From the NCBI GenBank assembly GCA_903830915.1, contig CAIKVR010000030.1:1-59221 (forward strand): 59,221 bases of DNA, given 5' to 3'. The first letter of the stretch is position 1; every line of letters begins with the position of its first letter. The stretch comes from an uncultured Bacteroidales bacterium. Its GTDB lineage: Bacteria > Bacteroidota > Bacteroidia > Bacteroidales > Paludibacteraceae. The notes beneath the pieces were generated by a model. The model was not told the origin of the DNA, ran no database searches, and saw only the letters and a program-made list of their open reading frames with translations. Of the stretch, positions 1 to 59,221 are shown in pieces. Position numbers and translations under genes: made by a program.

Positions 1-32
1 ACACTCTTTCCCTACACGACGCTCTTCGATCT
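1..32 (+). other. Illumina adapter remnant (non-genomic)
   Basis: These 32 bases match the Illumina TruSeq read-1 adapter/primer (33 nt, ending CTTCCGATCT) with one C missing near the 3' end (CTTCGATCT here). The genomic insert begins at about base 33. This marks the left edge of the assembled contig as untrimmed, so nothing biological should be read from it. The adapter supplies the stop codon (12-14) and the last six codons of the adjacent minus-strand ORF. Confidence 0.96.
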
Positions 33-1352
33 CAAGACATTTTCTAATAAACACACATAATAAAATGGAACATTTATCAGTTTAAATTCTTTACCTGTTG
101 GCGTTTTCACCACATCAACCGAAAGTGGCTGGGACCAAACTCGCACGGCTATGTCATGAGGTGCGTCTTCCATATAGAGATGTAAGGATCTTAATTTCGC
201 ATTGTGCCCCGATTTCACTTCTATGGGGATAGCCCAGTTTTTGTACTGAATCACGAAATCGACTTCAGCAGAAGATTGGGTTTTATTTCGATCCCAGAAT
301 TGCCGATGTGCAGACACTTGCCACTTCCACGATAATAACTCCTGCGCCACTATATGTTCTGCAATGCGTCCGCGCCAAGCATCCATTACATCCGTTACCG
401 AAAAAAGACTTTCCCGCACACCGGCTATGTAATTAACTAAACCGGTATCAAACCAGATAAGTTTGGGTCGGTGAGTCATTGATGTTAGCAATGGTATCTG
501 GGCACTTGTGACAGGATAAACCAATTCCAACAACATTGCCTTTTCAATAGTACGAAAAGCCTCACTCACTTCACGCGATTTGTAATTTGAATTACCAAAT
601 CGTTCAAAAGTAATTCTTTCGGCAGCAAAATTCCATCCATTTTTTAAAATATAGCGTATGATTTGCGCTATTGATTCATTTCGGGCATATTTTTCCACAT
701 CATCAATGTATGCGTTTAACAAAGTCTCATAGATTGTATCCACAGATAAAACATCCCTATTTACAGCATACTTATTTATTGCAGCGGGCATTCCACCAAC
801 AATCGTAAAATTGGTAAACAAGGCTATTACACGATTATGAACACTTGACACATTTAAATCCTTAACCAATTCCAAGTCAAAATCTTCACCAATCCCATTT
901 AAAAACTCTAAAAACGAACAAGGACGAATGGCTAAATACTCGACCCTACCAACAGGAAATGAGATATGTTTATCTATCAAACTTTCCAACAATGATCCTG
1001 CACAGATGACGTGCAGTTGCTTCATCTCCTCGTAAAAATATCGTAGTAGAGCCACTGCCTTTGGTGAACTTTGGATTTCATCTATAAACAATAAGGTTCG
1101 ACCCGGTTTCTTTTGTTGCTTGCAATGTCTGTAAATCGCATCGGTTAGCTCTACGACATTCGAATATTGATCAAACAACAATTTATCTTCGGGCTTATCC
1201 AGGTTCAGCGACAACATTACATCGAATTTTTTAGAGAACTCAACCACCAAAGTTGTTTTCCCCACCTGCCTTGCACCACGCAGTATCAATGGCTTTCTGT
1301 CTTCACTCTCAGACCATTGTTCTAAATACTTGAATGCGTTCCTGTTAATCAT
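12..1352 (-). CDS. AAA-family ATPase with DUF4143 (3' end cut by contig edge)
   Basis: Cytoplasmic P-loop ATPase of the common AAA_14/DUF4143 type; the cellular role of this family is poorly defined. From the start at 1352, Walker A is GARQVGKT (residues 26-33, K32) and Walker B is LLFIDE (D91-E92). The sensor-like AGSLLESL and the family motif PVGRVEYLAIRPCSFLEFL follow, and the C-terminal part has the nuclease-like VDFVI...PIEVKSG signature. The ATG at 1352 is chosen because a longer in-frame start at 1391 lies on top of the -7 box (1381-1388) and could not be transcribed. Genomic coding reaches only to base 33: the last six residues and the stop come from the adapter, so the true C-terminus is missing. 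The gene diverges from the tra operon. It could be ICE cargo or chromosomal flank. Confidence 0.85.
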   Translation of the reverse strand: MINRNAFKYLEQWSESEDRKPLILRGARQVGKTTLVVEFSKKFDVMLSLNLDKPEDKLLFDQYSNVVELTDAIYRHCKQQKKPGRTLLFIDEIQSSPKAVALLRYFYEEMKQLHVICAGSLLESLIDKHISFPVGRVEYLAIRPCSFLEFLNGIGEDFDLELVKDLNVSSVHNRVIALFTNFTIVGGMPAAINKYAVNRDVLSVDTIYETLLNAYIDDVEKYARNESIAQIIRYILKNGWNFAAERITFERFGNSNYKSREVSEAFRTIEKAMLLELVYPVTSAQIPLLTSMTHRPKLIWFDTGLVNYIAGVRESLFSVTDVMDAWRGRIAEHIVAQELLSWKWQVSAHRQFWDRNKTQSSAEVDFVIQYKNWAIPIEVKSGHNAKLRSLHLYMEDAPHDIAVRVWSQPLSVDVVKTPTGKEFKLINVPFYYVCLLENVLRSKSVV

Positions 1353-1380
1353 AATTGTGTGTTTATTAATTGATTCTGTG

Positions 1381-1410
1381 CAAAGATACATTTAATTTGT
1401 AATAAAACAA
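1381..1410 (-). promoter_or_regulatory. Bacteroides-type promoter of the ATPase gene
   Basis: On the minus strand a -7 box TATCTTTG (1388-1381) follows a -33-like TTG (1410-1408) at 19-bp spacing, matching the Bacteroides consensus TTTG / TAnnTTTG. The predicted transcript starts around 1375, giving a short leader to the ATG at 1352. The -33 box lies inside the first of the 33-bp repeats. Confidence 0.7.
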
Positions 1411-1493
1411 GGGTAAAATAATCAATTATTTGTAATGAAACAAGGGCAAAAAAGTTGATTATTTGTAATAGAACAAAGGCATAAGTCTATTTA
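1395..1493. repeat. Three tandem 33-bp repeats at the ATPase promoter
   Basis: Copies start at 1395, 1428 and 1461, an exact 33-bp period (about three helical turns). The conserved half of each reads ATTTGTAAT, two variable bases, then AACAA and GG; the other half is more variable and AT-rich. Copy 1 contains the -33 element of the ATPase promoter, so the array is well placed to be a regulator binding site for that gene. Confidence 0.75.
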
Positions 1494-1641
1494 GCCGAAA
1501 ATATGATCAACTTCTCACTTCCAATTTTAGATTCAATTACCAATCATTTTCAATTCAGACAATACTATTTACCATACCATTTCAAGTGAAAGAGCAACGC
1601 AATTGAGCCAAGTTCAGACAAACAACGACATGCTATGACAG

Positions 1642-1675
1642 ATTGAAAAAACGATTGAAATCGCCATTACATTTG
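1642..1675 (+). promoter_or_regulatory. Putative promoter of the tra operon
   Basis: A -7 box TACATTTG (1668-1675) is preceded by ATTG (1642-1645) at 22 bp, close to the Bacteroides layout. Transcription would start near 1682, downstream of an alternative ATG at 1678, which supports the ATG at 1726 as the traE start. Confidence 0.55.
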
Positions 1676-1725
1676 CGATGTCGAAGGAAGATTTCTTGGA
1701 CTTTCAACTAAAAAAAAGAGTATTT

Positions 1726-2028
1726 ATGACTAACAAAAAAGTATTTCTAACTGCAGTAAGCTTACTCGCTGCTTACATTTCAGTTCGGGCACAGGGAAAT
1801 GGTTCGGGCGGTATCACGGAAGCCACTACTATGATTACCTCCTATTTTGAACCTGCCACCAAGTTGGTGTATGCCATCGGGGCAGTTATCGGTTTAATCG
1901 GTGGGGTGAAAGTGTACAGCAAATTTTCTTCGGGCGACCCTGACACCAGCAAAACGGCGGCATCGTGGTTTGGAGCCTGTATCTTTCTGATTGTGGCGGC
2001 TACGGTCTTACGTTCCTTTTTCCTGTAA
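1726..2028 (+). CDS. traE: Conjugative transposon protein TraE (DUF4134)
   Basis: Small hydrophobic protein of the Bacteroides conjugation apparatus, by position comparable to VirB2/VirB3-type inner-membrane components. About 100 residues. It has a signal-peptide-like start (MTNKKVFLTAVSLLAAY) with a probable cleavage after VRAQ, then two transmembrane segments (around YAIGAVIGLIGGVKVY and the C-terminal IFLIVAATVLRSFFL). The start at 1726 is preferred over 1678 because the earlier ATG lies before the predicted transcription start and would put a charged extension in front of the signal peptide. It is the first gene of the tra operon and sits 4 bp before traF. The DUF4134 assignment rests on recognition of family and gene order. 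Confidence 0.88.
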   Translation: MTNKKVFLTAVSLLAAYISVRAQGNGSGGITEATTMITSYFEPATKLVYAIGAVIGLIGGVKVYSKFSSGDPDTSKTAASWFGACIFLIVAATVLRSFFL

Positions 2029-2032
2029 GGTC

Positions 2033-2356
2033 ATGTCACACTATCCTATCAACAAAGGCATCGGCAAGTCAGTGGAGTTCAAAGGACTGAAAAGCCAATA
2101 CCTCTTTCTTTTTGCCGGTGGACTGCTTACCATCTTTGTCCTTTTCGTGATCCTGTATATGACAGGAATCGGTCAATGGTTCTGCATCGGTTTTGGGGTT
2201 ATTTCATCTTCTGTTCTTGTGTGGCAAACTTTTGCGTTGAATCGCAAATACGGCGAATATGGACTAATGAAACTGGGTGCTATTCGAAACCACCCAAACT
2301 ACTTGCTTAACCGCAAAAAAATTGCCCGACTATTCAAACACATTCATCAAAAGTAA
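2033..2356 (+). CDS. traF: Conjugative transposon protein TraF (DUF4133)
   Basis: Inner-membrane protein of the Bacteroides mating apparatus, similar in position and size to VirB3. 107 residues with two adjacent membrane segments (about residues 19-60: YLFLFAGGLLTIFVLFVILY and WFCIGFGVISSSVLVW), then a basic cytoplasmic tail. The ATG at 2033 is used: an upstream in-frame ATG at 1991 lies inside traE and would add a non-hydrophobic extension. It follows the traE stop by 4 bp, and traG begins 2 bp after its own stop, so translation is probably coupled. Confidence 0.88.
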   Translation: MSHYPINKGIGKSVEFKGLKSQYLFLFAGGLLTIFVLFVILYMTGIGQWFCIGFGVISSSVLVWQTFALNRKYGEYGLMKLGAIRNHPNYLLNRKKIARLFKHIHQK

Positions 2357-2358
2357 GT

Positions 2359-4872
2359 ATGAAAAATACATTAAAAGCTACCACGCTAGAAAGCAAGTTC
2401 CCAATTTGGGGTGTAGAAATGGGTTGTATCATTTCGAAGGATGCCGATATAACGGTTGCCTTCAAAGTGGAGCTCCCCGAACTCTTTACGGTAACTGCAA
2501 AGGAATATGAAGCCATTCATTCTTCCTGGACTAAAGCAGTAAAGGTGCTTCCTGATTATTCTATCGTGCACAAACAGGATTGGTATATTAAGGAACAATA
2601 TGAACCGGAAATAAAGCAGGATGAAATGAGTTTTCTCTCCCGAAGTTTTGAACGCCATTTCAATGAACGTCCGTATCTGAATCACACTTGCTATCTTTTT
2701 TTGACCAAGACCACCAAGGAGCGTTCCCGGCTGCAAAGCAACTTTTCAACCTTGTGTCGGGGTTCGGTTATCCCTAAAGACTTTCGGGACAAAGAAACGG
2801 TTGAGAAATTTCTGGAGGCAGTCGGACAATTTGAACGCATCGTCAATGATGGCGGATTTATTTCCCTGACTCGATTAAATACAGATGAGATTGTAGGGAC
2901 TGACAACAAAGCGGGAATCGTTGAAAAATACTTTTCGCTGTCACAGGAGAATACTACCACACTAAAGGATATGACTATCAAACCGGAAGAAATGCGCATT
3001 GGGGATAATATCCTTTGCTTGCATACCTTGTCGGATGTGGATGATTTGCCTGCCAGTGTTGGAACGGATATTCGCTACGAGAAACTTTCTACCGATCGTT
3101 CCGATTGCCGGTTATCATTTGCGTCACCCGTAGGATTGTTACTTTCCTGCAATCATATTTACAATCAATACCTTTTTATCGATGATAGTGCTGAAAACTT
3201 ACGAAAATTTGAGAAAATGGGACGCAATATGCATTCCTTATCGAAATACAGTCGAAGCAACCAAATCAACAAGGAATGGATTGACAAATACCTGAACGAG
3301 GCACATAGCTTTGGACTCTCCTCTATTCGTTGCCATTGTAACGTAATGGCATGGAGTGATGACCGGGAAGAACTCAAACACATCAAGAACGATGTAGGAA
3401 GCCAGTTGGCTCTTATGGAATGTAAACCCCGGCACAACACTGTGGATACACCAACACTCTTTTGGGCAGGCATTCCGGGCAATCAAGCTGACTTTCCGGC
3501 TGAAGAAAGTTTTTATACCTTCATTGAACAGGGCATTTGCTTTTTCACCGAAGAAACAAATTACAAAAGTTCTGTTTCTCCATTTGGGATAAAAATGGTA
3601 GATAGACTGACCGGAAAACCGATTCATGTGGATATTTCGGACTTGCCCATGAAAAAAGGAATCATCACCAACCGTAACAAGTTTATTCTTGGACCATCAG
3701 GCAGTGGAAAATCTTTTTTTACCAATCACATGGTTCGGCAGTATTACGAACAAGGTTCGCATGTGCTGTTGATAGATACCGGGAATAGTTACCTCGGACT
3801 CTGTGAATTAATCAATCGCAAAACATTGGGGGAAGATGGGGTGTATTTTACCTATTCAGAACAAAATCCGATAGCATTCAACCCCTTCTTTACCGAAGAT
3901 GGCATCTATGATATTGAAAAACGGGAAAGTATCAAGACTTTGATTCTTACTTTGTGGAAACGAAATGATGAACCTCCTACCCGTGCTGAAGAAGTGGCGC
4001 TATCCAATGCGGTGAGTCTGTATATTGAAAAAATAAAAACAAAGGAATTAACCCCCAGCTTCAACAGTTTTTATGAGTATGTAAAAACAGATTATCACGA
4101 AGTGCTTGCCGGAAAGAAAGTTAGAGAGAAGGATTTTGATATTGCCAACTTCTTGAATGTGCTCGAACCCTATTACAAAGGCGGTGAATATGATTACCTA
4201 CTGAATTCAGATAAACAGATTGATTTGCTTTCCAAGCGGTTTATCGTTTTTGAGCTGGACAATATCAAGGATCATCCTATCCTGTTTCCCATTGTCACCA
4301 TAATCATTATGGAGGTTTTTATCAACAAAATGAGACGGCTAAAGGGAATCAGAAAAGTAATCCTGATTGAAGAGGCATGGAAAGCAATTGCCAAAGAAGG
4401 AATGGCAGAATATATCAAATACCTCTTTAAGACGGTTCGCAAGTATTTCGGAGAAGCCATTGTGGTAACCCAGGAAGTGGAAGATATTATCGCTTCTCCT
4501 ATTGTAAAGGAATCCATCATCAACAATTCAGACTGCAAGATTCTGCTGGATCAACGCAAGTACATGAATAAGTTTGATTCTATTCAGGCATTACTGGGAC
4601 TTACAGAAAAAGAAAAAGCACAGATACTTTCCATTAATCTGGCGAATAATCCGAACCGAGTATACAAAGAGGTTTGGATAGGCTTGGGAGGCACACAATC
4701 TGCCGTATATGCCACCGAAGTGTCCATGGATGAATATCTGACGTATACAACTGAGGAATCGGAGAAAGTTGAATTATTCAATCTAGTGGAAAAACTGGAT
4801 GGCAATATAGAACTGGCGATAAAACAACTCTCTGAGACAAAACAAATTGATAAACAATCAAGCAACAATTAG
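2359..4872 (+). CDS. traG: TraG, VirB4-like conjugation ATPase
   Basis: Energises assembly and substrate transfer through the conjugative type IV secretion machine; in Bacteroides nomenclature TraG is the VirB4 homologue, not the coupling protein. 837 residues, the usual family length. An N-terminal CagE/VirB4-like domain precedes the ATPase core, with Walker A GPSGSGKS at residues 445-452 and Walker B VILIEEAW with E671-E672. A sequence near SDCKILLDQRKY resembles the conserved region after Walker B in VirB4 proteins. No internal stop or frameshift, so the gene looks functional although the element is incomplete. A 60-bp gap separates it from traI; traH, a small gene found here in CTnDOT-type elements, is absent. 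Confidence 0.95.
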   Translation: MKNTLKATTLESKFPIWGVEMGCIISKDADITVAFKVELPELFTVTAKEYEAIHSSWTKAVKVLPDYSIVHKQDWYIKEQYEPEIKQDEMSFLSRSFERHFNERPYLNHTCYLFLTKTTKERSRLQSNFSTLCRGSVIPKDFRDKETVEKFLEAVGQFERIVNDGGFISLTRLNTDEIVGTDNKAGIVEKYFSLSQENTTTLKDMTIKPEEMRIGDNILCLHTLSDVDDLPASVGTDIRYEKLSTDRSDCRLSFASPVGLLLSCNHIYNQYLFIDDSAENLRKFEKMGRNMHSLSKYSRSNQINKEWIDKYLNEAHSFGLSSIRCHCNVMAWSDDREELKHIKNDVGSQLALMECKPRHNTVDTPTLFWAGIPGNQADFPAEESFYTFIEQGICFFTEETNYKSSVSPFGIKMVDRLTGKPIHVDISDLPMKKGIITNRNKFILGPSGSGKSFFTNHMVRQYYEQGSHVLLIDTGNSYLGLCELINRKTLGEDGVYFTYSEQNPIAFNPFFTEDGIYDIEKRESIKTLILTLWKRNDEPPTRAEEVALSNAVSLYIEKIKTKELTPSFNSFYEYVKTDYHEVLAGKKVREKDFDIANFLNVLEPYYKGGEYDYLLNSDKQIDLLSKRFIVFELDNIKDHPILFPIVTIIIMEVFINKMRRLKGIRKVILIEEAWKAIAKEGMAEYIKYLFKTVRKYFGEAIVVTQEVEDIIASPIVKESIINNSDCKILLDQRKYMNKFDSIQALLGLTEKEKAQILSINLANNPNRVYKEVWIGLGGTQSAVYATEVSMDEYLTYTTEESEKVELFNLVEKLDGNIELAIKQLSETKQIDKQSSNN

Positions 4873-4932
4873 TCATTAGTAACTTTTTCAAAAACAACTT
4901 TTTCAACTCTATTTTAAAACCCCATTATTTAA

Positions 4933-5562
4933 ATGAAAACAAAAATCTATTTAGCAGCCATCTTCCTGATGACTTGTGTAATGTCCACTAAAGCCCAGTT
5001 CGTGACTTTTGACCCGTCCAACCTGGCTCAAAGTATTGTGAATACCACCAAGCAAGTGATTGAAACTTCAACCACAGCATCGAACATGGTAAACAATTTC
5101 AAGGAAACCGTAAAGCTCTACGAGCAGGGCAAGAAGTATTATGATGCCCTGAAGTCAGTGAACAATTTAGTCAAGGATGCAAAAAAAGTACAGCAGACTG
5201 TCCTAATGGTCGGTGAGATTTCGGACATCTATGTGAACAGCTTTCAGAAAATGCTCACAGATAAGAACTATACTGTCGAGGAACTGGGAGCCATTGCTTT
5301 TGGATATTCTAAATTGCTTGAACAAAGTGGTGACTTGCTGGGCGAATTGAAAGCGGTAGTCAGTTCCAATGGTCTTTCCATGACAGACAAGGAACGCTTG
5401 GATATTATTGACCGAACCTACAACGCGGTAAAGAAAAACCGCAACTTAGTCAACTACTACACCAAAAAGAATATTGCGGTGAGCTACCTGCGCTCCCAAC
5501 GTGCAGGTGACACGAACCGGGTGATGGCATTATACGGCAGCAACAACGAAAAATACTGGTAA
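4933..5562 (+). CDS. traI: Conjugative transposon protein TraI (DUF4141)
   Basis: Exported component of the Bacteroides conjugation system, comparable in place to VirB5-type proteins that precede the polytopic VirB6 homologue. 209 residues with a signal peptide (MKTKIYLAAIFLMTCVMSTKAQ, cleavage near residue 22). The mature part is rich in helices with coiled-coil character (NFKETVKLYEQGKKYYDALKS). The C-terminus ends with the family-typical ...MALYGSNNEKYW. It is followed after 3 bp by traJ. The molecular function is not known beyond being needed for transfer in related elements. Confidence 0.9.
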   Translation: MKTKIYLAAIFLMTCVMSTKAQFVTFDPSNLAQSIVNTTKQVIETSTTASNMVNNFKETVKLYEQGKKYYDALKSVNNLVKDAKKVQQTVLMVGEISDIYVNSFQKMLTDKNYTVEELGAIAFGYSKLLEQSGDLLGELKAVVSSNGLSMTDKERLDIIDRTYNAVKKNRNLVNYYTKKNIAVSYLRSQRAGDTNRVMALYGSNNEKYW

Positions 5563-5565
5563 GCT

Positions 5566-6576
5566 ATGTTATTATCCATTGAATTCGATAACCTCCACCA
5601 GATTCTGAAAAATTTGTATGTGGAGATGATGCCACTCTGTTCCAATATGGCAGGAGTAGCGAAAGGAATAGCCGGGCTTGGAGCTTTGTTCTATGTAGCC
5701 TCCCGGGTGTGGCAATCTTTAGCCCGGGCTGAACCGATTGATGTGTATCCACTGCTTCGTCCCTTTGCGATTGGTTTGTGTATTATGTTTTTTCCCACCA
5801 TAGTATTGGGAACCATAAACGGAGTTATGAGTCCTATAGTACGCGGCACAAACCAAATGCTTCAATCGCAAACCTTTGATATGGTCAGTTATCAAAAGCA
5901 AAAAGACAAACTCGAATATGATGCCGCCTTGAAAAATCCGGCAACAGCTTATCTGGTGAGCAACGAAGAATTTGATAAGCAACTGGAGGAATTGGGTTGG
6001 ACTGCTACCGATTTGGCCACCATGACGAGTATGTATGTGGAAAAAGGAATATATAGTATGAAGAAAACAATTCAGGATTCTTTTCGGGAATTGTTGGAAA
6101 TTCTGTTTCAGGCAGCTTCGTTGGTGATTGACACCATCCGCACATTCTTCCTGATCGTATTAGCCGTCCTCGGACCCATTGCCTTTGCCATTAGTGTTTG
6201 GGATGGTTTTCAATCGACCATGACCCAATGGATAACCCGCTATGTGAGCGTATATCTCTGGCTGCCGGTATCTGATTTATTCAGTACCATACTTGCTAAA
6301 ATACAGGTATTGATGCTTCAAAATGACATTTCGGAATTGCAGAACAATCCCAATTATTCCATCGATTCATCCAATACGGTTTATATCGTATTTATGATTA
6401 TTGGCATTATTGGCTACTTCACCATACCTACCGTAGCGGGTTGGATTATACAAGCTGGTGGCATGGGAAATTATGGACGTAATGTCAGTAATACGGCAGG
6501 TAAAGCAGGCTCTGTGGCTGGTGGTATTGCCGGAGCTGCGACAGGAAACGTAGGTGGTCGACTGCTTGGAAAATAA
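5566..6576 (+). CDS. traJ: Conjugative transposon protein TraJ (VirB6/TrbL-like)
   Basis: Polytopic inner-membrane protein that forms part of the transfer channel. 336 residues with about six hydrophobic segments: residues around 28-48 (AKGIAGLGALFYVASRVW), 65-85 (FAIGLCIMFFPTIVLG), 190-225 (IRTFFLIVLAVLGPIAFAISVWDG), the YLWLPVSDLFSTILAKI segment, and 270-300 (VYIVFMIIGIIGYFTIPTVAGWI). The C-terminus is Gly/Ala-rich (GGIAGAATGNVGGRLLGK), typical of this family. The gene is intact and starts 3 bp after traI. Confidence 0.93.
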   Translation: MLLSIEFDNLHQILKNLYVEMMPLCSNMAGVAKGIAGLGALFYVASRVWQSLARAEPIDVYPLLRPFAIGLCIMFFPTIVLGTINGVMSPIVRGTNQMLQSQTFDMVSYQKQKDKLEYDAALKNPATAYLVSNEEFDKQLEELGWTATDLATMTSMYVEKGIYSMKKTIQDSFRELLEILFQAASLVIDTIRTFFLIVLAVLGPIAFAISVWDGFQSTMTQWITRYVSVYLWLPVSDLFSTILAKIQVLMLQNDISELQNNPNYSIDSSNTVYIVFMIIGIIGYFTIPTVAGWIIQAGGMGNYGRNVSNTAGKAGSVAGGIAGAATGNVGGRLLGK

Positions 6577-6647
6577 ATTTTCAACCATCTCAGTTGCTCA
6601 ATATTGGATTTATCCAACAAACGATTTACTAACTAAAAAACTCACTT

Positions 6648-7271
6648 ATGGAATTCAAATCATTAAAGAATATAGAATCAAGCTTCAAGCAGATTCGGCT
6701 TTTCAGCTTTATATTTCTCTGTCTGTGTGCTGCTATAACAGCTTATGCCGTGTGGAGTTCGTACAACTTTGCTGAAGCTCAACGACAGAAAATATATGTA
6801 CTGGATAATGGAAAATCCCTGATGCTGGCACTCTCGCAAGATTTGTCACAGAACAGACCAGTGGAAGCCCGGGAGCATGTAAAACGGTTTCACGAACTAT
6901 TCTTCACCCTTTCGCCTGATAAGAATGCGATAGAGAGTAATATCAAAAGAGCCTTATTTCTTTCAGACAGAAGTGCTTTCAATTATTATTCGGATTTATC
7001 GGAAAAAGGATATTATGCCCGTATCGTTTCGGGAAATATCAATCAAGCCATTCAGGTGGATAGCGTAATCTGTAATTTCGATAAGTATCCGTATCAGGTG
7101 ATGACTTATGCCCGGCAAATGATAATTAGAGAAAGTAATGTAACTGAACGCAGTTTGATAACACATTGCCAGTTATTAAACTCGGTAAGAAGCGATAATA
7201 ATCCTCAAGGGTTCAGCATTGAAGCTTTTGAGATAATGGAAAACAAAGACTTGACAGTCACTAACAGATAA
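6648..7271 (+). CDS. traK: Conjugative transposon protein TraK (VirB8-like)
   Basis: Bitopic inner-membrane scaffold protein of the mating apparatus; TraK is the VirB8-like member of Bacteroides tra operons. 207 residues: a short cytoplasmic N-terminus, one membrane segment at about residues 19-38 (LFSFIFLCLCAAITAYAVW), then a periplasmic domain with features of the family (REHVKRFHELFFTLSPD, YPYQVMTYARQMIIRESN). It lies 71 bp after traJ. No defect is seen. The family call is firm from sequence and gene order. Confidence 0.92.
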   Translation: MEFKSLKNIESSFKQIRLFSFIFLCLCAAITAYAVWSSYNFAEAQRQKIYVLDNGKSLMLALSQDLSQNRPVEAREHVKRFHELFFTLSPDKNAIESNIKRALFLSDRSAFNYYSDLSEKGYYARIVSGNINQAIQVDSVICNFDKYPYQVMTYARQMIIRESNVTERSLITHCQLLNSVRSDNNPQGFSIEAFEIMENKDLTVTNR

Positions 7272-7288
7272 AAACAATAAAAAGAAAA

Positions 7289-7573
7289 ATGAAACAGAAA
7301 ATAACAAACAAAATATTTCAGTTCAGAAGTCAAATAGAAGAAAAAACACAAAGCTATTGTGCTTCTCTATCTCCAAAGCAAAGGCTTGTCTCCATATTGG
7401 TAGTAAGTTCTATTTTTGGAATTGTCTCACTCTATTTCTCATTCTCGGCCATTTACAACATCAACAAAACGGATAAAGAGCAAATCAAGATAGAGCATAT
7501 CAATCAATTGAAACTGCATTCAAAAGATAGTATTAATCAACTAAATTTCAAACAATATGAAAGAAACGAATGA
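7289..7573 (+). CDS. traL: Conjugative transposon protein TraL (small membrane protein)
   Basis: 94-residue protein with one membrane segment at about residues 34-57 (LVSILVVSSIFGIVSLYFSFSAIY), flanked by a basic N-terminus and a charged C-terminus (NKTDKEQIKIEHINQLKLHSKD). Size, topology and its place between traK and traM fit TraL. The last 17 bp overlap the start of traM, indicating translational coupling. The role of TraL in transfer is not known in detail. Confidence 0.85.
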   Translation: MKQKITNKIFQFRSQIEEKTQSYCASLSPKQRLVSILVVSSIFGIVSLYFSFSAIYNINKTDKEQIKIEHINQLKLHSKDSINQLNFKQYERNE

Positions 7574-8888
7574 GGCTGACAATCCTCAAAAAGAACCGCT
7601 AACTGTCGAACAAAAACTTAGGCAGAAGAAAATGCTTATTTATCCCTTGATGTTTATTGTCTTCGGATTATGTATCTGGTATATCTTTTCTCCTTCGAAG
7701 TCGGAGAAACTCAGGGAAGCAAAAGGCTTTAATACCACGATTCCCATGCCTAAGAACAAGGACTTGTCAGACGATAAGAAAGCAGCTTTTGAACAAGCTA
7801 GATTGGAGGAAAATCAAGGGGAACAAAAGCACTCATTGCAAAGTCTGGCTTCCATGTTCAATGACGAAATGAATAGCCCGGTAGTTTCCGGATTGGATAA
7901 AAAATCTGGGTCTCAATCGAGCCGTGCTGCTGGGAACTCTACTGGCAACATTCGTACGAGAGAACATATTGCCAAAATACAAAGCTCCAACAACGCTTAC
8001 AAGCAAGTCAATCGAAACTTGGGCAGTTTTTTCGAATCGTCAAAAGTAAATCCTGACAACAGACCAACAAATCGGAAAATGGAAGAGCTATCAGCGAGAA
8101 TTCAGGAAAGTGACAATCGAAAAAGCACTATTGCCGACCAAATTGAACTCATGGAAAAATCCTATCAAATGGCAGCTAAGTATATTCCACAAGGACAAAA
8201 TCAAGGACAGTCTATGGGTGGACAAAATTATCCATCAACCGGTTCTTCGCTCCTGAGCACGAAGAAAAAAAGGCAAATTTCCAGCATCAATCAACAAATC
8301 GAGCAAACAGTTTCAAGTTTGCCTCAAACGTTGGATTCTGTTGGGATGAGCAACAACCAAAAACTACGCAATGCAGGATTTAATTCAGCTATTGGACAAA
8401 ATCAATTGGAAGATAGAAACACGATAAAAGCCTGTGTCCACGAAAACTGCTCCTTGATTAACGGTCAAAGTGTTCGATTACGGTTGCAGGAATCTGTGAA
8501 GGTTGGCAAAACGGTGATTCCACCCAACATTCTAATTTCAGGTGTAGCTAATATACAAGGTGATCGCTTGGAGATTTCGATTCAGTCCATGGAGTATCGG
8601 GGGAATATAATTCCGGTGGAACTTCGGGTATATGACACTGATGGGCAGGAGGGGATTTTTATCCCGGGTTCATTGGAGATAAATGCTTTTAAGGAAATGG
8701 CAGGAAATATCGGTTCTAATATGGGAACGAGTATATCTCTGACACAATCAGCAGGTCAACAGGTACTTTCCGGATTAGGAAAAGGTGTTATTCAAAGCGG
8801 TTCACAATATATGACTAAAAAGGTGCAAACTATTACAGTCAAACTAAAAGCCGGATACAAAGTTCTTTTGCTAATCGATCAAGAATAA
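7557..8888 (+). CDS. traM: Conjugative transposon protein TraM (VirB10-like)
   Basis: Transenvelope component linking inner and outer membrane parts of the mating channel. 443 residues: cytoplasmic N-terminus, a membrane segment at about residues 29-47 (MLIYPLMFIVFGLCIWYIF), a long low-complexity linker rich in Gln, Asn and Ser (about 70-270), and a C-terminal beta-rich VirB10-like domain from about residue 290 (IKACVHENCSLINGQSVRLR and LEISIQSMEYRGNIIPVEL). The GSLEINAFKEMAGNIGSNMG stretch is typical of the Transposon_TraM family. It overlaps traL by 17 bp and reads in another frame. Confidence 0.92.
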   Translation: MKETNEADNPQKEPLTVEQKLRQKKMLIYPLMFIVFGLCIWYIFSPSKSEKLREAKGFNTTIPMPKNKDLSDDKKAAFEQARLEENQGEQKHSLQSLASMFNDEMNSPVVSGLDKKSGSQSSRAAGNSTGNIRTREHIAKIQSSNNAYKQVNRNLGSFFESSKVNPDNRPTNRKMEELSARIQESDNRKSTIADQIELMEKSYQMAAKYIPQGQNQGQSMGGQNYPSTGSSLLSTKKKRQISSINQQIEQTVSSLPQTLDSVGMSNNQKLRNAGFNSAIGQNQLEDRNTIKACVHENCSLINGQSVRLRLQESVKVGKTVIPPNILISGVANIQGDRLEISIQSMEYRGNIIPVELRVYDTDGQEGIFIPGSLEINAFKEMAGNIGSNMGTSISLTQSAGQQVLSGLGKGVIQSGSQYMTKKVQTITVKLKAGYKVLLLIDQE

Positions 8889-8973
8889 ACAGAAAATTAG
8901 AAAGTATTCAACAAACAAGTAACTAAATCAGTCAAACCGGAGAAGTTCTGCTTCTCATAAACAACTCATTAAA

Positions 8974-9891
8974 ATGAATAAAACAAAATTATTGTTTCTG
9001 TTACTTATTGGAATCTTTGTTTCCATACAGGCTCAAACAACCAAAAGAGATTTTTACGAGGGATTAACCCGAAAAATCAGTTACGACAAAATGATAGCGC
9101 CTTATGGCATGGAGGTGACCTTTGATAAGACTGTCCACATTATTTTCCCGGCAGCTATCAAGTATATCGATCTGGGTTCGGCTAATATCATTGCCGGCAA
9201 AGCCGACGGAGCAGAAAATGTTATCCGGGTTAAAGCTGCCGTTCGAAATTTCAAAACCGAGACTAATTTCTCTGTGATTACCGAAGAGGGCAGTTTTTAT
9301 ACTTTCAACGTAAAATATGCCAACGAGCCGCTGTTGATGAGTGTGGAAATGAAGGATTTTATACACGATGGTGATACGGTTTCGCACCCGAACAATGCAT
9401 TGGAGGTATACCTGAAGGAATTGGGAAATGAATCGCCCATGATGGTACATCTGATTATGAAATCAATCTACAAGAATGACCGAAGGGAAATCAATCAAAT
9501 CGGTAGCCGAAAATTTGGTATCCAGTACTTACTCAAAGGTATTTATACCCATGACGGACTGCTCTATTTCCATACACAAATAACTAATTCATCGAATGTT
9601 CCTTTCGATTTGGATTTTATCATTTTCAAAATAGTAGACAAAAAAGTCATGAAACGTACCGCCATTCAGGAAACGGTTATTTTCCCGATTCGGGCATTCA
9701 ACTATGCTACACGGATAGCCGGAAAAAGTAGTGAACGTACGGTCTTTGTCATGGACAAGTTTACCATTCCGGATGACAAGGAGTTTATCGTAGAACTGAA
9801 CGAGAAAAACGGCGGTCGCCATCAGCGTTTTGTAGTGGAAAACAGTGATATTATTAGTGCTGAATTAATCAACGAATTAAAAATCAAGTAA
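8974..9891 (+). CDS. traN: Conjugative transposon protein TraN (DUF4138)
   Basis: Exported, beta-rich periplasmic or outer-membrane partner of TraM, comparable to VirB9. 305 residues with a signal peptide (MNKTKLLFLLLIGIFVSIQAQ) cleaved at about residue 21. A conserved early segment, TFDKTVHIIFPAAIKYIDLG, matches the VirB9-type start in which a secreted protein docks to TraM. Mature domain motifs include FGIQYLLKGIYTHDGLLYF and an RTVFVMDKFTIPDDKEF region near the end. traO begins 1 bp after its stop. No disruption is visible. Confidence 0.92.
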   Translation: MNKTKLLFLLLIGIFVSIQAQTTKRDFYEGLTRKISYDKMIAPYGMEVTFDKTVHIIFPAAIKYIDLGSANIIAGKADGAENVIRVKAAVRNFKTETNFSVITEEGSFYTFNVKYANEPLLMSVEMKDFIHDGDTVSHPNNALEVYLKELGNESPMMVHLIMKSIYKNDRREINQIGSRKFGIQYLLKGIYTHDGLLYFHTQITNSSNVPFDLDFIIFKIVDKKVMKRTAIQETVIFPIRAFNYATRIAGKSSERTVFVMDKFTIPDDKEFIVELNEKNGGRHQRFVVENSDIISAELINELKIK

Positions 9892-9892
9892 A

Positions 9893-10456
9893 ATGAGAAA
9901 GACATTTTTAATCATTTCCATATTTGGGTTTCTATTTGAACACACAAACGCTCAACGCTATCTGCCAGGGCAACAAGGAGTTCAATTGACCATTGGTACG
10001 ATAAATGGAATAAACCCACAACGGGCATTTTATGGTGGTATGGCTCTTTCCACTTACACACAAAAAGACAGTCGTTGGGTTTTTGGCGGAGAATTTCTGC
10101 AAAAGCAACTTGATTACAAGCAAATACAAATTCCATTGGTTCAATTTACGGGTGAAGGAGGGTATTATTATAGCTTTCTTTCCGATCCAAGTAAGACCTT
10201 ACTGCTATCCATAGGTGCATCGGGCTTAGCCGGATACGAAACCTGTAACTGGGGTAACAAAACTCTTTATGATGGTGCTACACTTATCAATAAAGACACT
10301 TTTGTGTATGGTGGTGCAGCTACACTGGAACTTGAAACTTTTATTACCGATCGATTTATCCTATTGATCAATGCCCGGGAGCGGGTGATGTGGGGTTCGT
10401 CCGTAGGCAAGTTTTCAACTCAATTGGGTACTGGAATCAAAATTATTATCAATTAA
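9893..10456 (+). CDS. traO: Conjugative transposon protein TraO
   Basis: Predicted outer-membrane beta-barrel-type protein of the Bacteroides tra operon. 187 residues: signal peptide (MRKTFLIISIFGFLFEHTNA, cleavage near residue 20), then alternating beta-strand patterns with Gly and aromatic residues (ALSTYTQKDSRWVFGGEFLQ, FTGEGGYYYSFL) and a C-terminal strand ending QLGTGIKIIIN. It starts 1 bp after traN, so the two are probably coupled. In CTnDOT-like elements traP (a DNA primase) would follow; here the next gene is traQ. Confidence 0.9.
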   Translation: MRKTFLIISIFGFLFEHTNAQRYLPGQQGVQLTIGTINGINPQRAFYGGMALSTYTQKDSRWVFGGEFLQKQLDYKQIQIPLVQFTGEGGYYYSFLSDPSKTLLLSIGASGLAGYETCNWGNKTLYDGATLINKDTFVYGGAATLELETFITDRFILLINARERVMWGSSVGKFSTQLGTGIKIIIN

Positions 10457-10495
10457 AACAACTAGAATTACAAACAATTACAATTAAAAAGAATT

Positions 10496-10957
10496 ATGAA
10501 GAAGACAATTATTATGAGTATTGTAGCAGCTATGCTGATGCTATTCACAGGATGTAATGACAAGTTGGATGTCCAACAAGTGTATGAATTTTCGGTAAGC
10601 ACTTTACCACTTCAAAAGAAAATCAAAGTGTGCGAAACGGTTGAAATACGGTTCAAACTTATCCGAACTGATAAATATGAGGGTGCTAAATATTATTTCA
10701 ATTTTTATCAACCGGAAGGTAAAGGTTATATCCAGAACGAAAGCAAGGATATACTTATTCCCAGCGACACCTATGAGCTTACAGGTGAAGCTTTCAGCTT
10801 ATACTACACCTCGTTTTGTTTGGATAAACAGTCAATTGATATTACCATTCGTGATAATTTCAATCAGGAGCACAAACTAACGTTTAATTTTGAAAATGAT
10901 AAAGGAAATGCTTTCCCACTGCTAGTCAAGGATGGGAATCTGGTTAATCCGGAGTAA
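10496..10957 (+). CDS. traQ: Conjugative transposon lipoprotein TraQ (DUF3872)
   Basis: Last recognisable gene of the tra operon. 153 residues with a lipoprotein signal (lipobox LFTGC, lipidated C20) and a compact beta-sandwich-like mature domain including VEIRFKLIRTDKYEGAKYYF and ITIRDNFNQEHKLTFNFEND. Family and position match TraQ/DUF3872, whose function in transfer is unknown. It follows traO by 39 bp, with no traP between, and is followed by a strong terminator at 11016-11075. Confidence 0.88.
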   Translation: MKKTIIMSIVAAMLMLFTGCNDKLDVQQVYEFSVSTLPLQKKIKVCETVEIRFKLIRTDKYEGAKYYFNFYQPEGKGYIQNESKDILIPSDTYELTGEAFSLYYTSFCLDKQSIDITIRDNFNQEHKLTFNFENDKGNAFPLLVKDGNLVNPE

Positions 10958-11015
10958 GCCATTTCGATTTAGCGCTATGTTGCGCATTGAATTCATTGTG
11001 TAAAATGGCATGTTG

Positions 11016-11075
11016 AAAACGGGAACTAACTTTAGGTGGGCGAATCTAGCCTGAACAAGTTGTTCCCGTTTTTTT
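11016..11075 (+). terminator. Rho-independent terminator of the tra operon
   Basis: An 11-bp stem (AAAACGGGAAC at 11016-11026 with GTTCCCGTTTT at 11062-11072) runs into a T-tract (11069-11075). The 35-nt loop may hold a second small stem. It sits about 60 bp after the traQ stop. Confidence 0.8.
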
Positions 11076-11079
11076 GTAT

Positions 11080-12510
11080 TCTCATTTATCAACCCGTATG
11101 CACCTTTTTCCCTCACACGAAGTGTAAACATGTATTCTATTGCATGAAGTGCTAAAACAACCCAAACTACTTTTAGCAGATGAATTATTTTATTCAGGCG
11201 GTAGCAAATAATTTAAACGCTAAATGTAGTTTCCTCTGTCCCTATTCAAAACAGTTTGCCTGTTTTTCCTTGAATCCAATAAATATGGTCTTAAAAACAG
11301 GCATATTGTTTTGGGGCATTTATTCCAAGTTCATAAAACATAATTTGCAACTGTATTTAAATGTTGGAAAGCAGGAAATAAGTTTTCCAGCATCCATATT
11401 CTAAAAAAGGAAAAATCATTTCCGAAAACTTATTCTTACTTTTCAACATTATCAAACTCTATCACAACGCATTTTTTTGAGTGGATACCGGGGCTCGAAG
11501 TGTCAGGCGAAGAAAAAATGGGTTGTGTGCGCTGACCCCAAAAGGAAAACCTGTTGTGACTTTTATGCTTCCACTAAAAACAGACGCGCATAAAAATCAC
11601 AAATGGTTTTCGGGGCATTATTCACGGATTGCCGGTACGGCTGGAAACTCGCCTTTGTGTAAGAAAATCACTATTATTTTATTGAAAATCTTGACGTATT
11701 CATCCCAGTCAATGAAAACAATCCTTTGGACATGCGTTGATTTTGGCATATGTAGTGACCAAAATAAGCGGAAGCGAGGGAGCGAAATTAGGATACTTCT
11801 TATGCCGTGGGGTGCTGAGGTGGGTGAAATAAAACTGAACGCAATGTAGCGAGGGGTGGACAAGTTGTGAGGTACGAACAGCGTCCCCCGAAACGAAATG
11901 AGTGAAGTGAATGAACCGTCCGCAAGCACATGGAGATAAAACTCGAATTGTTTTTCTGAGAATGAAACGAATTTTTAGAAAGGATTATTCTCGGAATAAA
12001 CTCTCACATTGAAAATAAATATTCCATTGGAAATGCATGGATTTTAATCATAGGTGACAATCGAATAAAACGAAGCGATGGGAGGCAATGAAATGAAGCA
12101 AATGGACTGTTTTTTTAGCGAGGAGGTGCAAAGCTTGCAAGAATTGCAATGTTTTGTGTAAATGATGTGGGTTGAAAAAAATAGCCATTTCGGGAAATGA
12201 AATGTGTGGTTTGATTTGTGTAGTGGAATGAATAAGTCACTTATGCATTGCGGTGCTGAGGTTGGTGAAATGAATGAGGTGATTTGGAGTGAAAGGTAGT
12301 GAAGCTTGCGAAACCCTGAACGGAAATATAACGATTGAATGAATCTACCGCAAGCACATAGATGCTATTGACTAAAAATTATCAATCAATAAAAGATGAA
12401 AAGAATAGAAATTAAAGTATTTACCTGCTATTTAATCATTAGCTGAAGGGAAGCGGAATAATGGGTGAAAATGGAATGAAGCAAATTGAATATTTTTAAT
12501 TGCATCGAGG
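11080..12510. other. Gene-poor region between tra operon and PUL
   Basis: About 1.4 kb with no ORF I would call a gene. The longest (11481-11849, +) has no recognisable domain and runs into the repeat described separately. From about 11470 the DNA is less AT-rich and full of short G-rich words of the form GAAGCGAGG / GAAATGA / GTGAAGTG, all biased to one strand. It resembles decayed or structured non-coding DNA rather than coding sequence. No integrase, att site, tRNA or relaxase is visible. Confidence 0.55.
11799..12171 (+). repeat. Degenerate tandem repeat, unit 1
   Basis: Shares four ordered sequence blocks with unit 2 (12239-12551): A, CTTATGC then GGTGCTGAGG and GGTGAAAT (11799-11830); B, CCGCAAGCACAT (11920-11931); C, AATGAAGCAAAT (12092-12103); D, GCGAGGAGGTGCAAA followed by a TTGCAA-bearing palindromic stretch (12118-12171). 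The spacers between blocks have diverged. Confidence 0.65.
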
Positions 12511-12551
12511 TACAAATGTTGCAATTCTTGCAACATTTTGTGCAATGTGGT
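12239..12551 (+). repeat. Degenerate tandem repeat, unit 2
   Basis: Second copy: block A at 12240-12271, block B at 12348-12359, block C at 12475-12486, block D at 12502-12551. The distance between equal blocks is about 380-440 bp. Block D of this copy forms the perfect hairpin 12514-12538 just beyond the GH94 stop, so the repeat touches the PUL border. Confidence 0.65.
12514..12538 (-). terminator. Hairpin downstream of GH94 (possible terminator)
   Basis: Perfect 11-bp stem (AAATGTTGCAA / TTGCAACATTT) with a 3-nt loop, 30 bp beyond the GH94 stop. The T-run after it on the minus strand is short (TTT), so termination is only possible. The hairpin is also part of repeat unit 2. Confidence 0.4.
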
Positions 12552-12568
12552 GGACTAAATTCTGCCGA

Positions 12569-14971
12569 TTATAAAATACCCATCACCACTTCCACCTCAT
12601 TTCGGTTTTCCATCAAACTAAAAGGAATCACATTACCTGAAATTAATTTTCCGTTCAAAACTATACTTTTTACACCATTTTCCACTCCGTCTGGATTTGT
12701 AACTTTAATGCATAAATCTTTGTTACGGAAACGACGGGTCGCCTCAAAACCTTCCCACGAAGAAGGTATACAAGGATCGATGCACAAACCATCAAGAACG
12801 GGTTGCATACCCAATATATATTGACTTGCAGCCACAAACGACCAAGTCGCTGAGCCACTTAGCCAAGGCACGCGAGAATTTCCGTATCGTGGACTCGATT
12901 TACTGTGCGTAGATTGACAATACACATAAGGCTCAATTTGACGAATCTCGGCTTTGGTATTGTAAGCCGACGGCATGTATTTTCGGAAATATTCAAAAGC
13001 TTTATTGCCATTTCCACACATGGCTTCGGCCATCACCGCCCAACCTTGTGTATGCATAAAAATGCCGCCGTTTTCTTTCATGCCGGTATTGAACAAGGCA
13101 GCACGAACAATATTATAATCAGTCTCTGTGTATGGTGGGTCGCAAAGCATCACACCATAATCGGTGGATAATCGGTCACCCATATTTTTCAATGCCAAGG
13201 CCTTTTGCTCTTCGCTTGCCGCACCACTGATAATACCCCATACTTGTGGGTTCATAAAAATCTGACCTTCTTCACTATCTTTTGATCCGAATTTAAAACC
13301 ATCGGCACGGTAACCACGTAAAAACCATTCACCATCCCAAGCGTATTTTTGAATGTTTTCATCCAATTGTTCCAATAATGGTTTTGCCCATGCTTCTTCG
13401 GTTTTATTATCCAATAACTGACAAATTTCTATATAAATTTTTAGTGCAAAACGTAGTTGCATGGCCACAAAAGTGGTTTCGCCATCGTGTCCGAATTTCA
13501 AACAATCATTCCAGTCGGCATGCAGACCGCAAGGCAAACCATGACTTCCTGAACGATCTAAATTAAACTGAATAGCAGCACGTAAATGCCCTAATACGGT
13601 GGCTTCGCCTTTATCGGAAAATGGCAACACTTTGTTGTAAAAATCAACATCCCCTGTTTCGTTTACATAAGCTGGAACAGTGTTGAACAACCACATACAA
13701 TCGTCAGAACGGTATTGGTTTTCGGTAGGTGCAGGCTCGCTTCCGGGCTTGTGTGACACTTTATTAACAACGGGCATAGCACCGCCTGTGGAAACTTGTC
13801 CGGTAATCATTAATTCGAGTCGAGCACCCGCTTCATAGGGAATTGCGTGCATTACACCCAACAAATCCTGCACACTATCGCGGTAACCCAATCCATCTCG
13901 CTCGCTCGCTGAGTACACCAAACTGGCTGCACGGCTCCAGGCATAAGTTATCAAACAATTGTAAGGGCTCCACATATTCAGCATGCTGTTGAATTCAGAA
14001 TCGGGCGTTTTTACGGTTAGTCCATCAATGCGGTTGTGCCAGTGTTTTATCAATTTAGCAAACTCGTTATCAATAGCCTCTATGTTTCCGTATTTTTCTA
14101 CTACAGCCTTACCTTCAATGCCTGCTTGTCCGACTCCCATGAGTACAAAGAAATCTTTACTTTCGCCTGCTTCTAACTTTGTATCAATTTGCAATACGCC
14201 GCACATATTATCGCCAGCCGCTTTAAAATTGGAACAAAGCCCTTTTTCTATGGTCTCTGGATTGGAGTATGTGCGATAACTTCCCAAAAAACGATCTAAA
14301 TCAGTTTCATAGCCCACAATATCGCCACCCACAAAGGCAAGAAATGAATATCGACCCTGATCTTTTTCGTTGAAATTATCGGGCATCATGGGAATATGCA
14401 CATTGGTACCATGACTTAATATTCCATCAACCACATCCATTTTACCTGTGTATTGGGTGTACTGAAGATTCAGCAAATCATCCATTGCATTCCAGTTGTT
14501 GGCATATTCTACAAATGTAAACATACTCAACTCACGTACCTTTTCACTATCATTGGTCACCTTCAAATGCCACACTTCAAAACTTTGACCTAGTGGTACA
14601 AAATAGCGCGTTTGGGTTTTAATGCCAGTATATTCAGACTCAATAATCGTATAAGCCGAACCATGACGACAGGTATTTTTGTAGGCATCAAGGGGTTTAC
14701 CTACCGGCTGCCACGAAGTTGACCAATAATCGGCGGTTACTTTATCGCGCAAATAAATGTATCTGCCGGGTTGGTCTAGCGGCACTGAATTGAAGCGCAT
14801 ACGTATAAAACGTCCCTGACCACCGGATTTATAAAAACTGTATCCACCTGCATTGTTGGTAATAATAGCACCATATTCAGTTGAACCCAAGTAATTACTC
14901 CACGATCGTGGCGTGTTGGGCGATGTGATTACGTATTCTTTTTTGTCGTCGTCGAAATGTCCGTATTGCAT
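12569..14971 (-). CDS. GH94 cellobiose phosphorylase
   Basis: Phosphorolyses cellobiose (or a close beta-1,4-glucosyl disaccharide) to glucose 1-phosphate and glucose in the cytoplasm; no signal peptide is present. 800 residues, the usual length for cellobiose phosphorylases. The N-terminus MQYGHFDDDKKEYVIT and NNAGGYSFYKS match the GH94 beta-sandwich domain, and the catalytic (alpha/alpha)6 part contains HADWNDCL with the expected general acid Asp at residue 486. It is the last gene of the GH130 operon, 63 bp after GH3. In that setting it would spare ATP when cello-oligosaccharides from glucomannan are consumed. Other GH94 specificities (laminaribiose, cellobionate) cannot be excluded from sequence alone. 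Confidence 0.93.
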   Translation of the reverse strand: MQYGHFDDDKKEYVITSPNTPRSWSNYLGSTEYGAIITNNAGGYSFYKSGGQGRFIRMRFNSVPLDQPGRYIYLRDKVTADYWSTSWQPVGKPLDAYKNTCRHGSAYTIIESEYTGIKTQTRYFVPLGQSFEVWHLKVTNDSEKVRELSMFTFVEYANNWNAMDDLLNLQYTQYTGKMDVVDGILSHGTNVHIPMMPDNFNEKDQGRYSFLAFVGGDIVGYETDLDRFLGSYRTYSNPETIEKGLCSNFKAAGDNMCGVLQIDTKLEAGESKDFFVLMGVGQAGIEGKAVVEKYGNIEAIDNEFAKLIKHWHNRIDGLTVKTPDSEFNSMLNMWSPYNCLITYAWSRAASLVYSASERDGLGYRDSVQDLLGVMHAIPYEAGARLELMITGQVSTGGAMPVVNKVSHKPGSEPAPTENQYRSDDCMWLFNTVPAYVNETGDVDFYNKVLPFSDKGEATVLGHLRAAIQFNLDRSGSHGLPCGLHADWNDCLKFGHDGETTFVAMQLRFALKIYIEICQLLDNKTEEAWAKPLLEQLDENIQKYAWDGEWFLRGYRADGFKFGSKDSEEGQIFMNPQVWGIISGAASEEQKALALKNMGDRLSTDYGVMLCDPPYTETDYNIVRAALFNTGMKENGGIFMHTQGWAVMAEAMCGNGNKAFEYFRKYMPSAYNTKAEIRQIEPYVYCQSTHSKSSPRYGNSRVPWLSGSATWSFVAASQYILGMQPVLDGLCIDPCIPSSWEGFEATRRFRNKDLCIKVTNPDGVENGVKSIVLNGKLISGNVIPFSLMENRNEVEVVMGIL

Positions 14972-15009
14972 AAAATAAGAGTTTGAAGATTTGAAAATTT
15001 GAAGGTTTG

Positions 15010-15027
15010 TCCGGATAGCTATCGGGA
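15010..15027. repeat. Small palindromic repeat (TATCGGGA type), copy 1
   Basis: Imperfect 18-bp palindrome centred on GATAGCTATC, ending TATCGGGA, in the GH94-GH3 gap. A near copy with the same orientation lies at 22576-22593. Such dispersed short palindromes are frequent between Bacteroidota genes. Confidence 0.55.
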
Positions 15028-15034
15028 TTGAATA

Positions 15035-17293
15035 TTAGTCAATTAATTCGAAAGAACTTTTCAATTTTAGGTCATCCGAAGAAGCACCAATCATAAGTTG
15101 AAACTTACCTGATTCGGCTAACCATTCTAGTTTATTATTGAAAAATGAAAGTTTTTCTTTGTCAATTGTGAATTTAATTTCTTTACTTTCACCTGCTTGT
15201 AACATTACTTTCTCAAAACCTTTCAGTTCTTTAATGGGGCGAACAAGCGATGCCACTTCATCTTTCAAATAGAGCTGAACTACTTCTTCACCTTTAATTT
15301 TACCGCTGTTTTTGAGTGTAAATGAAACATCAATTTTACCATCGGCTTTCATTGTATTGGAACTCAATTTCAAATCGGAATATTCAAAACTGGTATAGCT
15401 CAATCCAAATCCGAAAGGAAATTTTGGCAACGAAGAAGCATCCTTATAACCGGAAGCGTATTGTTCATGTGAGTTCAATTGAGGCCTTCCGGTGTTGAAA
15501 TGATTATAATAAACAGGAATTTGACCTTCGGATTGTGGAAAAGACATGGTCAGTTTAGCCGAAGGATTGTAGTCGCCGTATAGCACATCGGCAATTGCAT
15601 TTCCAGCTTCACTACCTAACCACCAAGTATAAAGAATGGCGGACACATGGTCAGCTGCCCAATTGAACACCAATGGTCGGCCGGCATTAATCAACATTAC
15701 AACTGGCTTTCCGGTAGCAACAATGGCTTTTATCAATTTCTCCTGCACCCCCGGAAAATGAATATTTGCTCTACTGCGGGCTTCTCCGCTAATATCTCTT
15801 GTTTCGCCCATACTTAAAAGGACCACATCGGCTTGTTTAGCAATGGTAATGGCTTCGGCAAATCCAATTTCCGACGAGTCGTTCACTTCGCAGCCTTTGG
15901 CATATAACAAATTATTTTTCCCAATTTTGAGTTCCAATCCTTCATATTGTGAAACCACATCGCTATTATCGTCCCACTCCACATTCCAAAAGCCCAACAT
16001 GTCAATTTTTGATTTTGCCAGAGGGCCTATCAATGCTACTTTCTGTTGCTTATTGAGCGGCAAAATACTGTTTTGATTTTTCAACAAAACAATGCTTTTT
16101 TGGGCCATTTCTTTCGCAATAATTCGATGTTGAGGATTTTGAAAGGCTTGTGTTTCGCGTTTCTCATTGCAGAATTTATATGGATCGTCGAATAAACCCA
16201 ACTCAAATTTCTTGAGCAAAATGCGTTTTACGGCTTCATCTACAACAGTAATCGAAACTTTGCCTTCGGTTACCAAAGTAGCTAAATTTTTAGTGTAAGC
16301 ACGACTTTCCATGTCCATATCGTTTCCGGCATTGATGGCAATAAAAGCAGACTCTTTTAAACTTTTTGCAAATCCATGGGTTTGCATTTCGACAATCGAA
16401 CCCCAATCGCTCACTACAAAACCGTTGAAACCCCATTTCCCTTTCAATATATCACGCTGCAAATGTGGGTTTCCAGTAGCAGGCACTCCATTTACATCAT
16501 TAAAACTATTCATAAAAGTAGCAGCACCTGCATCCACAGCTGCTTTGAAAGGTGGAAGATACACTTCGAACAAGGTGCGTTCGCTCATATCCACAGAGTT
16601 ATAATCGCGCCCGCCAATGGCTGCACCATACGCCGCAAAATGTTTGGCACAAGCCATTACAGCATCCGTTTTTCCCAACTGACCTCCTTGGAAACCCTTC
16701 ACACGGGCTTTTGCAATGGCGCAACCCAAATACGTATCCTCGCCGGCACCTTCCATGACACGTCCCCAACGCGGATCGCGAGCAATATCCACCATGGGTG
16801 CAAATGTCCAATGAACGCCAGCAGCAGCTGCTTCGGTAGCTGCAATTCGTGCCGTTAGTTCCATAGCTGCTAAATCCCAACTACAAGCTTCGGCCAATGG
16901 AATAGGGAAAGTTGTTTTGTAACCATGAATAACGTCCAAGCCAAAAAGTAAGGGGATTTTCATGCGTGATTGCAGTGCTATTTTCTGAATTGCCCTTGTT
17001 TTTTCAGCACCTTTTACATTTAGCATCGAACCTACTTTACCATCTTTAATATCCTGCAATTTGTTGGCTTCAGGCGACACAGGACCGGTAGTCCAATTGC
17101 TCGAATACTGATTTAATTGTCCGACTTTCTCTTCCAACGTCATGATAGTCAATACAGAATCAATACGTTCAGCTAAACTTTTTTGAAGACAAGTAGTTTT
17201 TACAACGTGATTTTTAATACTTTTGCTTTGTAACAGAAAAGTAAAACTCAGCACAAAAAGCAGTAAGCATGAGAGCGTTAATTTTTTGTTCAT
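15035..17293 (-). CDS. bglX: GH3 beta-glucosidase (BglX type)
   Basis: Exported exo-acting beta-glucosidase removing terminal glucose from cello- or glucomanno-oligosaccharides, probably in the periplasm. 752 residues: signal peptide (KKLTLSCLLLFVLSFTFLL), GH3 N-terminal TIM-barrel domain (LAERIDSVLTIMTLEEKVGQ; nucleophile Asp296 in GFVVSDWGS), GH3 C-terminal alpha/beta domain, and an FnIII-like C-terminal domain from about residue 655. The length is close to E. coli BglX. It lies 18 bp after the sugar symporter gene in the same operon. Beta-xylosidase activity is possible in this family, but the gluco/manno context favours beta-glucosidase. Confidence 0.92.
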   Translation of the reverse strand: MNKKLTLSCLLLFVLSFTFLLQSKSIKNHVVKTTCLQKSLAERIDSVLTIMTLEEKVGQLNQYSSNWTTGPVSPEANKLQDIKDGKVGSMLNVKGAEKTRAIQKIALQSRMKIPLLFGLDVIHGYKTTFPIPLAEACSWDLAAMELTARIAATEAAAAGVHWTFAPMVDIARDPRWGRVMEGAGEDTYLGCAIAKARVKGFQGGQLGKTDAVMACAKHFAAYGAAIGGRDYNSVDMSERTLFEVYLPPFKAAVDAGAATFMNSFNDVNGVPATGNPHLQRDILKGKWGFNGFVVSDWGSIVEMQTHGFAKSLKESAFIAINAGNDMDMESRAYTKNLATLVTEGKVSITVVDEAVKRILLKKFELGLFDDPYKFCNEKRETQAFQNPQHRIIAKEMAQKSIVLLKNQNSILPLNKQQKVALIGPLAKSKIDMLGFWNVEWDDNSDVVSQYEGLELKIGKNNLLYAKGCEVNDSSEIGFAEAITIAKQADVVLLSMGETRDISGEARSRANIHFPGVQEKLIKAIVATGKPVVMLINAGRPLVFNWAADHVSAILYTWWLGSEAGNAIADVLYGDYNPSAKLTMSFPQSEGQIPVYYNHFNTGRPQLNSHEQYASGYKDASSLPKFPFGFGLSYTSFEYSDLKLSSNTMKADGKIDVSFTLKNSGKIKGEEVVQLYLKDEVASLVRPIKELKGFEKVMLQAGESKEIKFTIDKEKLSFFNNKLEWLAESGKFQLMIGASSDDLKLKSSFELID

Positions 17294-17311
17294 AAGTATA
17301 AAAATTTGAAT

Positions 17312-18739
17312 CTAGATTATATTCGTTTTTTTTGCTTTTAGCTCCGCCAATTCTTGATTAATCTCAATCACCTTTTGTTCATCTAACTTATAGAAGAACA
17401 AAGCAATAACAGCTATAACACTCCAAAATGCAGGCATGATGGCGAATAATACCTTTACTCCATTTTCTGTTTCGGTAGTAACCGGGGCATTGGCCACAAA
17501 ACCATAATACGCCAAAAGGTAACCGGCTATTGCACCGCCAATTGACCATCCAAATTTTTGGGCAAAATTGGCTGATGAATAAATCAAACCCGTAGCACGT
17601 CGACCCGTTTTCCATTCGGAATAATCAGCCGTATCGGCATACATACTCCACATCATCGCCATGGCGGGTCCAATGGCTAAATTACACAAAGCCTGAAATA
17701 AAAACATCATCGAAATTTGGTCTTTACCTAAAAAATAATAACTTACGCTCAATACCGTTCCAATAGTCATCGAACCAATATAGACACGTTTTTTTCCTAC
17801 CCAAGCCGCCATGGGCCGAAGCAAAATAGTACCGAGAATACTACAAGCAGTACCAACCAGCATAAAAGTAGAAACCAAGGTGTCGGCACCAATCTGGAAA
17901 CCAAACAATTCGGCAGTACCCGCATTGTTTGCATAATATTTAAAATAATAAATGATAGAACCGTTGCGGATTGCCACATACAAGCAGGTCATAACACCCA
18001 CCAAAGTTAGAATGAGCCATGGAACATTACTAAATAAATCTTTCAAATCACTTTTCAATGCACTTTTTTCTTCCGAAACCGGTTTTACTCGCTCTTTGCA
18101 AAGAAAGAAAGTGGTCAAAAACATAACAATTGCCAATACCGAATAAATGCCCATGGCTGCCGAAAAGCCAAACTGTTCGTTGAGAGAACCATCTAAATTG
18201 GCTTTTAGCAAACCAAAATAATGCACCAATTTTAAGGTTAAACCCTGAACAATAAGCCCTCCCATAAAAGCTGAAATAGAACGAAATGCTGATAAGCTAG
18301 TGCGTTCCAACGAATTATTTGTCATTACTGCCATCAAAGCGCCGTAAGGCACATTGATAGTAGAATAAATAAACATCATGGCGGTGTAGGTAACGTAGGC
18401 ATACACTAATTTGGCACTGGTGGCAACTTCGGGTGTAAAAAAAGTAAGGAATCCAATCACACCAAATGGCACAACTGTATATAATATCCATGGACGGAAT
18501 TTTCCGTATTTCGATTTTGTTCGGTCGGCCATCAATCCCACCAAAGGATCGTAGAAAGTATCCAACATGCGCACTACCAAAAACATAGTCCCTGCCGCTG
18601 CTGCCGATATGCCGAAAACATCGGTATAAAAGTACAACAAAAACATAGTGAATGTCTGATAAAACAAATTAGAGGCCATATCGCCCATACCATACGCCGC
18701 TTTTTCAACGACTGAAATTTTTCCTGATTGTGATTCCAT
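17312..18739 (-). CDS. GPH-family sugar:cation symporter (MFS)
   Basis: Inner-membrane transporter of the glycoside-pentoside-hexuronide:cation symporter family (MelB/YicJ type). 475 residues with about 12 membrane segments. Family motifs are clear: KAAYGMGDMASNLFYQ at the N-terminus, YDPLVGLMADRTKSKYGKFRPW in the first cytoplasmic loop, and YADTADYSEWKTGRRATGL in the second half. It probably imports the disaccharides (mannosyl-glucose, mannobiose, cellobiose) used by the GH130 and GH94 phosphorylases of the same operon. The substrate is inferred from context only. Confidence 0.92.
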   Translation of the reverse strand: MESQSGKISVVEKAAYGMGDMASNLFYQTFTMFLLYFYTDVFGISAAAAGTMFLVVRMLDTFYDPLVGLMADRTKSKYGKFRPWILYTVVPFGVIGFLTFFTPEVATSAKLVYAYVTYTAMMFIYSTINVPYGALMAVMTNNSLERTSLSAFRSISAFMGGLIVQGLTLKLVHYFGLLKANLDGSLNEQFGFSAAMGIYSVLAIVMFLTTFFLCKERVKPVSEEKSALKSDLKDLFSNVPWLILTLVGVMTCLYVAIRNGSIIYYFKYYANNAGTAELFGFQIGADTLVSTFMLVGTACSILGTILLRPMAAWVGKKRVYIGSMTIGTVLSVSYYFLGKDQISMMFLFQALCNLAIGPAMAMMWSMYADTADYSEWKTGRRATGLIYSSANFAQKFGWSIGGAIAGYLLAYYGFVANAPVTTETENGVKVLFAIMPAFWSVIAVIALFFYKLDEQKVIEINQELAELKAKKTNII

Positions 18740-18813
18740 ATTGAAGAATTAGAAAGTTTGATGTTTGAAAAGTTCGATGTTTGAAAAGTTTAATTTTAGT
18801 GTAAACAACCGCT

Positions 18814-20559
18814 CTATTTTAGTTTTGCAGCGCTTAGTTTGCCCAATTCTATTTTCATCCAATCTACTTTTGCTTTCATATACTCACTTGGCAAACCGTG
18901 TCCGGATTCGGGATAAACTACATATTCTTTTGGCACTTTCAATTGGTTGTAAGCTGCAAAATTGATGTGAGGCGGACAAGTAGTGTCTTTCAAACCGATG
19001 GACATTAATACCGGACATTTTACCCAAGGTGCAAGATTTTTAATATCAAAATAGCGCAAAGTTTCAAAAACTTTATCCCAACCAAAATCAGGATTCTTTG
19101 ATACAAATTGAGTAAACTCATTTGCTGGCCATTCGGCTACCTTAAAATAATCGGGGAAGTCTGACAAAAATGGAACTGCCGGGATACACAGACTGATTCG
19201 TTTATTATCCAATGCAGCTGTGGCAAAACTCAATGCACCACCTTGACTGCCACCTTCCACAACGATATAGCGAGAATCAACTTCTTCGCGACTACATAAA
19301 AAATCAACAGCACGCAAGCAATCCATATAAGCGCCACGATAAATGTATTTTTCTCTGTCTTTTAAACTGTATTGCAAATAACCTGGAAATCCCGGATTAA
19401 TATTATCCTTGCTATTTCCATGTCCACGAACATTCAAAACAAGCACAGCCATATCATCGCCCGAATAACCCGAACTCATTTCTTGGGTAGAGCTATATCC
19501 TTGTACATGTAATATGGCGGGAAACTTTCCCGCTGCTTTTGGGCGAGCATACCAACCCCTAATCAACACATTTTCGAGGGAGCGCATTTCCACCAAATAC
19601 ACATCCCGTTTAGCTGTACAAAGTGAATCCTTCTTAATTAATTTGAACTGCGGATCAACGGCTGCTAATTCTTTTTTAGCACGCATCCAAAAATTATCAA
19701 AATCGGACGGAATATCGGTTGGAGAAACAATCTTTTCGGGATCAATGCCGAAAGCAAATGATTTATTAAAATTGAGCAAATCACTTTTAATAGCCACATA
19801 CAAAGTATAAAAACCCGGTTTTAGGATTGGTTTGTCTATTTTTATTGTTTTTGATTTACCTGCCAACAATTTAATTGGTTCATTCCAAACCATTACCGTG
19901 TCCTTAAAATCATCAACCAACAAAAAATCAACTTTACTATCGAGTTTGATGACGGATGAATTTGAAAGAGTTACTGAAAAGTTTAATTTCTGACTTTTGA
20001 CGAATACTTGATTTTCAGTTGGGAAAAGTACTTTTACCGAAAGTCCAGTTTCCAGACCCCTCATTTTTAAAGAGATATTTTCACCCATGATTCCTCCATT
20101 CCCCGATTCATCGAAAACCCGAACGGCAATCACATTCTCTTTGCCCCATTGAACATCTTGTGGATTGATATTCCAATCCCTTATTTTATCATAAGCCGAA
20201 ACATAATTAGGTGGAAATTTACCTGTTGCACCCAATAACTTGCCATTAAAATAAATTTCGTCAGCATCATCTATTGTTCCCAAATTCAAATTAAATCCAC
20301 CATTCTTAAAAGCTTCTTTTTTAAGTTGTTCTGGAATAATCAACGTTTTACGATACCATGCATAACCATCATAATTAGCATAACCCTGATATTCCCACGC
20401 AATTCCAGATTTTATTGTTTTCCAAGATGACGCATTATAATCCAGATTCTTCCAAACCAAACTATCACCTAATTTAAACTGCCATTGGTTATCAATCAAG
20501 TTTTGAGAAAAAGTTGATAATGAAACAAATAAAGAAAGAATAAAAATGAGACGTTTCAT
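18814..20559 (-). CDS. CE7 acetyl esterase with N-terminal GH2-like jelly roll
   Basis: Exported esterase predicted to remove O-acetyl groups from hemicellulose or its oligosaccharides. 581 residues: signal peptide (MKRLIFILSLFVSLSTFSQ), a galactose-binding-like beta-sandwich resembling the GH2 sugar-binding domain (residues 20-168; YAWYRKTLIIP, GTIDDADEIYFNGKLLG), a linker domain (170-270), and a CE7/AXE1 alpha/beta-hydrolase domain from about 280. The catalytic triad is visible: Ser438 in GGSQGG, Asp525 in GLKDTTCPP, His554 in SGHGLP. Plain CE7 enzymes are about 320 residues, so the front half is an addition. It lies between the epimerase and symporter genes, which suits an acetylated glucomannan substrate. 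Confidence 0.9.
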   Translation of the reverse strand: MKRLIFILSLFVSLSTFSQNLIDNQWQFKLGDSLVWKNLDYNASSWKTIKSGIAWEYQGYANYDGYAWYRKTLIIPEQLKKEAFKNGGFNLNLGTIDDADEIYFNGKLLGATGKFPPNYVSAYDKIRDWNINPQDVQWGKENVIAVRVFDESGNGGIMGENISLKMRGLETGLSVKVLFPTENQVFVKSQKLNFSVTLSNSSVIKLDSKVDFLLVDDFKDTVMVWNEPIKLLAGKSKTIKIDKPILKPGFYTLYVAIKSDLLNFNKSFAFGIDPEKIVSPTDIPSDFDNFWMRAKKELAAVDPQFKLIKKDSLCTAKRDVYLVEMRSLENVLIRGWYARPKAAGKFPAILHVQGYSSTQEMSSGYSGDDMAVLVLNVRGHGNSKDNINPGFPGYLQYSLKDREKYIYRGAYMDCLRAVDFLCSREEVDSRYIVVEGGSQGGALSFATAALDNKRISLCIPAVPFLSDFPDYFKVAEWPANEFTQFVSKNPDFGWDKVFETLRYFDIKNLAPWVKCPVLMSIGLKDTTCPPHINFAAYNQLKVPKEYVVYPESGHGLPSEYMKAKVDWMKIELGKLSAAKLK

Positions 20560-20596
20560 AAGAGTAAATATTTAAAATGTTGTTATAATGCAATTT

Positions 20597-20637
20597 ACAA
20601 GATTGAGAAGATAAATGAATCACCTTCTCAATCTTGT
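20597..20637. other. 14-bp perfect hairpin in the AGE-CE7 gap
   Basis: ACAAGATTGAGAAG (20597-20610) pairs perfectly with CTTCTCAATCTTGT (20624-20637) around a 13-nt loop. On the minus strand it is not followed by a clear T-run, so it is not a textbook terminator. It could be an mRNA-stabilising or processing hairpin after the epimerase cistron, or a partial terminator. Confidence 0.6.
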
Positions 20638-20676
20638 CAGAAATTTTAATTATGAAATGACAGAAATAATTGTTTT

Positions 20677-22479
20677 CTATTGTTTAATGATTTTCTTCAT
20701 TACTTTTATCCCAGAATTTTTATGCAAAACTACAAAGTAAATTCCAGTATTCAAGTTTTCCAAATTTACACGCATTGAAGCTTGATCATTTACTGGAAGA
20801 TGAATAAGCGATTTTCCGGTTAAATCAACCACAGCCAAATCACTCACTGCTTCCATTCCATCTATTTGAATCATATCTTTAGAAGGATTAGGGAAAACAG
20901 TAATTCTATCGGCATCCAATTGAGCTACAGCATTAGAAGCAGAGGTCAATGATTCATAAGTAACTTTAAATTTACCACCCTGATTGGCAGCGATATTCAA
21001 GGTGCGGGTAGCAGGATCAAAAGCTGTAAACTCAATGCCATCCAAAGTCACAGATTTTATTCTCAATAGTCCTTCTTCCATAGGTATTGGGGTAAGCGTA
21101 ATGTTTTGAGTAGTGGCAGTGGCAGCAAATTTATAGTACAAACTGGCTGGTTGGTGCAAATAATATAAATTACTGTATAAATAGGCATAATAACCAAATT
21201 CCTGAGCATGATAGTTTGCTTTGAAATCATCTCCTTTTTGACCGTTTCTTATTATTGTACCTGTTGGATCTAATTCCTGATATGTTTCACCATATGTCAA
21301 ATCAATAAAATGGCTCATATAAAAAGAGATAGACTCATCTGCCATTTGCAGATATATTGGATTTTTAGTGATGTAATAATTTATCATCGGACCAGTAAAC
21401 CCCTGTTCCAAAGTCCAGTAATCTTTATTATCGCCACTACCACCCCAATTACCCGTCCCTGTATTAATATTATTAAAAGGTCCACCATTCGTATGATCCC
21501 AAATCGATACAGCACCATTTTGATAGGTCCATGCTTGATTTAATATTTTGATAGCGGCATCTTTAAACTCTGTTTTGGTAGGGTCACACAGGTAGGCACG
21601 ACCTAAACACCAGGAGGTTTTAATAAAATGGCCGATACTTCCATCCGAACCAAAACTATTGCACACCCAGTTATTATCATATCCTTCAGGATAAAGTGCT
21701 TTTACCTTAGGATCACTCATCATTGGAATAAACCGGGTTACAATCACGTTAGCCAATTGTACTAATCTGGCTTTTCTTATCGGATCCAGAGTCGTTAAAT
21801 AGGCCTCTTCACCATTTGTAGTAATAGCATCCACTGTAGAAGTGAAGCCTTTACCTGATAAGTTCGACCAGTTTGCATCTGCTTGTTCATAATATCCTTC
21901 ATAACCAGGACGGGAATCCCACATGTGCGTATAAATTGAATTTAAACCTTTATCCATCCAAACTTTTACATTTGGATCGTGTGTAGCCTCGTAATTGGCA
22001 ATAATTCCAACATTTGCATACTGTTGTTGAAAACCCCATTTTCCTGAATTTGGATTCCATCCAACTCTGTTATCTAATTGCCCGTTTCTTTGAGCAAAAC
22101 AATACCAACCTTCATTTGTCTTATCCCATCCATAGGTTGTCAAAAAATCAATGGCACTTTTTGCATAGGTCAAGTACTTTTCATCACCTGTAAGCATAAA
22201 TGCTTTAGTAAAACCATAAGCTTGTCGGGTTTGCGCAATAAGTGATTTTTGATTTGTACTAAGTTTACTTCCATTTTGCGCAATACTGGAAAAAAAACCA
22301 CCATATCCACCGGTAGCTGGATCATCAAAAGCATTTTTTATCCAAAATTCAACATTATTTCTAACATGTTCAATGTTTAAATCCGGATTAAGAATATGCT
22401 GGCTTTTAACAACATATTGTGAATATGAGAATGAAATTTGAAGAAAGAGAAAGGAAAAGAGTAAAAGTAGATTTTTCAT
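20677..22479 (-). CDS. Secreted AGE-family epimerase with T9SS sorting domain
   Basis: N-acylglucosamine 2-epimerase/cellobiose 2-epimerase superfamily protein. 600 residues: signal peptide (MKNLLLLFSFLFLQISFSYSQ), an (alpha/alpha)6-barrel at about 25-440 (FDDPATGGYGGFFSS, LIAQTRQAYGFTKAFMLTG, HAQEFGYYAYLYSNLYYLHQ), a small beta domain (450-515), and a T9SS type-A C-terminal domain (about 520-600; VFPNPSKDMIQI, GIYFVVLHKNSG). In Bacteroides and Ruminococcus, cytoplasmic members convert beta-1,4-mannobiose to mannosyl-glucose for a GH130 enzyme, and a GH130 gene lies directly upstream in this operon. This protein is instead built for surface delivery. Substrate specificity is inferred; a different AGE-type activity or a glycosidase-like function is possible. 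Confidence 0.82.
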   Translation of the reverse strand: MKNLLLLFSFLFLQISFSYSQYVVKSQHILNPDLNIEHVRNNVEFWIKNAFDDPATGGYGGFFSSIAQNGSKLSTNQKSLIAQTRQAYGFTKAFMLTGDEKYLTYAKSAIDFLTTYGWDKTNEGWYCFAQRNGQLDNRVGWNPNSGKWGFQQQYANVGIIANYEATHDPNVKVWMDKGLNSIYTHMWDSRPGYEGYYEQADANWSNLSGKGFTSTVDAITTNGEEAYLTTLDPIRKARLVQLANVIVTRFIPMMSDPKVKALYPEGYDNNWVCNSFGSDGSIGHFIKTSWCLGRAYLCDPTKTEFKDAAIKILNQAWTYQNGAVSIWDHTNGGPFNNINTGTGNWGGSGDNKDYWTLEQGFTGPMINYYITKNPIYLQMADESISFYMSHFIDLTYGETYQELDPTGTIIRNGQKGDDFKANYHAQEFGYYAYLYSNLYYLHQPASLYYKFAATATTQNITLTPIPMEEGLLRIKSVTLDGIEFTAFDPATRTLNIAANQGGKFKVTYESLTSASNAVAQLDADRITVFPNPSKDMIQIDGMEAVSDLAVVDLTGKSLIHLPVNDQASMRVNLENLNTGIYFVVLHKNSGIKVMKKIIKQ

Positions 22480-22496
22480 TTTTTTTGTTTTAATCT

Positions 22497-22520
22497 GCCC
22501 CCTAACCCCATAAAGGGGGA
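22497..22520. repeat. C-rich/G-rich palindromic repeat, copy 1
   Basis: GCCCCCTAACCCC-type arm followed by AAAGGGGG, in the GH130-AGE gap. A related element in the opposite orientation occurs at 34373-34392. Dispersed elements of this kind are common in Bacteroidota intergenic DNA. Confidence 0.6.
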
Positions 22521-22575
22521 ATAAGACAGGTATTATGATTGTTTGTTGTTTTATAATTTGCCCTATGTGTACTAA

Positions 22576-22593
22576 TCCTGATAACTATCGGGA
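22576..22593. repeat. Small palindromic repeat (TATCGGGA type), copy 2
   Basis: 18 bp, TCCTGATAACTATCGGGA, a near copy of 15010-15027 in another intercistronic gap of the same operon. Confidence 0.55.
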
Positions 22594-22664
22594 TATTTAT
22601 GATATGATTGTTTAAAGATATTGTTTTAGGTGTTTAAAATACGATTGCATTAGAATTATTAATA

Positions 22665-23879
22665 TTATTGTTGTTGGCTAACCAATTGATTTTCTGAAAT
22701 TTTATTTGCTAAAAACAAATTATTGTTACTTGCTATTAATTCTTTTATCGTTTGAACTGAACTTGCCGAACGGTATCCGTCAGCGGGCGTATTGATGCAA
22801 TAATCTAACAATTTATCAATAGTAGAAGTAGCCACATGCATACGTGTATCCGACGAAGCATAATAAATAAATACAGTTCCATCCGCATCGGCTATCCACC
22901 CATTGCTAAACAATACATTGGACACATCACCAATTCTTTCATCGCCCTGAGGCGCCATAAAATAACCTGCTGGTTCGGCAATAAGTTTCGATGGGTCTTG
23001 TAAATCGGTTAAGTATAAATACAATACATAGCGCAATCCGGCCGCACAATTACGCACACCATGTGCCAAATGTAACCAACCTTTATCGGTTTTGATAGGG
23101 TGCGGTCCTTCACCGTTTTTTAATTCCTTTATGGTGTGATAATAGCGGTGATTGATAATTTTTTCTTCTTTAATTTCGGTATTTACAATACAATCAACCA
23201 AAGCCCAACCAATTCCTCCACCACTACCGGTATCGATAAAACCATCCTGCGGACGGGTATAAAAAGCATACTTGCCATGTACAAATTCGGGGTGTAACAC
23301 TACATTACGTTGTTGACTTTTTGTTTTTAAATCGGGCAGTCGCTCCCAATTGATTAAATCTTTAGTACGAGCTATACCTGCTGTTGCTACTGCCGATGAC
23401 AAATCGCCTGCTGGAGCATTCGGGTCTTTGCGTTCGCTGCAAAAAACACCATATACCCAACCATCTTCATGAGCAGTCAAACGCATATCATATACGTTGG
23501 TATCTGGGTCTTCTGTTTCAGGCATCGTAATAGGTTCCTCCCAAAAGCGGAAATTATCAATGCCATTGGGACTTTCGGCAATGGCAAAAAACGATTTACG
23601 GTCATTACCCTCTACACGAACCACTAGAAGGTAGTTGCCATTCCATTTTATGGCACCTGAATTGCAGGTAGCATTTACTCCAATTCGTTCTTGTAAAAAA
23701 GGGTTGGTAAATGGATTAAAATCATAACGCCAGTTGAGAGGGATGTGATCAGCCGTGATCACCGGATTTACATATCTATCATAAATTCCATTTCCCATTG
23801 AAACATTTTCATTATTCAAACTCAACAATTCGTTTTGAGCTTGTTTCAACTGCATTAATTTTTTATCGTATGTGTTCAT
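22665..23879 (-). CDS. GH130 4-O-beta-D-mannosyl-D-glucose phosphorylase
   Basis: Cytoplasmic phosphorylase splitting mannosyl-beta-1,4-glucose with phosphate into mannose 1-phosphate and glucose. 404 residues, without a signal peptide. The five-bladed propeller family motifs are present: [32 protein letters not shown], and [10 protein letters not shown] with the catalytic Asp at residue 131, the same number as in the characterised Bacteroides fragilis enzyme. Length and motifs fit subfamily GH130_1. It is the first gene of a six-gene operon driven by a promoter carrying the shared 35-bp element. Together with the epimerase gene behind it, it defines the mannan arm of the locus. Confidence 0.93.
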
Positions 23880-23924
23880 ATTCTTTATTTATAACTTCAA
23901 CTTTAAATTTTAAAATATATCCTA

Positions 23925-23989
23925 CAAAAATAAACCTTTTCGTTATTTAAAAACCATATTATTTGAACATAAGATGATACTTTTTCTAC
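23925..23989 (-). promoter_or_regulatory. GH130 operon promoter with shared 35-bp activator element
   Basis: -7 box TATTTTTG on the minus strand (23932-23925), no clear -33 box, and the shared element at 23955-23989. On the + strand the element has CATAT, 14 bp, then ATGATACTTTTTCTAC at 23974-23989. The distance from element to -7 box is 22 bp. Predicted transcription start is about 23918, giving a leader of roughly 40 nt. Confidence 0.75.
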
Positions 23990-23996
23990 TTAAAAA

Positions 23997-24030
23997 AGAG
24001 GTTGGATGTAATGTAATACAACCAACCTCT
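23997..24030 (-). terminator. Terminator of the SusCD operon
   Basis: 9-bp stem AGAGGTTGG / CCAACCTCT with a short inner TGT/ACA pairing, followed on the minus strand by six T's (23997-23992). It closes the susC-susD-lipoprotein-CBM9 unit only 8 bp before the regulatory element of the GH130 operon, so the two are separate transcripts. Confidence 0.82.
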
Positions 24031-24065
24031 ATAATTTCAAATTACAAAACTTCAGTATTTAAATA

Positions 24066-25193
24066 CTAGCGAATGAATTTTTGTGATTGATTATTAGCAC
24101 GTACGATGTAAGCACCTTTTGACAAGTTAGAAATGTTTACGCTAGTTGCATTCTTTACATTAATAATTTGTTTTCCAACAGTATTATAAACAGTTACATT
24201 AGCAGGTGTGCTTAATTCGATATTGTTTGCAGTAATTTTTGCAAAGTCAACCGTTTTTAAATCATTTACTGCAGATGGAGCTGCAGGTTTCAAGAATCCA
24301 GCATAGAAATTAGCTTGCCAGCAATCATTGCTGGTTGTATTCCACCAGTATTCTGCAGGTTTTGCAACTGGAGTAGCATCAGTATTCAATGCATCGTCAG
24401 CATCAGTATCATTCACTTTCAAATCGAAAGAGATACCTTTACCACCATTTAAACCAGCCCAAATAGTTTTGTTGAAATTTGGACGATAAGTTCCTGTAAG
24501 AACAGGATAACCAATAGAAATAATCCATTTTACAGTTTTAGAAGCCGGAGCAGTTTTATCATCAACAAACAAGTTGTTTGTCAAAGTAGGAGTTGTACCA
24601 CCCCAGTTGATTGATCCAACACCAGCATCAGTAAAGTTAATCATCATGGCAGCATCAAAACCGGTCTTTTTAAAAGTAAGTTTATTAGCGCCAAATTGAT
24701 TATAGCGATCGTACCAAGCATTATGTTCGTTATACCAAGTTCCAGCTGCACGATCTGTTGCATCCAATTTTAAATAAGGAGATAAACAAACTTCAGCAGT
24801 TTCTGTACCTGTTACGTCATCATCTGTCCATTGTAATAAAATGTACATATTGTTGTCATCGTACAAAGTTTTAAATGAACCGGTAAAGTCAGCAGCACCA
24901 TTTTCAGAACCAGCAAGACCAAGTCTTTTGCCAGGAGCACCCAAAACATATGCTGTACCTGCACTTGCCCATGCAGCATCAAAATTAGCCGTAGCCGCAT
25001 CAAAATTTGCAACCACAGTTGCATCAGCCTGAGCTCTTGGATAGGCATCAATACCTACTGCAGGAGCAGCGGCACCAGCAAACCATCCTTCGATAGGGAA
25101 TACCCAGTTAGCTACTGCGGCATTGTCTGCCTGTCCAAACACACTCGATACACTTAATAGAGCTATCGAAACGAAAGTAAATAATGTTTTCAT
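24066..25193 (-). CDS. Secreted CBM9/DOMON-like protein with T9SS sorting domain
   Basis: Probable surface carbohydrate-binding protein. 375 residues: signal peptide (MKTLFTFVSIALLSVSSVFGQ), a beta-sandwich of about 280 residues with the CBM9/DOMON-type signature FKTLYDDNNMYILLQWTDDD, many Trp and Tyr residues that could bind sugar (TWYNEHNAWYDRYNQFG, AEYWWNTTSNDCW), and a T9SS C-terminal domain (about 305-375; VNISNLSKGAYIVRANNQSQ). It is the last gene of the susC operon, where a surface glycan-binding protein is expected, and its stop lies 36 bp before a strong terminator. A heme-binding ethylbenzene-dehydrogenase-like relative of the fold is an alternative, but I see no heme motif. Confidence 0.75.
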   Translation of the reverse strand: MKTLFTFVSIALLSVSSVFGQADNAAVANWVFPIEGWFAGAAAPAVGIDAYPRAQADATVVANFDAATANFDAAWASAGTAYVLGAPGKRLGLAGSENGAADFTGSFKTLYDDNNMYILLQWTDDDVTGTETAEVCLSPYLKLDATDRAAGTWYNEHNAWYDRYNQFGANKLTFKKTGFDAAMMINFTDAGVGSINWGGTTPTLTNNLFVDDKTAPASKTVKWIISIGYPVLTGTYRPNFNKTIWAGLNGGKGISFDLKVNDTDADDALNTDATPVAKPAEYWWNTTSNDCWQANFYAGFLKPAAPSAVNDLKTVDFAKITANNIELSTPANVTVYNTVGKQIINVKNATSVNISNLSKGAYIVRANNQSQKFIR

Positions 25194-25299
25194 AAATGTG
25201 AAAATTAAATTGTTAGTTAAAAAAATGTTTGTATTGAAAAATAATTAAGAGAATTATAAACTTGCAATACGTCTATCGCAAATTATGGGATTAATAATA

Positions 25300-26316
25300 T
25301 TAATTGGTTACATTTACAGAGTAGATTTCCTCCGTTTTGTTTTGGGCTATAACCTTTATCGTTTTAACTTGATTTGAACCAGTATTGGTCATATTATAGG
25401 CTGTTCTATCGCTGAAATTTGAATAAGCAAGAACACCTGACGTTTCTCTTCCAACCTGAATAGTTGTAAAATTATCGGCTTGAAGTACTAGTCTTACTCC
25501 TGTGAGAGTAGTTCCAGTAAGAGCTTTGATTGTAACAGTTTTAGCCGTTTGGTCAATGACTCCCTTTTCGCCTTTACCATTAACGCCAAATTCAAACTTG
25601 ATCAATTTCTTTTCGTTCGACGATGGCACTAATTTCACTTGTACTACATAATCTTTCACATTTCCATAATCAGCTGTCACACTATATTTAACCGATCCCA
25701 GTGAGGGGTTAAAATCATTTTCGGTAACGTTAGTTAGTTGCAATACATTATTTACGCGCACTTTAGCACTGTCTGAATCGAGCTGATAAGCTGGTTTAAA
25801 TTTGAAATTTGTTATTGCATCAGGAATTGAAATGAGAATAGAATCATGTGAGAAAACACCTGCAACATATTGACTGACAACTCCCAATTCGGGTACTGTA
25901 ACTACAAATTGTTTAATTGAATTACGCATATCAATTACATTTACATCGTAGCTAACCACTTTGCGAATCACTTCAGCACCTACCTTGGCAGAACTCGAAG
26001 ATACAAGAGTAACCTTGTATTTTCCATCAATATTGTAAGTAATTCCAAGTGAGTCTGCTCTATCGAAATCTACACCTTTTGCTCCCACTTCGCCATAAAC
26101 TGCGCCCGGTTTTCCATCGTAAAGCGATACAAACTCAGCAGTTCCTTTGCGAACTATATAAACTGGAGTACCTGCAAGTGCATTAATCTGACCATCTCTG
26201 ACATAAGATAATTGAAATTCAGGTTTCACCGGCATTACGCTTTCCTCAGAACATGAAACAAGTCCAAAAGCAAGAATTGTGTACAGAAATAAAATTGATT
26301 TATAAATGATTTTCAT
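25300..26316 (-). CDS. Surface lipoprotein at the SusE position
   Basis: Predicted outer-membrane lipoprotein that probably helps bind glycan next to SusD. 338 residues with lipobox GLVSC (C22). The mature part appears to be three beta-rich modules: an N-terminal Ig-like domain (about 25-125; FQLSYVRDGQINALAGTPVY) and two repeats resembling DUF5018-type domains, with IKQFVVTVPELG and KLIKFEFGVNGKGEKGVID at their starts. No enzyme motif is seen. It follows susD by 30 bp. Sequence is too divergent for me to name a glycan; the binding role is inferred from position. Confidence 0.72.
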   Translation of the reverse strand: MKIIYKSILFLYTILAFGLVSCSEESVMPVKPEFQLSYVRDGQINALAGTPVYIVRKGTAEFVSLYDGKPGAVYGEVGAKGVDFDRADSLGITYNIDGKYKVTLVSSSSAKVGAEVIRKVVSYDVNVIDMRNSIKQFVVTVPELGVVSQYVAGVFSHDSILISIPDAITNFKFKPAYQLDSDSAKVRVNNVLQLTNVTENDFNPSLGSVKYSVTADYGNVKDYVVQVKLVPSSNEKKLIKFEFGVNGKGEKGVIDQTAKTVTIKALTGTTLTGVRLVLQADNFTTIQVGRETSGVLAYSNFSDRTAYNMTNTGSNQVKTIKVIAQNKTEEIYSVNVTN

Positions 26317-26346
26317 AAAATATCGTATTTAATATATTAAAGTAAA

Positions 26347-27996
26347 TTACCAACCCGGATTTTGTTTTAACGTCCCTTTATTAGCATCAATCTCAGCCTG
26401 AGGTATTGGAAAATACAGATTTTTTGGTTTACTGAATTGACCATTAAACATTTTAACCAAGTCATTTGGGAATCTGCTATCAAATGTCCAGCGAATTATG
26501 TCGTTGTAATGATGTCCTTCGGTAGCAAGCTCTACAGCACGTTCGTGAACAATGGCAGCAGGAGTTAAAGCTGCAATTGCAGGCATTCCAGCCCTGTCTC
26601 TTACCAAATTTAGTGCAGTTAATCCGCTTCCATCAGCATCTGCATCTTTTAAGAATGAAGATTCAGCATACATTAATAATACATCAGCATATCTAATTAC
26701 TCGAATATTTATAGGCGATGTGTTTGGTGATTTATCTACCCATTGTGGATAATAGTATTTTTTCATACCAAAAGCTTTTGTTGGTAGAACTGAAGCTCCA
26801 GTGTATAAGTTATTATTTGAAACTATCATTTTAGAATGAATGGCACTTTGAAATGGTTTATTTTGGCCAGAGGAAACTCTCCAATCCAATGTATCACCAT
26901 CTAAATAACAAGTAGCATGTGCTCTTGGGTCTCTGTCGTAACCTGCTGGTGCTCCAGCAGTTTCAAATTCAAACCACAACGAAGGATCAATTTCTTGATT
27001 TTTATAACCTAACGGTGAAAAGTATGCTGATAAAAGATTACCTCCCCATTGCCATCCTGGCAACCAACCTGCAGCTGCTCTATTATCGTCGTTAAATTGT
27101 ATTTCCCAAACTGATTCTTTGTTGTTTTCGGCTTTGTAGATAGTATTACCAACAGGAATATCGAGGTAAGAATAATTTGAAAGTAACGCCCCCTGATAAT
27201 TGGCTTTGTCTTTTGTTACCGGAGTAATCAAGTGATAATTTCCATCGTCAATTACCGTTTTCAGAGCAGCTTTTGCTTTATCCAAATTAACCGTAGCTTC
27301 TGCAGTAGAACCTTTTCCAAAACGAAGATAATAATGATAATGTTTGAATAGTAAAGCTTTACCTAATTGAGCACTGGCAGCACCTTTGGTAATTCTACCG
27401 GTTTCGGACGAAGGCCAGGATGCAGGTAAATTAGCAGCCGCAAAAGTTAAATCTTCTTCTAATTTGTTCCAAAATTGCTCCGGTGTTCCGTTTACTAATC
27501 CAATACGTGGATCCACAGGTACATTGGTTTCATCGTAATAGATAGGTGCATTGAACCAAGTTACCAAATAGAAATAATACATGCCTCTTAATGCTCGCAC
27601 CTGAGCTTGAGCTTGGAGATAATCAGCCGGTTTTACCAAATCTTTTACTTTACCCATATTGGCAAGTATATCAGATGTTCTAAATAATCCAACATATAAT
27701 GCTCCCCAAGTATCCTGAAAATCGGAACTATTCATAACCAATTGGTCCATACCACCTTTTGGATTTTCGAACCAAATATATGGATCTAACGTGTTGATTA
27801 TGAACGAATACTTTAGACCAAACATTCCATAATGAGCAAGCGGAGTATAGGCAGCATTCACAGCTAATGTTAAATCGTTTTCAGATTTAAAAAATGAATT
27901 TGAATCTAAGTTGTTTTTGCTTTCTGTATCCAGAAATGCATCCGAACAGGCTGAGAAAACTACAACAGAAATAAATATAAATAGCAACTTTTTCAT
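26347..27996 (-). CDS. SusD/RagB family glycan-binding lipoprotein
   Basis: Outer-membrane lipoprotein that closes over the SusC channel as a lid and captures oligosaccharides. 549 residues, lipobox VVFSAC (C17), and the SusD N-terminal pattern of helical TPR repeats (LTLAVNAAYTPLAHYG, QAQVRALRGMYYFYLVTWF). C-terminal signatures are RYADVLLMYAESS, LNLVRDRAG and YFPIPQAEIDANKG. It starts 30 bp after susC and ends 30 bp before the lipoprotein gene. Intact. Confidence 0.96.
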   Translation of the reverse strand: MKKLLFIFISVVVFSACSDAFLDTESKNNLDSNSFFKSENDLTLAVNAAYTPLAHYGMFGLKYSFIINTLDPYIWFENPKGGMDQLVMNSSDFQDTWGALYVGLFRTSDILANMGKVKDLVKPADYLQAQAQVRALRGMYYFYLVTWFNAPIYYDETNVPVDPRIGLVNGTPEQFWNKLEEDLTFAAANLPASWPSSETGRITKGAASAQLGKALLFKHYHYYLRFGKGSTAEATVNLDKAKAALKTVIDDGNYHLITPVTKDKANYQGALLSNYSYLDIPVGNTIYKAENNKESVWEIQFNDDNRAAAGWLPGWQWGGNLLSAYFSPLGYKNQEIDPSLWFEFETAGAPAGYDRDPRAHATCYLDGDTLDWRVSSGQNKPFQSAIHSKMIVSNNNLYTGASVLPTKAFGMKKYYYPQWVDKSPNTSPINIRVIRYADVLLMYAESSFLKDADADGSGLTALNLVRDRAGMPAIAALTPAAIVHERAVELATEGHHYNDIIRWTFDSRFPNDLVKMFNGQFSKPKNLYFPIPQAEIDANKGTLKQNPGW

Positions 27997-28026
27997 ATTA
28001 GTATATTCTTTTCTTTATTTTTAAAA

Positions 28027-31000
28027 TTAAAATCCAATTTGCAAACCACCTGTAAATGAGCGAGGTATTGAATAATCACCGCTATCTGTACCAGATGATA
28101 ATGGGTTTCCTGACATAAAACCTTCGGGATCTCTACCTTTATAAGCAGTGAAGCAATACAGATTTGATGCATTAGCATAAACCCTTACACTTCCTAGTCC
28201 TAACTTAGTACATATTTTTTTCGAAAGCGTATAGCCAACTTGTATATCCTTAATTCGTAGAAACGAACCATCTTCAACCCAAAATGAAGATAATTGATCG
28301 TTTGCATTTTTATTGGCTAAGTCCACCCGTACATGAGTTGTCGAAGCATTTGCTTCTGTCCAATAATTTTGAGCAAAATCATTCAGCTTGTTGTGATCCA
28401 TATCCTGACTATTCATGCTCGACATGCTGGCTCTTTGTTGATTGAAAATTTGGAAATCATTTACACCAAATAAGAACATATTAAAATCAAACCCTTTATA
28501 GGCACAATCAAATCCGACAGTATAAGTAAAACTTGGAATAGTTTTTCCAATAATTGTTTTATCCAATGCATCCACATTGCCATTGCCTGTAAGGTCTTTA
28601 TACCTTATATCTCCGGGTTGAGGCGTGTTGGTTAAGTAAGTAGCGTATTTATAACCTGTATATAAGCCTGTTACAGGATCTTTTCCGCCAGTAAAATCGC
28701 TGGTTTGAATAATACCATCCGCAGCATACCCATATATTGCACCAATAGAATGTCCTACCATTGTTCTATTATTTGTGCCAACTATAGGTATATTGTTTGG
28801 TAAATAAAGGACTTCATTTTTAATCGTTGTAAAATTTGTATTTACACCATAGCTAAAATCGCCAATTTGGTCTTTCCATTGTAAAGAGATTTCAACACCG
28901 CGATTTTGAATATTTCCGGAATTGAAATAAGGAGCAGCATCTACACGTCCAAAAGCAGATGAAGGCGTTTGCGCTATTAACAAGTCATTGTTGTTTTTGA
29001 TATAATATTCGGCACTACCCTGAATTTTGCTATTAAATAAGCTAAAATCAAGCCCGAAGTTATACATTTCTGCAGTTTCCCATTTAATTGTAGAAGAACC
29101 CATTCCATAAAACACATATTGAGCACGTTCAATGTGTTGGTCATCACCAAACACCGGTGAGAAATTGTTCGGATCTGTTATTTTATTCAAATAATTTAGA
29201 CTTGACACAAAACCATCGCCTAAGTCGCTACCCATATTTGAATTTCCTGTTTGTCCCCAACCAATACGAAGTTTCAATGCATCTATTTCTTTAACATTTT
29301 GGAAGAAATCTTCATTTATTTTCCATGCGAATGAAGCTGCTGAGAAAGTACCTCGTTTGTTGCCAGGAGCAAATGAATAAATACCATCAGAACGAACAGA
29401 ACCTGTAAAGAAGTATTTGCCCTTGTAGTCATACATTACCCTTGCTAAGTACGACAACATTCGTGCTTCGGCAGTTCTTCCGGAAATGCTTTTTGAAACT
29501 GTTCCTCCATTTGAAAGCGTATTGAGTTGTTCAAAGTCAAAACCATTTTCAGTTGCTCCCATATCGTTAAACATCCCTGCATGAACCTGATAAACGCCTG
29601 TTGCAAGCAAATTATGATCATCGTTAAATTTCTTTTTAAAAGTAAGTTGTTGCTCCAAATTAAGATTTACAATTTCCTTATAACTCTCAGTCAAACTTGC
29701 TTGGTTCGATGAACGGTTACCTGCAAACTGGGGCATCCAATTTTTTGTTCTACCATACATAATCTCGGCCGAAGGTGTTACTTTATACATTAACCAATCA
29801 GTAAAATCGATTTGAAGATACACACTGGCATTTGTTCCTAAATTGAAATTTTTATCAGAACCCATTGATGGTGCAGCATAAGGATTTGGCTTGTCGTTTC
29901 CAACCGTATTTGAATAAGTTGCCTGACCGGTATAACCAGCGGTTCCCAATTGTAAATTCCCAGCTGCATCTTCCCAATAGGCCGACGAAGGCGATTCAAA
30001 ACCACCTCTATAATAAGGATTGTTAAGCTTCATCAAAGGAGATGTATTCAAGTCCCAGATAGACGATTGTACCATAACCGGTTGTTCCCCACTCTTATAA
30101 GTTACACTTAGGTTTTCGCCAATTTTGATATGTTTGCTGAGTTTAAAATCGGAATTGGCACGTATAGAATAACGATCGGCATTGCTTTTAATCACATTTC
30201 CGTCATCTTTCATATATCCCAATGAAACACTAAAGTTGCTGTTTTCACCACCACCGGCTATGGATAAATTATGGTTTTGATTCAACCCATTTTTGAATAG
30301 TAGATCTTGCCAGTTAGTACCTTGCTCCCAACCAGTTCCATAATATTTTTGACGAAATTCCGGAGAAAAAGCATAAGCGGGATTTGTAACTGTTTCGTTC
30401 TTGCTATTAACGTAGGTTTTTCCCAAACCATAAGTACTGTATTTGGTAGAAGTATAAAAGTCAGCATACTGTTGAGCATTCATTACATCATATTGTTTTG
30501 GAGCCATATTTACACCTACAAAACTATTCAGGTTTACTTGTACTTTGCCCGATTTACCACGTTTAGTGGTTACAATAATAACCCCATTTGAACCATTGGC
30601 ACCATAAATAGCAGCAGCTGAAGCATCTTTCAATACTTGTAAACTTTCAATATCGCTCGGTTGAAGACTTTCAATATTAGATACTTGAACACCATCTAAA
30701 ATGTAGATTGGATCAGCACTATTGTTGATGGAACCTACTCCTCGAACTCGTATGGTAGCACCACCTCCAGGTTTACCGCTTTGTGTAACTACAACACCTG
30801 GAGCTTTGCCTTGAAGTGCTTGAGCTGCACTAGCCGAAGGGTTTTTATTCAAGTCCTTAGAGGTAACTACTGCAACAGATCCTGTTAAATCAGATTTTTT
30901 TACTACACCATAACCAATGGCAACAACTTCTGATAGTTGTACTGAACTAGTTTTCAGTGTGATATTGATAGTGGTTTTATCTCCAACTTCAATTTCTTGT

Positions 31001-31251
31001 TTTTCCAATCCTATATACGAAAAAACTAAAATGTCTTTTGGAGAAGCATTAATGGTAAATTTACCATTAATATCAGTAATAGTTCCAGTTGTGCCTCCTT
31101 TTACTGCTACTGTGCCACCAATTAATGGTTCATTTGCGCTGCCATCCATAACAATTCCTGTTACTGATTTTTGGGCAAATAGTTGTGGAGCAATTAAAAG
31201 TGTTATTGTGAGTAGGCATACTCTAACAAATTTAAGAAAAGAATGATTCAT
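28027..31251 (-). CDS. SusC/RagA TonB-dependent outer-membrane transporter
   Basis: TonB-dependent channel importing oligosaccharides across the outer membrane with SusD. 1074 residues: signal peptide (to about residue 26), a carboxypeptidase-D-like extension (about 28-110; GIVMDGSANEPLIGGTVAVK), the plug domain (about 120-230) with PGVVVTQSGKPGGGATIRVRG and the SusC signature YGANGSNGVIIVTTKRGKSG, then a 22-strand barrel ending YSIPRSFTGGLQIGF. It has no sigma/anti-sigma N-terminal signalling extension, so regulation is likely through a separate regulator. First gene of the four-gene operon; its promoter carries the shared 35-bp element and gives a leader of about 210 nt. Confidence 0.97.
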   Translation of the reverse strand: MNHSFLKFVRVCLLTITLLIAPQLFAQKSVTGIVMDGSANEPLIGGTVAVKGGTTGTITDINGKFTINASPKDILVFSYIGLEKQEIEVGDKTTINITLKTSSVQLSEVVAIGYGVVKKSDLTGSVAVVTSKDLNKNPSASAAQALQGKAPGVVVTQSGKPGGGATIRVRGVGSINNSADPIYILDGVQVSNIESLQPSDIESLQVLKDASAAAIYGANGSNGVIIVTTKRGKSGKVQVNLNSFVGVNMAPKQYDVMNAQQYADFYTSTKYSTYGLGKTYVNSKNETVTNPAYAFSPEFRQKYYGTGWEQGTNWQDLLFKNGLNQNHNLSIAGGGENSNFSVSLGYMKDDGNVIKSNADRYSIRANSDFKLSKHIKIGENLSVTYKSGEQPVMVQSSIWDLNTSPLMKLNNPYYRGGFESPSSAYWEDAAGNLQLGTAGYTGQATYSNTVGNDKPNPYAAPSMGSDKNFNLGTNASVYLQIDFTDWLMYKVTPSAEIMYGRTKNWMPQFAGNRSSNQASLTESYKEIVNLNLEQQLTFKKKFNDDHNLLATGVYQVHAGMFNDMGATENGFDFEQLNTLSNGGTVSKSISGRTAEARMLSYLARVMYDYKGKYFFTGSVRSDGIYSFAPGNKRGTFSAASFAWKINEDFFQNVKEIDALKLRIGWGQTGNSNMGSDLGDGFVSSLNYLNKITDPNNFSPVFGDDQHIERAQYVFYGMGSSTIKWETAEMYNFGLDFSLFNSKIQGSAEYYIKNNNDLLIAQTPSSAFGRVDAAPYFNSGNIQNRGVEISLQWKDQIGDFSYGVNTNFTTIKNEVLYLPNNIPIVGTNNRTMVGHSIGAIYGYAADGIIQTSDFTGGKDPVTGLYTGYKYATYLTNTPQPGDIRYKDLTGNGNVDALDKTIIGKTIPSFTYTVGFDCAYKGFDFNMFLFGVNDFQIFNQQRASMSSMNSQDMDHNKLNDFAQNYWTEANASTTHVRVDLANKNANDQLSSFWVEDGSFLRIKDIQVGYTLSKKICTKLGLGSVRVYANASNLYCFTAYKGRDPEGFMSGNPLSSGTDSGDYSIPRSFTGGLQIGF

Positions 31252-31677
31252 ATTATATTAAATTTATATGTTTTTGCTTGAATAAAAATTGCAAACTATT
31301 TTATTTGCCGATTATTAAAATTTGAAAAACGAGATTACTAAAGTTAACTGCTTGAAAAAATTACAATTTCACTTGGATTAAACTTCAATTTATTATAAAA
31401 AGGACTTTAAATTTTGAAATTTAGCGCTTTTGAATAATTGTATTGAAAAATAAACAAATTCGATAATGCAAAAATAGACTATATTAAACATACAATAATC
31501 ATATTTTTTTATCCTAACATGATACTTTTTCTACAAAATATAGGTTGTAATAGTGAAAATTTAGTGTCTTCAATTTATCATTAAATATATAAGAATATTA
31601 ATCTTTCTGTTTGATTAGCCGTACTGGTCTAATTATTAAACAATTAGTCTATTGCACCTTGTCTTCTCCAGAATTTA
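31252..31677. other. Intergenic region between susC and GH116
   Basis: It holds the long susC leader (31252 to about 31462), the promoter and the 35-bp element. The rest (31535-31677) lies just past the end of the GH116 operon and shows only a weak 6-bp inverted repeat (CTAATT/AATTAG near 31625-31650) that could end that transcript. I see no small ORF of interest. Confidence 0.5.
31469..31534 (-). promoter_or_regulatory. susC promoter with shared 35-bp activator element
   Basis: -7 box TATTTTTG on the minus strand (31476-31469) and the shared element at 31500-31534 (core ATGATACTTTTTCTAC at 31519-31534). The spacing from element to -7 box is 23 bp. No convincing -33 TTTG, which suggests that the promoter depends on an activator. 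Confidence 0.75.
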
Positions 31678-34308
31678 TTACCTAAAAAGAATACTGGAAC
31701 CACTTCTTATAGTAATTTCTTTTGATAGTGTTATGATATATTTTCCATCAATAAATTTAATTTTAGCAGCTTTTATCTGATTGTCACCTACATAAAGCGA
31801 CGGTTTTTTGTTTTTAATACCCGAATTTTCAAATTCAAGTTTCGAAAAAGTCATTTCGCCGGTTTTCACTTCAATCTGAATAGAATTCACTTCCTTTTTG
31901 TAAATGGCAGTTCCTGCTGGTGTTGTAAAGAACATGTTGAAAGTGTCTTTTTTTATTTTCGGATTAAAGCTATAAGTTCCACGGTTAATTGAATAGCCCA
32001 AAAAAGCATTCATAATAGACCATGCTGCCATGGGACGATAATAATGTCCACCAAACTCTTGATGATCAAAGTACAATCCGGCTTTTCGATACCGATTATC
32101 CACACCTTTTATCACTTTTAATCCATCGTCCACCATATTCTCGTAGATAAGAAATGACGCAAAAGCTAATTCCACTCCAGTCCAGGGTGTGTTGGCCTGA
32201 TCCACCCACAAATCGGATGTTTGTATGGGAAAAAAATCGGGATGCGCCGGCCATGAGCAGTTGCGCAAAAATGAATTGTCCATAAACGATTTGTCCATAA
32301 TGGATTTAAGAGACTTTTGAACATTGTTTTTATCAAAAATATATCCTATACCGACATTATGGGCTACCCACTGACCTATTAACTGATCTGTAAGACAACC
32401 ATCATCTACCCCTTTTTTTCCTAAATAATCGTTTGACAAATTGTAATAAGACCCGTTCCAAAGTTTTTGCTCCATCAGTTTAGAACCTTTTTGGGCAATT
32501 TCTTTGTATTGTTTTTCGAGTTTGGATTCCCCCATTTCAGCTGCTACTTCGGCTGCCAAGGTCAACGCATTTATCCATTGCGATTGTAGGTAGGAAGCCA
32601 ATCCATACATCGGAAAATTATCGTAACTACACATAATGCCACTCATATCCGGCATTTGGTCACCATCTTTATCACGTTTGGTAAGCATGTAGTTAATGCC
32701 GAGTTTTACCGACGGCCACATTTCGCGGATATAATTTTTATCATTTGTCCACAAAAAATCGCGCAATACCATTTGAATAAAATTGGGAACCAAATCCACA
32801 CGGTCATACACGCCCCAAGTGCCATTTTGATTAAAATCCATATCGTAGCCCAATCCGTGGTTGATTTCACCGTCTTTGGTTTGAAGCTTGGCATGCGATC
32901 GCATACTGGCTTTTTGAAGCTCGGGAAACAAGCCAATAATCATGGGCGAAGCATACAGCGAAACGTCGGAAGTTATATTTGGGCCCCACGACTGTGAAGA
33001 TGTTAATCCTTCGCGAATGGCAAAATTACCTTCCTTGGTAAGTGTTGATGAGGAAACAAAAGTATTGAGCTGTGAATTTACTTGGTCCAACACAAACTGA
33101 TCAATATCAGATGCGTACATATCATTTACAAACTGATGACTTTTTGCTGATAAATCGTCAACTTGCGTAGCAAGATAAGCTGCTGTGGCATTGATATCCG
33201 TAAAATAATTTTGATAATACAAGCCCATGTTTTTGGTTTGCTTCACACCAATTTGTTTGCGTACATCAATACATTTTGTAGTGTCTTTTTTGTTGTGATT
33301 TTCAATTCCGCCATAATTATTGGGGAAGTTCCAATTCATAAAAAAAGTGGAAGAAAATTCCTTACCCGGTTGTAATTTTTGAGAAACGGCAATGGAACTA
33401 AAGCAGCGCTGATCATTCCTTCCGTTGGCAATTTTTTTGCCTTCTTTATTGGTCGAATTTCTACTTTGTGTGTCATCAATATTGGCCAATTTATTTTCAA
33501 CCATAAGCTTTTCGTAATAGGGGTGTTTGTGTTCCCAACCCAAATAATACGAAACTTCGTCGCCACCAATTACGCCTAATCCCATTTGACCATAACTGGA
33601 TGTTTTTTCGTCCATTCCGGAAGCCGATTGAGCAAAGAATTTGTAGCTTTTTTCATTCACCAATGTTGCTTCAAAAGCCTTGTCTTGCGTATCGTAGCCC
33701 ACCAAGTTGCGCAATGAACCCAACAACATCACATCTACATTTTTGTCGGTTTTGGATTTAATTTTGAAATTGAAATACACCCCAGGCAAGGCCGAATTTT
33801 TTACATCGAAAGGAATAAAAGGCGAAAAGGCTTCCAATTCAATATCGAAAGGCATTTCAGCATCCGAGAACTTCATATTGGTGAATGGGAATCGGGCCGA
33901 ATATTCAATTTTATCCACTGCACTCATCCACGGATAATAATAAATAATACCTTCCTGACCACCTTCTTGCAGACTATTATTCAGTTGCAATAATTTTAAT
34001 TGTGGTTTTGCACCTTCCACTTGATAGCGCACCAAAAAGAATAAAAAGCTTTGATCTTCAAATGTTTTAGGTTTCGTTGGAAGTTCAAAAATAGGACCAG
34101 TACCACGTGGATAATTATTGAATATAGACCAGTTGTAAAAATTTCCATCTTTGCGTAATTCTATGCTACCTGTACCAATACCACCCATGGAAATACCGCT
34201 TCGCACGCGGGACGCTGCTGAGTAAGTTTCAATTACTGGAGACTTTGCCGTTTGAGCAAAAGAAAAGAATGAACATGAAAGAAGGAGGATTAGCAATGTG
34301 TGTTTCAT
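31678..34308 (-). CDS. GH116-like glycoside hydrolase (GBA2 type)
   Basis: Exported enzyme related to GH116 beta-glucosidases/beta-xylosidases and mammalian GBA2. From the ATG at 34308 it has 876 residues with a signal peptide (MKHTLLILLLSCSFFSFAQ); a longer start at 34368 would place 20 residues ahead of it and is rejected. N-terminal beta-sandwich motif GISMGGIGTGSIELRKDG. The (alpha/alpha)6 catalytic part has HGLGYDMDF, MCSYDNFPMYGLASYLQSQW, NTPWTGVELAFASFLIYE and HYYRPMAAWSIMNAFLG, all matching conserved GH116 stretches. Last gene of the esterase-GH2-esterase-GH97 operon. It probably trims terminal beta-linked sugars; the exact substrate is unknown. Confidence 0.82.
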   Translation of the reverse strand: MKHTLLILLLSCSFFSFAQTAKSPVIETYSAASRVRSGISMGGIGTGSIELRKDGNFYNWSIFNNYPRGTGPIFELPTKPKTFEDQSFLFFLVRYQVEGAKPQLKLLQLNNSLQEGGQEGIIYYYPWMSAVDKIEYSARFPFTNMKFSDAEMPFDIELEAFSPFIPFDVKNSALPGVYFNFKIKSKTDKNVDVMLLGSLRNLVGYDTQDKAFEATLVNEKSYKFFAQSASGMDEKTSSYGQMGLGVIGGDEVSYYLGWEHKHPYYEKLMVENKLANIDDTQSRNSTNKEGKKIANGRNDQRCFSSIAVSQKLQPGKEFSSTFFMNWNFPNNYGGIENHNKKDTTKCIDVRKQIGVKQTKNMGLYYQNYFTDINATAAYLATQVDDLSAKSHQFVNDMYASDIDQFVLDQVNSQLNTFVSSSTLTKEGNFAIREGLTSSQSWGPNITSDVSLYASPMIIGLFPELQKASMRSHAKLQTKDGEINHGLGYDMDFNQNGTWGVYDRVDLVPNFIQMVLRDFLWTNDKNYIREMWPSVKLGINYMLTKRDKDGDQMPDMSGIMCSYDNFPMYGLASYLQSQWINALTLAAEVAAEMGESKLEKQYKEIAQKGSKLMEQKLWNGSYYNLSNDYLGKKGVDDGCLTDQLIGQWVAHNVGIGYIFDKNNVQKSLKSIMDKSFMDNSFLRNCSWPAHPDFFPIQTSDLWVDQANTPWTGVELAFASFLIYENMVDDGLKVIKGVDNRYRKAGLYFDHQEFGGHYYRPMAAWSIMNAFLGYSINRGTYSFNPKIKKDTFNMFFTTPAGTAIYKKEVNSIQIEVKTGEMTFSKLEFENSGIKNKKPSLYVGDNQIKAAKIKFIDGKYIITLSKEITIRSGSSILFR

Positions 34309-34372
34309 AAAAAATAAGAAATAATATTTAGAAATAAGTTCATAGTTTAATTTAATCAATACTTGCATAGTT

Positions 34373-34392
34373 CCCCTTTAGGGGCTAGGGGC
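34373..34392. repeat. C-rich/G-rich palindromic repeat, copy 2
   Basis: CCCCTTTAGGGGCTAGGGGC in the GH97-GH116 gap, related to the element at 22497-22520 in reverse orientation. Confidence 0.6.
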
Positions 34393-34398
34393 TTTTTG

Positions 34399-36372
34399 TT
34401 ATTTCGCAGAAATTGTAGCTACAAAACCACCATTTCCGAGCGTATTGATTTGTAATTTATCTCCCGCTTTGAATGTTGTCATTTCGTTTACAAAAGCTTT
34501 AGCGTTTGCACCATCTTTGATTATGTTCAAGTTATAAGTTCCAGAAGTAATAAATGGTAGATTGATAGTCAATTGTTTGGCCATTTTTTCACCATTCACG
34601 CCAGCCACATACCAGACATTTCCTTTGCGAGAAGCTATAATTACATCTTTGCCTGGCTCACCCGATACATAATGTGTTTCGTCGAAAACTACCGGTAAAG
34701 TTTTGATAAAATCTTTCACATAACCATCTAATGACATATATGACTTAACATTATCAGCAAAATGGACAATACCAGAATTATGTAGCAAAGTGAGTGCCAG
34801 TTCATGACCATAAGTAGTTAAATGTGGGTATTTCATACTGCTCAAAACCACTGGTGTATAGTCCATTGGGCCTATTACGTTGCGTGTAAAGGGCAATATA
34901 GTATTTTGAGCAGCAGCATTTTCGGGATAACCTTGCTGAAATAGATAATTTTCCTCGCCTCTTACCGATTCCATAGAAATCAAATTGGGATAGGTTCTGG
35001 ACCAACCACGAGGAATGGTGCAACCATGAAAATTGACCATAATGTGATACTCGGCAGCATCTTTCAATACATCGATGTATTGAGCAATCATATTTTGTTT
35101 GTCGCTTTGCCAAAAATCAATTTTCACACCTTTTACACCCCAAGCTTGTAGTTTCTTAAACTCTGCTTTACGTTTTTCGGCATTGTTGATAATGTTGCGT
35201 GGACGTTCGGTAACGGTGTTATTTGGACCGCCAGAATTGTACCACATCAAAATACCTACATTTTTAGAGTTGGCATATTTCACCAATTGTTCAATGTTTC
35301 CACCTTGCATCAAATCCCAGTTGGCATCTACCAACGAATACTCCCAGCCCATTTCAGCCGAAAAATCCACAAAGTTTTTAAGAGCCGCATAGTCCTTTGG
35401 GCTGTTTGGCTCAGTCAACCAACTCCACGAAGAGCGACCGGGTTTTACCCACGAAAAATCACCTTCAATTGCAGCATCGCTTACATTATCAATCAATTGC
35501 GATTCAAAAATTGCAGCTAATTTTTCGCCAATAATAATTGTTCTCCAGGGCATTACCCAAGGCAATGTAGAACTTGGATTCACTTCGCCTGTTCCTTCGC
35601 CATCTTTAGGTTCTGGGAAACGGATTTTATACAATCCGCTATCGGCTTTTTGCTCCAAACGAACGCCACAATAATTAGCAGTTAAGTTGGCTTCAGAAAT
35701 TAACACCCAACTTTTGTTGGTTTGAAAAAGTGCAGGAAAAGCCCAACCTTCCACATTGGGCGAATTAATGCCGATAGCAATTCCATTTTCATAATACTTT
35801 TCGTACGAAGGCGTGTACATGGTTGGTTTATCATAAGGTTGCATCCAAGTTTTTCCATCAAGTGGCAATTTGAAACCAGTCAGTTCATTGGTAACTGTAA
35901 ACACACTATCCGATTTTTCGGGGAAAACATATTTAAAAGCTGCACCATCATTGTAAGCTCTAAAGACAATTTGTATAAGCGAACCTTTGTCGTTTTGGAA
36001 AGTCAATTCCAATTCGTTGGCATTGTTTCGGCATTCGGTTTGGCGACCGATTTTCATTGTATATTTTTCGTCGATGGTTTTTACTTCCGATTTCGAAACA
36101 AAAGTAAGGTTTTCGCTAAATTGTTGGTCTTTGCGATTGATACCCAGTGGAGATGATTCAATAACTGCAATGGTGTCGGAACCATTCAGCCGTTCCACTT
36201 TATATTGCAACACTGATCTTTGATCAGCATTTTTTACTTCTGAAACTGAAATGAGAATGTTGTTATCAGGAGAATTTAGACTCCAACTTGTTTCTTTGGC
36301 CGATTGACACCCTAACAAATAAAAGGAGATAAATAAAAAAAGACTTGTTCTTGAAATAAGATTAAAATTCAT
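34399..36372 (-). CDS. GH97 lipoprotein, retaining alpha-galactosidase type
   Basis: 657-residue lipoprotein (lipobox YLLGC, C22) with the GH97 layout: N-terminal beta-supersandwich (about 30-280), TIM barrel (about 290-560) and C-terminal beta domain. The catalytic strand reads GVKIDFWQSDKQ with Asp419 in the place of the nucleophile of retaining GH97 enzymes (Asp415 in Bacteroides thetaiotaomicron BT1871, an alpha-galactosidase); inverting SusB-type members lack it. This favours alpha-galactosidase over alpha-glucosidase, which would suit removal of galactose side chains from galactoglucomannan. It lies 16 bp after an esterase gene and 90 bp before GH116. Confidence 0.88.
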   Translation of the reverse strand: MNFNLISRTSLFLFISFYLLGCQSAKETSWSLNSPDNNILISVSEVKNADQRSVLQYKVERLNGSDTIAVIESSPLGINRKDQQFSENLTFVSKSEVKTIDEKYTMKIGRQTECRNNANELELTFQNDKGSLIQIVFRAYNDGAAFKYVFPEKSDSVFTVTNELTGFKLPLDGKTWMQPYDKPTMYTPSYEKYYENGIAIGINSPNVEGWAFPALFQTNKSWVLISEANLTANYCGVRLEQKADSGLYKIRFPEPKDGEGTGEVNPSSTLPWVMPWRTIIIGEKLAAIFESQLIDNVSDAAIEGDFSWVKPGRSSWSWLTEPNSPKDYAALKNFVDFSAEMGWEYSLVDANWDLMQGGNIEQLVKYANSKNVGILMWYNSGGPNNTVTERPRNIINNAEKRKAEFKKLQAWGVKGVKIDFWQSDKQNMIAQYIDVLKDAAEYHIMVNFHGCTIPRGWSRTYPNLISMESVRGEENYLFQQGYPENAAAQNTILPFTRNVIGPMDYTPVVLSSMKYPHLTTYGHELALTLLHNSGIVHFADNVKSYMSLDGYVKDFIKTLPVVFDETHYVSGEPGKDVIIASRKGNVWYVAGVNGEKMAKQLTINLPFITSGTYNLNIIKDGANAKAFVNEMTTFKAGDKLQINTLGNGGFVATISAK

Positions 36373-36388
36373 ATTTACTCTGTTTTAA

Positions 36389-37357
36389 TTAATTATGTTT
36401 TGGTTTTCTATCATTTTCAGTCACATCATTCTTTTTATTCAACCATTTGAGCCATAGTTTCAAACTATTGGTCCATGAATTGACATGTTCATTATTGAGT
36501 GCCAAACCAAAACCATGTTCACCTTCGGATAGAATATGCAATTCGGCTGATATTTTATTGGCTCGTAAGGCTTTGTACATCGCCAAGGTGTTTTCTACCG
36601 GCACACCCGAATCGTTATCGGCATGAACAAAAAATGCTGGGGGGGTATCTTTGGTTACCTGACGTTCGTTGGAATAATTAATGAGCAAATCTTGGCAAGG
36701 TATTTTCCCACACAATGCATCAGCAGAGCCTTTGTGAACGAAGGAAGTGTCTGTAAATGAAATAACAGGATAGGCAAGAATCATAAAATCGGGGCGACAA
36801 CTTTGTTGAGCAATGGAATCGGTAGCCGATTTATCACCATAATCAAAATGTGTTCCGAGTGTAGAAGCCAAATGTCCGCCAGCTGAAAATCCCATAATGC
36901 CGATTTTATTAGGTTCAATATTCCATTTTTTAGCATTAAAACGAACCAAACGCATGGCCTGTTGGGCATCCATCAAAGGCGAAAGGTTGGGAACGATAGA
37001 ATTTCCGGTAGTAGGCAATCGATACTTTAAAACAATGGCTGCCACGCCAATCGAATTAAAGTATTTAGCAAAATCAGTTCCTTCTAAATCATAAGCCAAA
37101 ATCCAATAACCTCCACCCGGACAAATGATTACAGCCTGTCCCGTAGCCATTCTGTTGGTAGGTAGAAAAACTGAAATATCCGGATTTTGTACATTCTTAA
37201 TGACTGTTATCTGCTTTTTTTCAACTATTTCTTTTGTTCCATTATTTTTTGAATTTGGAATTTTACCTGTGTATAAGGGCAAAACAAAATCTTGTGAAAA
37301 CAACATCACACTTTGTAACACAAATAAAATGAGAAATATTTTTTTAATATATGCCAT
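36389..37357 (-). CDS. Exported alpha/beta-hydrolase esterase (BD-FAE/lipase type)
   Basis: 322-residue exported esterase of the alpha/beta-hydrolase_3 group often found in PULs as acetyl or feruloyl esterase. Signal peptide IKKIFLILFVLQSVMLFSQ; oxyanion motif VIICPGGGYWILA; nucleophile Ser158 in GFSAGGH; acid in HADNDSGVP (Asp247 or Asp249); His281 in EGEHGFG. The ATG at 37357 is used because the longer frame to 37375 begins with TTG. It lies between GH2 (30 bp) and GH97 (16 bp). It likely deacylates the same polysaccharide as the neighbouring hydrolases. Confidence 0.85.
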   Translation of the reverse strand: MAYIKKIFLILFVLQSVMLFSQDFVLPLYTGKIPNSKNNGTKEIVEKKQITVIKNVQNPDISVFLPTNRMATGQAVIICPGGGYWILAYDLEGTDFAKYFNSIGVAAIVLKYRLPTTGNSIVPNLSPLMDAQQAMRLVRFNAKKWNIEPNKIGIMGFSAGGHLASTLGTHFDYGDKSATDSIAQQSCRPDFMILAYPVISFTDTSFVHKGSADALCGKIPCQDLLINYSNERQVTKDTPPAFFVHADNDSGVPVENTLAMYKALRANKISAELHILSEGEHGFGLALNNEHVNSWTNSLKLWLKWLNKKNDVTENDRKPKHN

Positions 37358-37387
37358 ATTCAAAATTTTAATCAATAATAATTTCCA

Positions 37388-39613
37388 TTAAAAATTCAAT
37401 AAGTTTGCTTTTTTCTTTTTCAATTTCAACGTCTCATAAAGAAATGTATAATCGGAATTATATTCAGGATGTCCTTCCACTTCGAGCAATAATTTAAAAC
37501 GATCCGTTTCCCAAGCAGGCAAAACAAAGCGCACCGTAGGTCCTGCCAAATTAATATTTTCTGGTAAAGAATCATATTGCCATTCCAACAATTTAATTTC
37601 TTTAGTATTAGTTGATATTTTTATAGAAATCTTTCCTTTTTCTGATAAATGCGGCAAATCATTTAGAATCCATATATCAGCATTAAATTCTTCGGCTTCA
37701 GTGTATTTGAATTTTTTCAAACGTGCCGATGCCAAAAATGGTCGGCAAGCATTTTTCACGGCATAAAATGCTGGTTTTGGTTTATTGGGCCAATTAATCA
37801 AACTATTGTTGGCAGCAGTAGGCCAAGGCTCGTTTAAACACCAATTCAAAGCCATGGAACAATACGGTTTCTGGCGGCGTGCTTCCTCGTAAATACATTT
37901 ATAACCTTCAGACTGAACCAATTGTCCGTTGTCAACAAGTTCTTTCAAGCTTTTGGCTTCTCCGAAATAATCGGTCAGCATTTCGGGCATCAACCACGTA
38001 TTGTCAATCCACGCTTTGAATGCATGATGACTTTGCCAGGAAGTACCACGTTTTGGTGGCCAAAGTTCATTTTCAGGAATAATGGATTTCAGCACTTTTA
38101 CCGATGAGGGCGATGGCAAACCAAACTCGGTATATGCAGTACATTTTGCTTCTGCCATCCATTCATACACTTCTTTATGAGTTTGCGGATCACGAAAAAC
38201 ATAATGACCATGTCCCATCCCCATAACAGGAGACGTAGCTAAAAATGGAGTTGAAGGATCCAGTTTAAAACATTGGCTATTTAGTAATCGTATGGCTAAC
38301 GACTGCTCTGTCATTTTACTCCAATTATTAAAAAGTTCATTTCCTCCACACCAAATCGATAGAGCTGGATATATTCTTAACCTTTTGATAATGGACTCCG
38401 ATTCCTGTTCTAATATTTTAAAATAATGAGAAGACCCTTCATAATTATTACAAGCCAGCGGAAATTCCTGCCATACCATTAAGCCTTTTTGGCTACAGAG
38501 CTCGTAAAATTTATCTTTATTGACTATTCCACCGCCCCATACACGTATTAAATTAAAGTTTGCATCAATTGCATTATCAATTAGTTCTTCATATAGTTGG
38601 TCATTAATAATTCCGGGAAAAATTTCAGGATTCACCCAATTTGAGCCTTTGCAGAAAATCTTTCGTCCATTAATTTCGAGTTGTATCGGATCAACACTTT
38701 GCGATTTCGGAAAATTGTGTGGTTCGTCCCAAGCACCCTCATTCATAATTAGTAGCACTTTTCGGAACCCAATTTTACTGATTTTCTGCTGAATTAGTTT
38801 CTCGTTTTTATCAAAAAGCTGAACATCCATTGAATATAAATATGGTGTCCCTTGGTCGTGAGGCCACCAAAGTTGAATGTTATGAATTGAATCTGTAAAT
38901 GATTCTTTTTCAGCAGAAAAATGAGCTATTTTCTCGAAAACAGTTATGCCATCAGCGTCTGTTATTTTCATAGCATATTTACATCCCTGAAGCATTGTGC
39001 CTAGAATCTGAGTAGAAATAGCTGCAGTCTTCATTTCTTTATCAAGCGAATAGCTAAAATCCACTTCAGCAATCTCGGATTGATTTTGAACCAGCAAGCC
39101 AGTTTCGTCCCATATACCAACCGGCACTAACCGTGGATGCCAGTCCCAACCATAACTTACTGTAGGTTTCACCGACTGTGATGTTTGAGTTCTATCAGCC
39201 GGCAGTTTGTGTAATTTTGGAATAGGAAATATTTTTACTAATAACTCGTTTTCGTCTTTGAGTTTTGAGGTTATGTTCAATTTTACAGGCGTAAACATAC
39301 CTTCCTGATAAAATATTTTTTCAGCATTCAATGAGATTTCAAATTCGTAATCTATTCCTTTGGAAACAAAAAAACATTGTTGTTTTTCATCTAAAATAGG
39401 TTTTTTGAAAGTACTTCGATACGTAAAAAATTGGTCTTCCATCCACCCATAATCTTTCCAATTTTCGGCATAATAATAGTTGCCGTAATTGAGTGCTTTT
39501 GCCAAATCGAGCTGAACTGCACCTGGAACAGTTGCTGGATACCATTCACCAATAAATGTATCCTTTTTTGAGACAAATCCGACTTTCCAATTCAAATTGA
39601 TATTCTCTTGCAT
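37388..39613 (-). CDS. GH2 beta-mannosidase-like enzyme
   Basis: Exo-acting retaining hydrolase. 742 residues from the ATG at 39613; the longer frame to 39634 begins with TTG. It has the five-domain GH2 layout: sugar-binding domain (YPATVPGAVQLDLAKA; SYGWDWHPRLVPVGIWDE, both typical of beta-mannosidases), Ig-like domain, TIM barrel with general acid/base Glu426 in CGGNELF and nucleophile Glu496 in AYTEFGLP, and C-terminal beta domains. GNEL replaces the commoner GNEN, as seen in some beta-mannosidases. No signal peptide, so it probably acts in the cytoplasm on imported mannooligosaccharides, unlike the other hydrolases of this operon. Confidence 0.86.
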   Translation of the reverse strand: MQENINLNWKVGFVSKKDTFIGEWYPATVPGAVQLDLAKALNYGNYYYAENWKDYGWMEDQFFTYRSTFKKPILDEKQQCFFVSKGIDYEFEISLNAEKIFYQEGMFTPVKLNITSKLKDENELLVKIFPIPKLHKLPADRTQTSQSVKPTVSYGWDWHPRLVPVGIWDETGLLVQNQSEIAEVDFSYSLDKEMKTAAISTQILGTMLQGCKYAMKITDADGITVFEKIAHFSAEKESFTDSIHNIQLWWPHDQGTPYLYSMDVQLFDKNEKLIQQKISKIGFRKVLLIMNEGAWDEPHNFPKSQSVDPIQLEINGRKIFCKGSNWVNPEIFPGIINDQLYEELIDNAIDANFNLIRVWGGGIVNKDKFYELCSQKGLMVWQEFPLACNNYEGSSHYFKILEQESESIIKRLRIYPALSIWCGGNELFNNWSKMTEQSLAIRLLNSQCFKLDPSTPFLATSPVMGMGHGHYVFRDPQTHKEVYEWMAEAKCTAYTEFGLPSPSSVKVLKSIIPENELWPPKRGTSWQSHHAFKAWIDNTWLMPEMLTDYFGEAKSLKELVDNGQLVQSEGYKCIYEEARRQKPYCSMALNWCLNEPWPTAANNSLINWPNKPKPAFYAVKNACRPFLASARLKKFKYTEAEEFNADIWILNDLPHLSEKGKISIKISTNTKEIKLLEWQYDSLPENINLAGPTVRFVLPAWETDRFKLLLEVEGHPEYNSDYTFLYETLKLKKKKANLLNF

Positions 39614-39671
39614 CTTATTCTTTTTTATGCGCAATATCCTGTTTTCTTTTAAAAACTATGATATTTTCAAT

Positions 39672-40442
39672 TTATTTTTTTTTACTAAACAACCAAGATA
39701 GAAAGTTCGCATTTGCAAAAACATGATTCCAACTATCATGGCCAACTCCACTAAATTCTATATATTCAACTTGCTTTGACCCCTTGTCTTTTAATGTTTT
39801 AAAAGCATTTCGTGAGTATTCTGTCGAAACAGCGTTATCGTCACTTCCATGATAAATCCGAATAGGCATTTTATAGCATTTCTTCAATCGATTCATATCT
39901 ACTGCCCCACAAATGGGTATTGCCGCAGCATAGGTTTTTGGATATCTACAAATCAAATCAAAAGTTCCCATGCCGCCTAAAGAAAGACCCATTACATAGA
40001 TCCTTCGAGTATCAACAGTTTTAGTTAGTTTGTATTTTTTTACAAGTAGATTGACTAAGCGCAAAGGTTGAGTTGGTTCTTTGCCAACTTTAAAAATGAA
40101 TTTTCCTCCTTTGGAATAATTAAAGTCAACCCAACCCTTTGTTAGTGGACATTGCGGAAAAATAACAATTGCAGGATATCTTTTTCTTATGCTATCATTA
40201 GCGAAAAATGCAGATCCGTGTTTCAGTTGTTGTTCATTGTCAGAACCACGCTCACCCGATCCATGAAGAAAAATAATCAATGGATATGACTTTTTTTGAT
40301 CATAATTTATTGGAAACATTACTCTATAAAAAAGTGTATCGCCTTGATTGACAAATGTCCGATGCAAGAAAAGCTCGTTTTGGCTATGCCCTAAAAAGGG
40401 TATAAAAAAGAAAAGAATTGCAATAGAAATTTGTTTTCTCAT
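39672..40442 (-). CDS. Exported carboxylesterase (CE1-like alpha/beta-hydrolase)
   Basis: 256-residue exported esterase. Signal peptide MRKQISIAILFFFIPFLGHSQ; oxyanion region IIFLHGSGERGSDN; nucleophile Ser154 in GLSLGGMGT; acid in IYHGSDDNAV (Asp201/Asp202); His235 in GVGHDSW. This pattern is the phospholipase/carboxylesterase-like group in which PUL members act as acetyl or feruloyl esterases. First gene of the five-gene operon, with a promoter carrying the shared 35-bp element and a leader of about 60 nt. Substrate unproven. Confidence 0.85.
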   Translation of the reverse strand: MRKQISIAILFFFIPFLGHSQNELFLHRTFVNQGDTLFYRVMFPINYDQKKSYPLIIFLHGSGERGSDNEQQLKHGSAFFANDSIRKRYPAIVIFPQCPLTKGWVDFNYSKGGKFIFKVGKEPTQPLRLVNLLVKKYKLTKTVDTRRIYVMGLSLGGMGTFDLICRYPKTYAAAIPICGAVDMNRLKKCYKMPIRIYHGSDDNAVSTEYSRNAFKTLKDKGSKQVEYIEFSGVGHDSWNHVFANANFLSWLFSKKK

Positions 40443-40507
40443 ATATCTGTCTAAACAAGTAAGCGTACAAGCTTAAAATTATTTTTTTTTGCATGTTGGC
40501 CAACATA

Positions 40508-40572
40508 CAAAAATACAGCTTTATAATATGCAAAAATCATATATATTTATCCATACATGATACTATTTCTAC
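40508..40572 (-). promoter_or_regulatory. Esterase-GH2-GH97-GH116 operon promoter with shared element
   Basis: -7 box TATTTTTG on the minus strand (40515-40508) and the shared element at 40538-40572 (core ATGATACTATTTCTAC at 40557-40572, one base different from the other three copies). Spacing to the -7 box is 22 bp. Confidence 0.75.
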
Positions 40573-40731
40573 ATTTGAGCAAAATTATTGATCTTTCAGC
40601 TATAAAAAAATGAAGGATAACTTTAAATCAAAATAAAGACTTAATAATAATTTATCCAATATATGAGTTCCAAAATAATTTCATTTTATATATTTTCAGA
40701 GAGAATGAAATTGATATCTCTATGCTTAAAA

Positions 40732-40773
40732 AAAAGTCACATAAAAGTTTTTGTTTACTTTTATGTGACTTTT
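40732..40773 (-). terminator. Terminator of the AraC-type regulator gene
   Basis: Perfect 17-bp stem (40732-40748 with 40757-40773; inner part GTCACATAAAAGT / ACTTTTATGTGAC) around an 8-nt loop, followed on the minus strand by a run of T's (40735-40728). It lies about 50 bp beyond the regulator stop. Confidence 0.85.
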
Positions 40774-40825
40774 AAAATTTAATACTGTTATATTATCTTG
40801 AAAATGTGCTATACAGTAATTATCA

Positions 40826-41710
40826 TTAAATCAGTTTTCTCATTTTAGCATAATTTTCACGAAATTCCTTTGGTGTACTACCTTTTCGCTTTTTAAAAAT
40901 GCGATTAAAATTAGATAGATTATTGAATCCACATTCGTACGTAATTTCAGCTACAGATTTATTTGAGTTTACTAAAAGGCGTGAAGCAATTCCCAAACGT
41001 AAATCATTGAGGTATTCCACAAAGTTTTTGCCGGTTCGCTTTTTCATAAAACGACTAAATGACACTTCCGACATCCCTATATAATCAGCCATTTCATGTA
41101 AATGTACTTCTTTTTGGTAGTTGGCTTGTAAATAATTCACAACTTTTTGGATCCGTCGACTTTCAGATGAATCCTTTTCGTTAGTAAATGTACTGTTGCA
41201 AAGTGTTCGAGCATTCTCGTCAAGGGATAACTCGTGCAATATCATTATTAACTCGATAACAGAATTGAAACTTGATTTATTGGTGGTTAAAGAATTTAAT
41301 TTATCTTTCACTTTCAGAATGACTTCACGCGAAAAAACGATTCCTTTTTTTGCATTTTCGAACATTATTGATAATGATTGAAACTGTTTTTTATTGAGTA
41401 AACTTTGAAGAAACAAATCACTGTGAAATTGAATGGTGATTTCGTGAAGAGGAGAATCAGGATGGTCCAAATCGACCCAACCATGCTCTAAGTTTCCGTT
41501 TCCAATCAAACAGAGTTCCAAGTCATCAATTATTTCCGTAGAATCACCAATAATCCGCCGAGCTCCCTTGGCGTTTTCCATGAAATTTAGTTCATATTCA
41601 GGATGTACATGCACAGGGTACGTGAATTTTGTTTTTGTTCTGTCAATAATTACAAAACAATCCTCACTTGAAAGAGGTGTGATTTCGCGATATATTTCAG
41701 TAACTTCCAT
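40826..41710 (-). CDS. AraC-family transcriptional regulator
   Basis: 294-residue cytoplasmic regulator. The N-terminal cupin-like ligand-binding domain (residues 1-150) has YPVHVHPEYELNFM; the C-terminal AraC DNA-binding domain (about 190-290) has two helix-turn-helix units (LHEMADYIGMSEVSFSRFMK; ITYECGFNNLSNFNRIFKKR) and the family end GSTPKEFRENY. It is a single-component regulator, not a hybrid two-component system. It lies between the PUL and region 3 on the same strand, with its own promoter and terminator, and is the only regulator in the window. It is therefore the leading but unproven candidate to bind the shared 35-bp elements. The regulator's own promoter lacks that element. Confidence 0.93.
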   Translation of the reverse strand: MEVTEIYREITPLSSEDCFVIIDRTKTKFTYPVHVHPEYELNFMENAKGARRIIGDSTEIIDDLELCLIGNGNLEHGWVDLDHPDSPLHEITIQFHSDLFLQSLLNKKQFQSLSIMFENAKKGIVFSREVILKVKDKLNSLTTNKSSFNSVIELIMILHELSLDENARTLCNSTFTNEKDSSESRRIQKVVNYLQANYQKEVHLHEMADYIGMSEVSFSRFMKKRTGKNFVEYLNDLRLGIASRLLVNSNKSVAEITYECGFNNLSNFNRIFKKRKGSTPKEFRENYAKMRKLI

Positions 41711-41841
41711 AAAATAAAGGTATGATATAGTGTTGAGATAAGATTTCGATTTGAAATTAGAAATTATTACATTGAATTAGTGCTTTCTTAAATATATATT
41801 ATACATATTTAACATATTGAAAAATATATTACATTTTGGGG

Positions 41842-41849
41842 CAAAGATA
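41842..41849 (-). promoter_or_regulatory. -7 box of the AraC regulator promoter
   Basis: TATCTTTG on the minus strand, an exact TAnnTTTG match, giving a leader of about 125 nt. It lies in the gap after the decayed CBM9 gene. No copy of the 35-bp element is present upstream. Confidence 0.5.
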
Positions 41850-41869
41850 ATCAAACTGATGAATTATTA

Positions 41870-42751
41870 TTAAAATTTATTTATTAGCTCAACAATACCA
41901 AAATAGGATGCATTCATCCACGCTTGATTAAAGTTTCCAATAGTATCCAAAGCGTTTTTATCAGCTTTGGTGGAGCCAATAAAACTTTTGCGTTGGGGCT
42001 TTCCCGTTTTCAAATCACTATCGCAATACGCTACTGACATGCCCATAATTTTACCAACGTAAAGTGAATCTCTATCAGTTTCAGATGGTTTTTTGGGGTC
42101 AAAACTATCTTTGTAAACTTTGAGCGAAAACTCATAAGTTGAAATATTCCCTTTTCTTTGAAAAGCAAATTCCGGCAGATGATCAGCATAATTGCGAATG
42201 TATTTGTTATGCCAATTTTTACCCGAAATGTCTTCAACCGATTTGAGATGGGTGATTTCGCCGTCGGCAGGTGCGTTTACGTTAATGTGATAGGTAAAGG
42301 CATTTTCGGCATTTGTACCCCAACATTTTTTGTTTTTGGCATCATTGCATTTTCCGTCGAATACATGCAAACCGCCTGAATGGTCGGAGTCAATAAATAC
42401 CTCAAAAATATCATAATCGCCATAAGTCACATCTCTTTTATTATAAACATAACCATCTCTAAAAACATCATCTGTTATTTCGGCAAAAAAATACAGCAAA
42501 TTCGTTTTTTCAGACCAAAGCACTTTAAAACGTCCGGCAAAATCAGTCTTTGCAATACTTTCCTGATAAGGTATCCATACCTGGTCAATATCTATCCACG
42601 ATTCATGCAACCAAACGCTATCAATAGCACATCCATCAATAACTGTTAAAGCGTTAACCTGATTGATTTTTAGTGTATCGGGTTAAATTGCATTGGCAGT
42701 TAGAACCTTAGCAATCAGCAATAGCATTAGAAATATTTGCTTTTTATTCAT
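41870..42751 (-). pseudogene. CBM9-like exported protein, interrupted by a nonsense codon
   Basis: An intact frame of 294 codons from ATG 42751 to the stop at 41870, broken only by TAA at 42685-42683 (codon 23), directly after the signal peptide NKKQIFLMLLLIAKVLTANA. Downstream the same frame continues as PDTLKINQVNALTVIDG and then a CBM9-like domain: VLWSEKTNLLYFFAEITDD, YDIFEVFIDSDHSGG. Without the stop it would be an exported sugar-binding or reductase-linked CBM9 protein. An internal ATG at 42610 could give a 246-residue product lacking export. Its start lies 11 bp after the stop of the CBM6 fragment, so both probably belonged to one operon. A sequencing error is the alternative. Confidence 0.75.
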
Positions 42752-42762
42752 CGGTACATTTA

Positions 42763-43143
42763 TTATAAAAACCTGAATGCATCGATTTGTAGCAATTCAT
42801 CACCATCTCCCCAAAACCGTAGCCAAACAGCATGTTTACCCTTTACGGTTTTAATGGGAGCACTCAGGGTTTGCATTGTTTGTCCATTTCCACCATCAGG
42901 AATATTAATTTGTCCAATAGAAGGACCCCACGAGCTATCTATGGCAATATCCATAGTTAGGCCTTTTTTACCGGGAAAAACGTCCACTTTAATTGAGTCA
43001 ACATGATCATCGAAATCAATGTATTTATATCCTGCTGCATCTCTATTTCGTATCTCTGTTAATGCTTCATTGTTTGCCGAAATGGCTTTAATGCGTACAT
43101 TTCCATACATAAGCTGGCTATGTGGATTTATGTTGAGTTTTTG
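42763..43143 (-). pseudogene. Orphan CBM6 tail of a lost glycosidase
   Basis: 127 codons open between a stop at 43144-43146 and the stop at 42763. The protein is the end of a CBM6-type module (DAAGYKYIDFDDHVD, DIAIDSSWGPSIGQINIPDG, AVWLRFWGDGDELLQIDAFRF). Only a weak internal ATG exists (43110) and no signal peptide, promoter or catalytic domain precedes it. Such CBM6 tails normally follow a GH43 domain, and the same tail type is fused to the GH43 pseudogene at 44679-45431. I read it as a 3' remnant of a second GH43-CBM6 gene cut by deletion upstream. Confidence 0.7.
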
Positions 43144-43228
43144 TTAGTGAAAATACTTGTTGAAAATTAATAAAAACAAGCATTAATGATAAAAATTTAC
43201 ACTTCAATTTGTTCAAATTAATATTGAT

Positions 43229-44653
43229 CTAGAATAATTTAAAAAACTTATCTTCAGTTCTGCTTTCATGCATCAATTGAACAAGTTCTGTTACTTTTTC
43301 GGGGTATTTAGCAATTAAATTGGTTGTTTCACTTGGATCTTCTGCAATGTTATATAATTCGGTAATCATTTTATCTTTATAATTGGTATTCAACCGAATG
43401 CATTTCCAATCACCTTTGATAAGGGCTTGTTTACCGCTTTGTTCGTGGAATTCAAAATAAAGCGATTCATGTTGTTTTTGTGGTTTGCCGAGTATTTCTG
43501 GCAAATACGAAATTCCGTCGGTATTTTCAGGAGCTTTCACACCTGCCAATTCGCAAGCCGTTGGCATAAAATCCCAGAAGGCAGAAGGTAAGGTACTCGT
43601 TCTGCCTGGGGCAATATGACCTTTCCAATAGGCAATAAAAGGGATGCGAATTCCACCTTCGTACAAATCGCGTTTTAAGCCCCTTAAAGGATAATTGCTC
43701 TCTTTTTCAAATCCATCAGGTGCATCGGCACCATTATCGCTTGTAAAAATAACGATTGTATTTTTGTCTAACCCCTTTGCTTTAAGCTTGTCCATAATTT
43801 TTCCTATTTCGGTATCGAGATAGGTAACCATGGCTGCATACCCTTTTTCGCTTTTTGTCCAGGGTTGTTTTTCGTATGGAAAAAGCCACGGAATATCACT
43901 GTAGGTTTCTCCTTTGGGTGCTTCTCCATTGTTATGAGGAATAATTACCGACAAATAAATAAAAAACGGGTTTTTCTGATTCTGATCGATAAATTTCAAT
44001 GCCTTTTTAGTAAATAAAGTTTGAGAAAAATCTTTTTTTACTACCGGATAACTTCCCAATCCTTGTGTCCAGTCATCTTTTTGCATCCAAACCACTTTGT
44101 TTCTCAACTTCACTTTTTTACCATCTTCAATAAGGTATTCAGGAGTATGATTATGAGCCAACACCTGACAAAGATAACCGTACTGATAATCAAAACCCTG
44201 TTTCAACGGATCGCCGGTTGTACCTTCAATACCCAATCCCCATTTACCTATTATGGCCGTTTTGTAACCGGCTTCTTTCAATTTCGAAGCAACTGTAACC
44301 GTATTTTCTTGTAGTGGTAACTGACCATAGGGTTTCCATTGTAAATTTCCTCGAACTTGACAATGTCCGGTATGCAAACCGGTCATGAGTGAACAACGGG
44401 ATGGTGCACTCACTGAAGTTCCTGCATAATGATTTGTGAAACGAATTCCTTCAGCAGCCAGACGGTCGATATTGGGGGTTTTGATTCGTTTGGAACCATA
44501 ACAACCTAAATCAGCATAACCTAAATCATCGGCAAGAATATAAATGATATTAGGTTTTTTAGTGTGTTGTGCAAATATACCCATCGAAATGGCTGACGTT
44601 CCAGTCAGTAAAGCTGAAAATAGTTGCGTTGATGATAATTTTTTAATTTTCAT
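43229..44653 (-). CDS. Ser-type exported sulfatase (S1 family)
   Basis: Arylsulfatase-superfamily enzyme removing sulfate esters, probably from glycans. 474 residues: signal peptide (about 1-29), metal-binding NIIYILADDLGYADLGCYG, activation motif S-A-P-S-R (Ser82 to Arg86, followed by CSLMTG), TAIIGKWGLG, and IVIFTSDNGAD. The Ser in the first position must be oxidised to formylglycine by an anSME-type maturase, which is not in the window. The frame is intact although it lies between two decayed glycosidase remnants. Substrate unknown; a glucomannan PUL would not need it, so it belongs to a different, partly lost system. Confidence 0.92.
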   Translation of the reverse strand: MKIKKLSSTQLFSALLTGTSAISMGIFAQHTKKPNIIYILADDLGYADLGCYGSKRIKTPNIDRLAAEGIRFTNHYAGTSVSAPSRCSLMTGLHTGHCQVRGNLQWKPYGQLPLQENTVTVASKLKEAGYKTAIIGKWGLGIEGTTGDPLKQGFDYQYGYLCQVLAHNHTPEYLIEDGKKVKLRNKVVWMQKDDWTQGLGSYPVVKKDFSQTLFTKKALKFIDQNQKNPFFIYLSVIIPHNNGEAPKGETYSDIPWLFPYEKQPWTKSEKGYAAMVTYLDTEIGKIMDKLKAKGLDKNTIVIFTSDNGADAPDGFEKESNYPLRGLKRDLYEGGIRIPFIAYWKGHIAPGRTSTLPSAFWDFMPTACELAGVKAPENTDGISYLPEILGKPQKQHESLYFEFHEQSGKQALIKGDWKCIRLNTNYKDKMITELYNIAEDPSETTNLIAKYPEKVTELVQLMHESRTEDKFFKLF

Positions 44654-44678
44654 AATGTCATAATTATTTTTTTTATCA

Positions 44679-45431
44679 TTAATAAGTTAGAATTTTGTAA
44701 AACAAAATTTTGTCTATTTTAAGCAAATCATCTCCATCTCCCCAAAATTTGAATCATAAAGCATGTACACCTTTTACCTTTTTAATTTTACATGATAACA
44801 CCTTACCATTTCTCTTTACCAAGTATCAGTCTTATTGAAAGAAATGCTCTTTTTCTGTCACTATATTATCTTTGATTGTGGTGGTGTCTATCTCCATCAT
44901 GTTGGGTTTAAGTTTCGCCATCTTGGCAAAAAATTGTCCCCAAATATAATATGCATGGCCGTCATCATCAATAAATACACAGGGATCTATTTCATTAATT
45001 CCCTTGAGTTTAATAACTTTCCCATTAACAAAAGGTCCGTTTGGCGAAGCGCTGGTGGCTACTACTTCGGTATTTTTATTGCTGGCAAGGCAATAATACA
45101 AATAATAAGTTCCATTTTTATATTGGCAATCAGGCGCATACAAAATATCATCACTGTAAGGCACTTGGTCATTTGCACCTTTACTGGCAAAAGCATTTTC
45201 GGTTACAGCCCATGTTTATAAATCGGACGAAGACAGCACATGATGTGTCCATGAACAATAATAATTCGGACTTTCGTCGCGCGACCCATAAACATACATT
45301 TTACCATCTTTCCACTGATGTGCCGAAGGATATGCTATGTACATGCCGGCAGGAATAATTGGGTTTTGAGCCAATAATGTTATTGAAAAAATAAAAAAAG
45401 CGATGTTTATAACTCGTTTTTCATATTTCAT
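44679..45431 (-). pseudogene. GH43-CBM6 gene with four in-frame stops and internal deletion
   Basis: One reading frame of 251 codons runs from ATG 45431 to TAA 44679 but contains TAA at 45218-45216, TAA at 44834-44832, TGA at 44828-44826 and TGA at 44756-44754. The front is a signal peptide and GH43 blade start (MYIAYPSAHQWKDGKMYVYGS, then YSDDILYAPDCQYKNGTYYL, IDPCVFIDDDGHAYYIWGQF); the end is a CBM6 tail (VKGVHAL, stop, FKFWGDGDDLLKID). The middle of the GH43 domain and most of CBM6, perhaps 250 residues or more, is missing with the frame kept. In family members the first motif carries the catalytic base Asp in ADPSAH; here it is Tyr34. A dead gene. Confidence 0.85.
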
Positions 45432-45464
45432 TGCTGCATAGATTTCAATTAAACATTTATTTTA

Positions 45465-45472
45465 CAAATATA
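45465..45472 (-). promoter_or_regulatory. -7 box upstream of the GH43 pseudogene
   Basis: TATATTTG on the minus strand, an exact TAnnTTTG match 34 bp before the ATG at 45431. The 35-bp element is not found at the expected distance, so this gene was not in the same regulon. Confidence 0.45.
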
Positions 45473-45504
45473 AGGGAAAGAAATTGATATTTTGATTTTA
45501 AAAA

Positions 45505-45533
45505 GAAAGCCGACCAAATACTGGTCGACTTTC
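45505..45533 (-). terminator. Terminator of the GH30 gene
   Basis: 12-bp stem with one mismatch (GAAAGCCGACCA / TGGTCGACTTTC) and a 5-nt loop, followed on the minus strand by TTTTT. It begins about 22 bp after the GH30 stop. Confidence 0.85.
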
Positions 45534-45554
45534 CATGAAAAACTAAACACCACC

Positions 45555-48500
45555 TTATTGACGAATAAGTCTTATTGTTTGACTTTGTGTCTTCATTTTA
45601 ACTGTTACAAAATAGATTCCTTTTGACAAATGATTTACTGAAAGTTTAAAATTGTTTGTTTGATTGGATACCGATTGTTGTTGAACAATTCTGCCCGACA
45701 AATCGGTAATGATAACCTGATCAGCCGTTTCGTTATCCAAATTTATATTGATAAAATCGGTTGCCGGATTTGGATACAAACTCAATACAGTTTTCTTTAC
45801 ATTATTTAAAGCAGTAAATTCTTTAACTGTAACAGTGAATGCAATTGTTGTTTCATCAACTCCTCCTGCGGCAACACCACCATCATCTTTTACTTTAACC
45901 GTAACGGTAGTAGTGCCTAATGCAACTGGCGTGATTTTTAAATCGGCAGTAGAACCATTGGTATTTAGAACTGACACATTAGCAATAGCTGTATTGCTTG
46001 ATGTAGCAGTAACCGAAGTTACATTTTGTGCTACCACATCTGCACCATAACCAATACCAGTGAGCGTAACCACTTTATCACCTTCAGACAATACCACACT
46101 TTGGTTGGCCGGTTGGTCAATTGACGGAGCAGCATTTGATAATGAATGGTACAATGTAGTTATGCTACGTGGTGCTAATAAGAGTGTTCCATCAGTTACA
46201 TTTTGGCCTTTTACAAATGCAGCGGCATTTTGTGTCGTATATTTTTCGTACAATACGGGCACATTAGCACCGGCAAGTGTTACTTTTACTGGTTTACTGC
46301 TTGTATTAAGTAGTATTACTGTATTGGAATTATCGACATTATTAAAAGCAAGACTCAACACATTGCTATTGTTTGCTGTAGCATTTACCATAACCGAACC
46401 AGGACCGATGAATTTAGAATAGTTTTTGAAAACACTTCCTAATAAATCAAATTTACTTTTATCCATTGGTCTATCAAAATCTGTCCAACCACTAATATTA
46501 CCATTTTTAAATGATGTGTACATAGAACCTGCAAAATCTAATGGGCCTGGAGAGTAAATCTTACCTCCCAATAAATAATCGATAATCATTTCACCCTCCC
46601 AAACATTTGAATAGCCAGATGTTTCGGTCATCCACAATCCTTCGGCAGCAGTCGTTTTTTGGAATGCCAACAAACTACTCCATGCTGAAGCACCAGCTCC
46701 ACCTGCTTTAATACCATCTGGGTCGTAAAGGTGGCAAGCAACTATCCCAAGATAGCTATTGGCAACAGCATCGGCTTGTGTAGCGCCTACATTGGCCTGT
46801 ACCCAACCCATTTGATTTACATCTTCCGACAACATAATACGAGTCGTCAATCCTTCCGCTTTCATGCGTGGGCCTACTACTTTTATCAATTCTCTAAATT
46901 CATTACCATTATATTGGCACGAAACATAAGGCTCGTTGAATGTAGGTTCGTTTTGTAAGCTTATGGAATATAATTCCACCCCTGCCTCTTGTTTTACTGT
47001 TTGGCAAATAGCAACAATAAATTCAGCAAATTCATCATACATCTCTGGTTTCAGTCTATTGTTGGCAGCAAATTGTGTATCCGTATCCGGAAAGCCAGCT
47101 TTATTTTGTTTCATCCAAGAAGGTGGAGTCCAAACAGTATAATTGAATTTGTGACAATTTGTATTCTCATTGATATTTCGAATTGTAGCCAAAGGCAAAA
47201 TGCTCTTTTTGAAACCATTGTAATTTGTCACAGTTGGATCGGCATTGTCATTCACCGGTTCAAATTCTGAATTTCCTTCGCTTGTAAATCTTAATGCCGT
47301 AATATTAAAGTCTTTAATGGCTTGAATTTGTGCATCACTATTGTCATGTTGCAGGAAACAGCCAATACCGCCTATAGTTTGGTAGGTAGTTGATAATCCT
47401 ATGGTTACTGTACTTGCTGTAACTATAGATTTGTCAACAACATAAATTTTGAATATAGTTGTATCGGGAATAGAAGTTGCCACAGCTACGTTTTTAGCAA
47501 TTACAGTTACGATAGCTGAATCGGCCACTCCGGGAGCTACACTATAATTAAGCGTGGCTGTTCCGTCGGCAATTGCTCCAACTGTTAAGCTTGTAATTAA
47601 CGATGGTTTGTTACTTGTAGCGGTGATGGTGGCTGATTTATTACCCGAACCATCCGAAATACCCGACATTAGAATTGTTTTTGGCGCATCACCAACATAC
47701 AAGGTTTGATTCGGAATATTATTAATAGTGGCCTTTGGTGCAGGGATAGGTAAATCGGCCATATCGCCCAATTTCAGGTCTTTAAAAATTACATCAACTG
47801 TTTCTTCTTTGAAATAAGTAAGGTTGATATCAAGCATAACTCGTGAAATACGGGTACTATCGGTGCTTTTTGTAACTCCTGCCACCACTTTTGAGAATTT
47901 TCCTGTAAAATCCAGGTAGTAATCGTGCCACTTATCATCATTTGGAACATTCAATCCGATAGCAGAAACGGTATAGCCGCTTGGACTATTGGCATCAAAA
48001 CTTGGAGCAATATTATCAATTAAACGGAACGTGATTACAGTTTCGGCCAAGGGTTTCCCTTCGGATAAAGTGGTAGATGCACTTTTTAGTTTAAAGCTAA
48101 CTCTTTTGTTTGCCGAAATATCCAACTCTTTACCTCCAGTCAACGTTTTTAAATCAAAATATGAAGAAGGGAAGTTGTAAGCTAATACTTTACCTGTAAT
48201 ATGTGTACTGTTATCAGAACCAAATGTTATTACGCCATTTGTAAGGTCTGTTCGAACCCCCGAAGCAACTACATTCGATATGTAAGGCACATAATTGGTA
48301 GCAATTCCATTTACTGGAGGTATTATAGAAGTTAGTAGAAATGTACGACTGAATGATTGATTGCCATTATTTCCGGCATTTCCACCATTATCGGTAGCTT
48401 TGATGGTAATAGTAGTAGTTCCTGCAACACCTGTTTTAGCAAAACTCAACGTTGCAACGCCATTTACAACCGGGCCTACCGAAAGATTTGTAACAATGTC

Positions 48501-51464
48501 GATATTACTAGCTGTAGCTTCAAAAGTCAATGTTTGATTTGATTTGTCGCCATCCGATATTCCCGTAAGTTGTATATTATCATTCGCAACTTCTGCTTTT
48601 ATACTTTTTGCTGGTATAGAATCAATAGTTGGTTTGTTATTTATATCTTCGTAAACCGATACCGTAAATGTAGTAATTCCGGTATCAACGCCACTCGCAG
48701 CAACGCCTCCGTTGTCTTTTGAAGTAACAGTAACCATAGGAATACTTCCAATAGCTGCTAAAGCGGATGCTTTAAGGGTTATTGTTCCTACAAAATCGGT
48801 TGGATTATGCGCAACCGTTACTGATGTTAGGACATCGGTATTGGAGCTTGCAGCAGTAATGGTAATACCTTGTGTTGATTCGGGATTATTATCGCTAATA
48901 TTGTTTAGCCCCAGAGTCAAAGTTTGACCCCTTTTCATCAATACGTTTGGTATTGGCTGCATACTCGGAGCTGCATTTGGTACAACTTTGACTTTAAATG
49001 TCATTACTTTAGGCGTAGTGTTGGCAGCCGAAACGGTTACAGAAATTACTGATTCACCCGTTGCTAGCACATTTGGATTTAACACCAACGAGCCAGTACC
49101 TGCAGGTGAAATATAATTCACTGTCGGGTTTGGAATTACAGCGGTATTTGAACTTGTAGCCGTAATGCTTATCGGATTTGTACCTGTACTTCCATCGGTT
49201 ACATTGCGGAAATTAACTGTACGACTTGCTGTTCCGGTACCTTGGGCTGTAAAAACCTGATCTTGAATTGTAGCAATTGCCGGGGTATGAACAGCAAGAT
49301 CTCCAATTTTGACATCATCAAAATAAATTTCTTTATTAGGTGCATCGCCAAAAAGACTGGAAAGTGGGTTTAAAACAAAGTGAAGATTATTAGCCGTTTG
49401 CAAAGCGGTTAAAGGTATTCCGGTATAATCGAACGAATATTCCTGAAATACATCTGAAGCAACAATTTCTTGAGCGCCAGCTTGCAATATATTATTAAAC
49501 TTCAATGGGTAATTATCAATTTTACCGCTTGCATTTCCTACGGCTAACGAGATATTGAAATCAAAGTTGGATTTAATTTTCATACTTACATAAGGTACAG
49601 TAGAAATATCAATTTGAGTCGGAGAGAACTTCAAATCAAAACCATCCCAAACACCTGACTTTTTAGGAATTATTTTCAGCATTCCTCCCGCTTCGGTTAA
49701 GCTATAACTACCTTTTGTCCAATTGGTAAGCACGTTATCGTTGAAGTTTTCGAAAAATCCAAGACTTCCAACGGTATATGCAGGCGTGGTTACATCCAAA
49801 GCAATGCTTTGAGGCGACGTAAGGCCCGCTAAATCTTTAGCTACTACCGTGAAAGAGTAATTAGTTGAAGGCGTTAAGCCAGAAATACTCATCGAATTTG
49901 TAGTAGTAGTTCCACAGGATATTGAACCACCTCTAAATACTTCGTACGATGCTACTCCAACATTGTCGGTGGCTGCAGGCCAAGTTAATGTAAGACCTAT
50001 TGAAGCTAAATTTGAAGCTACAGGCACTCCAGGCGCAGATGGTGCCACTTCGTCAATCGCATTTACTATTAATTCTTTTACACTTAATGGAACTGTCATA
50101 TCGGCTATTTGACCAATAATACGAATTCCTTTGATTGCTGTTGTGATTTTTGGACCTGTAAGCATGTAAGTTTGGTTTGCAGCACCCGAACCCAAGGCAG
50201 GATAAGCAGGAACAAAAGTCCAATCGGCTACATTTACCCAATCGTTAGCTACAGCACCACCACTTACAGAGGTTTGTATTACTGGTGCCACTGCACCACT
50301 AAACACGCCACTACCACCAATGAATTTCACACTTATAATGTCGGTTTTAGCTGTAGCCCACACTATACCTACGCCTTGGTAACGATTGTTGGCTGTCATG
50401 TTTGTGAAGGCTACATTTGTTGTAATATCGCCATCGTTCACACCAGGGCTAGCTATAATGGTATTATTTGTACCGGCATTCGCTGCATTTGGCCATATAT
50501 TACCTACTCCTATGGGAGCAATATTAATACCGGTAGGAACATGAATACTCGTAGTTACAGGCAAAGCTGCACTTGCATCCGAAACTTTGCCAGATGCATC
50601 CGACGCTTTAACTGTAAATGAATATGCAGTGGATGCCGTTAAGCCTGCAATATCTAAAGACGTATTGGCAGTAGTACCACAAGAAGTAGTACCATTTTTA
50701 AAAACTTCGTACGAAGTAACGCCAACATCATCTGTTGATGCAGTCCAAGATAAGGTAAGACTATTTTCAGTAATACTAGAGGCTACCAGACCAGAAGGGG
50801 CAGTAGGAGGTGCTAAATCGGGAGCAGTAACTGTGCCATTTACAATAAAGTCACTTGAGGCACTTGCATTGTGCATACCAAATCCCATATCATTCCAATA
50901 CACGTCAGTGGCTGCGAAAATATAGATCCTAAACGTTACAGCTGAGGTTAAACCGGCATGTCCTGTAACAGGAAAATTTTGTAATGCGATATTGACATTA
51001 TTAGCAGCACCGGTAGTGATGGCAGAAATTTGATTTGCCGCAGTGAAACCGTTTATACTCGACAGCAAGCTAAAAGTACATACTTGGCTATTCGTCAGAG
51101 CACATACATCTATAGAGGAAATAGTTAAACTTTTGCCGGCATTTGGTGTAATGGTGAATTCATAATACTGATTTTTGGTAATGGCCTGAGCCAGCGTAGT
51201 GCCATTCATACCATAACTGGAAAGGGCGTTTGGAGAATAATAACCAGGATTTGCTTTTAATCCGGATGCTATTACCAGATTTGAAACAGTCGCATTTGCA
51301 TTGCTCGTAGTTGGAGCTGCAGTAGCCCTTGTTTCTTTGTTAGGATTCCAGTTGGCAAAATTCCAGGTAGCAATCTGCTCGGAAAATACAACACTGGAGC
51401 TAATAAAAGCTATTGCCAAAAAGAGTAATCTGGCAACTTGCATTGAATTGAGTAATTTTTTCAT
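45555..51464 (-). CDS. Giant multimodular GH30 hydrolase with T9SS sorting domain
   Basis: 1969 residues from the ATG at 51464; an in-frame ATG at 51494 would add ten residues before the signal peptide. Order of modules: signal peptide; N-terminal module (about 30-215) opening ATWNFANWNP; FnIII; discoidin-like domain; FnIII; two beta-sandwich modules resembling CBMs (each ending IYFDDVKIGD or DVIFKDLKLGD) set among Ig/cadherin-like repeats; a GH30 TIM barrel (about 1385-1690) with its beta side domain; one more Ig-like repeat; T9SS type-A domain at the C-terminus. Catalytic Glu1506 is in SLQNEPTF (acid/base) and Glu1614 in WMTETSG (nucleophile). GH30 activities include glucuronoxylanase and beta-1,6-glucanase; the barrel looks xylanase-like, but this is not decisive. 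Its promoter carries the shared 35-bp element. Confidence 0.88.
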   Translation of the reverse strand: MKKLLNSMQVARLLFLAIAFISSSVVFSEQIATWNFANWNPNKETRATAAPTTSNANATVSNLVIASGLKANPGYYSPNALSSYGMNGTTLAQAITKNQYYEFTITPNAGKSLTISSIDVCALTNSQVCTFSLLSSINGFTAANQISAITTGAANNVNIALQNFPVTGHAGLTSAVTFRIYIFAATDVYWNDMGFGMHNASASSDFIVNGTVTAPDLAPPTAPSGLVASSITENSLTLSWTASTDDVGVTSYEVFKNGTTSCGTTANTSLDIAGLTASTAYSFTVKASDASGKVSDASAALPVTTSIHVPTGINIAPIGVGNIWPNAANAGTNNTIIASPGVNDGDITTNVAFTNMTANNRYQGVGIVWATAKTDIISVKFIGGSGVFSGAVAPVIQTSVSGGAVANDWVNVADWTFVPAYPALGSGAANQTYMLTGPKITTAIKGIRIIGQIADMTVPLSVKELIVNAIDEVAPSAPGVPVASNLASIGLTLTWPAATDNVGVASYEVFRGGSISCGTTTTNSMSISGLTPSTNYSFTVVAKDLAGLTSPQSIALDVTTPAYTVGSLGFFENFNDNVLTNWTKGSYSLTEAGGMLKIIPKKSGVWDGFDLKFSPTQIDISTVPYVSMKIKSNFDFNISLAVGNASGKIDNYPLKFNNILQAGAQEIVASDVFQEYSFDYTGIPLTALQTANNLHFVLNPLSSLFGDAPNKEIYFDDVKIGDLAVHTPAIATIQDQVFTAQGTGTASRTVNFRNVTDGSTGTNPISITATSSNTAVIPNPTVNYISPAGTGSLVLNPNVLATGESVISVTVSAANTTPKVMTFKVKVVPNAAPSMQPIPNVLMKRGQTLTLGLNNISDNNPESTQGITITAASSNTDVLTSVTVAHNPTDFVGTITLKASALAAIGSIPMVTVTSKDNGGVAASGVDTGITTFTVSVYEDINNKPTIDSIPAKSIKAEVANDNIQLTGISDGDKSNQTLTFEATASNIDIVTNLSVGPVVNGVATLSFAKTGVAGTTTITIKATDNGGNAGNNGNQSFSRTFLLTSIIPPVNGIATNYVPYISNVVASGVRTDLTNGVITFGSDNSTHITGKVLAYNFPSSYFDLKTLTGGKELDISANKRVSFKLKSASTTLSEGKPLAETVITFRLIDNIAPSFDANSPSGYTVSAIGLNVPNDDKWHDYYLDFTGKFSKVVAGVTKSTDSTRISRVMLDINLTYFKEETVDVIFKDLKLGDMADLPIPAPKATINNIPNQTLYVGDAPKTILMSGISDGSGNKSATITATSNKPSLITSLTVGAIADGTATLNYSVAPGVADSAIVTVIAKNVAVATSIPDTTIFKIYVVDKSIVTASTVTIGLSTTYQTIGGIGCFLQHDNSDAQIQAIKDFNITALRFTSEGNSEFEPVNDNADPTVTNYNGFKKSILPLATIRNINENTNCHKFNYTVWTPPSWMKQNKAGFPDTDTQFAANNRLKPEMYDEFAEFIVAICQTVKQEAGVELYSISLQNEPTFNEPYVSCQYNGNEFRELIKVVGPRMKAEGLTTRIMLSEDVNQMGWVQANVGATQADAVANSYLGIVACHLYDPDGIKAGGAGASAWSSLLAFQKTTAAEGLWMTETSGYSNVWEGEMIIDYLLGGKIYSPGPLDFAGSMYTSFKNGNISGWTDFDRPMDKSKFDLLGSVFKNYSKFIGPGSVMVNATANNSNVLSLAFNNVDNSNTVILLNTSSKPVKVTLAGANVPVLYEKYTTQNAAAFVKGQNVTDGTLLLAPRSITTLYHSLSNAAPSIDQPANQSVVLSEGDKVVTLTGIGYGADVVAQNVTSVTATSSNTAIANVSVLNTNGSTADLKITPVALGTTTVTVKVKDDGGVAAGGVDETTIAFTVTVKEFTALNNVKKTVLSLYPNPATDFININLDNETADQVIITDLSGRIVQQQSVSNQTNNFKLSVNHLSKGIYFVTVKMKTQSQTIRLIRQ

Positions 51465-51804
51465 TTGATTTATATTTAAGATTGTTTTAATCATTTTTTT
51501 TGCTTTAATGTGACTTTATAATTCACATTGCATTTTAACTGTCATTAAAATAGTAAATTACACAAGTAAATTTTAGAATAATGACTCATTAAAAGTTTCA
51601 ACAACTTGAAGTTTGCAAATATAGCCTATCTTAGAGTCATAAATACATATTTTATTATCCAACTATGATACTTTTTCTACATTTTATCAGTACAAATCCG
51701 CTAAATCAGCGTTCCATTTCTTAGTTTTAAAATATAAAGTTAATTAAATCAGATATATACAATTTATATAATACCTATTGGAAATTGGAAATTAAAACTG
51801 AGTT
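51465..51804. other. Intergenic region upstream of the GH30 gene
   Basis: It contains the leader, promoter and 35-bp element of the GH30 gene, then about 120 AT-rich bases before the stop of the next gene. I see no clear terminator hairpin for the 51805-54561 gene here, so some read-through into GH30 is possible. Confidence 0.5.
51616..51680 (-). promoter_or_regulatory. GH30 gene promoter with shared 35-bp activator element
   Basis: -7 box TATATTTG on the minus strand (51623-51616) and the shared element at 51646-51680 (core ATGATACTTTTTCTAC at 51665-51680). Spacing is 22 bp. Predicted leader of about 145 nt. This copy lies 11 kb from the nearest other one, beyond the decayed cluster. Confidence 0.75.
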
Positions 51805-54561
51805 TTATTTTTTCACAAACTTGCTGTTCACAACTTTTCCGTTACATACTACTTTCACGAAGTAAATACCGCTTTTCAAGTCAATGATTTTCAACGTTTC
51901 AATTTTCTTATTAGCAGTATTTGTGTTCATAATTTGCTGACCTTGCAAATCGATAATGCTAATATTTGCATTTTCGACTTCTGTTCCAAAGTCAAGATTT
52001 AAAAACTCTGAACTAGGATTTGGATAAAGCCTAATTTCATTGGATGTCCTCTGGCTTGGAGAGGCTACGGTTGTAATACCTAGGTTTTTAGCAGAGTTGC
52101 AATCCAACAACGCCTGGTATTTAGGAGCGATAGTCATGTATCCACCTGGGTTGCCAACTTGGGACATTGATTCTAAGTGCCCCCAAGAACCATATTTACT
52201 TTGTCTACTACCCATATAACTAAATGCCATAAATAAGGAGCAATTGACAACAGGATCTGTCATTTTCGTGAAGTTATTAACATATAATTGGTACATCTTA
52301 GGGTTAATTTGTGCATCCCACACTGCTTGATTATAACACCAATCGCCCTGCATCCATGGCTGCATGTGTTGTCCACCTTCATATACCACATAGCCTACAC
52401 CTCGGCTATTTGCAAGCGCTGCAGTTTCATTCGTCCATACAGCTTCATTGGCATCATAAGTTGCCAAGGTTTCATCGCAAATCTGCGCTGCTGTTACTGT
52501 TGGAGTTGGGCATGGAGCCACCCACCGGTCATGGTCAGCTTGTTTAAAATTAAAATAGCCACCTGGCGATACCATGTCACATCCTTGACCGTCCACATCA
52601 AACAAATAATCGAGGATCCTGCGGGTATTATCAGTCCATGCATGTTGTACAGCCGCCGTACGCACCAGGCGAGCAGCGTTGGAACCTGTAAATTCGGCCT
52701 TCCACAGTCTAAAATTACGAGCCATCATATAGGCATCCATTTCCAGAAAATTTCCACCCGAATTTTTTATAGCAGTCAGATCAGTAGTGACATAAGCATT
52801 GGCATGTCCGGCAGCTTTATCATTAGCAATATATCCCGATTGGGTAAACATCCAGTTCCATATTTCATTGGAGTATTCGGCATATACTTTTCGGTTGGGG
52901 CGTAATCCATCGCGCCATAAACGGGCTGTCTGGGTAATGAAATTATCGTCAGCTGCATGAGGCACAGTTACCCAAGCATCACAATCTAATTCATTACATA
53001 GTTCGATGGCATATTCATAGGAAGCACCTCTACTACCAGCCTGCGTATAGTAGGTTTTGGGGATATGGGTGGCCCAAGAATTTTGTGAAGAACCATTGGT
53101 CTTTATCCAATCCATGAAACGTAAAGCGTGGAAAGGACGCAATCCATCAAGGTATTTAGGATTAAAGGTTGGATAAGGAAGTCCATCATAAGTCAAAGGC
53201 AATATTTTGAAATCTTTCAGATAGTTGCCAGTGGTACTTTGTAATATATCCAACCATACATTTCCACCTAAACCAGTAAAATCAACATAATACTTATTGT
53301 TGTTCAGCTTAGTTGTTGGACAACCAGAAATACTTATGGTACCTGCCCCTGTAAAAGTAAGTACGTAGCGTCCTGAATAATAGTCATTCAACAGAAACCG
53401 AACAATGGACGATTTTCCATCGGAAGTGGAAAAAGGCAATGTGGTGGGATAACCATTGGCATCACGGGGAATTTCGGAAATCTTCTCGGAATTCCAAGGC
53501 CCTGAAGGGTAGGTGGTAAACATGTCGCCACTAGATGTCATCGCATCGGTAAAAGGGAGAGCAGTAGTGTAGTATTCTAAGCTGGGGAGATTCATTCCTA
53601 TTGGCAATTGCGGCAAACCGCCCACAGACCCCGGAGCGGCAGTGGTAACAAGTACAGAAGCCGGAGTAGAGTTCTTGGCAGTAGCATCTTTGGCAGTAAC
53701 TGTAAACGTATAAGCGGTACTTGGAGTAAGACCCAAAATGTTATAAAACAATTTGGTAGTGGTAGAACCAATAAGAACGCCATCTTGTTTTATATCATAG
53801 CCCACTACACCATTGTCGTCGGTAGAAGCAGTCCAGGTTAATTTAAGGTTAGTGGCACCCACCCCCACGGCAGCAAGAGAGCCGGGAGTAGTAGGAGGGT
53901 TCAAATCGGGTTGATCAGATACACCCATCACTGCAAAGTCGCAAGTGGCAGGAGCAGCGTGGCCACCAAATCCAAACGCAGTCCATTGCTGGTTAGTAGC
54001 AGCATAGATATAGATTCTAAACGTTACTGCCGTAGTTAGGCTGACATGACCTGTAGCCAATAAGCTTTGTGTAGGGATATTCCAGTTATTGTCTGGCCCT
54101 GTAGTGATGCTGGAAATAACATTCCCTGCTGCCGAAGTAAAGCCTTTAATGCTTGACATTAAGGCAAATGTAGTGACTTGACCTTGGCATAAAGCACTCA
54201 CATCGATAGACGCAATGGAGAGTTGCTTTGGAGCAACCGACTGTATGGTAAATTCATAATACTCATTATTGGCAATGGCTTGAGCAAGGGTAGTGGCAGT
54301 CATCTGCGATCCGCAGAATGCATTGTCGGAAAAATAAAGTTCGCTGCCGTCTAAACCTGCCCCCATGGTTAAATTCGATACTATTACATTGGCACTGGTG
54401 GTAGTGGGTGCTGCTGTAGTCCTCGTTACTTTGGTTGGATTCCATCCTGCAAAATTCCAGGTAGCCAACTGAAGCGCTAGCACATTACTTGTCGAAAAAC
54501 CTGCAAACGCCAATATTAGTAGCAATTTGCGTACGAAAAAAGAGATAGATTGTATTTTCAT
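51805..54561 (-). CDS. Putative clan-A-like glycosidase of unassigned family, T9SS-secreted
   Basis: 918 residues: signal peptide (about 1-29), the same N-terminal module as the GH30 protein (about 30-225; LATWNFAGWNPTK), one FnIII domain (about 228-312), a linker beta region (315-455), a predicted TIM-barrel domain (about 465-810) and a T9SS domain (about 845-918; IRLYPNPSSEFLNLDF, SGIYFVKVVCNG). The barrel has the pattern of a retaining clan-A hydrolase: Glu566 after Asn in YSNEIWNW (possible acid/base) and Glu728 in VVYEGGQH (possible nucleophile), with HALRFMDWIKTNGS and AIELCNELDCDAWVTVPH upstream. I do not recognise the CAZy family. It could be the endo-acting enzyme that the locus otherwise lacks. 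Function is inference. Confidence 0.7.
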   Translation of the reverse strand: MKIQSISFFVRKLLLILAFAGFSTSNVLALQLATWNFAGWNPTKVTRTTAAPTTTSANVIVSNLTMGAGLDGSELYFSDNAFCGSQMTATTLAQAIANNEYYEFTIQSVAPKQLSIASIDVSALCQGQVTTFALMSSIKGFTSAAGNVISSITTGPDNNWNIPTQSLLATGHVSLTTAVTFRIYIYAATNQQWTAFGFGGHAAPATCDFAVMGVSDQPDLNPPTTPGSLAAVGVGATNLKLTWTASTDDNGVVGYDIKQDGVLIGSTTTKLFYNILGLTPSTAYTFTVTAKDATAKNSTPASVLVTTAAPGSVGGLPQLPIGMNLPSLEYYTTALPFTDAMTSSGDMFTTYPSGPWNSEKISEIPRDANGYPTTLPFSTSDGKSSIVRFLLNDYYSGRYVLTFTGAGTISISGCPTTKLNNNKYYVDFTGLGGNVWLDILQSTTGNYLKDFKILPLTYDGLPYPTFNPKYLDGLRPFHALRFMDWIKTNGSSQNSWATHIPKTYYTQAGSRGASYEYAIELCNELDCDAWVTVPHAADDNFITQTARLWRDGLRPNRKVYAEYSNEIWNWMFTQSGYIANDKAAGHANAYVTTDLTAIKNSGGNFLEMDAYMMARNFRLWKAEFTGSNAARLVRTAAVQHAWTDNTRRILDYLFDVDGQGCDMVSPGGYFNFKQADHDRWVAPCPTPTVTAAQICDETLATYDANEAVWTNETAALANSRGVGYVVYEGGQHMQPWMQGDWCYNQAVWDAQINPKMYQLYVNNFTKMTDPVVNCSLFMAFSYMGSRQSKYGSWGHLESMSQVGNPGGYMTIAPKYQALLDCNSAKNLGITTVASPSQRTSNEIRLYPNPSSEFLNLDFGTEVENANISIIDLQGQQIMNTNTANKKIETLKIIDLKSGIYFVKVVCNGKVVNSKFVKK

Positions 54562-54620
54562 TTTTTTATTGTGAGTTCAATACATATTTAGTGATTTGAG
54601 AAAATAATATCTTAAAACAG

Positions 54621-54654
54621 CCCTGACTTCTAAATACACACTTAGAAGTCAGGG
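54621..54654 (-). terminator. Terminator of the SGNH-protein gene
   Basis: Perfect 13-bp stem (CCCTGACTTCTAA / TTAGAAGTCAGGG) with an 8-nt loop, 100 bp beyond the stop at 54754. On the minus strand it is followed by CTGTTTTAAG, a short T-run. Confidence 0.7.
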
Positions 54655-54753
54655 GTTGAATTAAGTCCTATTTTGATAAAAAAGCTATTCAACTATCTGG
54701 CATTCGTAATCAGCACTGAGAATCGCCAAAAAACCGTCATGATTGCTGATATT

Positions 54754-57700
54754 TTACAACACTACTTTTACTGTAGATACTTTAGCTCCATTTTGAATAC
54801 GAACCATATAAACACCCTTGTTGTCCACATTGATATGTAACAATTCAGCACCTGCACTTTGAATCGATTTGATTGCAGATCCTTTTATGTCAAATACCGT
54901 GACTGTAGATGCACTATTTAATGCGGAGAGGTCAGCTACTATTTGACCGTTATTGCTATAAACATGTACGTTTTCTACTGAGTTTTTAGTAATACCTGTA
55001 TTGCCGCCAGTACTTGGTGCCACCAATGCATAAGTAGTAGCTACATGCAATTCATCCGCTGACATTCCTCCTCCAGTTCCACCACCTGATGTTCCTAATT
55101 TTATATATACAAAAGAAAGATCACTTGTAGTTGTTTGTACAATGGGTGTGCCGGTAGGTGCAGCTCCAGGTGTAGGATTTACATACAATGTAACCGTGGT
55201 AGTGGCTGCAAAATCAATTTTACATACTAAGAATACCGCTTCATTGACCACAATCGGAACAGTACTTGGGTATTCTATTGTACCTATTTTAAGGCCCCAA
55301 TAGGTGCCTCCAAAAGCTCCGATACTGAATAAACAAGTAGCATCCAATCCTATACCACCACCTAAATATGCTGTTTTCGAGGTGGTCTGAGGTCGTAAAA
55401 TGATACTCAGCCAAAGTGTCTTACCTGCAAGTCCAAGCTGCTTACTACTCGCCGTCAGATAATCGGCATACGGAGAATTCCAGTCACGGTTAACTTCACG
55501 TAGTACGGTACTAACCCATGCAGCAGTACCTAAGTAGTAATTTCCTGTCTGTAGCAAACCGGAAACAACAAGAGGCGAAGCAGTTGCTATACCATTATTT
55601 GCGCCTCCAAATGTAGCTCCACTTCCTCCAACCGATGCCCATGCACCTTTCCAGTTAGCAGCATCGTAGCTAAAATCTGTCGCTCCAAGCGGATAATTAA
55701 ACCCTTCATACAGATTGGGAGCTCCTACAACAGGCACAACAGTAGCGGAAGTGGTAGCAGTTACAGGATCGGTGGCAACAGCACTACCAAAACCATCTTT
55801 TGCGATTACCGTAAAACTATACAAGGTAGAGGCGGCAAGTCCATTAACAGTATAAGTAGTATTAGTAGTATTACTTCCAGCCACCAATACGCCACCCTTA
55901 TATACATCATAAGTAGTAGTTCCTACAACATTTACGCTGGCATTCCAGTTCAACACTACAGAAGAGCTGGTGATAGTTCCCACGGCTAGTCCGGTAGGAG
56001 TTGTTGGTGCAGCAGCATCCACAACAGGAGCCGAAGTAGTGGCCGTTACGGGATCGGTAGCAACTGCACTTCCAAAACCATCTTTTGCGATTACCGTAAA
56101 ACTATATAAAGTAGATGGGGTGAGTCCTGTAACAGTATAAGTAGTATTAGTAGTATTACTTCCAGCCACCAATACACCACCTTGATACACATCATAAGTA
56201 GTAGTACCCACTGCATTTACGCTGGCATTCCAGTTCAATACTACAGAAGCACTGGTTATAGCACCCACTGTAAGTCCGGTAGGTGTTGTTGGAGGAGCTG
56301 TATCAGGAATATTCATCGGTGCCACATCGGCATAGCTTGTTCCAAAACGGATTTCGTCCAATCCCATTTGGTTGGAACCTACACCAAAGGTCATACCGAG
56401 GGTTTTAAATTCAATGTTTGAAGTAGTAGTTCCAATCACTGGCGTTCCTGTGGGCGCATTACCCGGAGCTGGATTTACATAAAGGGTTACCGTATTTGTT
56501 GCACCAAAATCAACTTTTGCAACCAAAAAGGCTGGTGTATTGTTCACTACCGGTATCGTACTCATATTGTACGTCCTGGCCACATCCCACCCGAAGGCAA
56601 ATCCCCAATAGGCACCTCCAAAACAACCAAAATCTACTTTTTGATCGCCATTGTTGGTGTACCATCCAATACCACTGTTACTAAAGGAGACACTACAGCT
56701 TTTGTTATTACTTTGTGGACGAATGATGGTACTGAACCAAAGGGTGGTACCAGCTTTTCCAATATTACCACTGGCATTGAGGTAGTTCTTAAAAGCACCA
56801 GCAGCAGAGATGTCCAATGGTCGACCACAACCAGAGTAGCCCTGACCTAATTTCATATAATTACCTGAGGCACGTAAATTGGTCACTGTAATAGGAGTGG
56901 TATTATCAACAGCAAATTCATCCACTGTATTGCTCGTTGGATCTTGCACTACCCAACCTTGTTTCCATCCACGACCACCATTAAGATCGGTAATGGCTGA
57001 CTTAACATAGTCAAAACCTTCGTAACATAAAGCTGTTTCGGCTGCCGGAACGGCTGGCATAGCCAACACGGTGATAACGACTTTTTCGGTATTCAAGCTG
57101 CGAAGTTGTTCGGCATTGTCCACAGCCTGTAGAGTCACTTCATAAACACCCGGTGTGGTAAACGTATAATCGAAACCATTGCTCACTTCCGTAGCCAAAT
57201 TGGTAGCAGCACCTTGTAGTTTTACCACCCAGTCGTAACCGAGTACGAAGTCCCCTGGGTCGGGATCGGAACTAGAGCGACCATCGAAACTCACTTTATA
57301 AGGCGCATAGCCGGCATTGCCCGGACTAAATTTCATTACTGCAACTGGTGGATGATTAACTTGCGTAACCGTAACTACACAGGGAGCAGTAAACAATCCA
57401 TTCACAGAACTAACCGAGATAGTAGCCACCCCTTTTTTAACACCAGTAACAAGTCCGGTGGCACTTACTGTGGCAATGCTAGGATCCGAACTGGACCAGA
57501 GCACGTTTTTATTGGTAGCACCGGCAGGAGAAATGGTAGCAGTAAGTGTTTCGGTAGCTGCCACCACTATATTGGTAGTTGATTTATTCAAAGCAATACC
57601 TGTCACGGCAGTTCCATTATTCACTACGGTTACGGCACATACCGCTTGTTTTCCACCATCGGTAGTGGTTACCGTTATATTGGCAGTTCCCACAGCATTG

Positions 57701-58737
57701 GCAGTCACCACACCGTTCAGGACACTGGCTACGGCATCGTTGGAGCTTCCCCAACTTACCGCTTTATTGGCCGCATTGGAAGGAGTGAAAATAGGCGTTA
57801 AAGTGGCGGTTTTGGTAGTGTTCAATTCTATTGCTGAAGCATTGAGCGCAACCGAAAGCACTGGCGCAGCACCAAAATAGGTAATGCCAGTCAAAGTAGA
57901 TTTGGCAATAATCACATCTTTCACAGCCTGATGAATATAAGGCAAGGCAGCGGCAGGGATGGTGCCAAAATCACCAGGCACACCCAATCCGGCAGGGTCA
58001 TCGTGGTAGGCCATGGCGTACATCACGCAAGAGGCAATGTAAGAACCAAATCCTTTCATGTGAATGCCATCGGAGTAAACTCCCCAAATAGAAGTTATAC
58101 CTGCAGCGGCCAAAAAAGCTGCATTATTATTAAGTTGGTACATCACCTCGCCTATGGGCACCATGCGTATTTTGGCCGCAGTGGCTGGGTAATCGGTTCG
58201 CAAAACTGCGGTAAGATCTTCGTAATACTTACGGGTCTCAACGCCTGTTTGACTCAACCACGCATCGTTATACTGCTGCTGGGTAGCCACTAATTCAGAT
58301 ATATTACCCGGTGTGCGTGGCCAGTGTGCATATATAAAAACTTCACAGTCAGGACTTTTTGATTTAATCAGATTGTAAAAATTGGCGCACATGATGCGAT
58401 CGCCATCAACCCCTTCTATCCCCCTGTCAAAAGGCTGAAGGGAGAGTATATCCCAGCTGTAAACCGTAAATGCATTGTCGGGATTACCGTAAGGTTGTTC
58501 TGTGAATCCCCCTGTTGTTCGGGCATCCCAAAGATAGGATAATGGAGCTCCAGGTATCATTAGGCGCGACCAGGTATCCACATTTCCACGCGACTGCACA
58601 ATGGATTTAAGGCCTTGATAATTCATGGCATCAGTAACGCTGTTGCCGACAAAAAACATGCGCTGGGTTTGTTGAGCCTGCAGGGTAAGAAAAAGACAGC
58701 AAAGCGCTATCATTAGAGAGATGATTTTTTTGTTCAT
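54754..58737 (-). CDS. Multimodular SGNH-type esterase-like protein, T9SS-secreted
   Basis: 1327 residues from the ATG at 58737 (an upstream ATG at 58797 would put 20 residues before the signal peptide). Modules: signal peptide; SGNH-hydrolase-like domain (about 25-290) with Ser33 in VGNSVTD and Asp223/His226 in YSDGIHMKG; two BIG2 domains (about 293-475); PKD domain (478-580); LamG-like jelly roll; two almost identical FnIII domains; second LamG-like jelly roll; T9SS domain ending KVSTVKVVL. The SGNH triad residues fit a carbohydrate esterase, but a canonical GDSL block is modified (GNS). Both jelly rolls share the signature LYVNP, PG, APTGTP. Probably a large surface enzyme acting on acetylated glycans; substrate unknown. 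Confidence 0.78.
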   Translation of the reverse strand: MNKKIISLMIALCCLFLTLQAQQTQRMFFVGNSVTDAMNYQGLKSIVQSRGNVDTWSRLMIPGAPLSYLWDARTTGGFTEQPYGNPDNAFTVYSWDILSLQPFDRGIEGVDGDRIMCANFYNLIKSKSPDCEVFIYAHWPRTPGNISELVATQQQYNDAWLSQTGVETRKYYEDLTAVLRTDYPATAAKIRMVPIGEVMYQLNNNAAFLAAAGITSIWGVYSDGIHMKGFGSYIASCVMYAMAYHDDPAGLGVPGDFGTIPAAALPYIHQAVKDVIIAKSTLTGITYFGAAPVLSVALNASAIELNTTKTATLTPIFTPSNAANKAVSWGSSNDAVASVLNGVVTANAVGTANITVTTTDGGKQAVCAVTVVNNGTAVTGIALNKSTTNIVVAATETLTATISPAGATNKNVLWSSSDPSIATVSATGLVTGVKKGVATISVSSVNGLFTAPCVVTVTQVNHPPVAVMKFSPGNAGYAPYKVSFDGRSSSDPDPGDFVLGYDWVVKLQGAATNLATEVSNGFDYTFTTPGVYEVTLQAVDNAEQLRSLNTEKVVITVLAMPAVPAAETALCYEGFDYVKSAITDLNGGRGWKQGWVVQDPTSNTVDEFAVDNTTPITVTNLRASGNYMKLGQGYSGCGRPLDISAAGAFKNYLNASGNIGKAGTTLWFSTIIRPQSNNKSCSVSFSNSGIGWYTNNGDQKVDFGCFGGAYWGFAFGWDVARTYNMSTIPVVNNTPAFLVAKVDFGATNTVTLYVNPAPGNAPTGTPVIGTTTSNIEFKTLGMTFGVGSNQMGLDEIRFGTSYADVAPMNIPDTAPPTTPTGLTVGAITSASVVLNWNASVNAVGTTTYDVYQGGVLVAGSNTTNTTYTVTGLTPSTLYSFTVIAKDGFGSAVATDPVTATTSAPVVDAAAPTTPTGLAVGTITSSSVVLNWNASVNVVGTTTYDVYKGGVLVAGSNTTNTTYTVNGLAASTLYSFTVIAKDGFGSAVATDPVTATTSATVVPVVGAPNLYEGFNYPLGATDFSYDAANWKGAWASVGGSGATFGGANNGIATASPLVVSGLLQTGNYYLGTAAWVSTVLREVNRDWNSPYADYLTASSKQLGLAGKTLWLSIILRPQTTSKTAYLGGGIGLDATCLFSIGAFGGTYWGLKIGTIEYPSTVPIVVNEAVFLVCKIDFAATTTVTLYVNPTPGAAPTGTPIVQTTTSDLSFVYIKLGTSGGGTGGGMSADELHVATTYALVAPSTGGNTGITKNSVENVHVYSNNGQIVADLSALNSASTVTVFDIKGSAIKSIQSAGAELLHINVDNKGVYMVRIQNGAKVSTVKVVL
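55760..56329 (-). repeat. Tandem 285-bp near-identical FnIII coding repeat
   Basis: Two adjacent FnIII domains of the SGNH protein are encoded by nearly identical DNA with a 285-bp period (95 codons): GTTACAGGATCGGT at 55760 corresponds to GTTACGGGATCGGT at 56045. Differences are mostly synonymous. This indicates a recent duplication inside the gene. Confidence 0.8.
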
Positions 58738-58781
58738 GAGAATATTATTAATATGGTTAACTATACGATTATAATTTAAAA

Positions 58782-58816
58782 GAAGAGGTTGGGGCACTCA
58801 TACCTCCAACCTCTTC
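58782..58816 (-). terminator. Terminator of the right-edge T9SS gene
   Basis: 11-bp stem GAAGAGGTTGG / CCAACCTCTTC, followed on the minus strand by TTTT, 44 bp beyond the stop at 58860. The stem core GAGGTTGG/CCAACCTC is the same as in the terminator at 23997-24030. Confidence 0.8.
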
Positions 58817-58859
58817 ATTGTTTTTTTTCTATCTCATAATAAAAATAGAAATTGATTTT

Positions 58860-59221
58860 TTACAATACTACTTTTACTGTAGAAACTTTACCGGCATTTT
58901 TTACTTGAACCAAATAAATACCTTTGTTAGCCACGTTGATAGTCAACAATTCATTACCAGCACTTTGAACGGTTTTGATAACAGCACCTTTGGTGTCGAT
59001 AATTGAAACGGTAGAAGCACCTTTCACGGCAGTTAAGTCAACTGCAATTTGTCCGGCTTTATTATAAACTTGTGCTCCAGTTTCATTTACTTTTGAAACA
59101 CTTGTAGGTGTATCAGCCGTTTTAATACCATTCACCGTAAAGTTTGAAAATTCGATTTCATTACCATAATCTGGTTTGTATGCATGCATGATAACACCTA
59201 CTTCCTGAACGTCGTTAAAAT
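58860..59221 (-). CDS. C-terminal part of a T9SS-secreted protein (5' end outside window)
   Basis: The reading frame stays open from the stop at 58860 to the window edge at 59221, so the ATG at 59189 is internal and the gene starts outside. The visible 120 residues are the end of a beta-sandwich (DVQEVGVIMHAYKPDYGNE, EFSNFTVNGIK) followed by a linker and a T9SS sorting domain (VYNKAGQIAVDLTAVKG, NKGIYLVQVKNAG). That domain is very similar to the one of the preceding protein and both end in KVSTVKVVL. Same strand as the large secreted proteins. The catalytic or binding part cannot be seen. Confidence 0.8.
   Translation of the reverse strand, partial: FNDVQEVGVIMHAYKPDYGNEIEFSNFTVNGIKTADTPTSVSKVNETGAQVYNKAGQIAVDLTAVKGASTVSIIDTKGAVIKTVQSAGNELLTINVANKGIYLVQVKNAGKVSTVKVVL

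Follow-up and report, generated by a model that had tools for sequence, protein, structure and literature searches.

We propose, with a probability of roughly 0.8, that the AraC-family protein encoded at 40826..41710 (minus strand) of the window, the whole 59,221-nucleotide stretch from an uncultured Bacteroidales bacterium analyzed here, binds a direct repeat and activates both the PUL in the window and a further cluster on contig C436. Four sugar-degrading gene units are probably switched on together, because they are preceded by nearly identical elements and the same arrangement is found in related bacteria.

The direct repeat and the genes behind it

The PUL in the window has a SusC/SusD pair, with a SusC-type receptor (Plug, CarbopepD_reg) and SusD, together with CAZymes of families GH130, GH94, GH3, GH116, GH97, and GH2 and esterases. 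Gene contents were assigned with Pfam, and strand and spacing pointed to putative operons, all on the minus strand. Unit 1 (12569..23879) encodes GH130, an epimerase-like protein, an AXE1 esterase, an MFS_2 transporter, GH3, and GH94; unit 2 (24066..31251) encodes SusC, SusD, a 338-aa protein, and a protein with a T9SS tail; and unit 3 (31678..40442) encodes an esterase, GH2, a BD-FAE esterase, GH97, and GH116. Unit 4 is headed by the gene for a 1979-aa protein (45555..51494) with a GH30 C-terminal domain, fn3, and a T9SS tail.

The sequence-only reading had described a 35 bp element at 23955-23989, 31500-31534, 40538-40572, and 51646-51680, with an exact core in three copies and one change in the 40538-40572 copy (chance expectation 0.01). 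These coordinates and the state of the core were correct, and the element is present, its real length being 37 bp in two half-sites. It is a direct repeat with a period of 21 bp, GTMGAAAWAGTATCAT-N5-GATARAAAAATATGAT, in which two half-sites of 16 bp flank a 5 bp spacer (16 + 5 + 16); the TATCC and CATAT words of the plus strand are part of the second half-site. The half-to-half correlation was maximal at 21 bp, reaching 0.56 in 43 genus-level sites and 0.71 in 31 sites from distant relatives. Two GTA words 9 bp apart had been taken for the AraC double site; that role falls to the 21 bp repeat, and the GTA words may reflect the contacts of the two helix-turn-helix motifs of one subunit.

All parts of the four sites lie on the minus strand. 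Site 1, upstream of GH130, consists of distal half-site A (23974..23989) and proximal half-site B (23953..23968, the weakest B half of the four), followed by a TAnnTTTG -7 box at 23925..23932. The corresponding parts are at 31519..31534, 31498..31513, and 31469..31476 for site 2, upstream of SusC; at 40557..40572 (the changed core), 40536..40551, and 40508..40515 for site 3, upstream of the esterase; and at 51665..51680, 51644..51659, and 51616..51623 for site 4, upstream of the GH30-like gene. The box reads TATTTTTG in sites 1, 2, and 3 and TATATTTG in site 4.

The core alone, with up to three mismatches, gave 6 matches in the window versus 1.19 expected. With one mismatch, the 16-base core was unspecific across 60 genomes (34 matches versus 29 for the reversed control) and gave 6 matches versus 0 in the organism's own genome (4.74 Mb, 87% complete). 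When the scan that had been suggested as a refuting test was run on this genome, CATAT-N14-core with up to two mismatches found these four sites only, which did not refute the proposal, and the reversed pattern found none. A 40-column weight matrix, for which the four sites were part of the building material, scored them at 45.8-56.6 bits, and the next window position at 8.0. The specificity of the element derives from its two-half architecture. Core matches without a second half (L105-L108, L110, L113-L115, L122, L123, L125, L126, and L130) were set aside as chance.

Contig C436 carries further sites at 34279, 9228 (weak), 3975, and 318, which the strict pattern misses; these support a predicted regulon that reaches past the window PUL and takes in at least one other cluster. 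No common end sequence was found that would make contigs C30 and C436 neighbors. Comparative evidence also backs the earlier proposal that the distant GH30 gene probably belongs to the same regulon as the PUL.

The AraC-family regulator and its co-occurrence with the sites

The proposed binder has 294 aa. Its C-terminal DNA-binding domain contains two helix-turn-helix motifs (Pfam HTH_18, 1.7e-23; HTH_AraC, 2.1e-12), and Foldseek matched this part to isolated AraC-type domains with rmsd mostly 1.2-2.5. The AF2 model (mean pLDDT 83.5) places strands at residues 19-95 and helices after them. The N-terminal part may form a cupin-like sensor/dimerization domain, for which support is modest: it matched the regulatory domains of AraC (2arc) and RhaR (5u93) at E values of 5e-4 to 1e-3 and TMt of 0.52-0.67, and Pfam gave no match to it. 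The best structural matches of the whole chain were AraC-family proteins, with TMq of about 0.4. An HTCS fuses a periplasmic sensor, a histidine kinase, a receiver, and an AraC HTH; of these, the window protein has the HTH only. The 1347-aa ORF at 54754-58797 was also considered as an HTCS and was ruled out by its Big_2/fn3 content.

Sites (R1, E ≤ 1e-5) were present in 13 of 36 genomes of the genus and an ortholog of the AraC protein in 14, with both in 12. Twelve of the 14 genomes with the ortholog had sites versus 1 of the 22 without it (Fisher 8.7e-7, kinship ignored); since genomes and loci are related, such p-values overstate independence, and the filters of the many-genome R1 and R2 searches may lose weak matches. 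Homologs below 56% identity did not qualify as orthologs, which removed those of G006, G010, and G022 (49-55%) and all weaker ones; nor did a 79-aa fragment in G024 that contains stops. A 103-aa end fragment in G019 was accepted as an ortholog. G025, G027, and G033, which have sites but contributed none to training, all have the AraC protein. G030 (82% complete) had two sites and the AraC protein was not found in it; in the fragmented G013 and G029 (87% and 89% complete), the protein was present and a site was not found. SusC at 59% identity or more occurred in only 5 of the 36 genomes (12 best candidates scored per genome), and two genomes with SusC at 59-68% identity (G037 and G057) had neither the AraC ortholog nor a site. 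In seven others (G016, G005, G027, G033, G017, G019, and G025), a site lay ahead of a SusC only 30-38% identical. The sites therefore go with the AraC ortholog also where the SusC/D system differs. This co-occurrence backs the earlier naming of the local AraC protein as the candidate binder.

Of 67 loci encoding relatives of the AraC protein at 42-54% identity, 34 contain a related repeat whose period and box spacing are those of the genus sites. A box lay 20-23 bp downstream in 44 of 80 half-site matches (40 of them at 21), in these 34 loci; neither box spacing nor the distal repeat had been selected for. Permuted patterns gave 29 boxes, 27 of them from one permuted pattern. The genus and distant site sets correlated at 0.54, a likeness partly built in, because the distant pattern was noticed through its genus-matrix score. 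The stronger half is distal in the genus sites and proximal in the distant ones, and the four window sites were missed at E ≤ 1 by model R2, which represents the distant sites. In 12 distant genomes, R2 gave 14 matches at E ≤ 0.005, all in the fetched araC stretches and 10 of them training sites; of the next 10 (E 0.016-0.038), 4 were inside araC stretches, 1 was 2.4 kb outside, and 5 were elsewhere.

The sites might instead be bound by an HTCS encoded elsewhere in the genome, which would bring its own AraC-type DNA-binding domain; we consider this unlikely. Predicted HTCS motifs have the same 21 bp direct-repeat form (PMC3878776), and a Muricauda beta-mannan PUL has both an AraC protein and an HTCS (PMC9860051). 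In the organism's genome, HTH_18 gave 22 matches at E ≤ 1e-10, of which 10 fall in open frames as long as HTCSs (1137-1469 aa); in G033, the site and an HTCS are 2.7 kb apart. Because the 21 bp period is common to HTCS and one-component AraC proteins, its presence here is not decisive. Against an HTCS, however, no homolog of a full one was found in the window, an HTH_18 search of contig C436 was without a match, a homolog of the G033 HTCS occurred in 1 of 34 distant site-bearing loci (these loci extending no more than 10 kb from araC), and the sites follow the AraC ortholog among genomes whose PULs differ.

Promoter geometry and mode of action

As previously claimed, TAnnTTTG follows sites 1-4 after 22, 23, 22, and 22 bp, counted from base 35 of the element to the box start. 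The absence of a good -33 box was likewise borne out: none of the four window sites has TTG at -24 to -22 relative to the box, and two have it at -19 or -18. All four sites were intergenic, as reported, ahead of GH130, SusC, the esterase, and the giant GH30-C-terminal protein. We extended these observations to 43 distinct genus-level sites, taken from the window and 40 fetched stretches picked for R1 matches or AraC. Every site was intergenic, 42 faced a same-strand gene, and in 37 the gene lay within 400 bp. One R1 match (G016 575040, E = 7e-5) lies inside a susC frame and is probably chance.

In all 43 sites, the primary-sigma -7 element TAnnTTTG begins after 22 or 23 bp; 39 sites match it exactly and none has more than one mismatch. 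The TTG/TTTG element expected around -33 was lacking, TTG occurring at -24 to -22 in 1 of 43. The 21 model sites had been hand-picked among core matches having a second half (three from AraC loci, two in L036 and one in L033, and 18 from pattern searches that took no account of AraC). Their boxes therefore lack independence, and the 22 other sites are the fair test. There, the box was exact in 18 and had at most one mismatch in all 22; off-register, 1978 positions gave 0 exact boxes and 27 with at most one mismatch.

Comparative evidence thus backs the earlier placement of a probable activator site just upstream of a promoter without a -33 element. In our model, each element would be an operator for the AraC protein, with half-sites 21 bp, or two helical turns, apart on one DNA face. 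On sensing a sugar signal through the N-terminal cupin-like domain, a dimer would bind with one subunit on each half-site; our guess for the ligand is a manno-oligosaccharide breakdown product. About 20 bp separate TAnnTTTG from the end of the proximal half, which occupies the place of a -33 element, so that the bound dimer would stand in for the missing -33 contact and recruit primary-sigma RNA polymerase. One protein would in this way switch on the GH130, SusC, esterase/GH2/GH97/GH116, and GH30 units and the C436 cluster.

AraC-type proteins can both activate and repress, and the protein might mainly keep these promoters silent when sugar is absent, the role of arabinose-free AraC. Such a role would suit the 22 of 67 distant loci where a site (a boxed match within 250 bp of araC) is placed between araC and transcription in the divergent direction, but a site ending at -33 where the usual TTG is missing is the arrangement of an activator, and we regard repression as quite improbable. 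That the element is no operator and only the extended core promoter of an alternative sigma factor, as its rigid 22 bp distance from the box might suggest, is very improbable, since TAnnTTTG is the usual primary-sigma box, the 21 bp repeat and the AraC co-occurrence would be left unexplained, and we know of no sigma element resembling a 37 bp upstream extension.

Relation to known regulons and significance

Activation by the AraC protein would resemble E. coli AraC at araBAD I1-I2, where two direct-repeat half-sites lie 21 bp apart and the proximal one reaches the -35 region; the promoter class differs. Regulons of HTCS and SusR have been reconstructed in Bacteroides by comparative genomics, and the HTCS motifs there have an average period of 21 bp, HTCS_Man having 16 bp sites with a 5 bp spacer (PMC3878776). 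As in those HTCS regulons, PUL operon heads here share a putative direct-repeat operator of about 21 bp period, the candidate regulator has an AraC-type DNA-binding domain, and the motif joins distant genes to the predicted regulon. The geometry matches that of the published Bacteroides HTCS motifs, and the comparison with HTCS_Man covers geometry. Unlike a membrane HTCS, the proposed binder is a one-component AraC protein with a cupin-like sensor.

In Muricauda sp. MAR_2010_75, mannans induce the whole of a beta-mannan PUL that, like the present one, combines GH130 with an AraC-type factor (FG28_RS02325, expressed there); the accessible text gives no operator and lacks the word "promoter" (PMC9860051). 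Our comparison with the window's AraC protein covered the one of Allomuricauda profundi (L098, 44-45% identity). In Zobellia galactanivorans, growth on the polysaccharide started with a lag and was reduced when CgrA, of the carrageenan regulon, was deleted (PMC5698469). Compared by description, CgrA is likewise an AraC-family PUL regulator in Bacteroidota with distal genes in the same response, but its glycan differs and the available text gives no operator motif for it (PMC5698469). No description of our operator was recognized in the titles, abstract openings, and selected passages of the open-licence papers surveyed, among them passages of PMC11253607, PMC12125979, PMC10766802, and PMC7366714.

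To our knowledge, the operator is not known for many PUL regulators. Here, sequence is enough to name the regulator, its operator, the promoter spacing, and the targets, which could be tested in a culturable relative. The operator may serve as a search tool that adds genes located elsewhere to the response of the PUL, and it points to common control of PULs with different transporters. We lean slightly toward the view that AraC protein and operator together are a long-standing Bacteroidota module of fixed operator-to-promoter geometry, kept while the governed PUL, with its SusC/D and enzymes, is exchanged, so that one regulator may control several clusters per genome.

Repeat architecture and promoter spacing

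The four elements described by the sequence-only reading were present at 23955-23989 (GH130), 31500-31534 (SusC), 40538-40572 (esterase), and 51646-51680 (GH30), all with transcription on the - strand. The proposed genome scan for CATAT-N14-core, the core being the conserved 16-base word, recovered only these four with up to two mismatches in the 4.74-Mb genome (87% complete), and the reversed control gave no matches there. Using a weight matrix made from 21 sites, the window's four among them, they scored 45.8-56.6 bits; the best other window position scored 8.0. The core by itself is not specific, because a core-only scan without knowledge of AraC produced 34 matches versus 29 in the reversed control (summed over 60 genomes).

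We built a genus site model, R1, from 21 sites that had a second half; searches blind to AraC supplied 18 of them and AraC loci three. In the transcription direction the aligned sites read GTMGAAAWAGTATCAT-N5-GATARAAAAATATGAT. At E<=1e-5, R1 detected sites in 13 of the 36 genomes of the genus and in none of 24 others. The window and 40 fetched stretches yielded 43 distinct sites of at least 24 bits. Over these 43 the column correlation between halves peaked at 21 bp (0.56; second highest, 0.30), so the element is a direct repeat of 16 + 5 + 16 bp, with the distal half more conserved than the proximal. The location of the earlier 35-bp element was thus correct, but its extent and form were not. 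Direct repeats of 21-bp period are also the form reported for motifs of Bacteroides hybrid two-component systems (HTCS) in PMC3878776.

As claimed, the TAnnTTTG -7 box of the window copies started 22 bp past base 35, the end of that 35-bp element, except in the SusC copy, where the distance was 23 bp; the usual -33 TTG was missing. Among the 43 sites, the box lay at 22 bp in 41 and at 23 bp in two (at most one mismatch; exact in 39); for the 22 sites outside R1 training it was exact in 18 and within one mismatch in all. Every site fell outside ORFs of at least 150 aa, a measure by which 4-14% of the surrounding sequence is intergenic (six stretches measured). A same-strand gene followed 42 sites, within 400 bp in 37, and the remaining site ran off a contig end.

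The candidate regulator and its predicted regulon

The sole AraC-type regulator found in the window was a 294-aa protein (40826-41710), whose AlphaFold2 model (mean pLDDT 83.5, pTM 0.68) shows a predicted cupin-like N-terminal part and AraC-type C-terminal domain. The matrix scan of the window placed no site in front of its gene. Orthologs of at least 64% identity, one a 103-aa fragment, occurred in 14 of the 36 genus genomes: 12 had site and ortholog, two (G013, G029) the ortholog only, one (G030) a site only, and 21 neither. Co-occurrence with the site was strongest for AraC (Fisher 8.7e-7), followed by GH130 (1.4e-3; 17 genomes) and SusC (3.4e-3; five genomes), all optimistic values as the genomes are related. 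More telling are sites with unlike SusC and SusC without site or AraC: in G016, G005, G027, G033, G017, G019, and G025 the SusC behind the site was only 30-38% identical to the window's, whereas G037 and G057 carried SusC at 59-68% and, at the thresholds used, neither AraC ortholog nor site.

Contig C436 of the same source genome held four further sites, one weak, so the predicted regulon exceeds one polysaccharide utilization locus (PUL); no HTH_18 match was found on C436. We consider it probable (about 0.83) that the AraC protein binds the repeats and activates the PUL and the C436 cluster. The four window promoters would govern the GH130-GH94, SusC-SusD, esterase-GH116, and GH30 units. GH130, epimerase-like, GH2, and esterase genes suggest mannan or glucomannan as the glycan; the C436 families (GH78, GH28, GH125, GH13, GH27, and GDSL esterases) are partly pectin-type.

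Neighboring features

The GH30 unit includes a 1979-aa protein (45555-51494) in which Pfam marks fn3, a C-terminal GH30 domain, and a T9SS tail; much of its length lacks a match at E<=1e-5. Conjugative-transposon genes lie in the window at 2359-4872 and 10496-10957 (+; TraG-type ATPase, TraQ) and beside the C436 cluster (35233-36594; DUF3945/DUF4099/Toprim_Crpt), and a single mobile element could carry both the PUL and that cluster. At 58860-59189 (-) the window closes with the T9SS-tail part of a truncated gene, and C436 1-318 holds a same-direction gene start behind a site. The two may be one gene; the contig ends showed no sequence overlap. Contig-end pieces C411:3-521 and C204:7011-7396 jointly span the greater part of an AraC paralog (41-43% identity), which may be a second regulator acting in parallel; C204 also carries a GH130-like gene (28%).

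Distant AraC loci

The search beyond the genus covered 67 loci surrounding AraC relatives with 42-54% identity. There the half-site GATAAAATAATATTA (at most two mismatches) matched 80 times, and the box lay 20-23 bp downstream of 44 (40 at 21), spread over 34 loci and in the window's register. Sixty permuted patterns gave 29 boxes in 1887 matches, one permutation supplying 27. The site was divergent from araC and within 250 bp in 22 loci, and the distal half was again repeated at 21 bp (correlation 0.71; 31 distinct sites). Of the 80 AraC loci, 46 contain GH130; among the 56 that span at least 19 kb the count is 39. In two Flavobacterium loci (L087 10921-10956; L103 10918-10953), both half-sites matched the same 15-mer (at most two mismatches) at a spacing of exactly 21 bp; an exact box follows at the usual distance in L087 but not in L103.

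Genus and distant matrices correlated at 0.54 in the same register (next shift, 0.41; no value from 20,000 column shuffles reached it), a likeness that is partly built in, because the distant pattern was first spotted through its genus-matrix score; this slightly lowers the odds for regulation by the AraC protein and for the long-standing module described below. Counting against the likeness, a model from the 31 distant sites, R2, recovered none of the window's sites, which argues for drift of the sequence under a conserved geometry. At E<=0.005 in 12 genomes, all 14 R2 matches fell inside araC stretches, 10 being training sites; weaker matches had mixed locations.

G033 carries a full HTCS (1380 aa; L181 10889-15031) 2.7 kb from an AraC-type site, so some PULs may have both regulators; its homolog occurred in one of 34 site-bearing distant loci. 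AraC-type PUL regulators are already known, as PMC9860051 and PMC5698469 report. As far as our searches went, the predicted regulator-operator pair, the apparently constant distance that it keeps from the promoter even in distant Bacteroidota, and its seeming persistence through exchange of the SusC/D system are new. We lean slightly towards AraC and its operator being a long-standing Bacteroidota module with fixed geometry, in which the governed PUL is exchanged and several clusters per genome are controlled.
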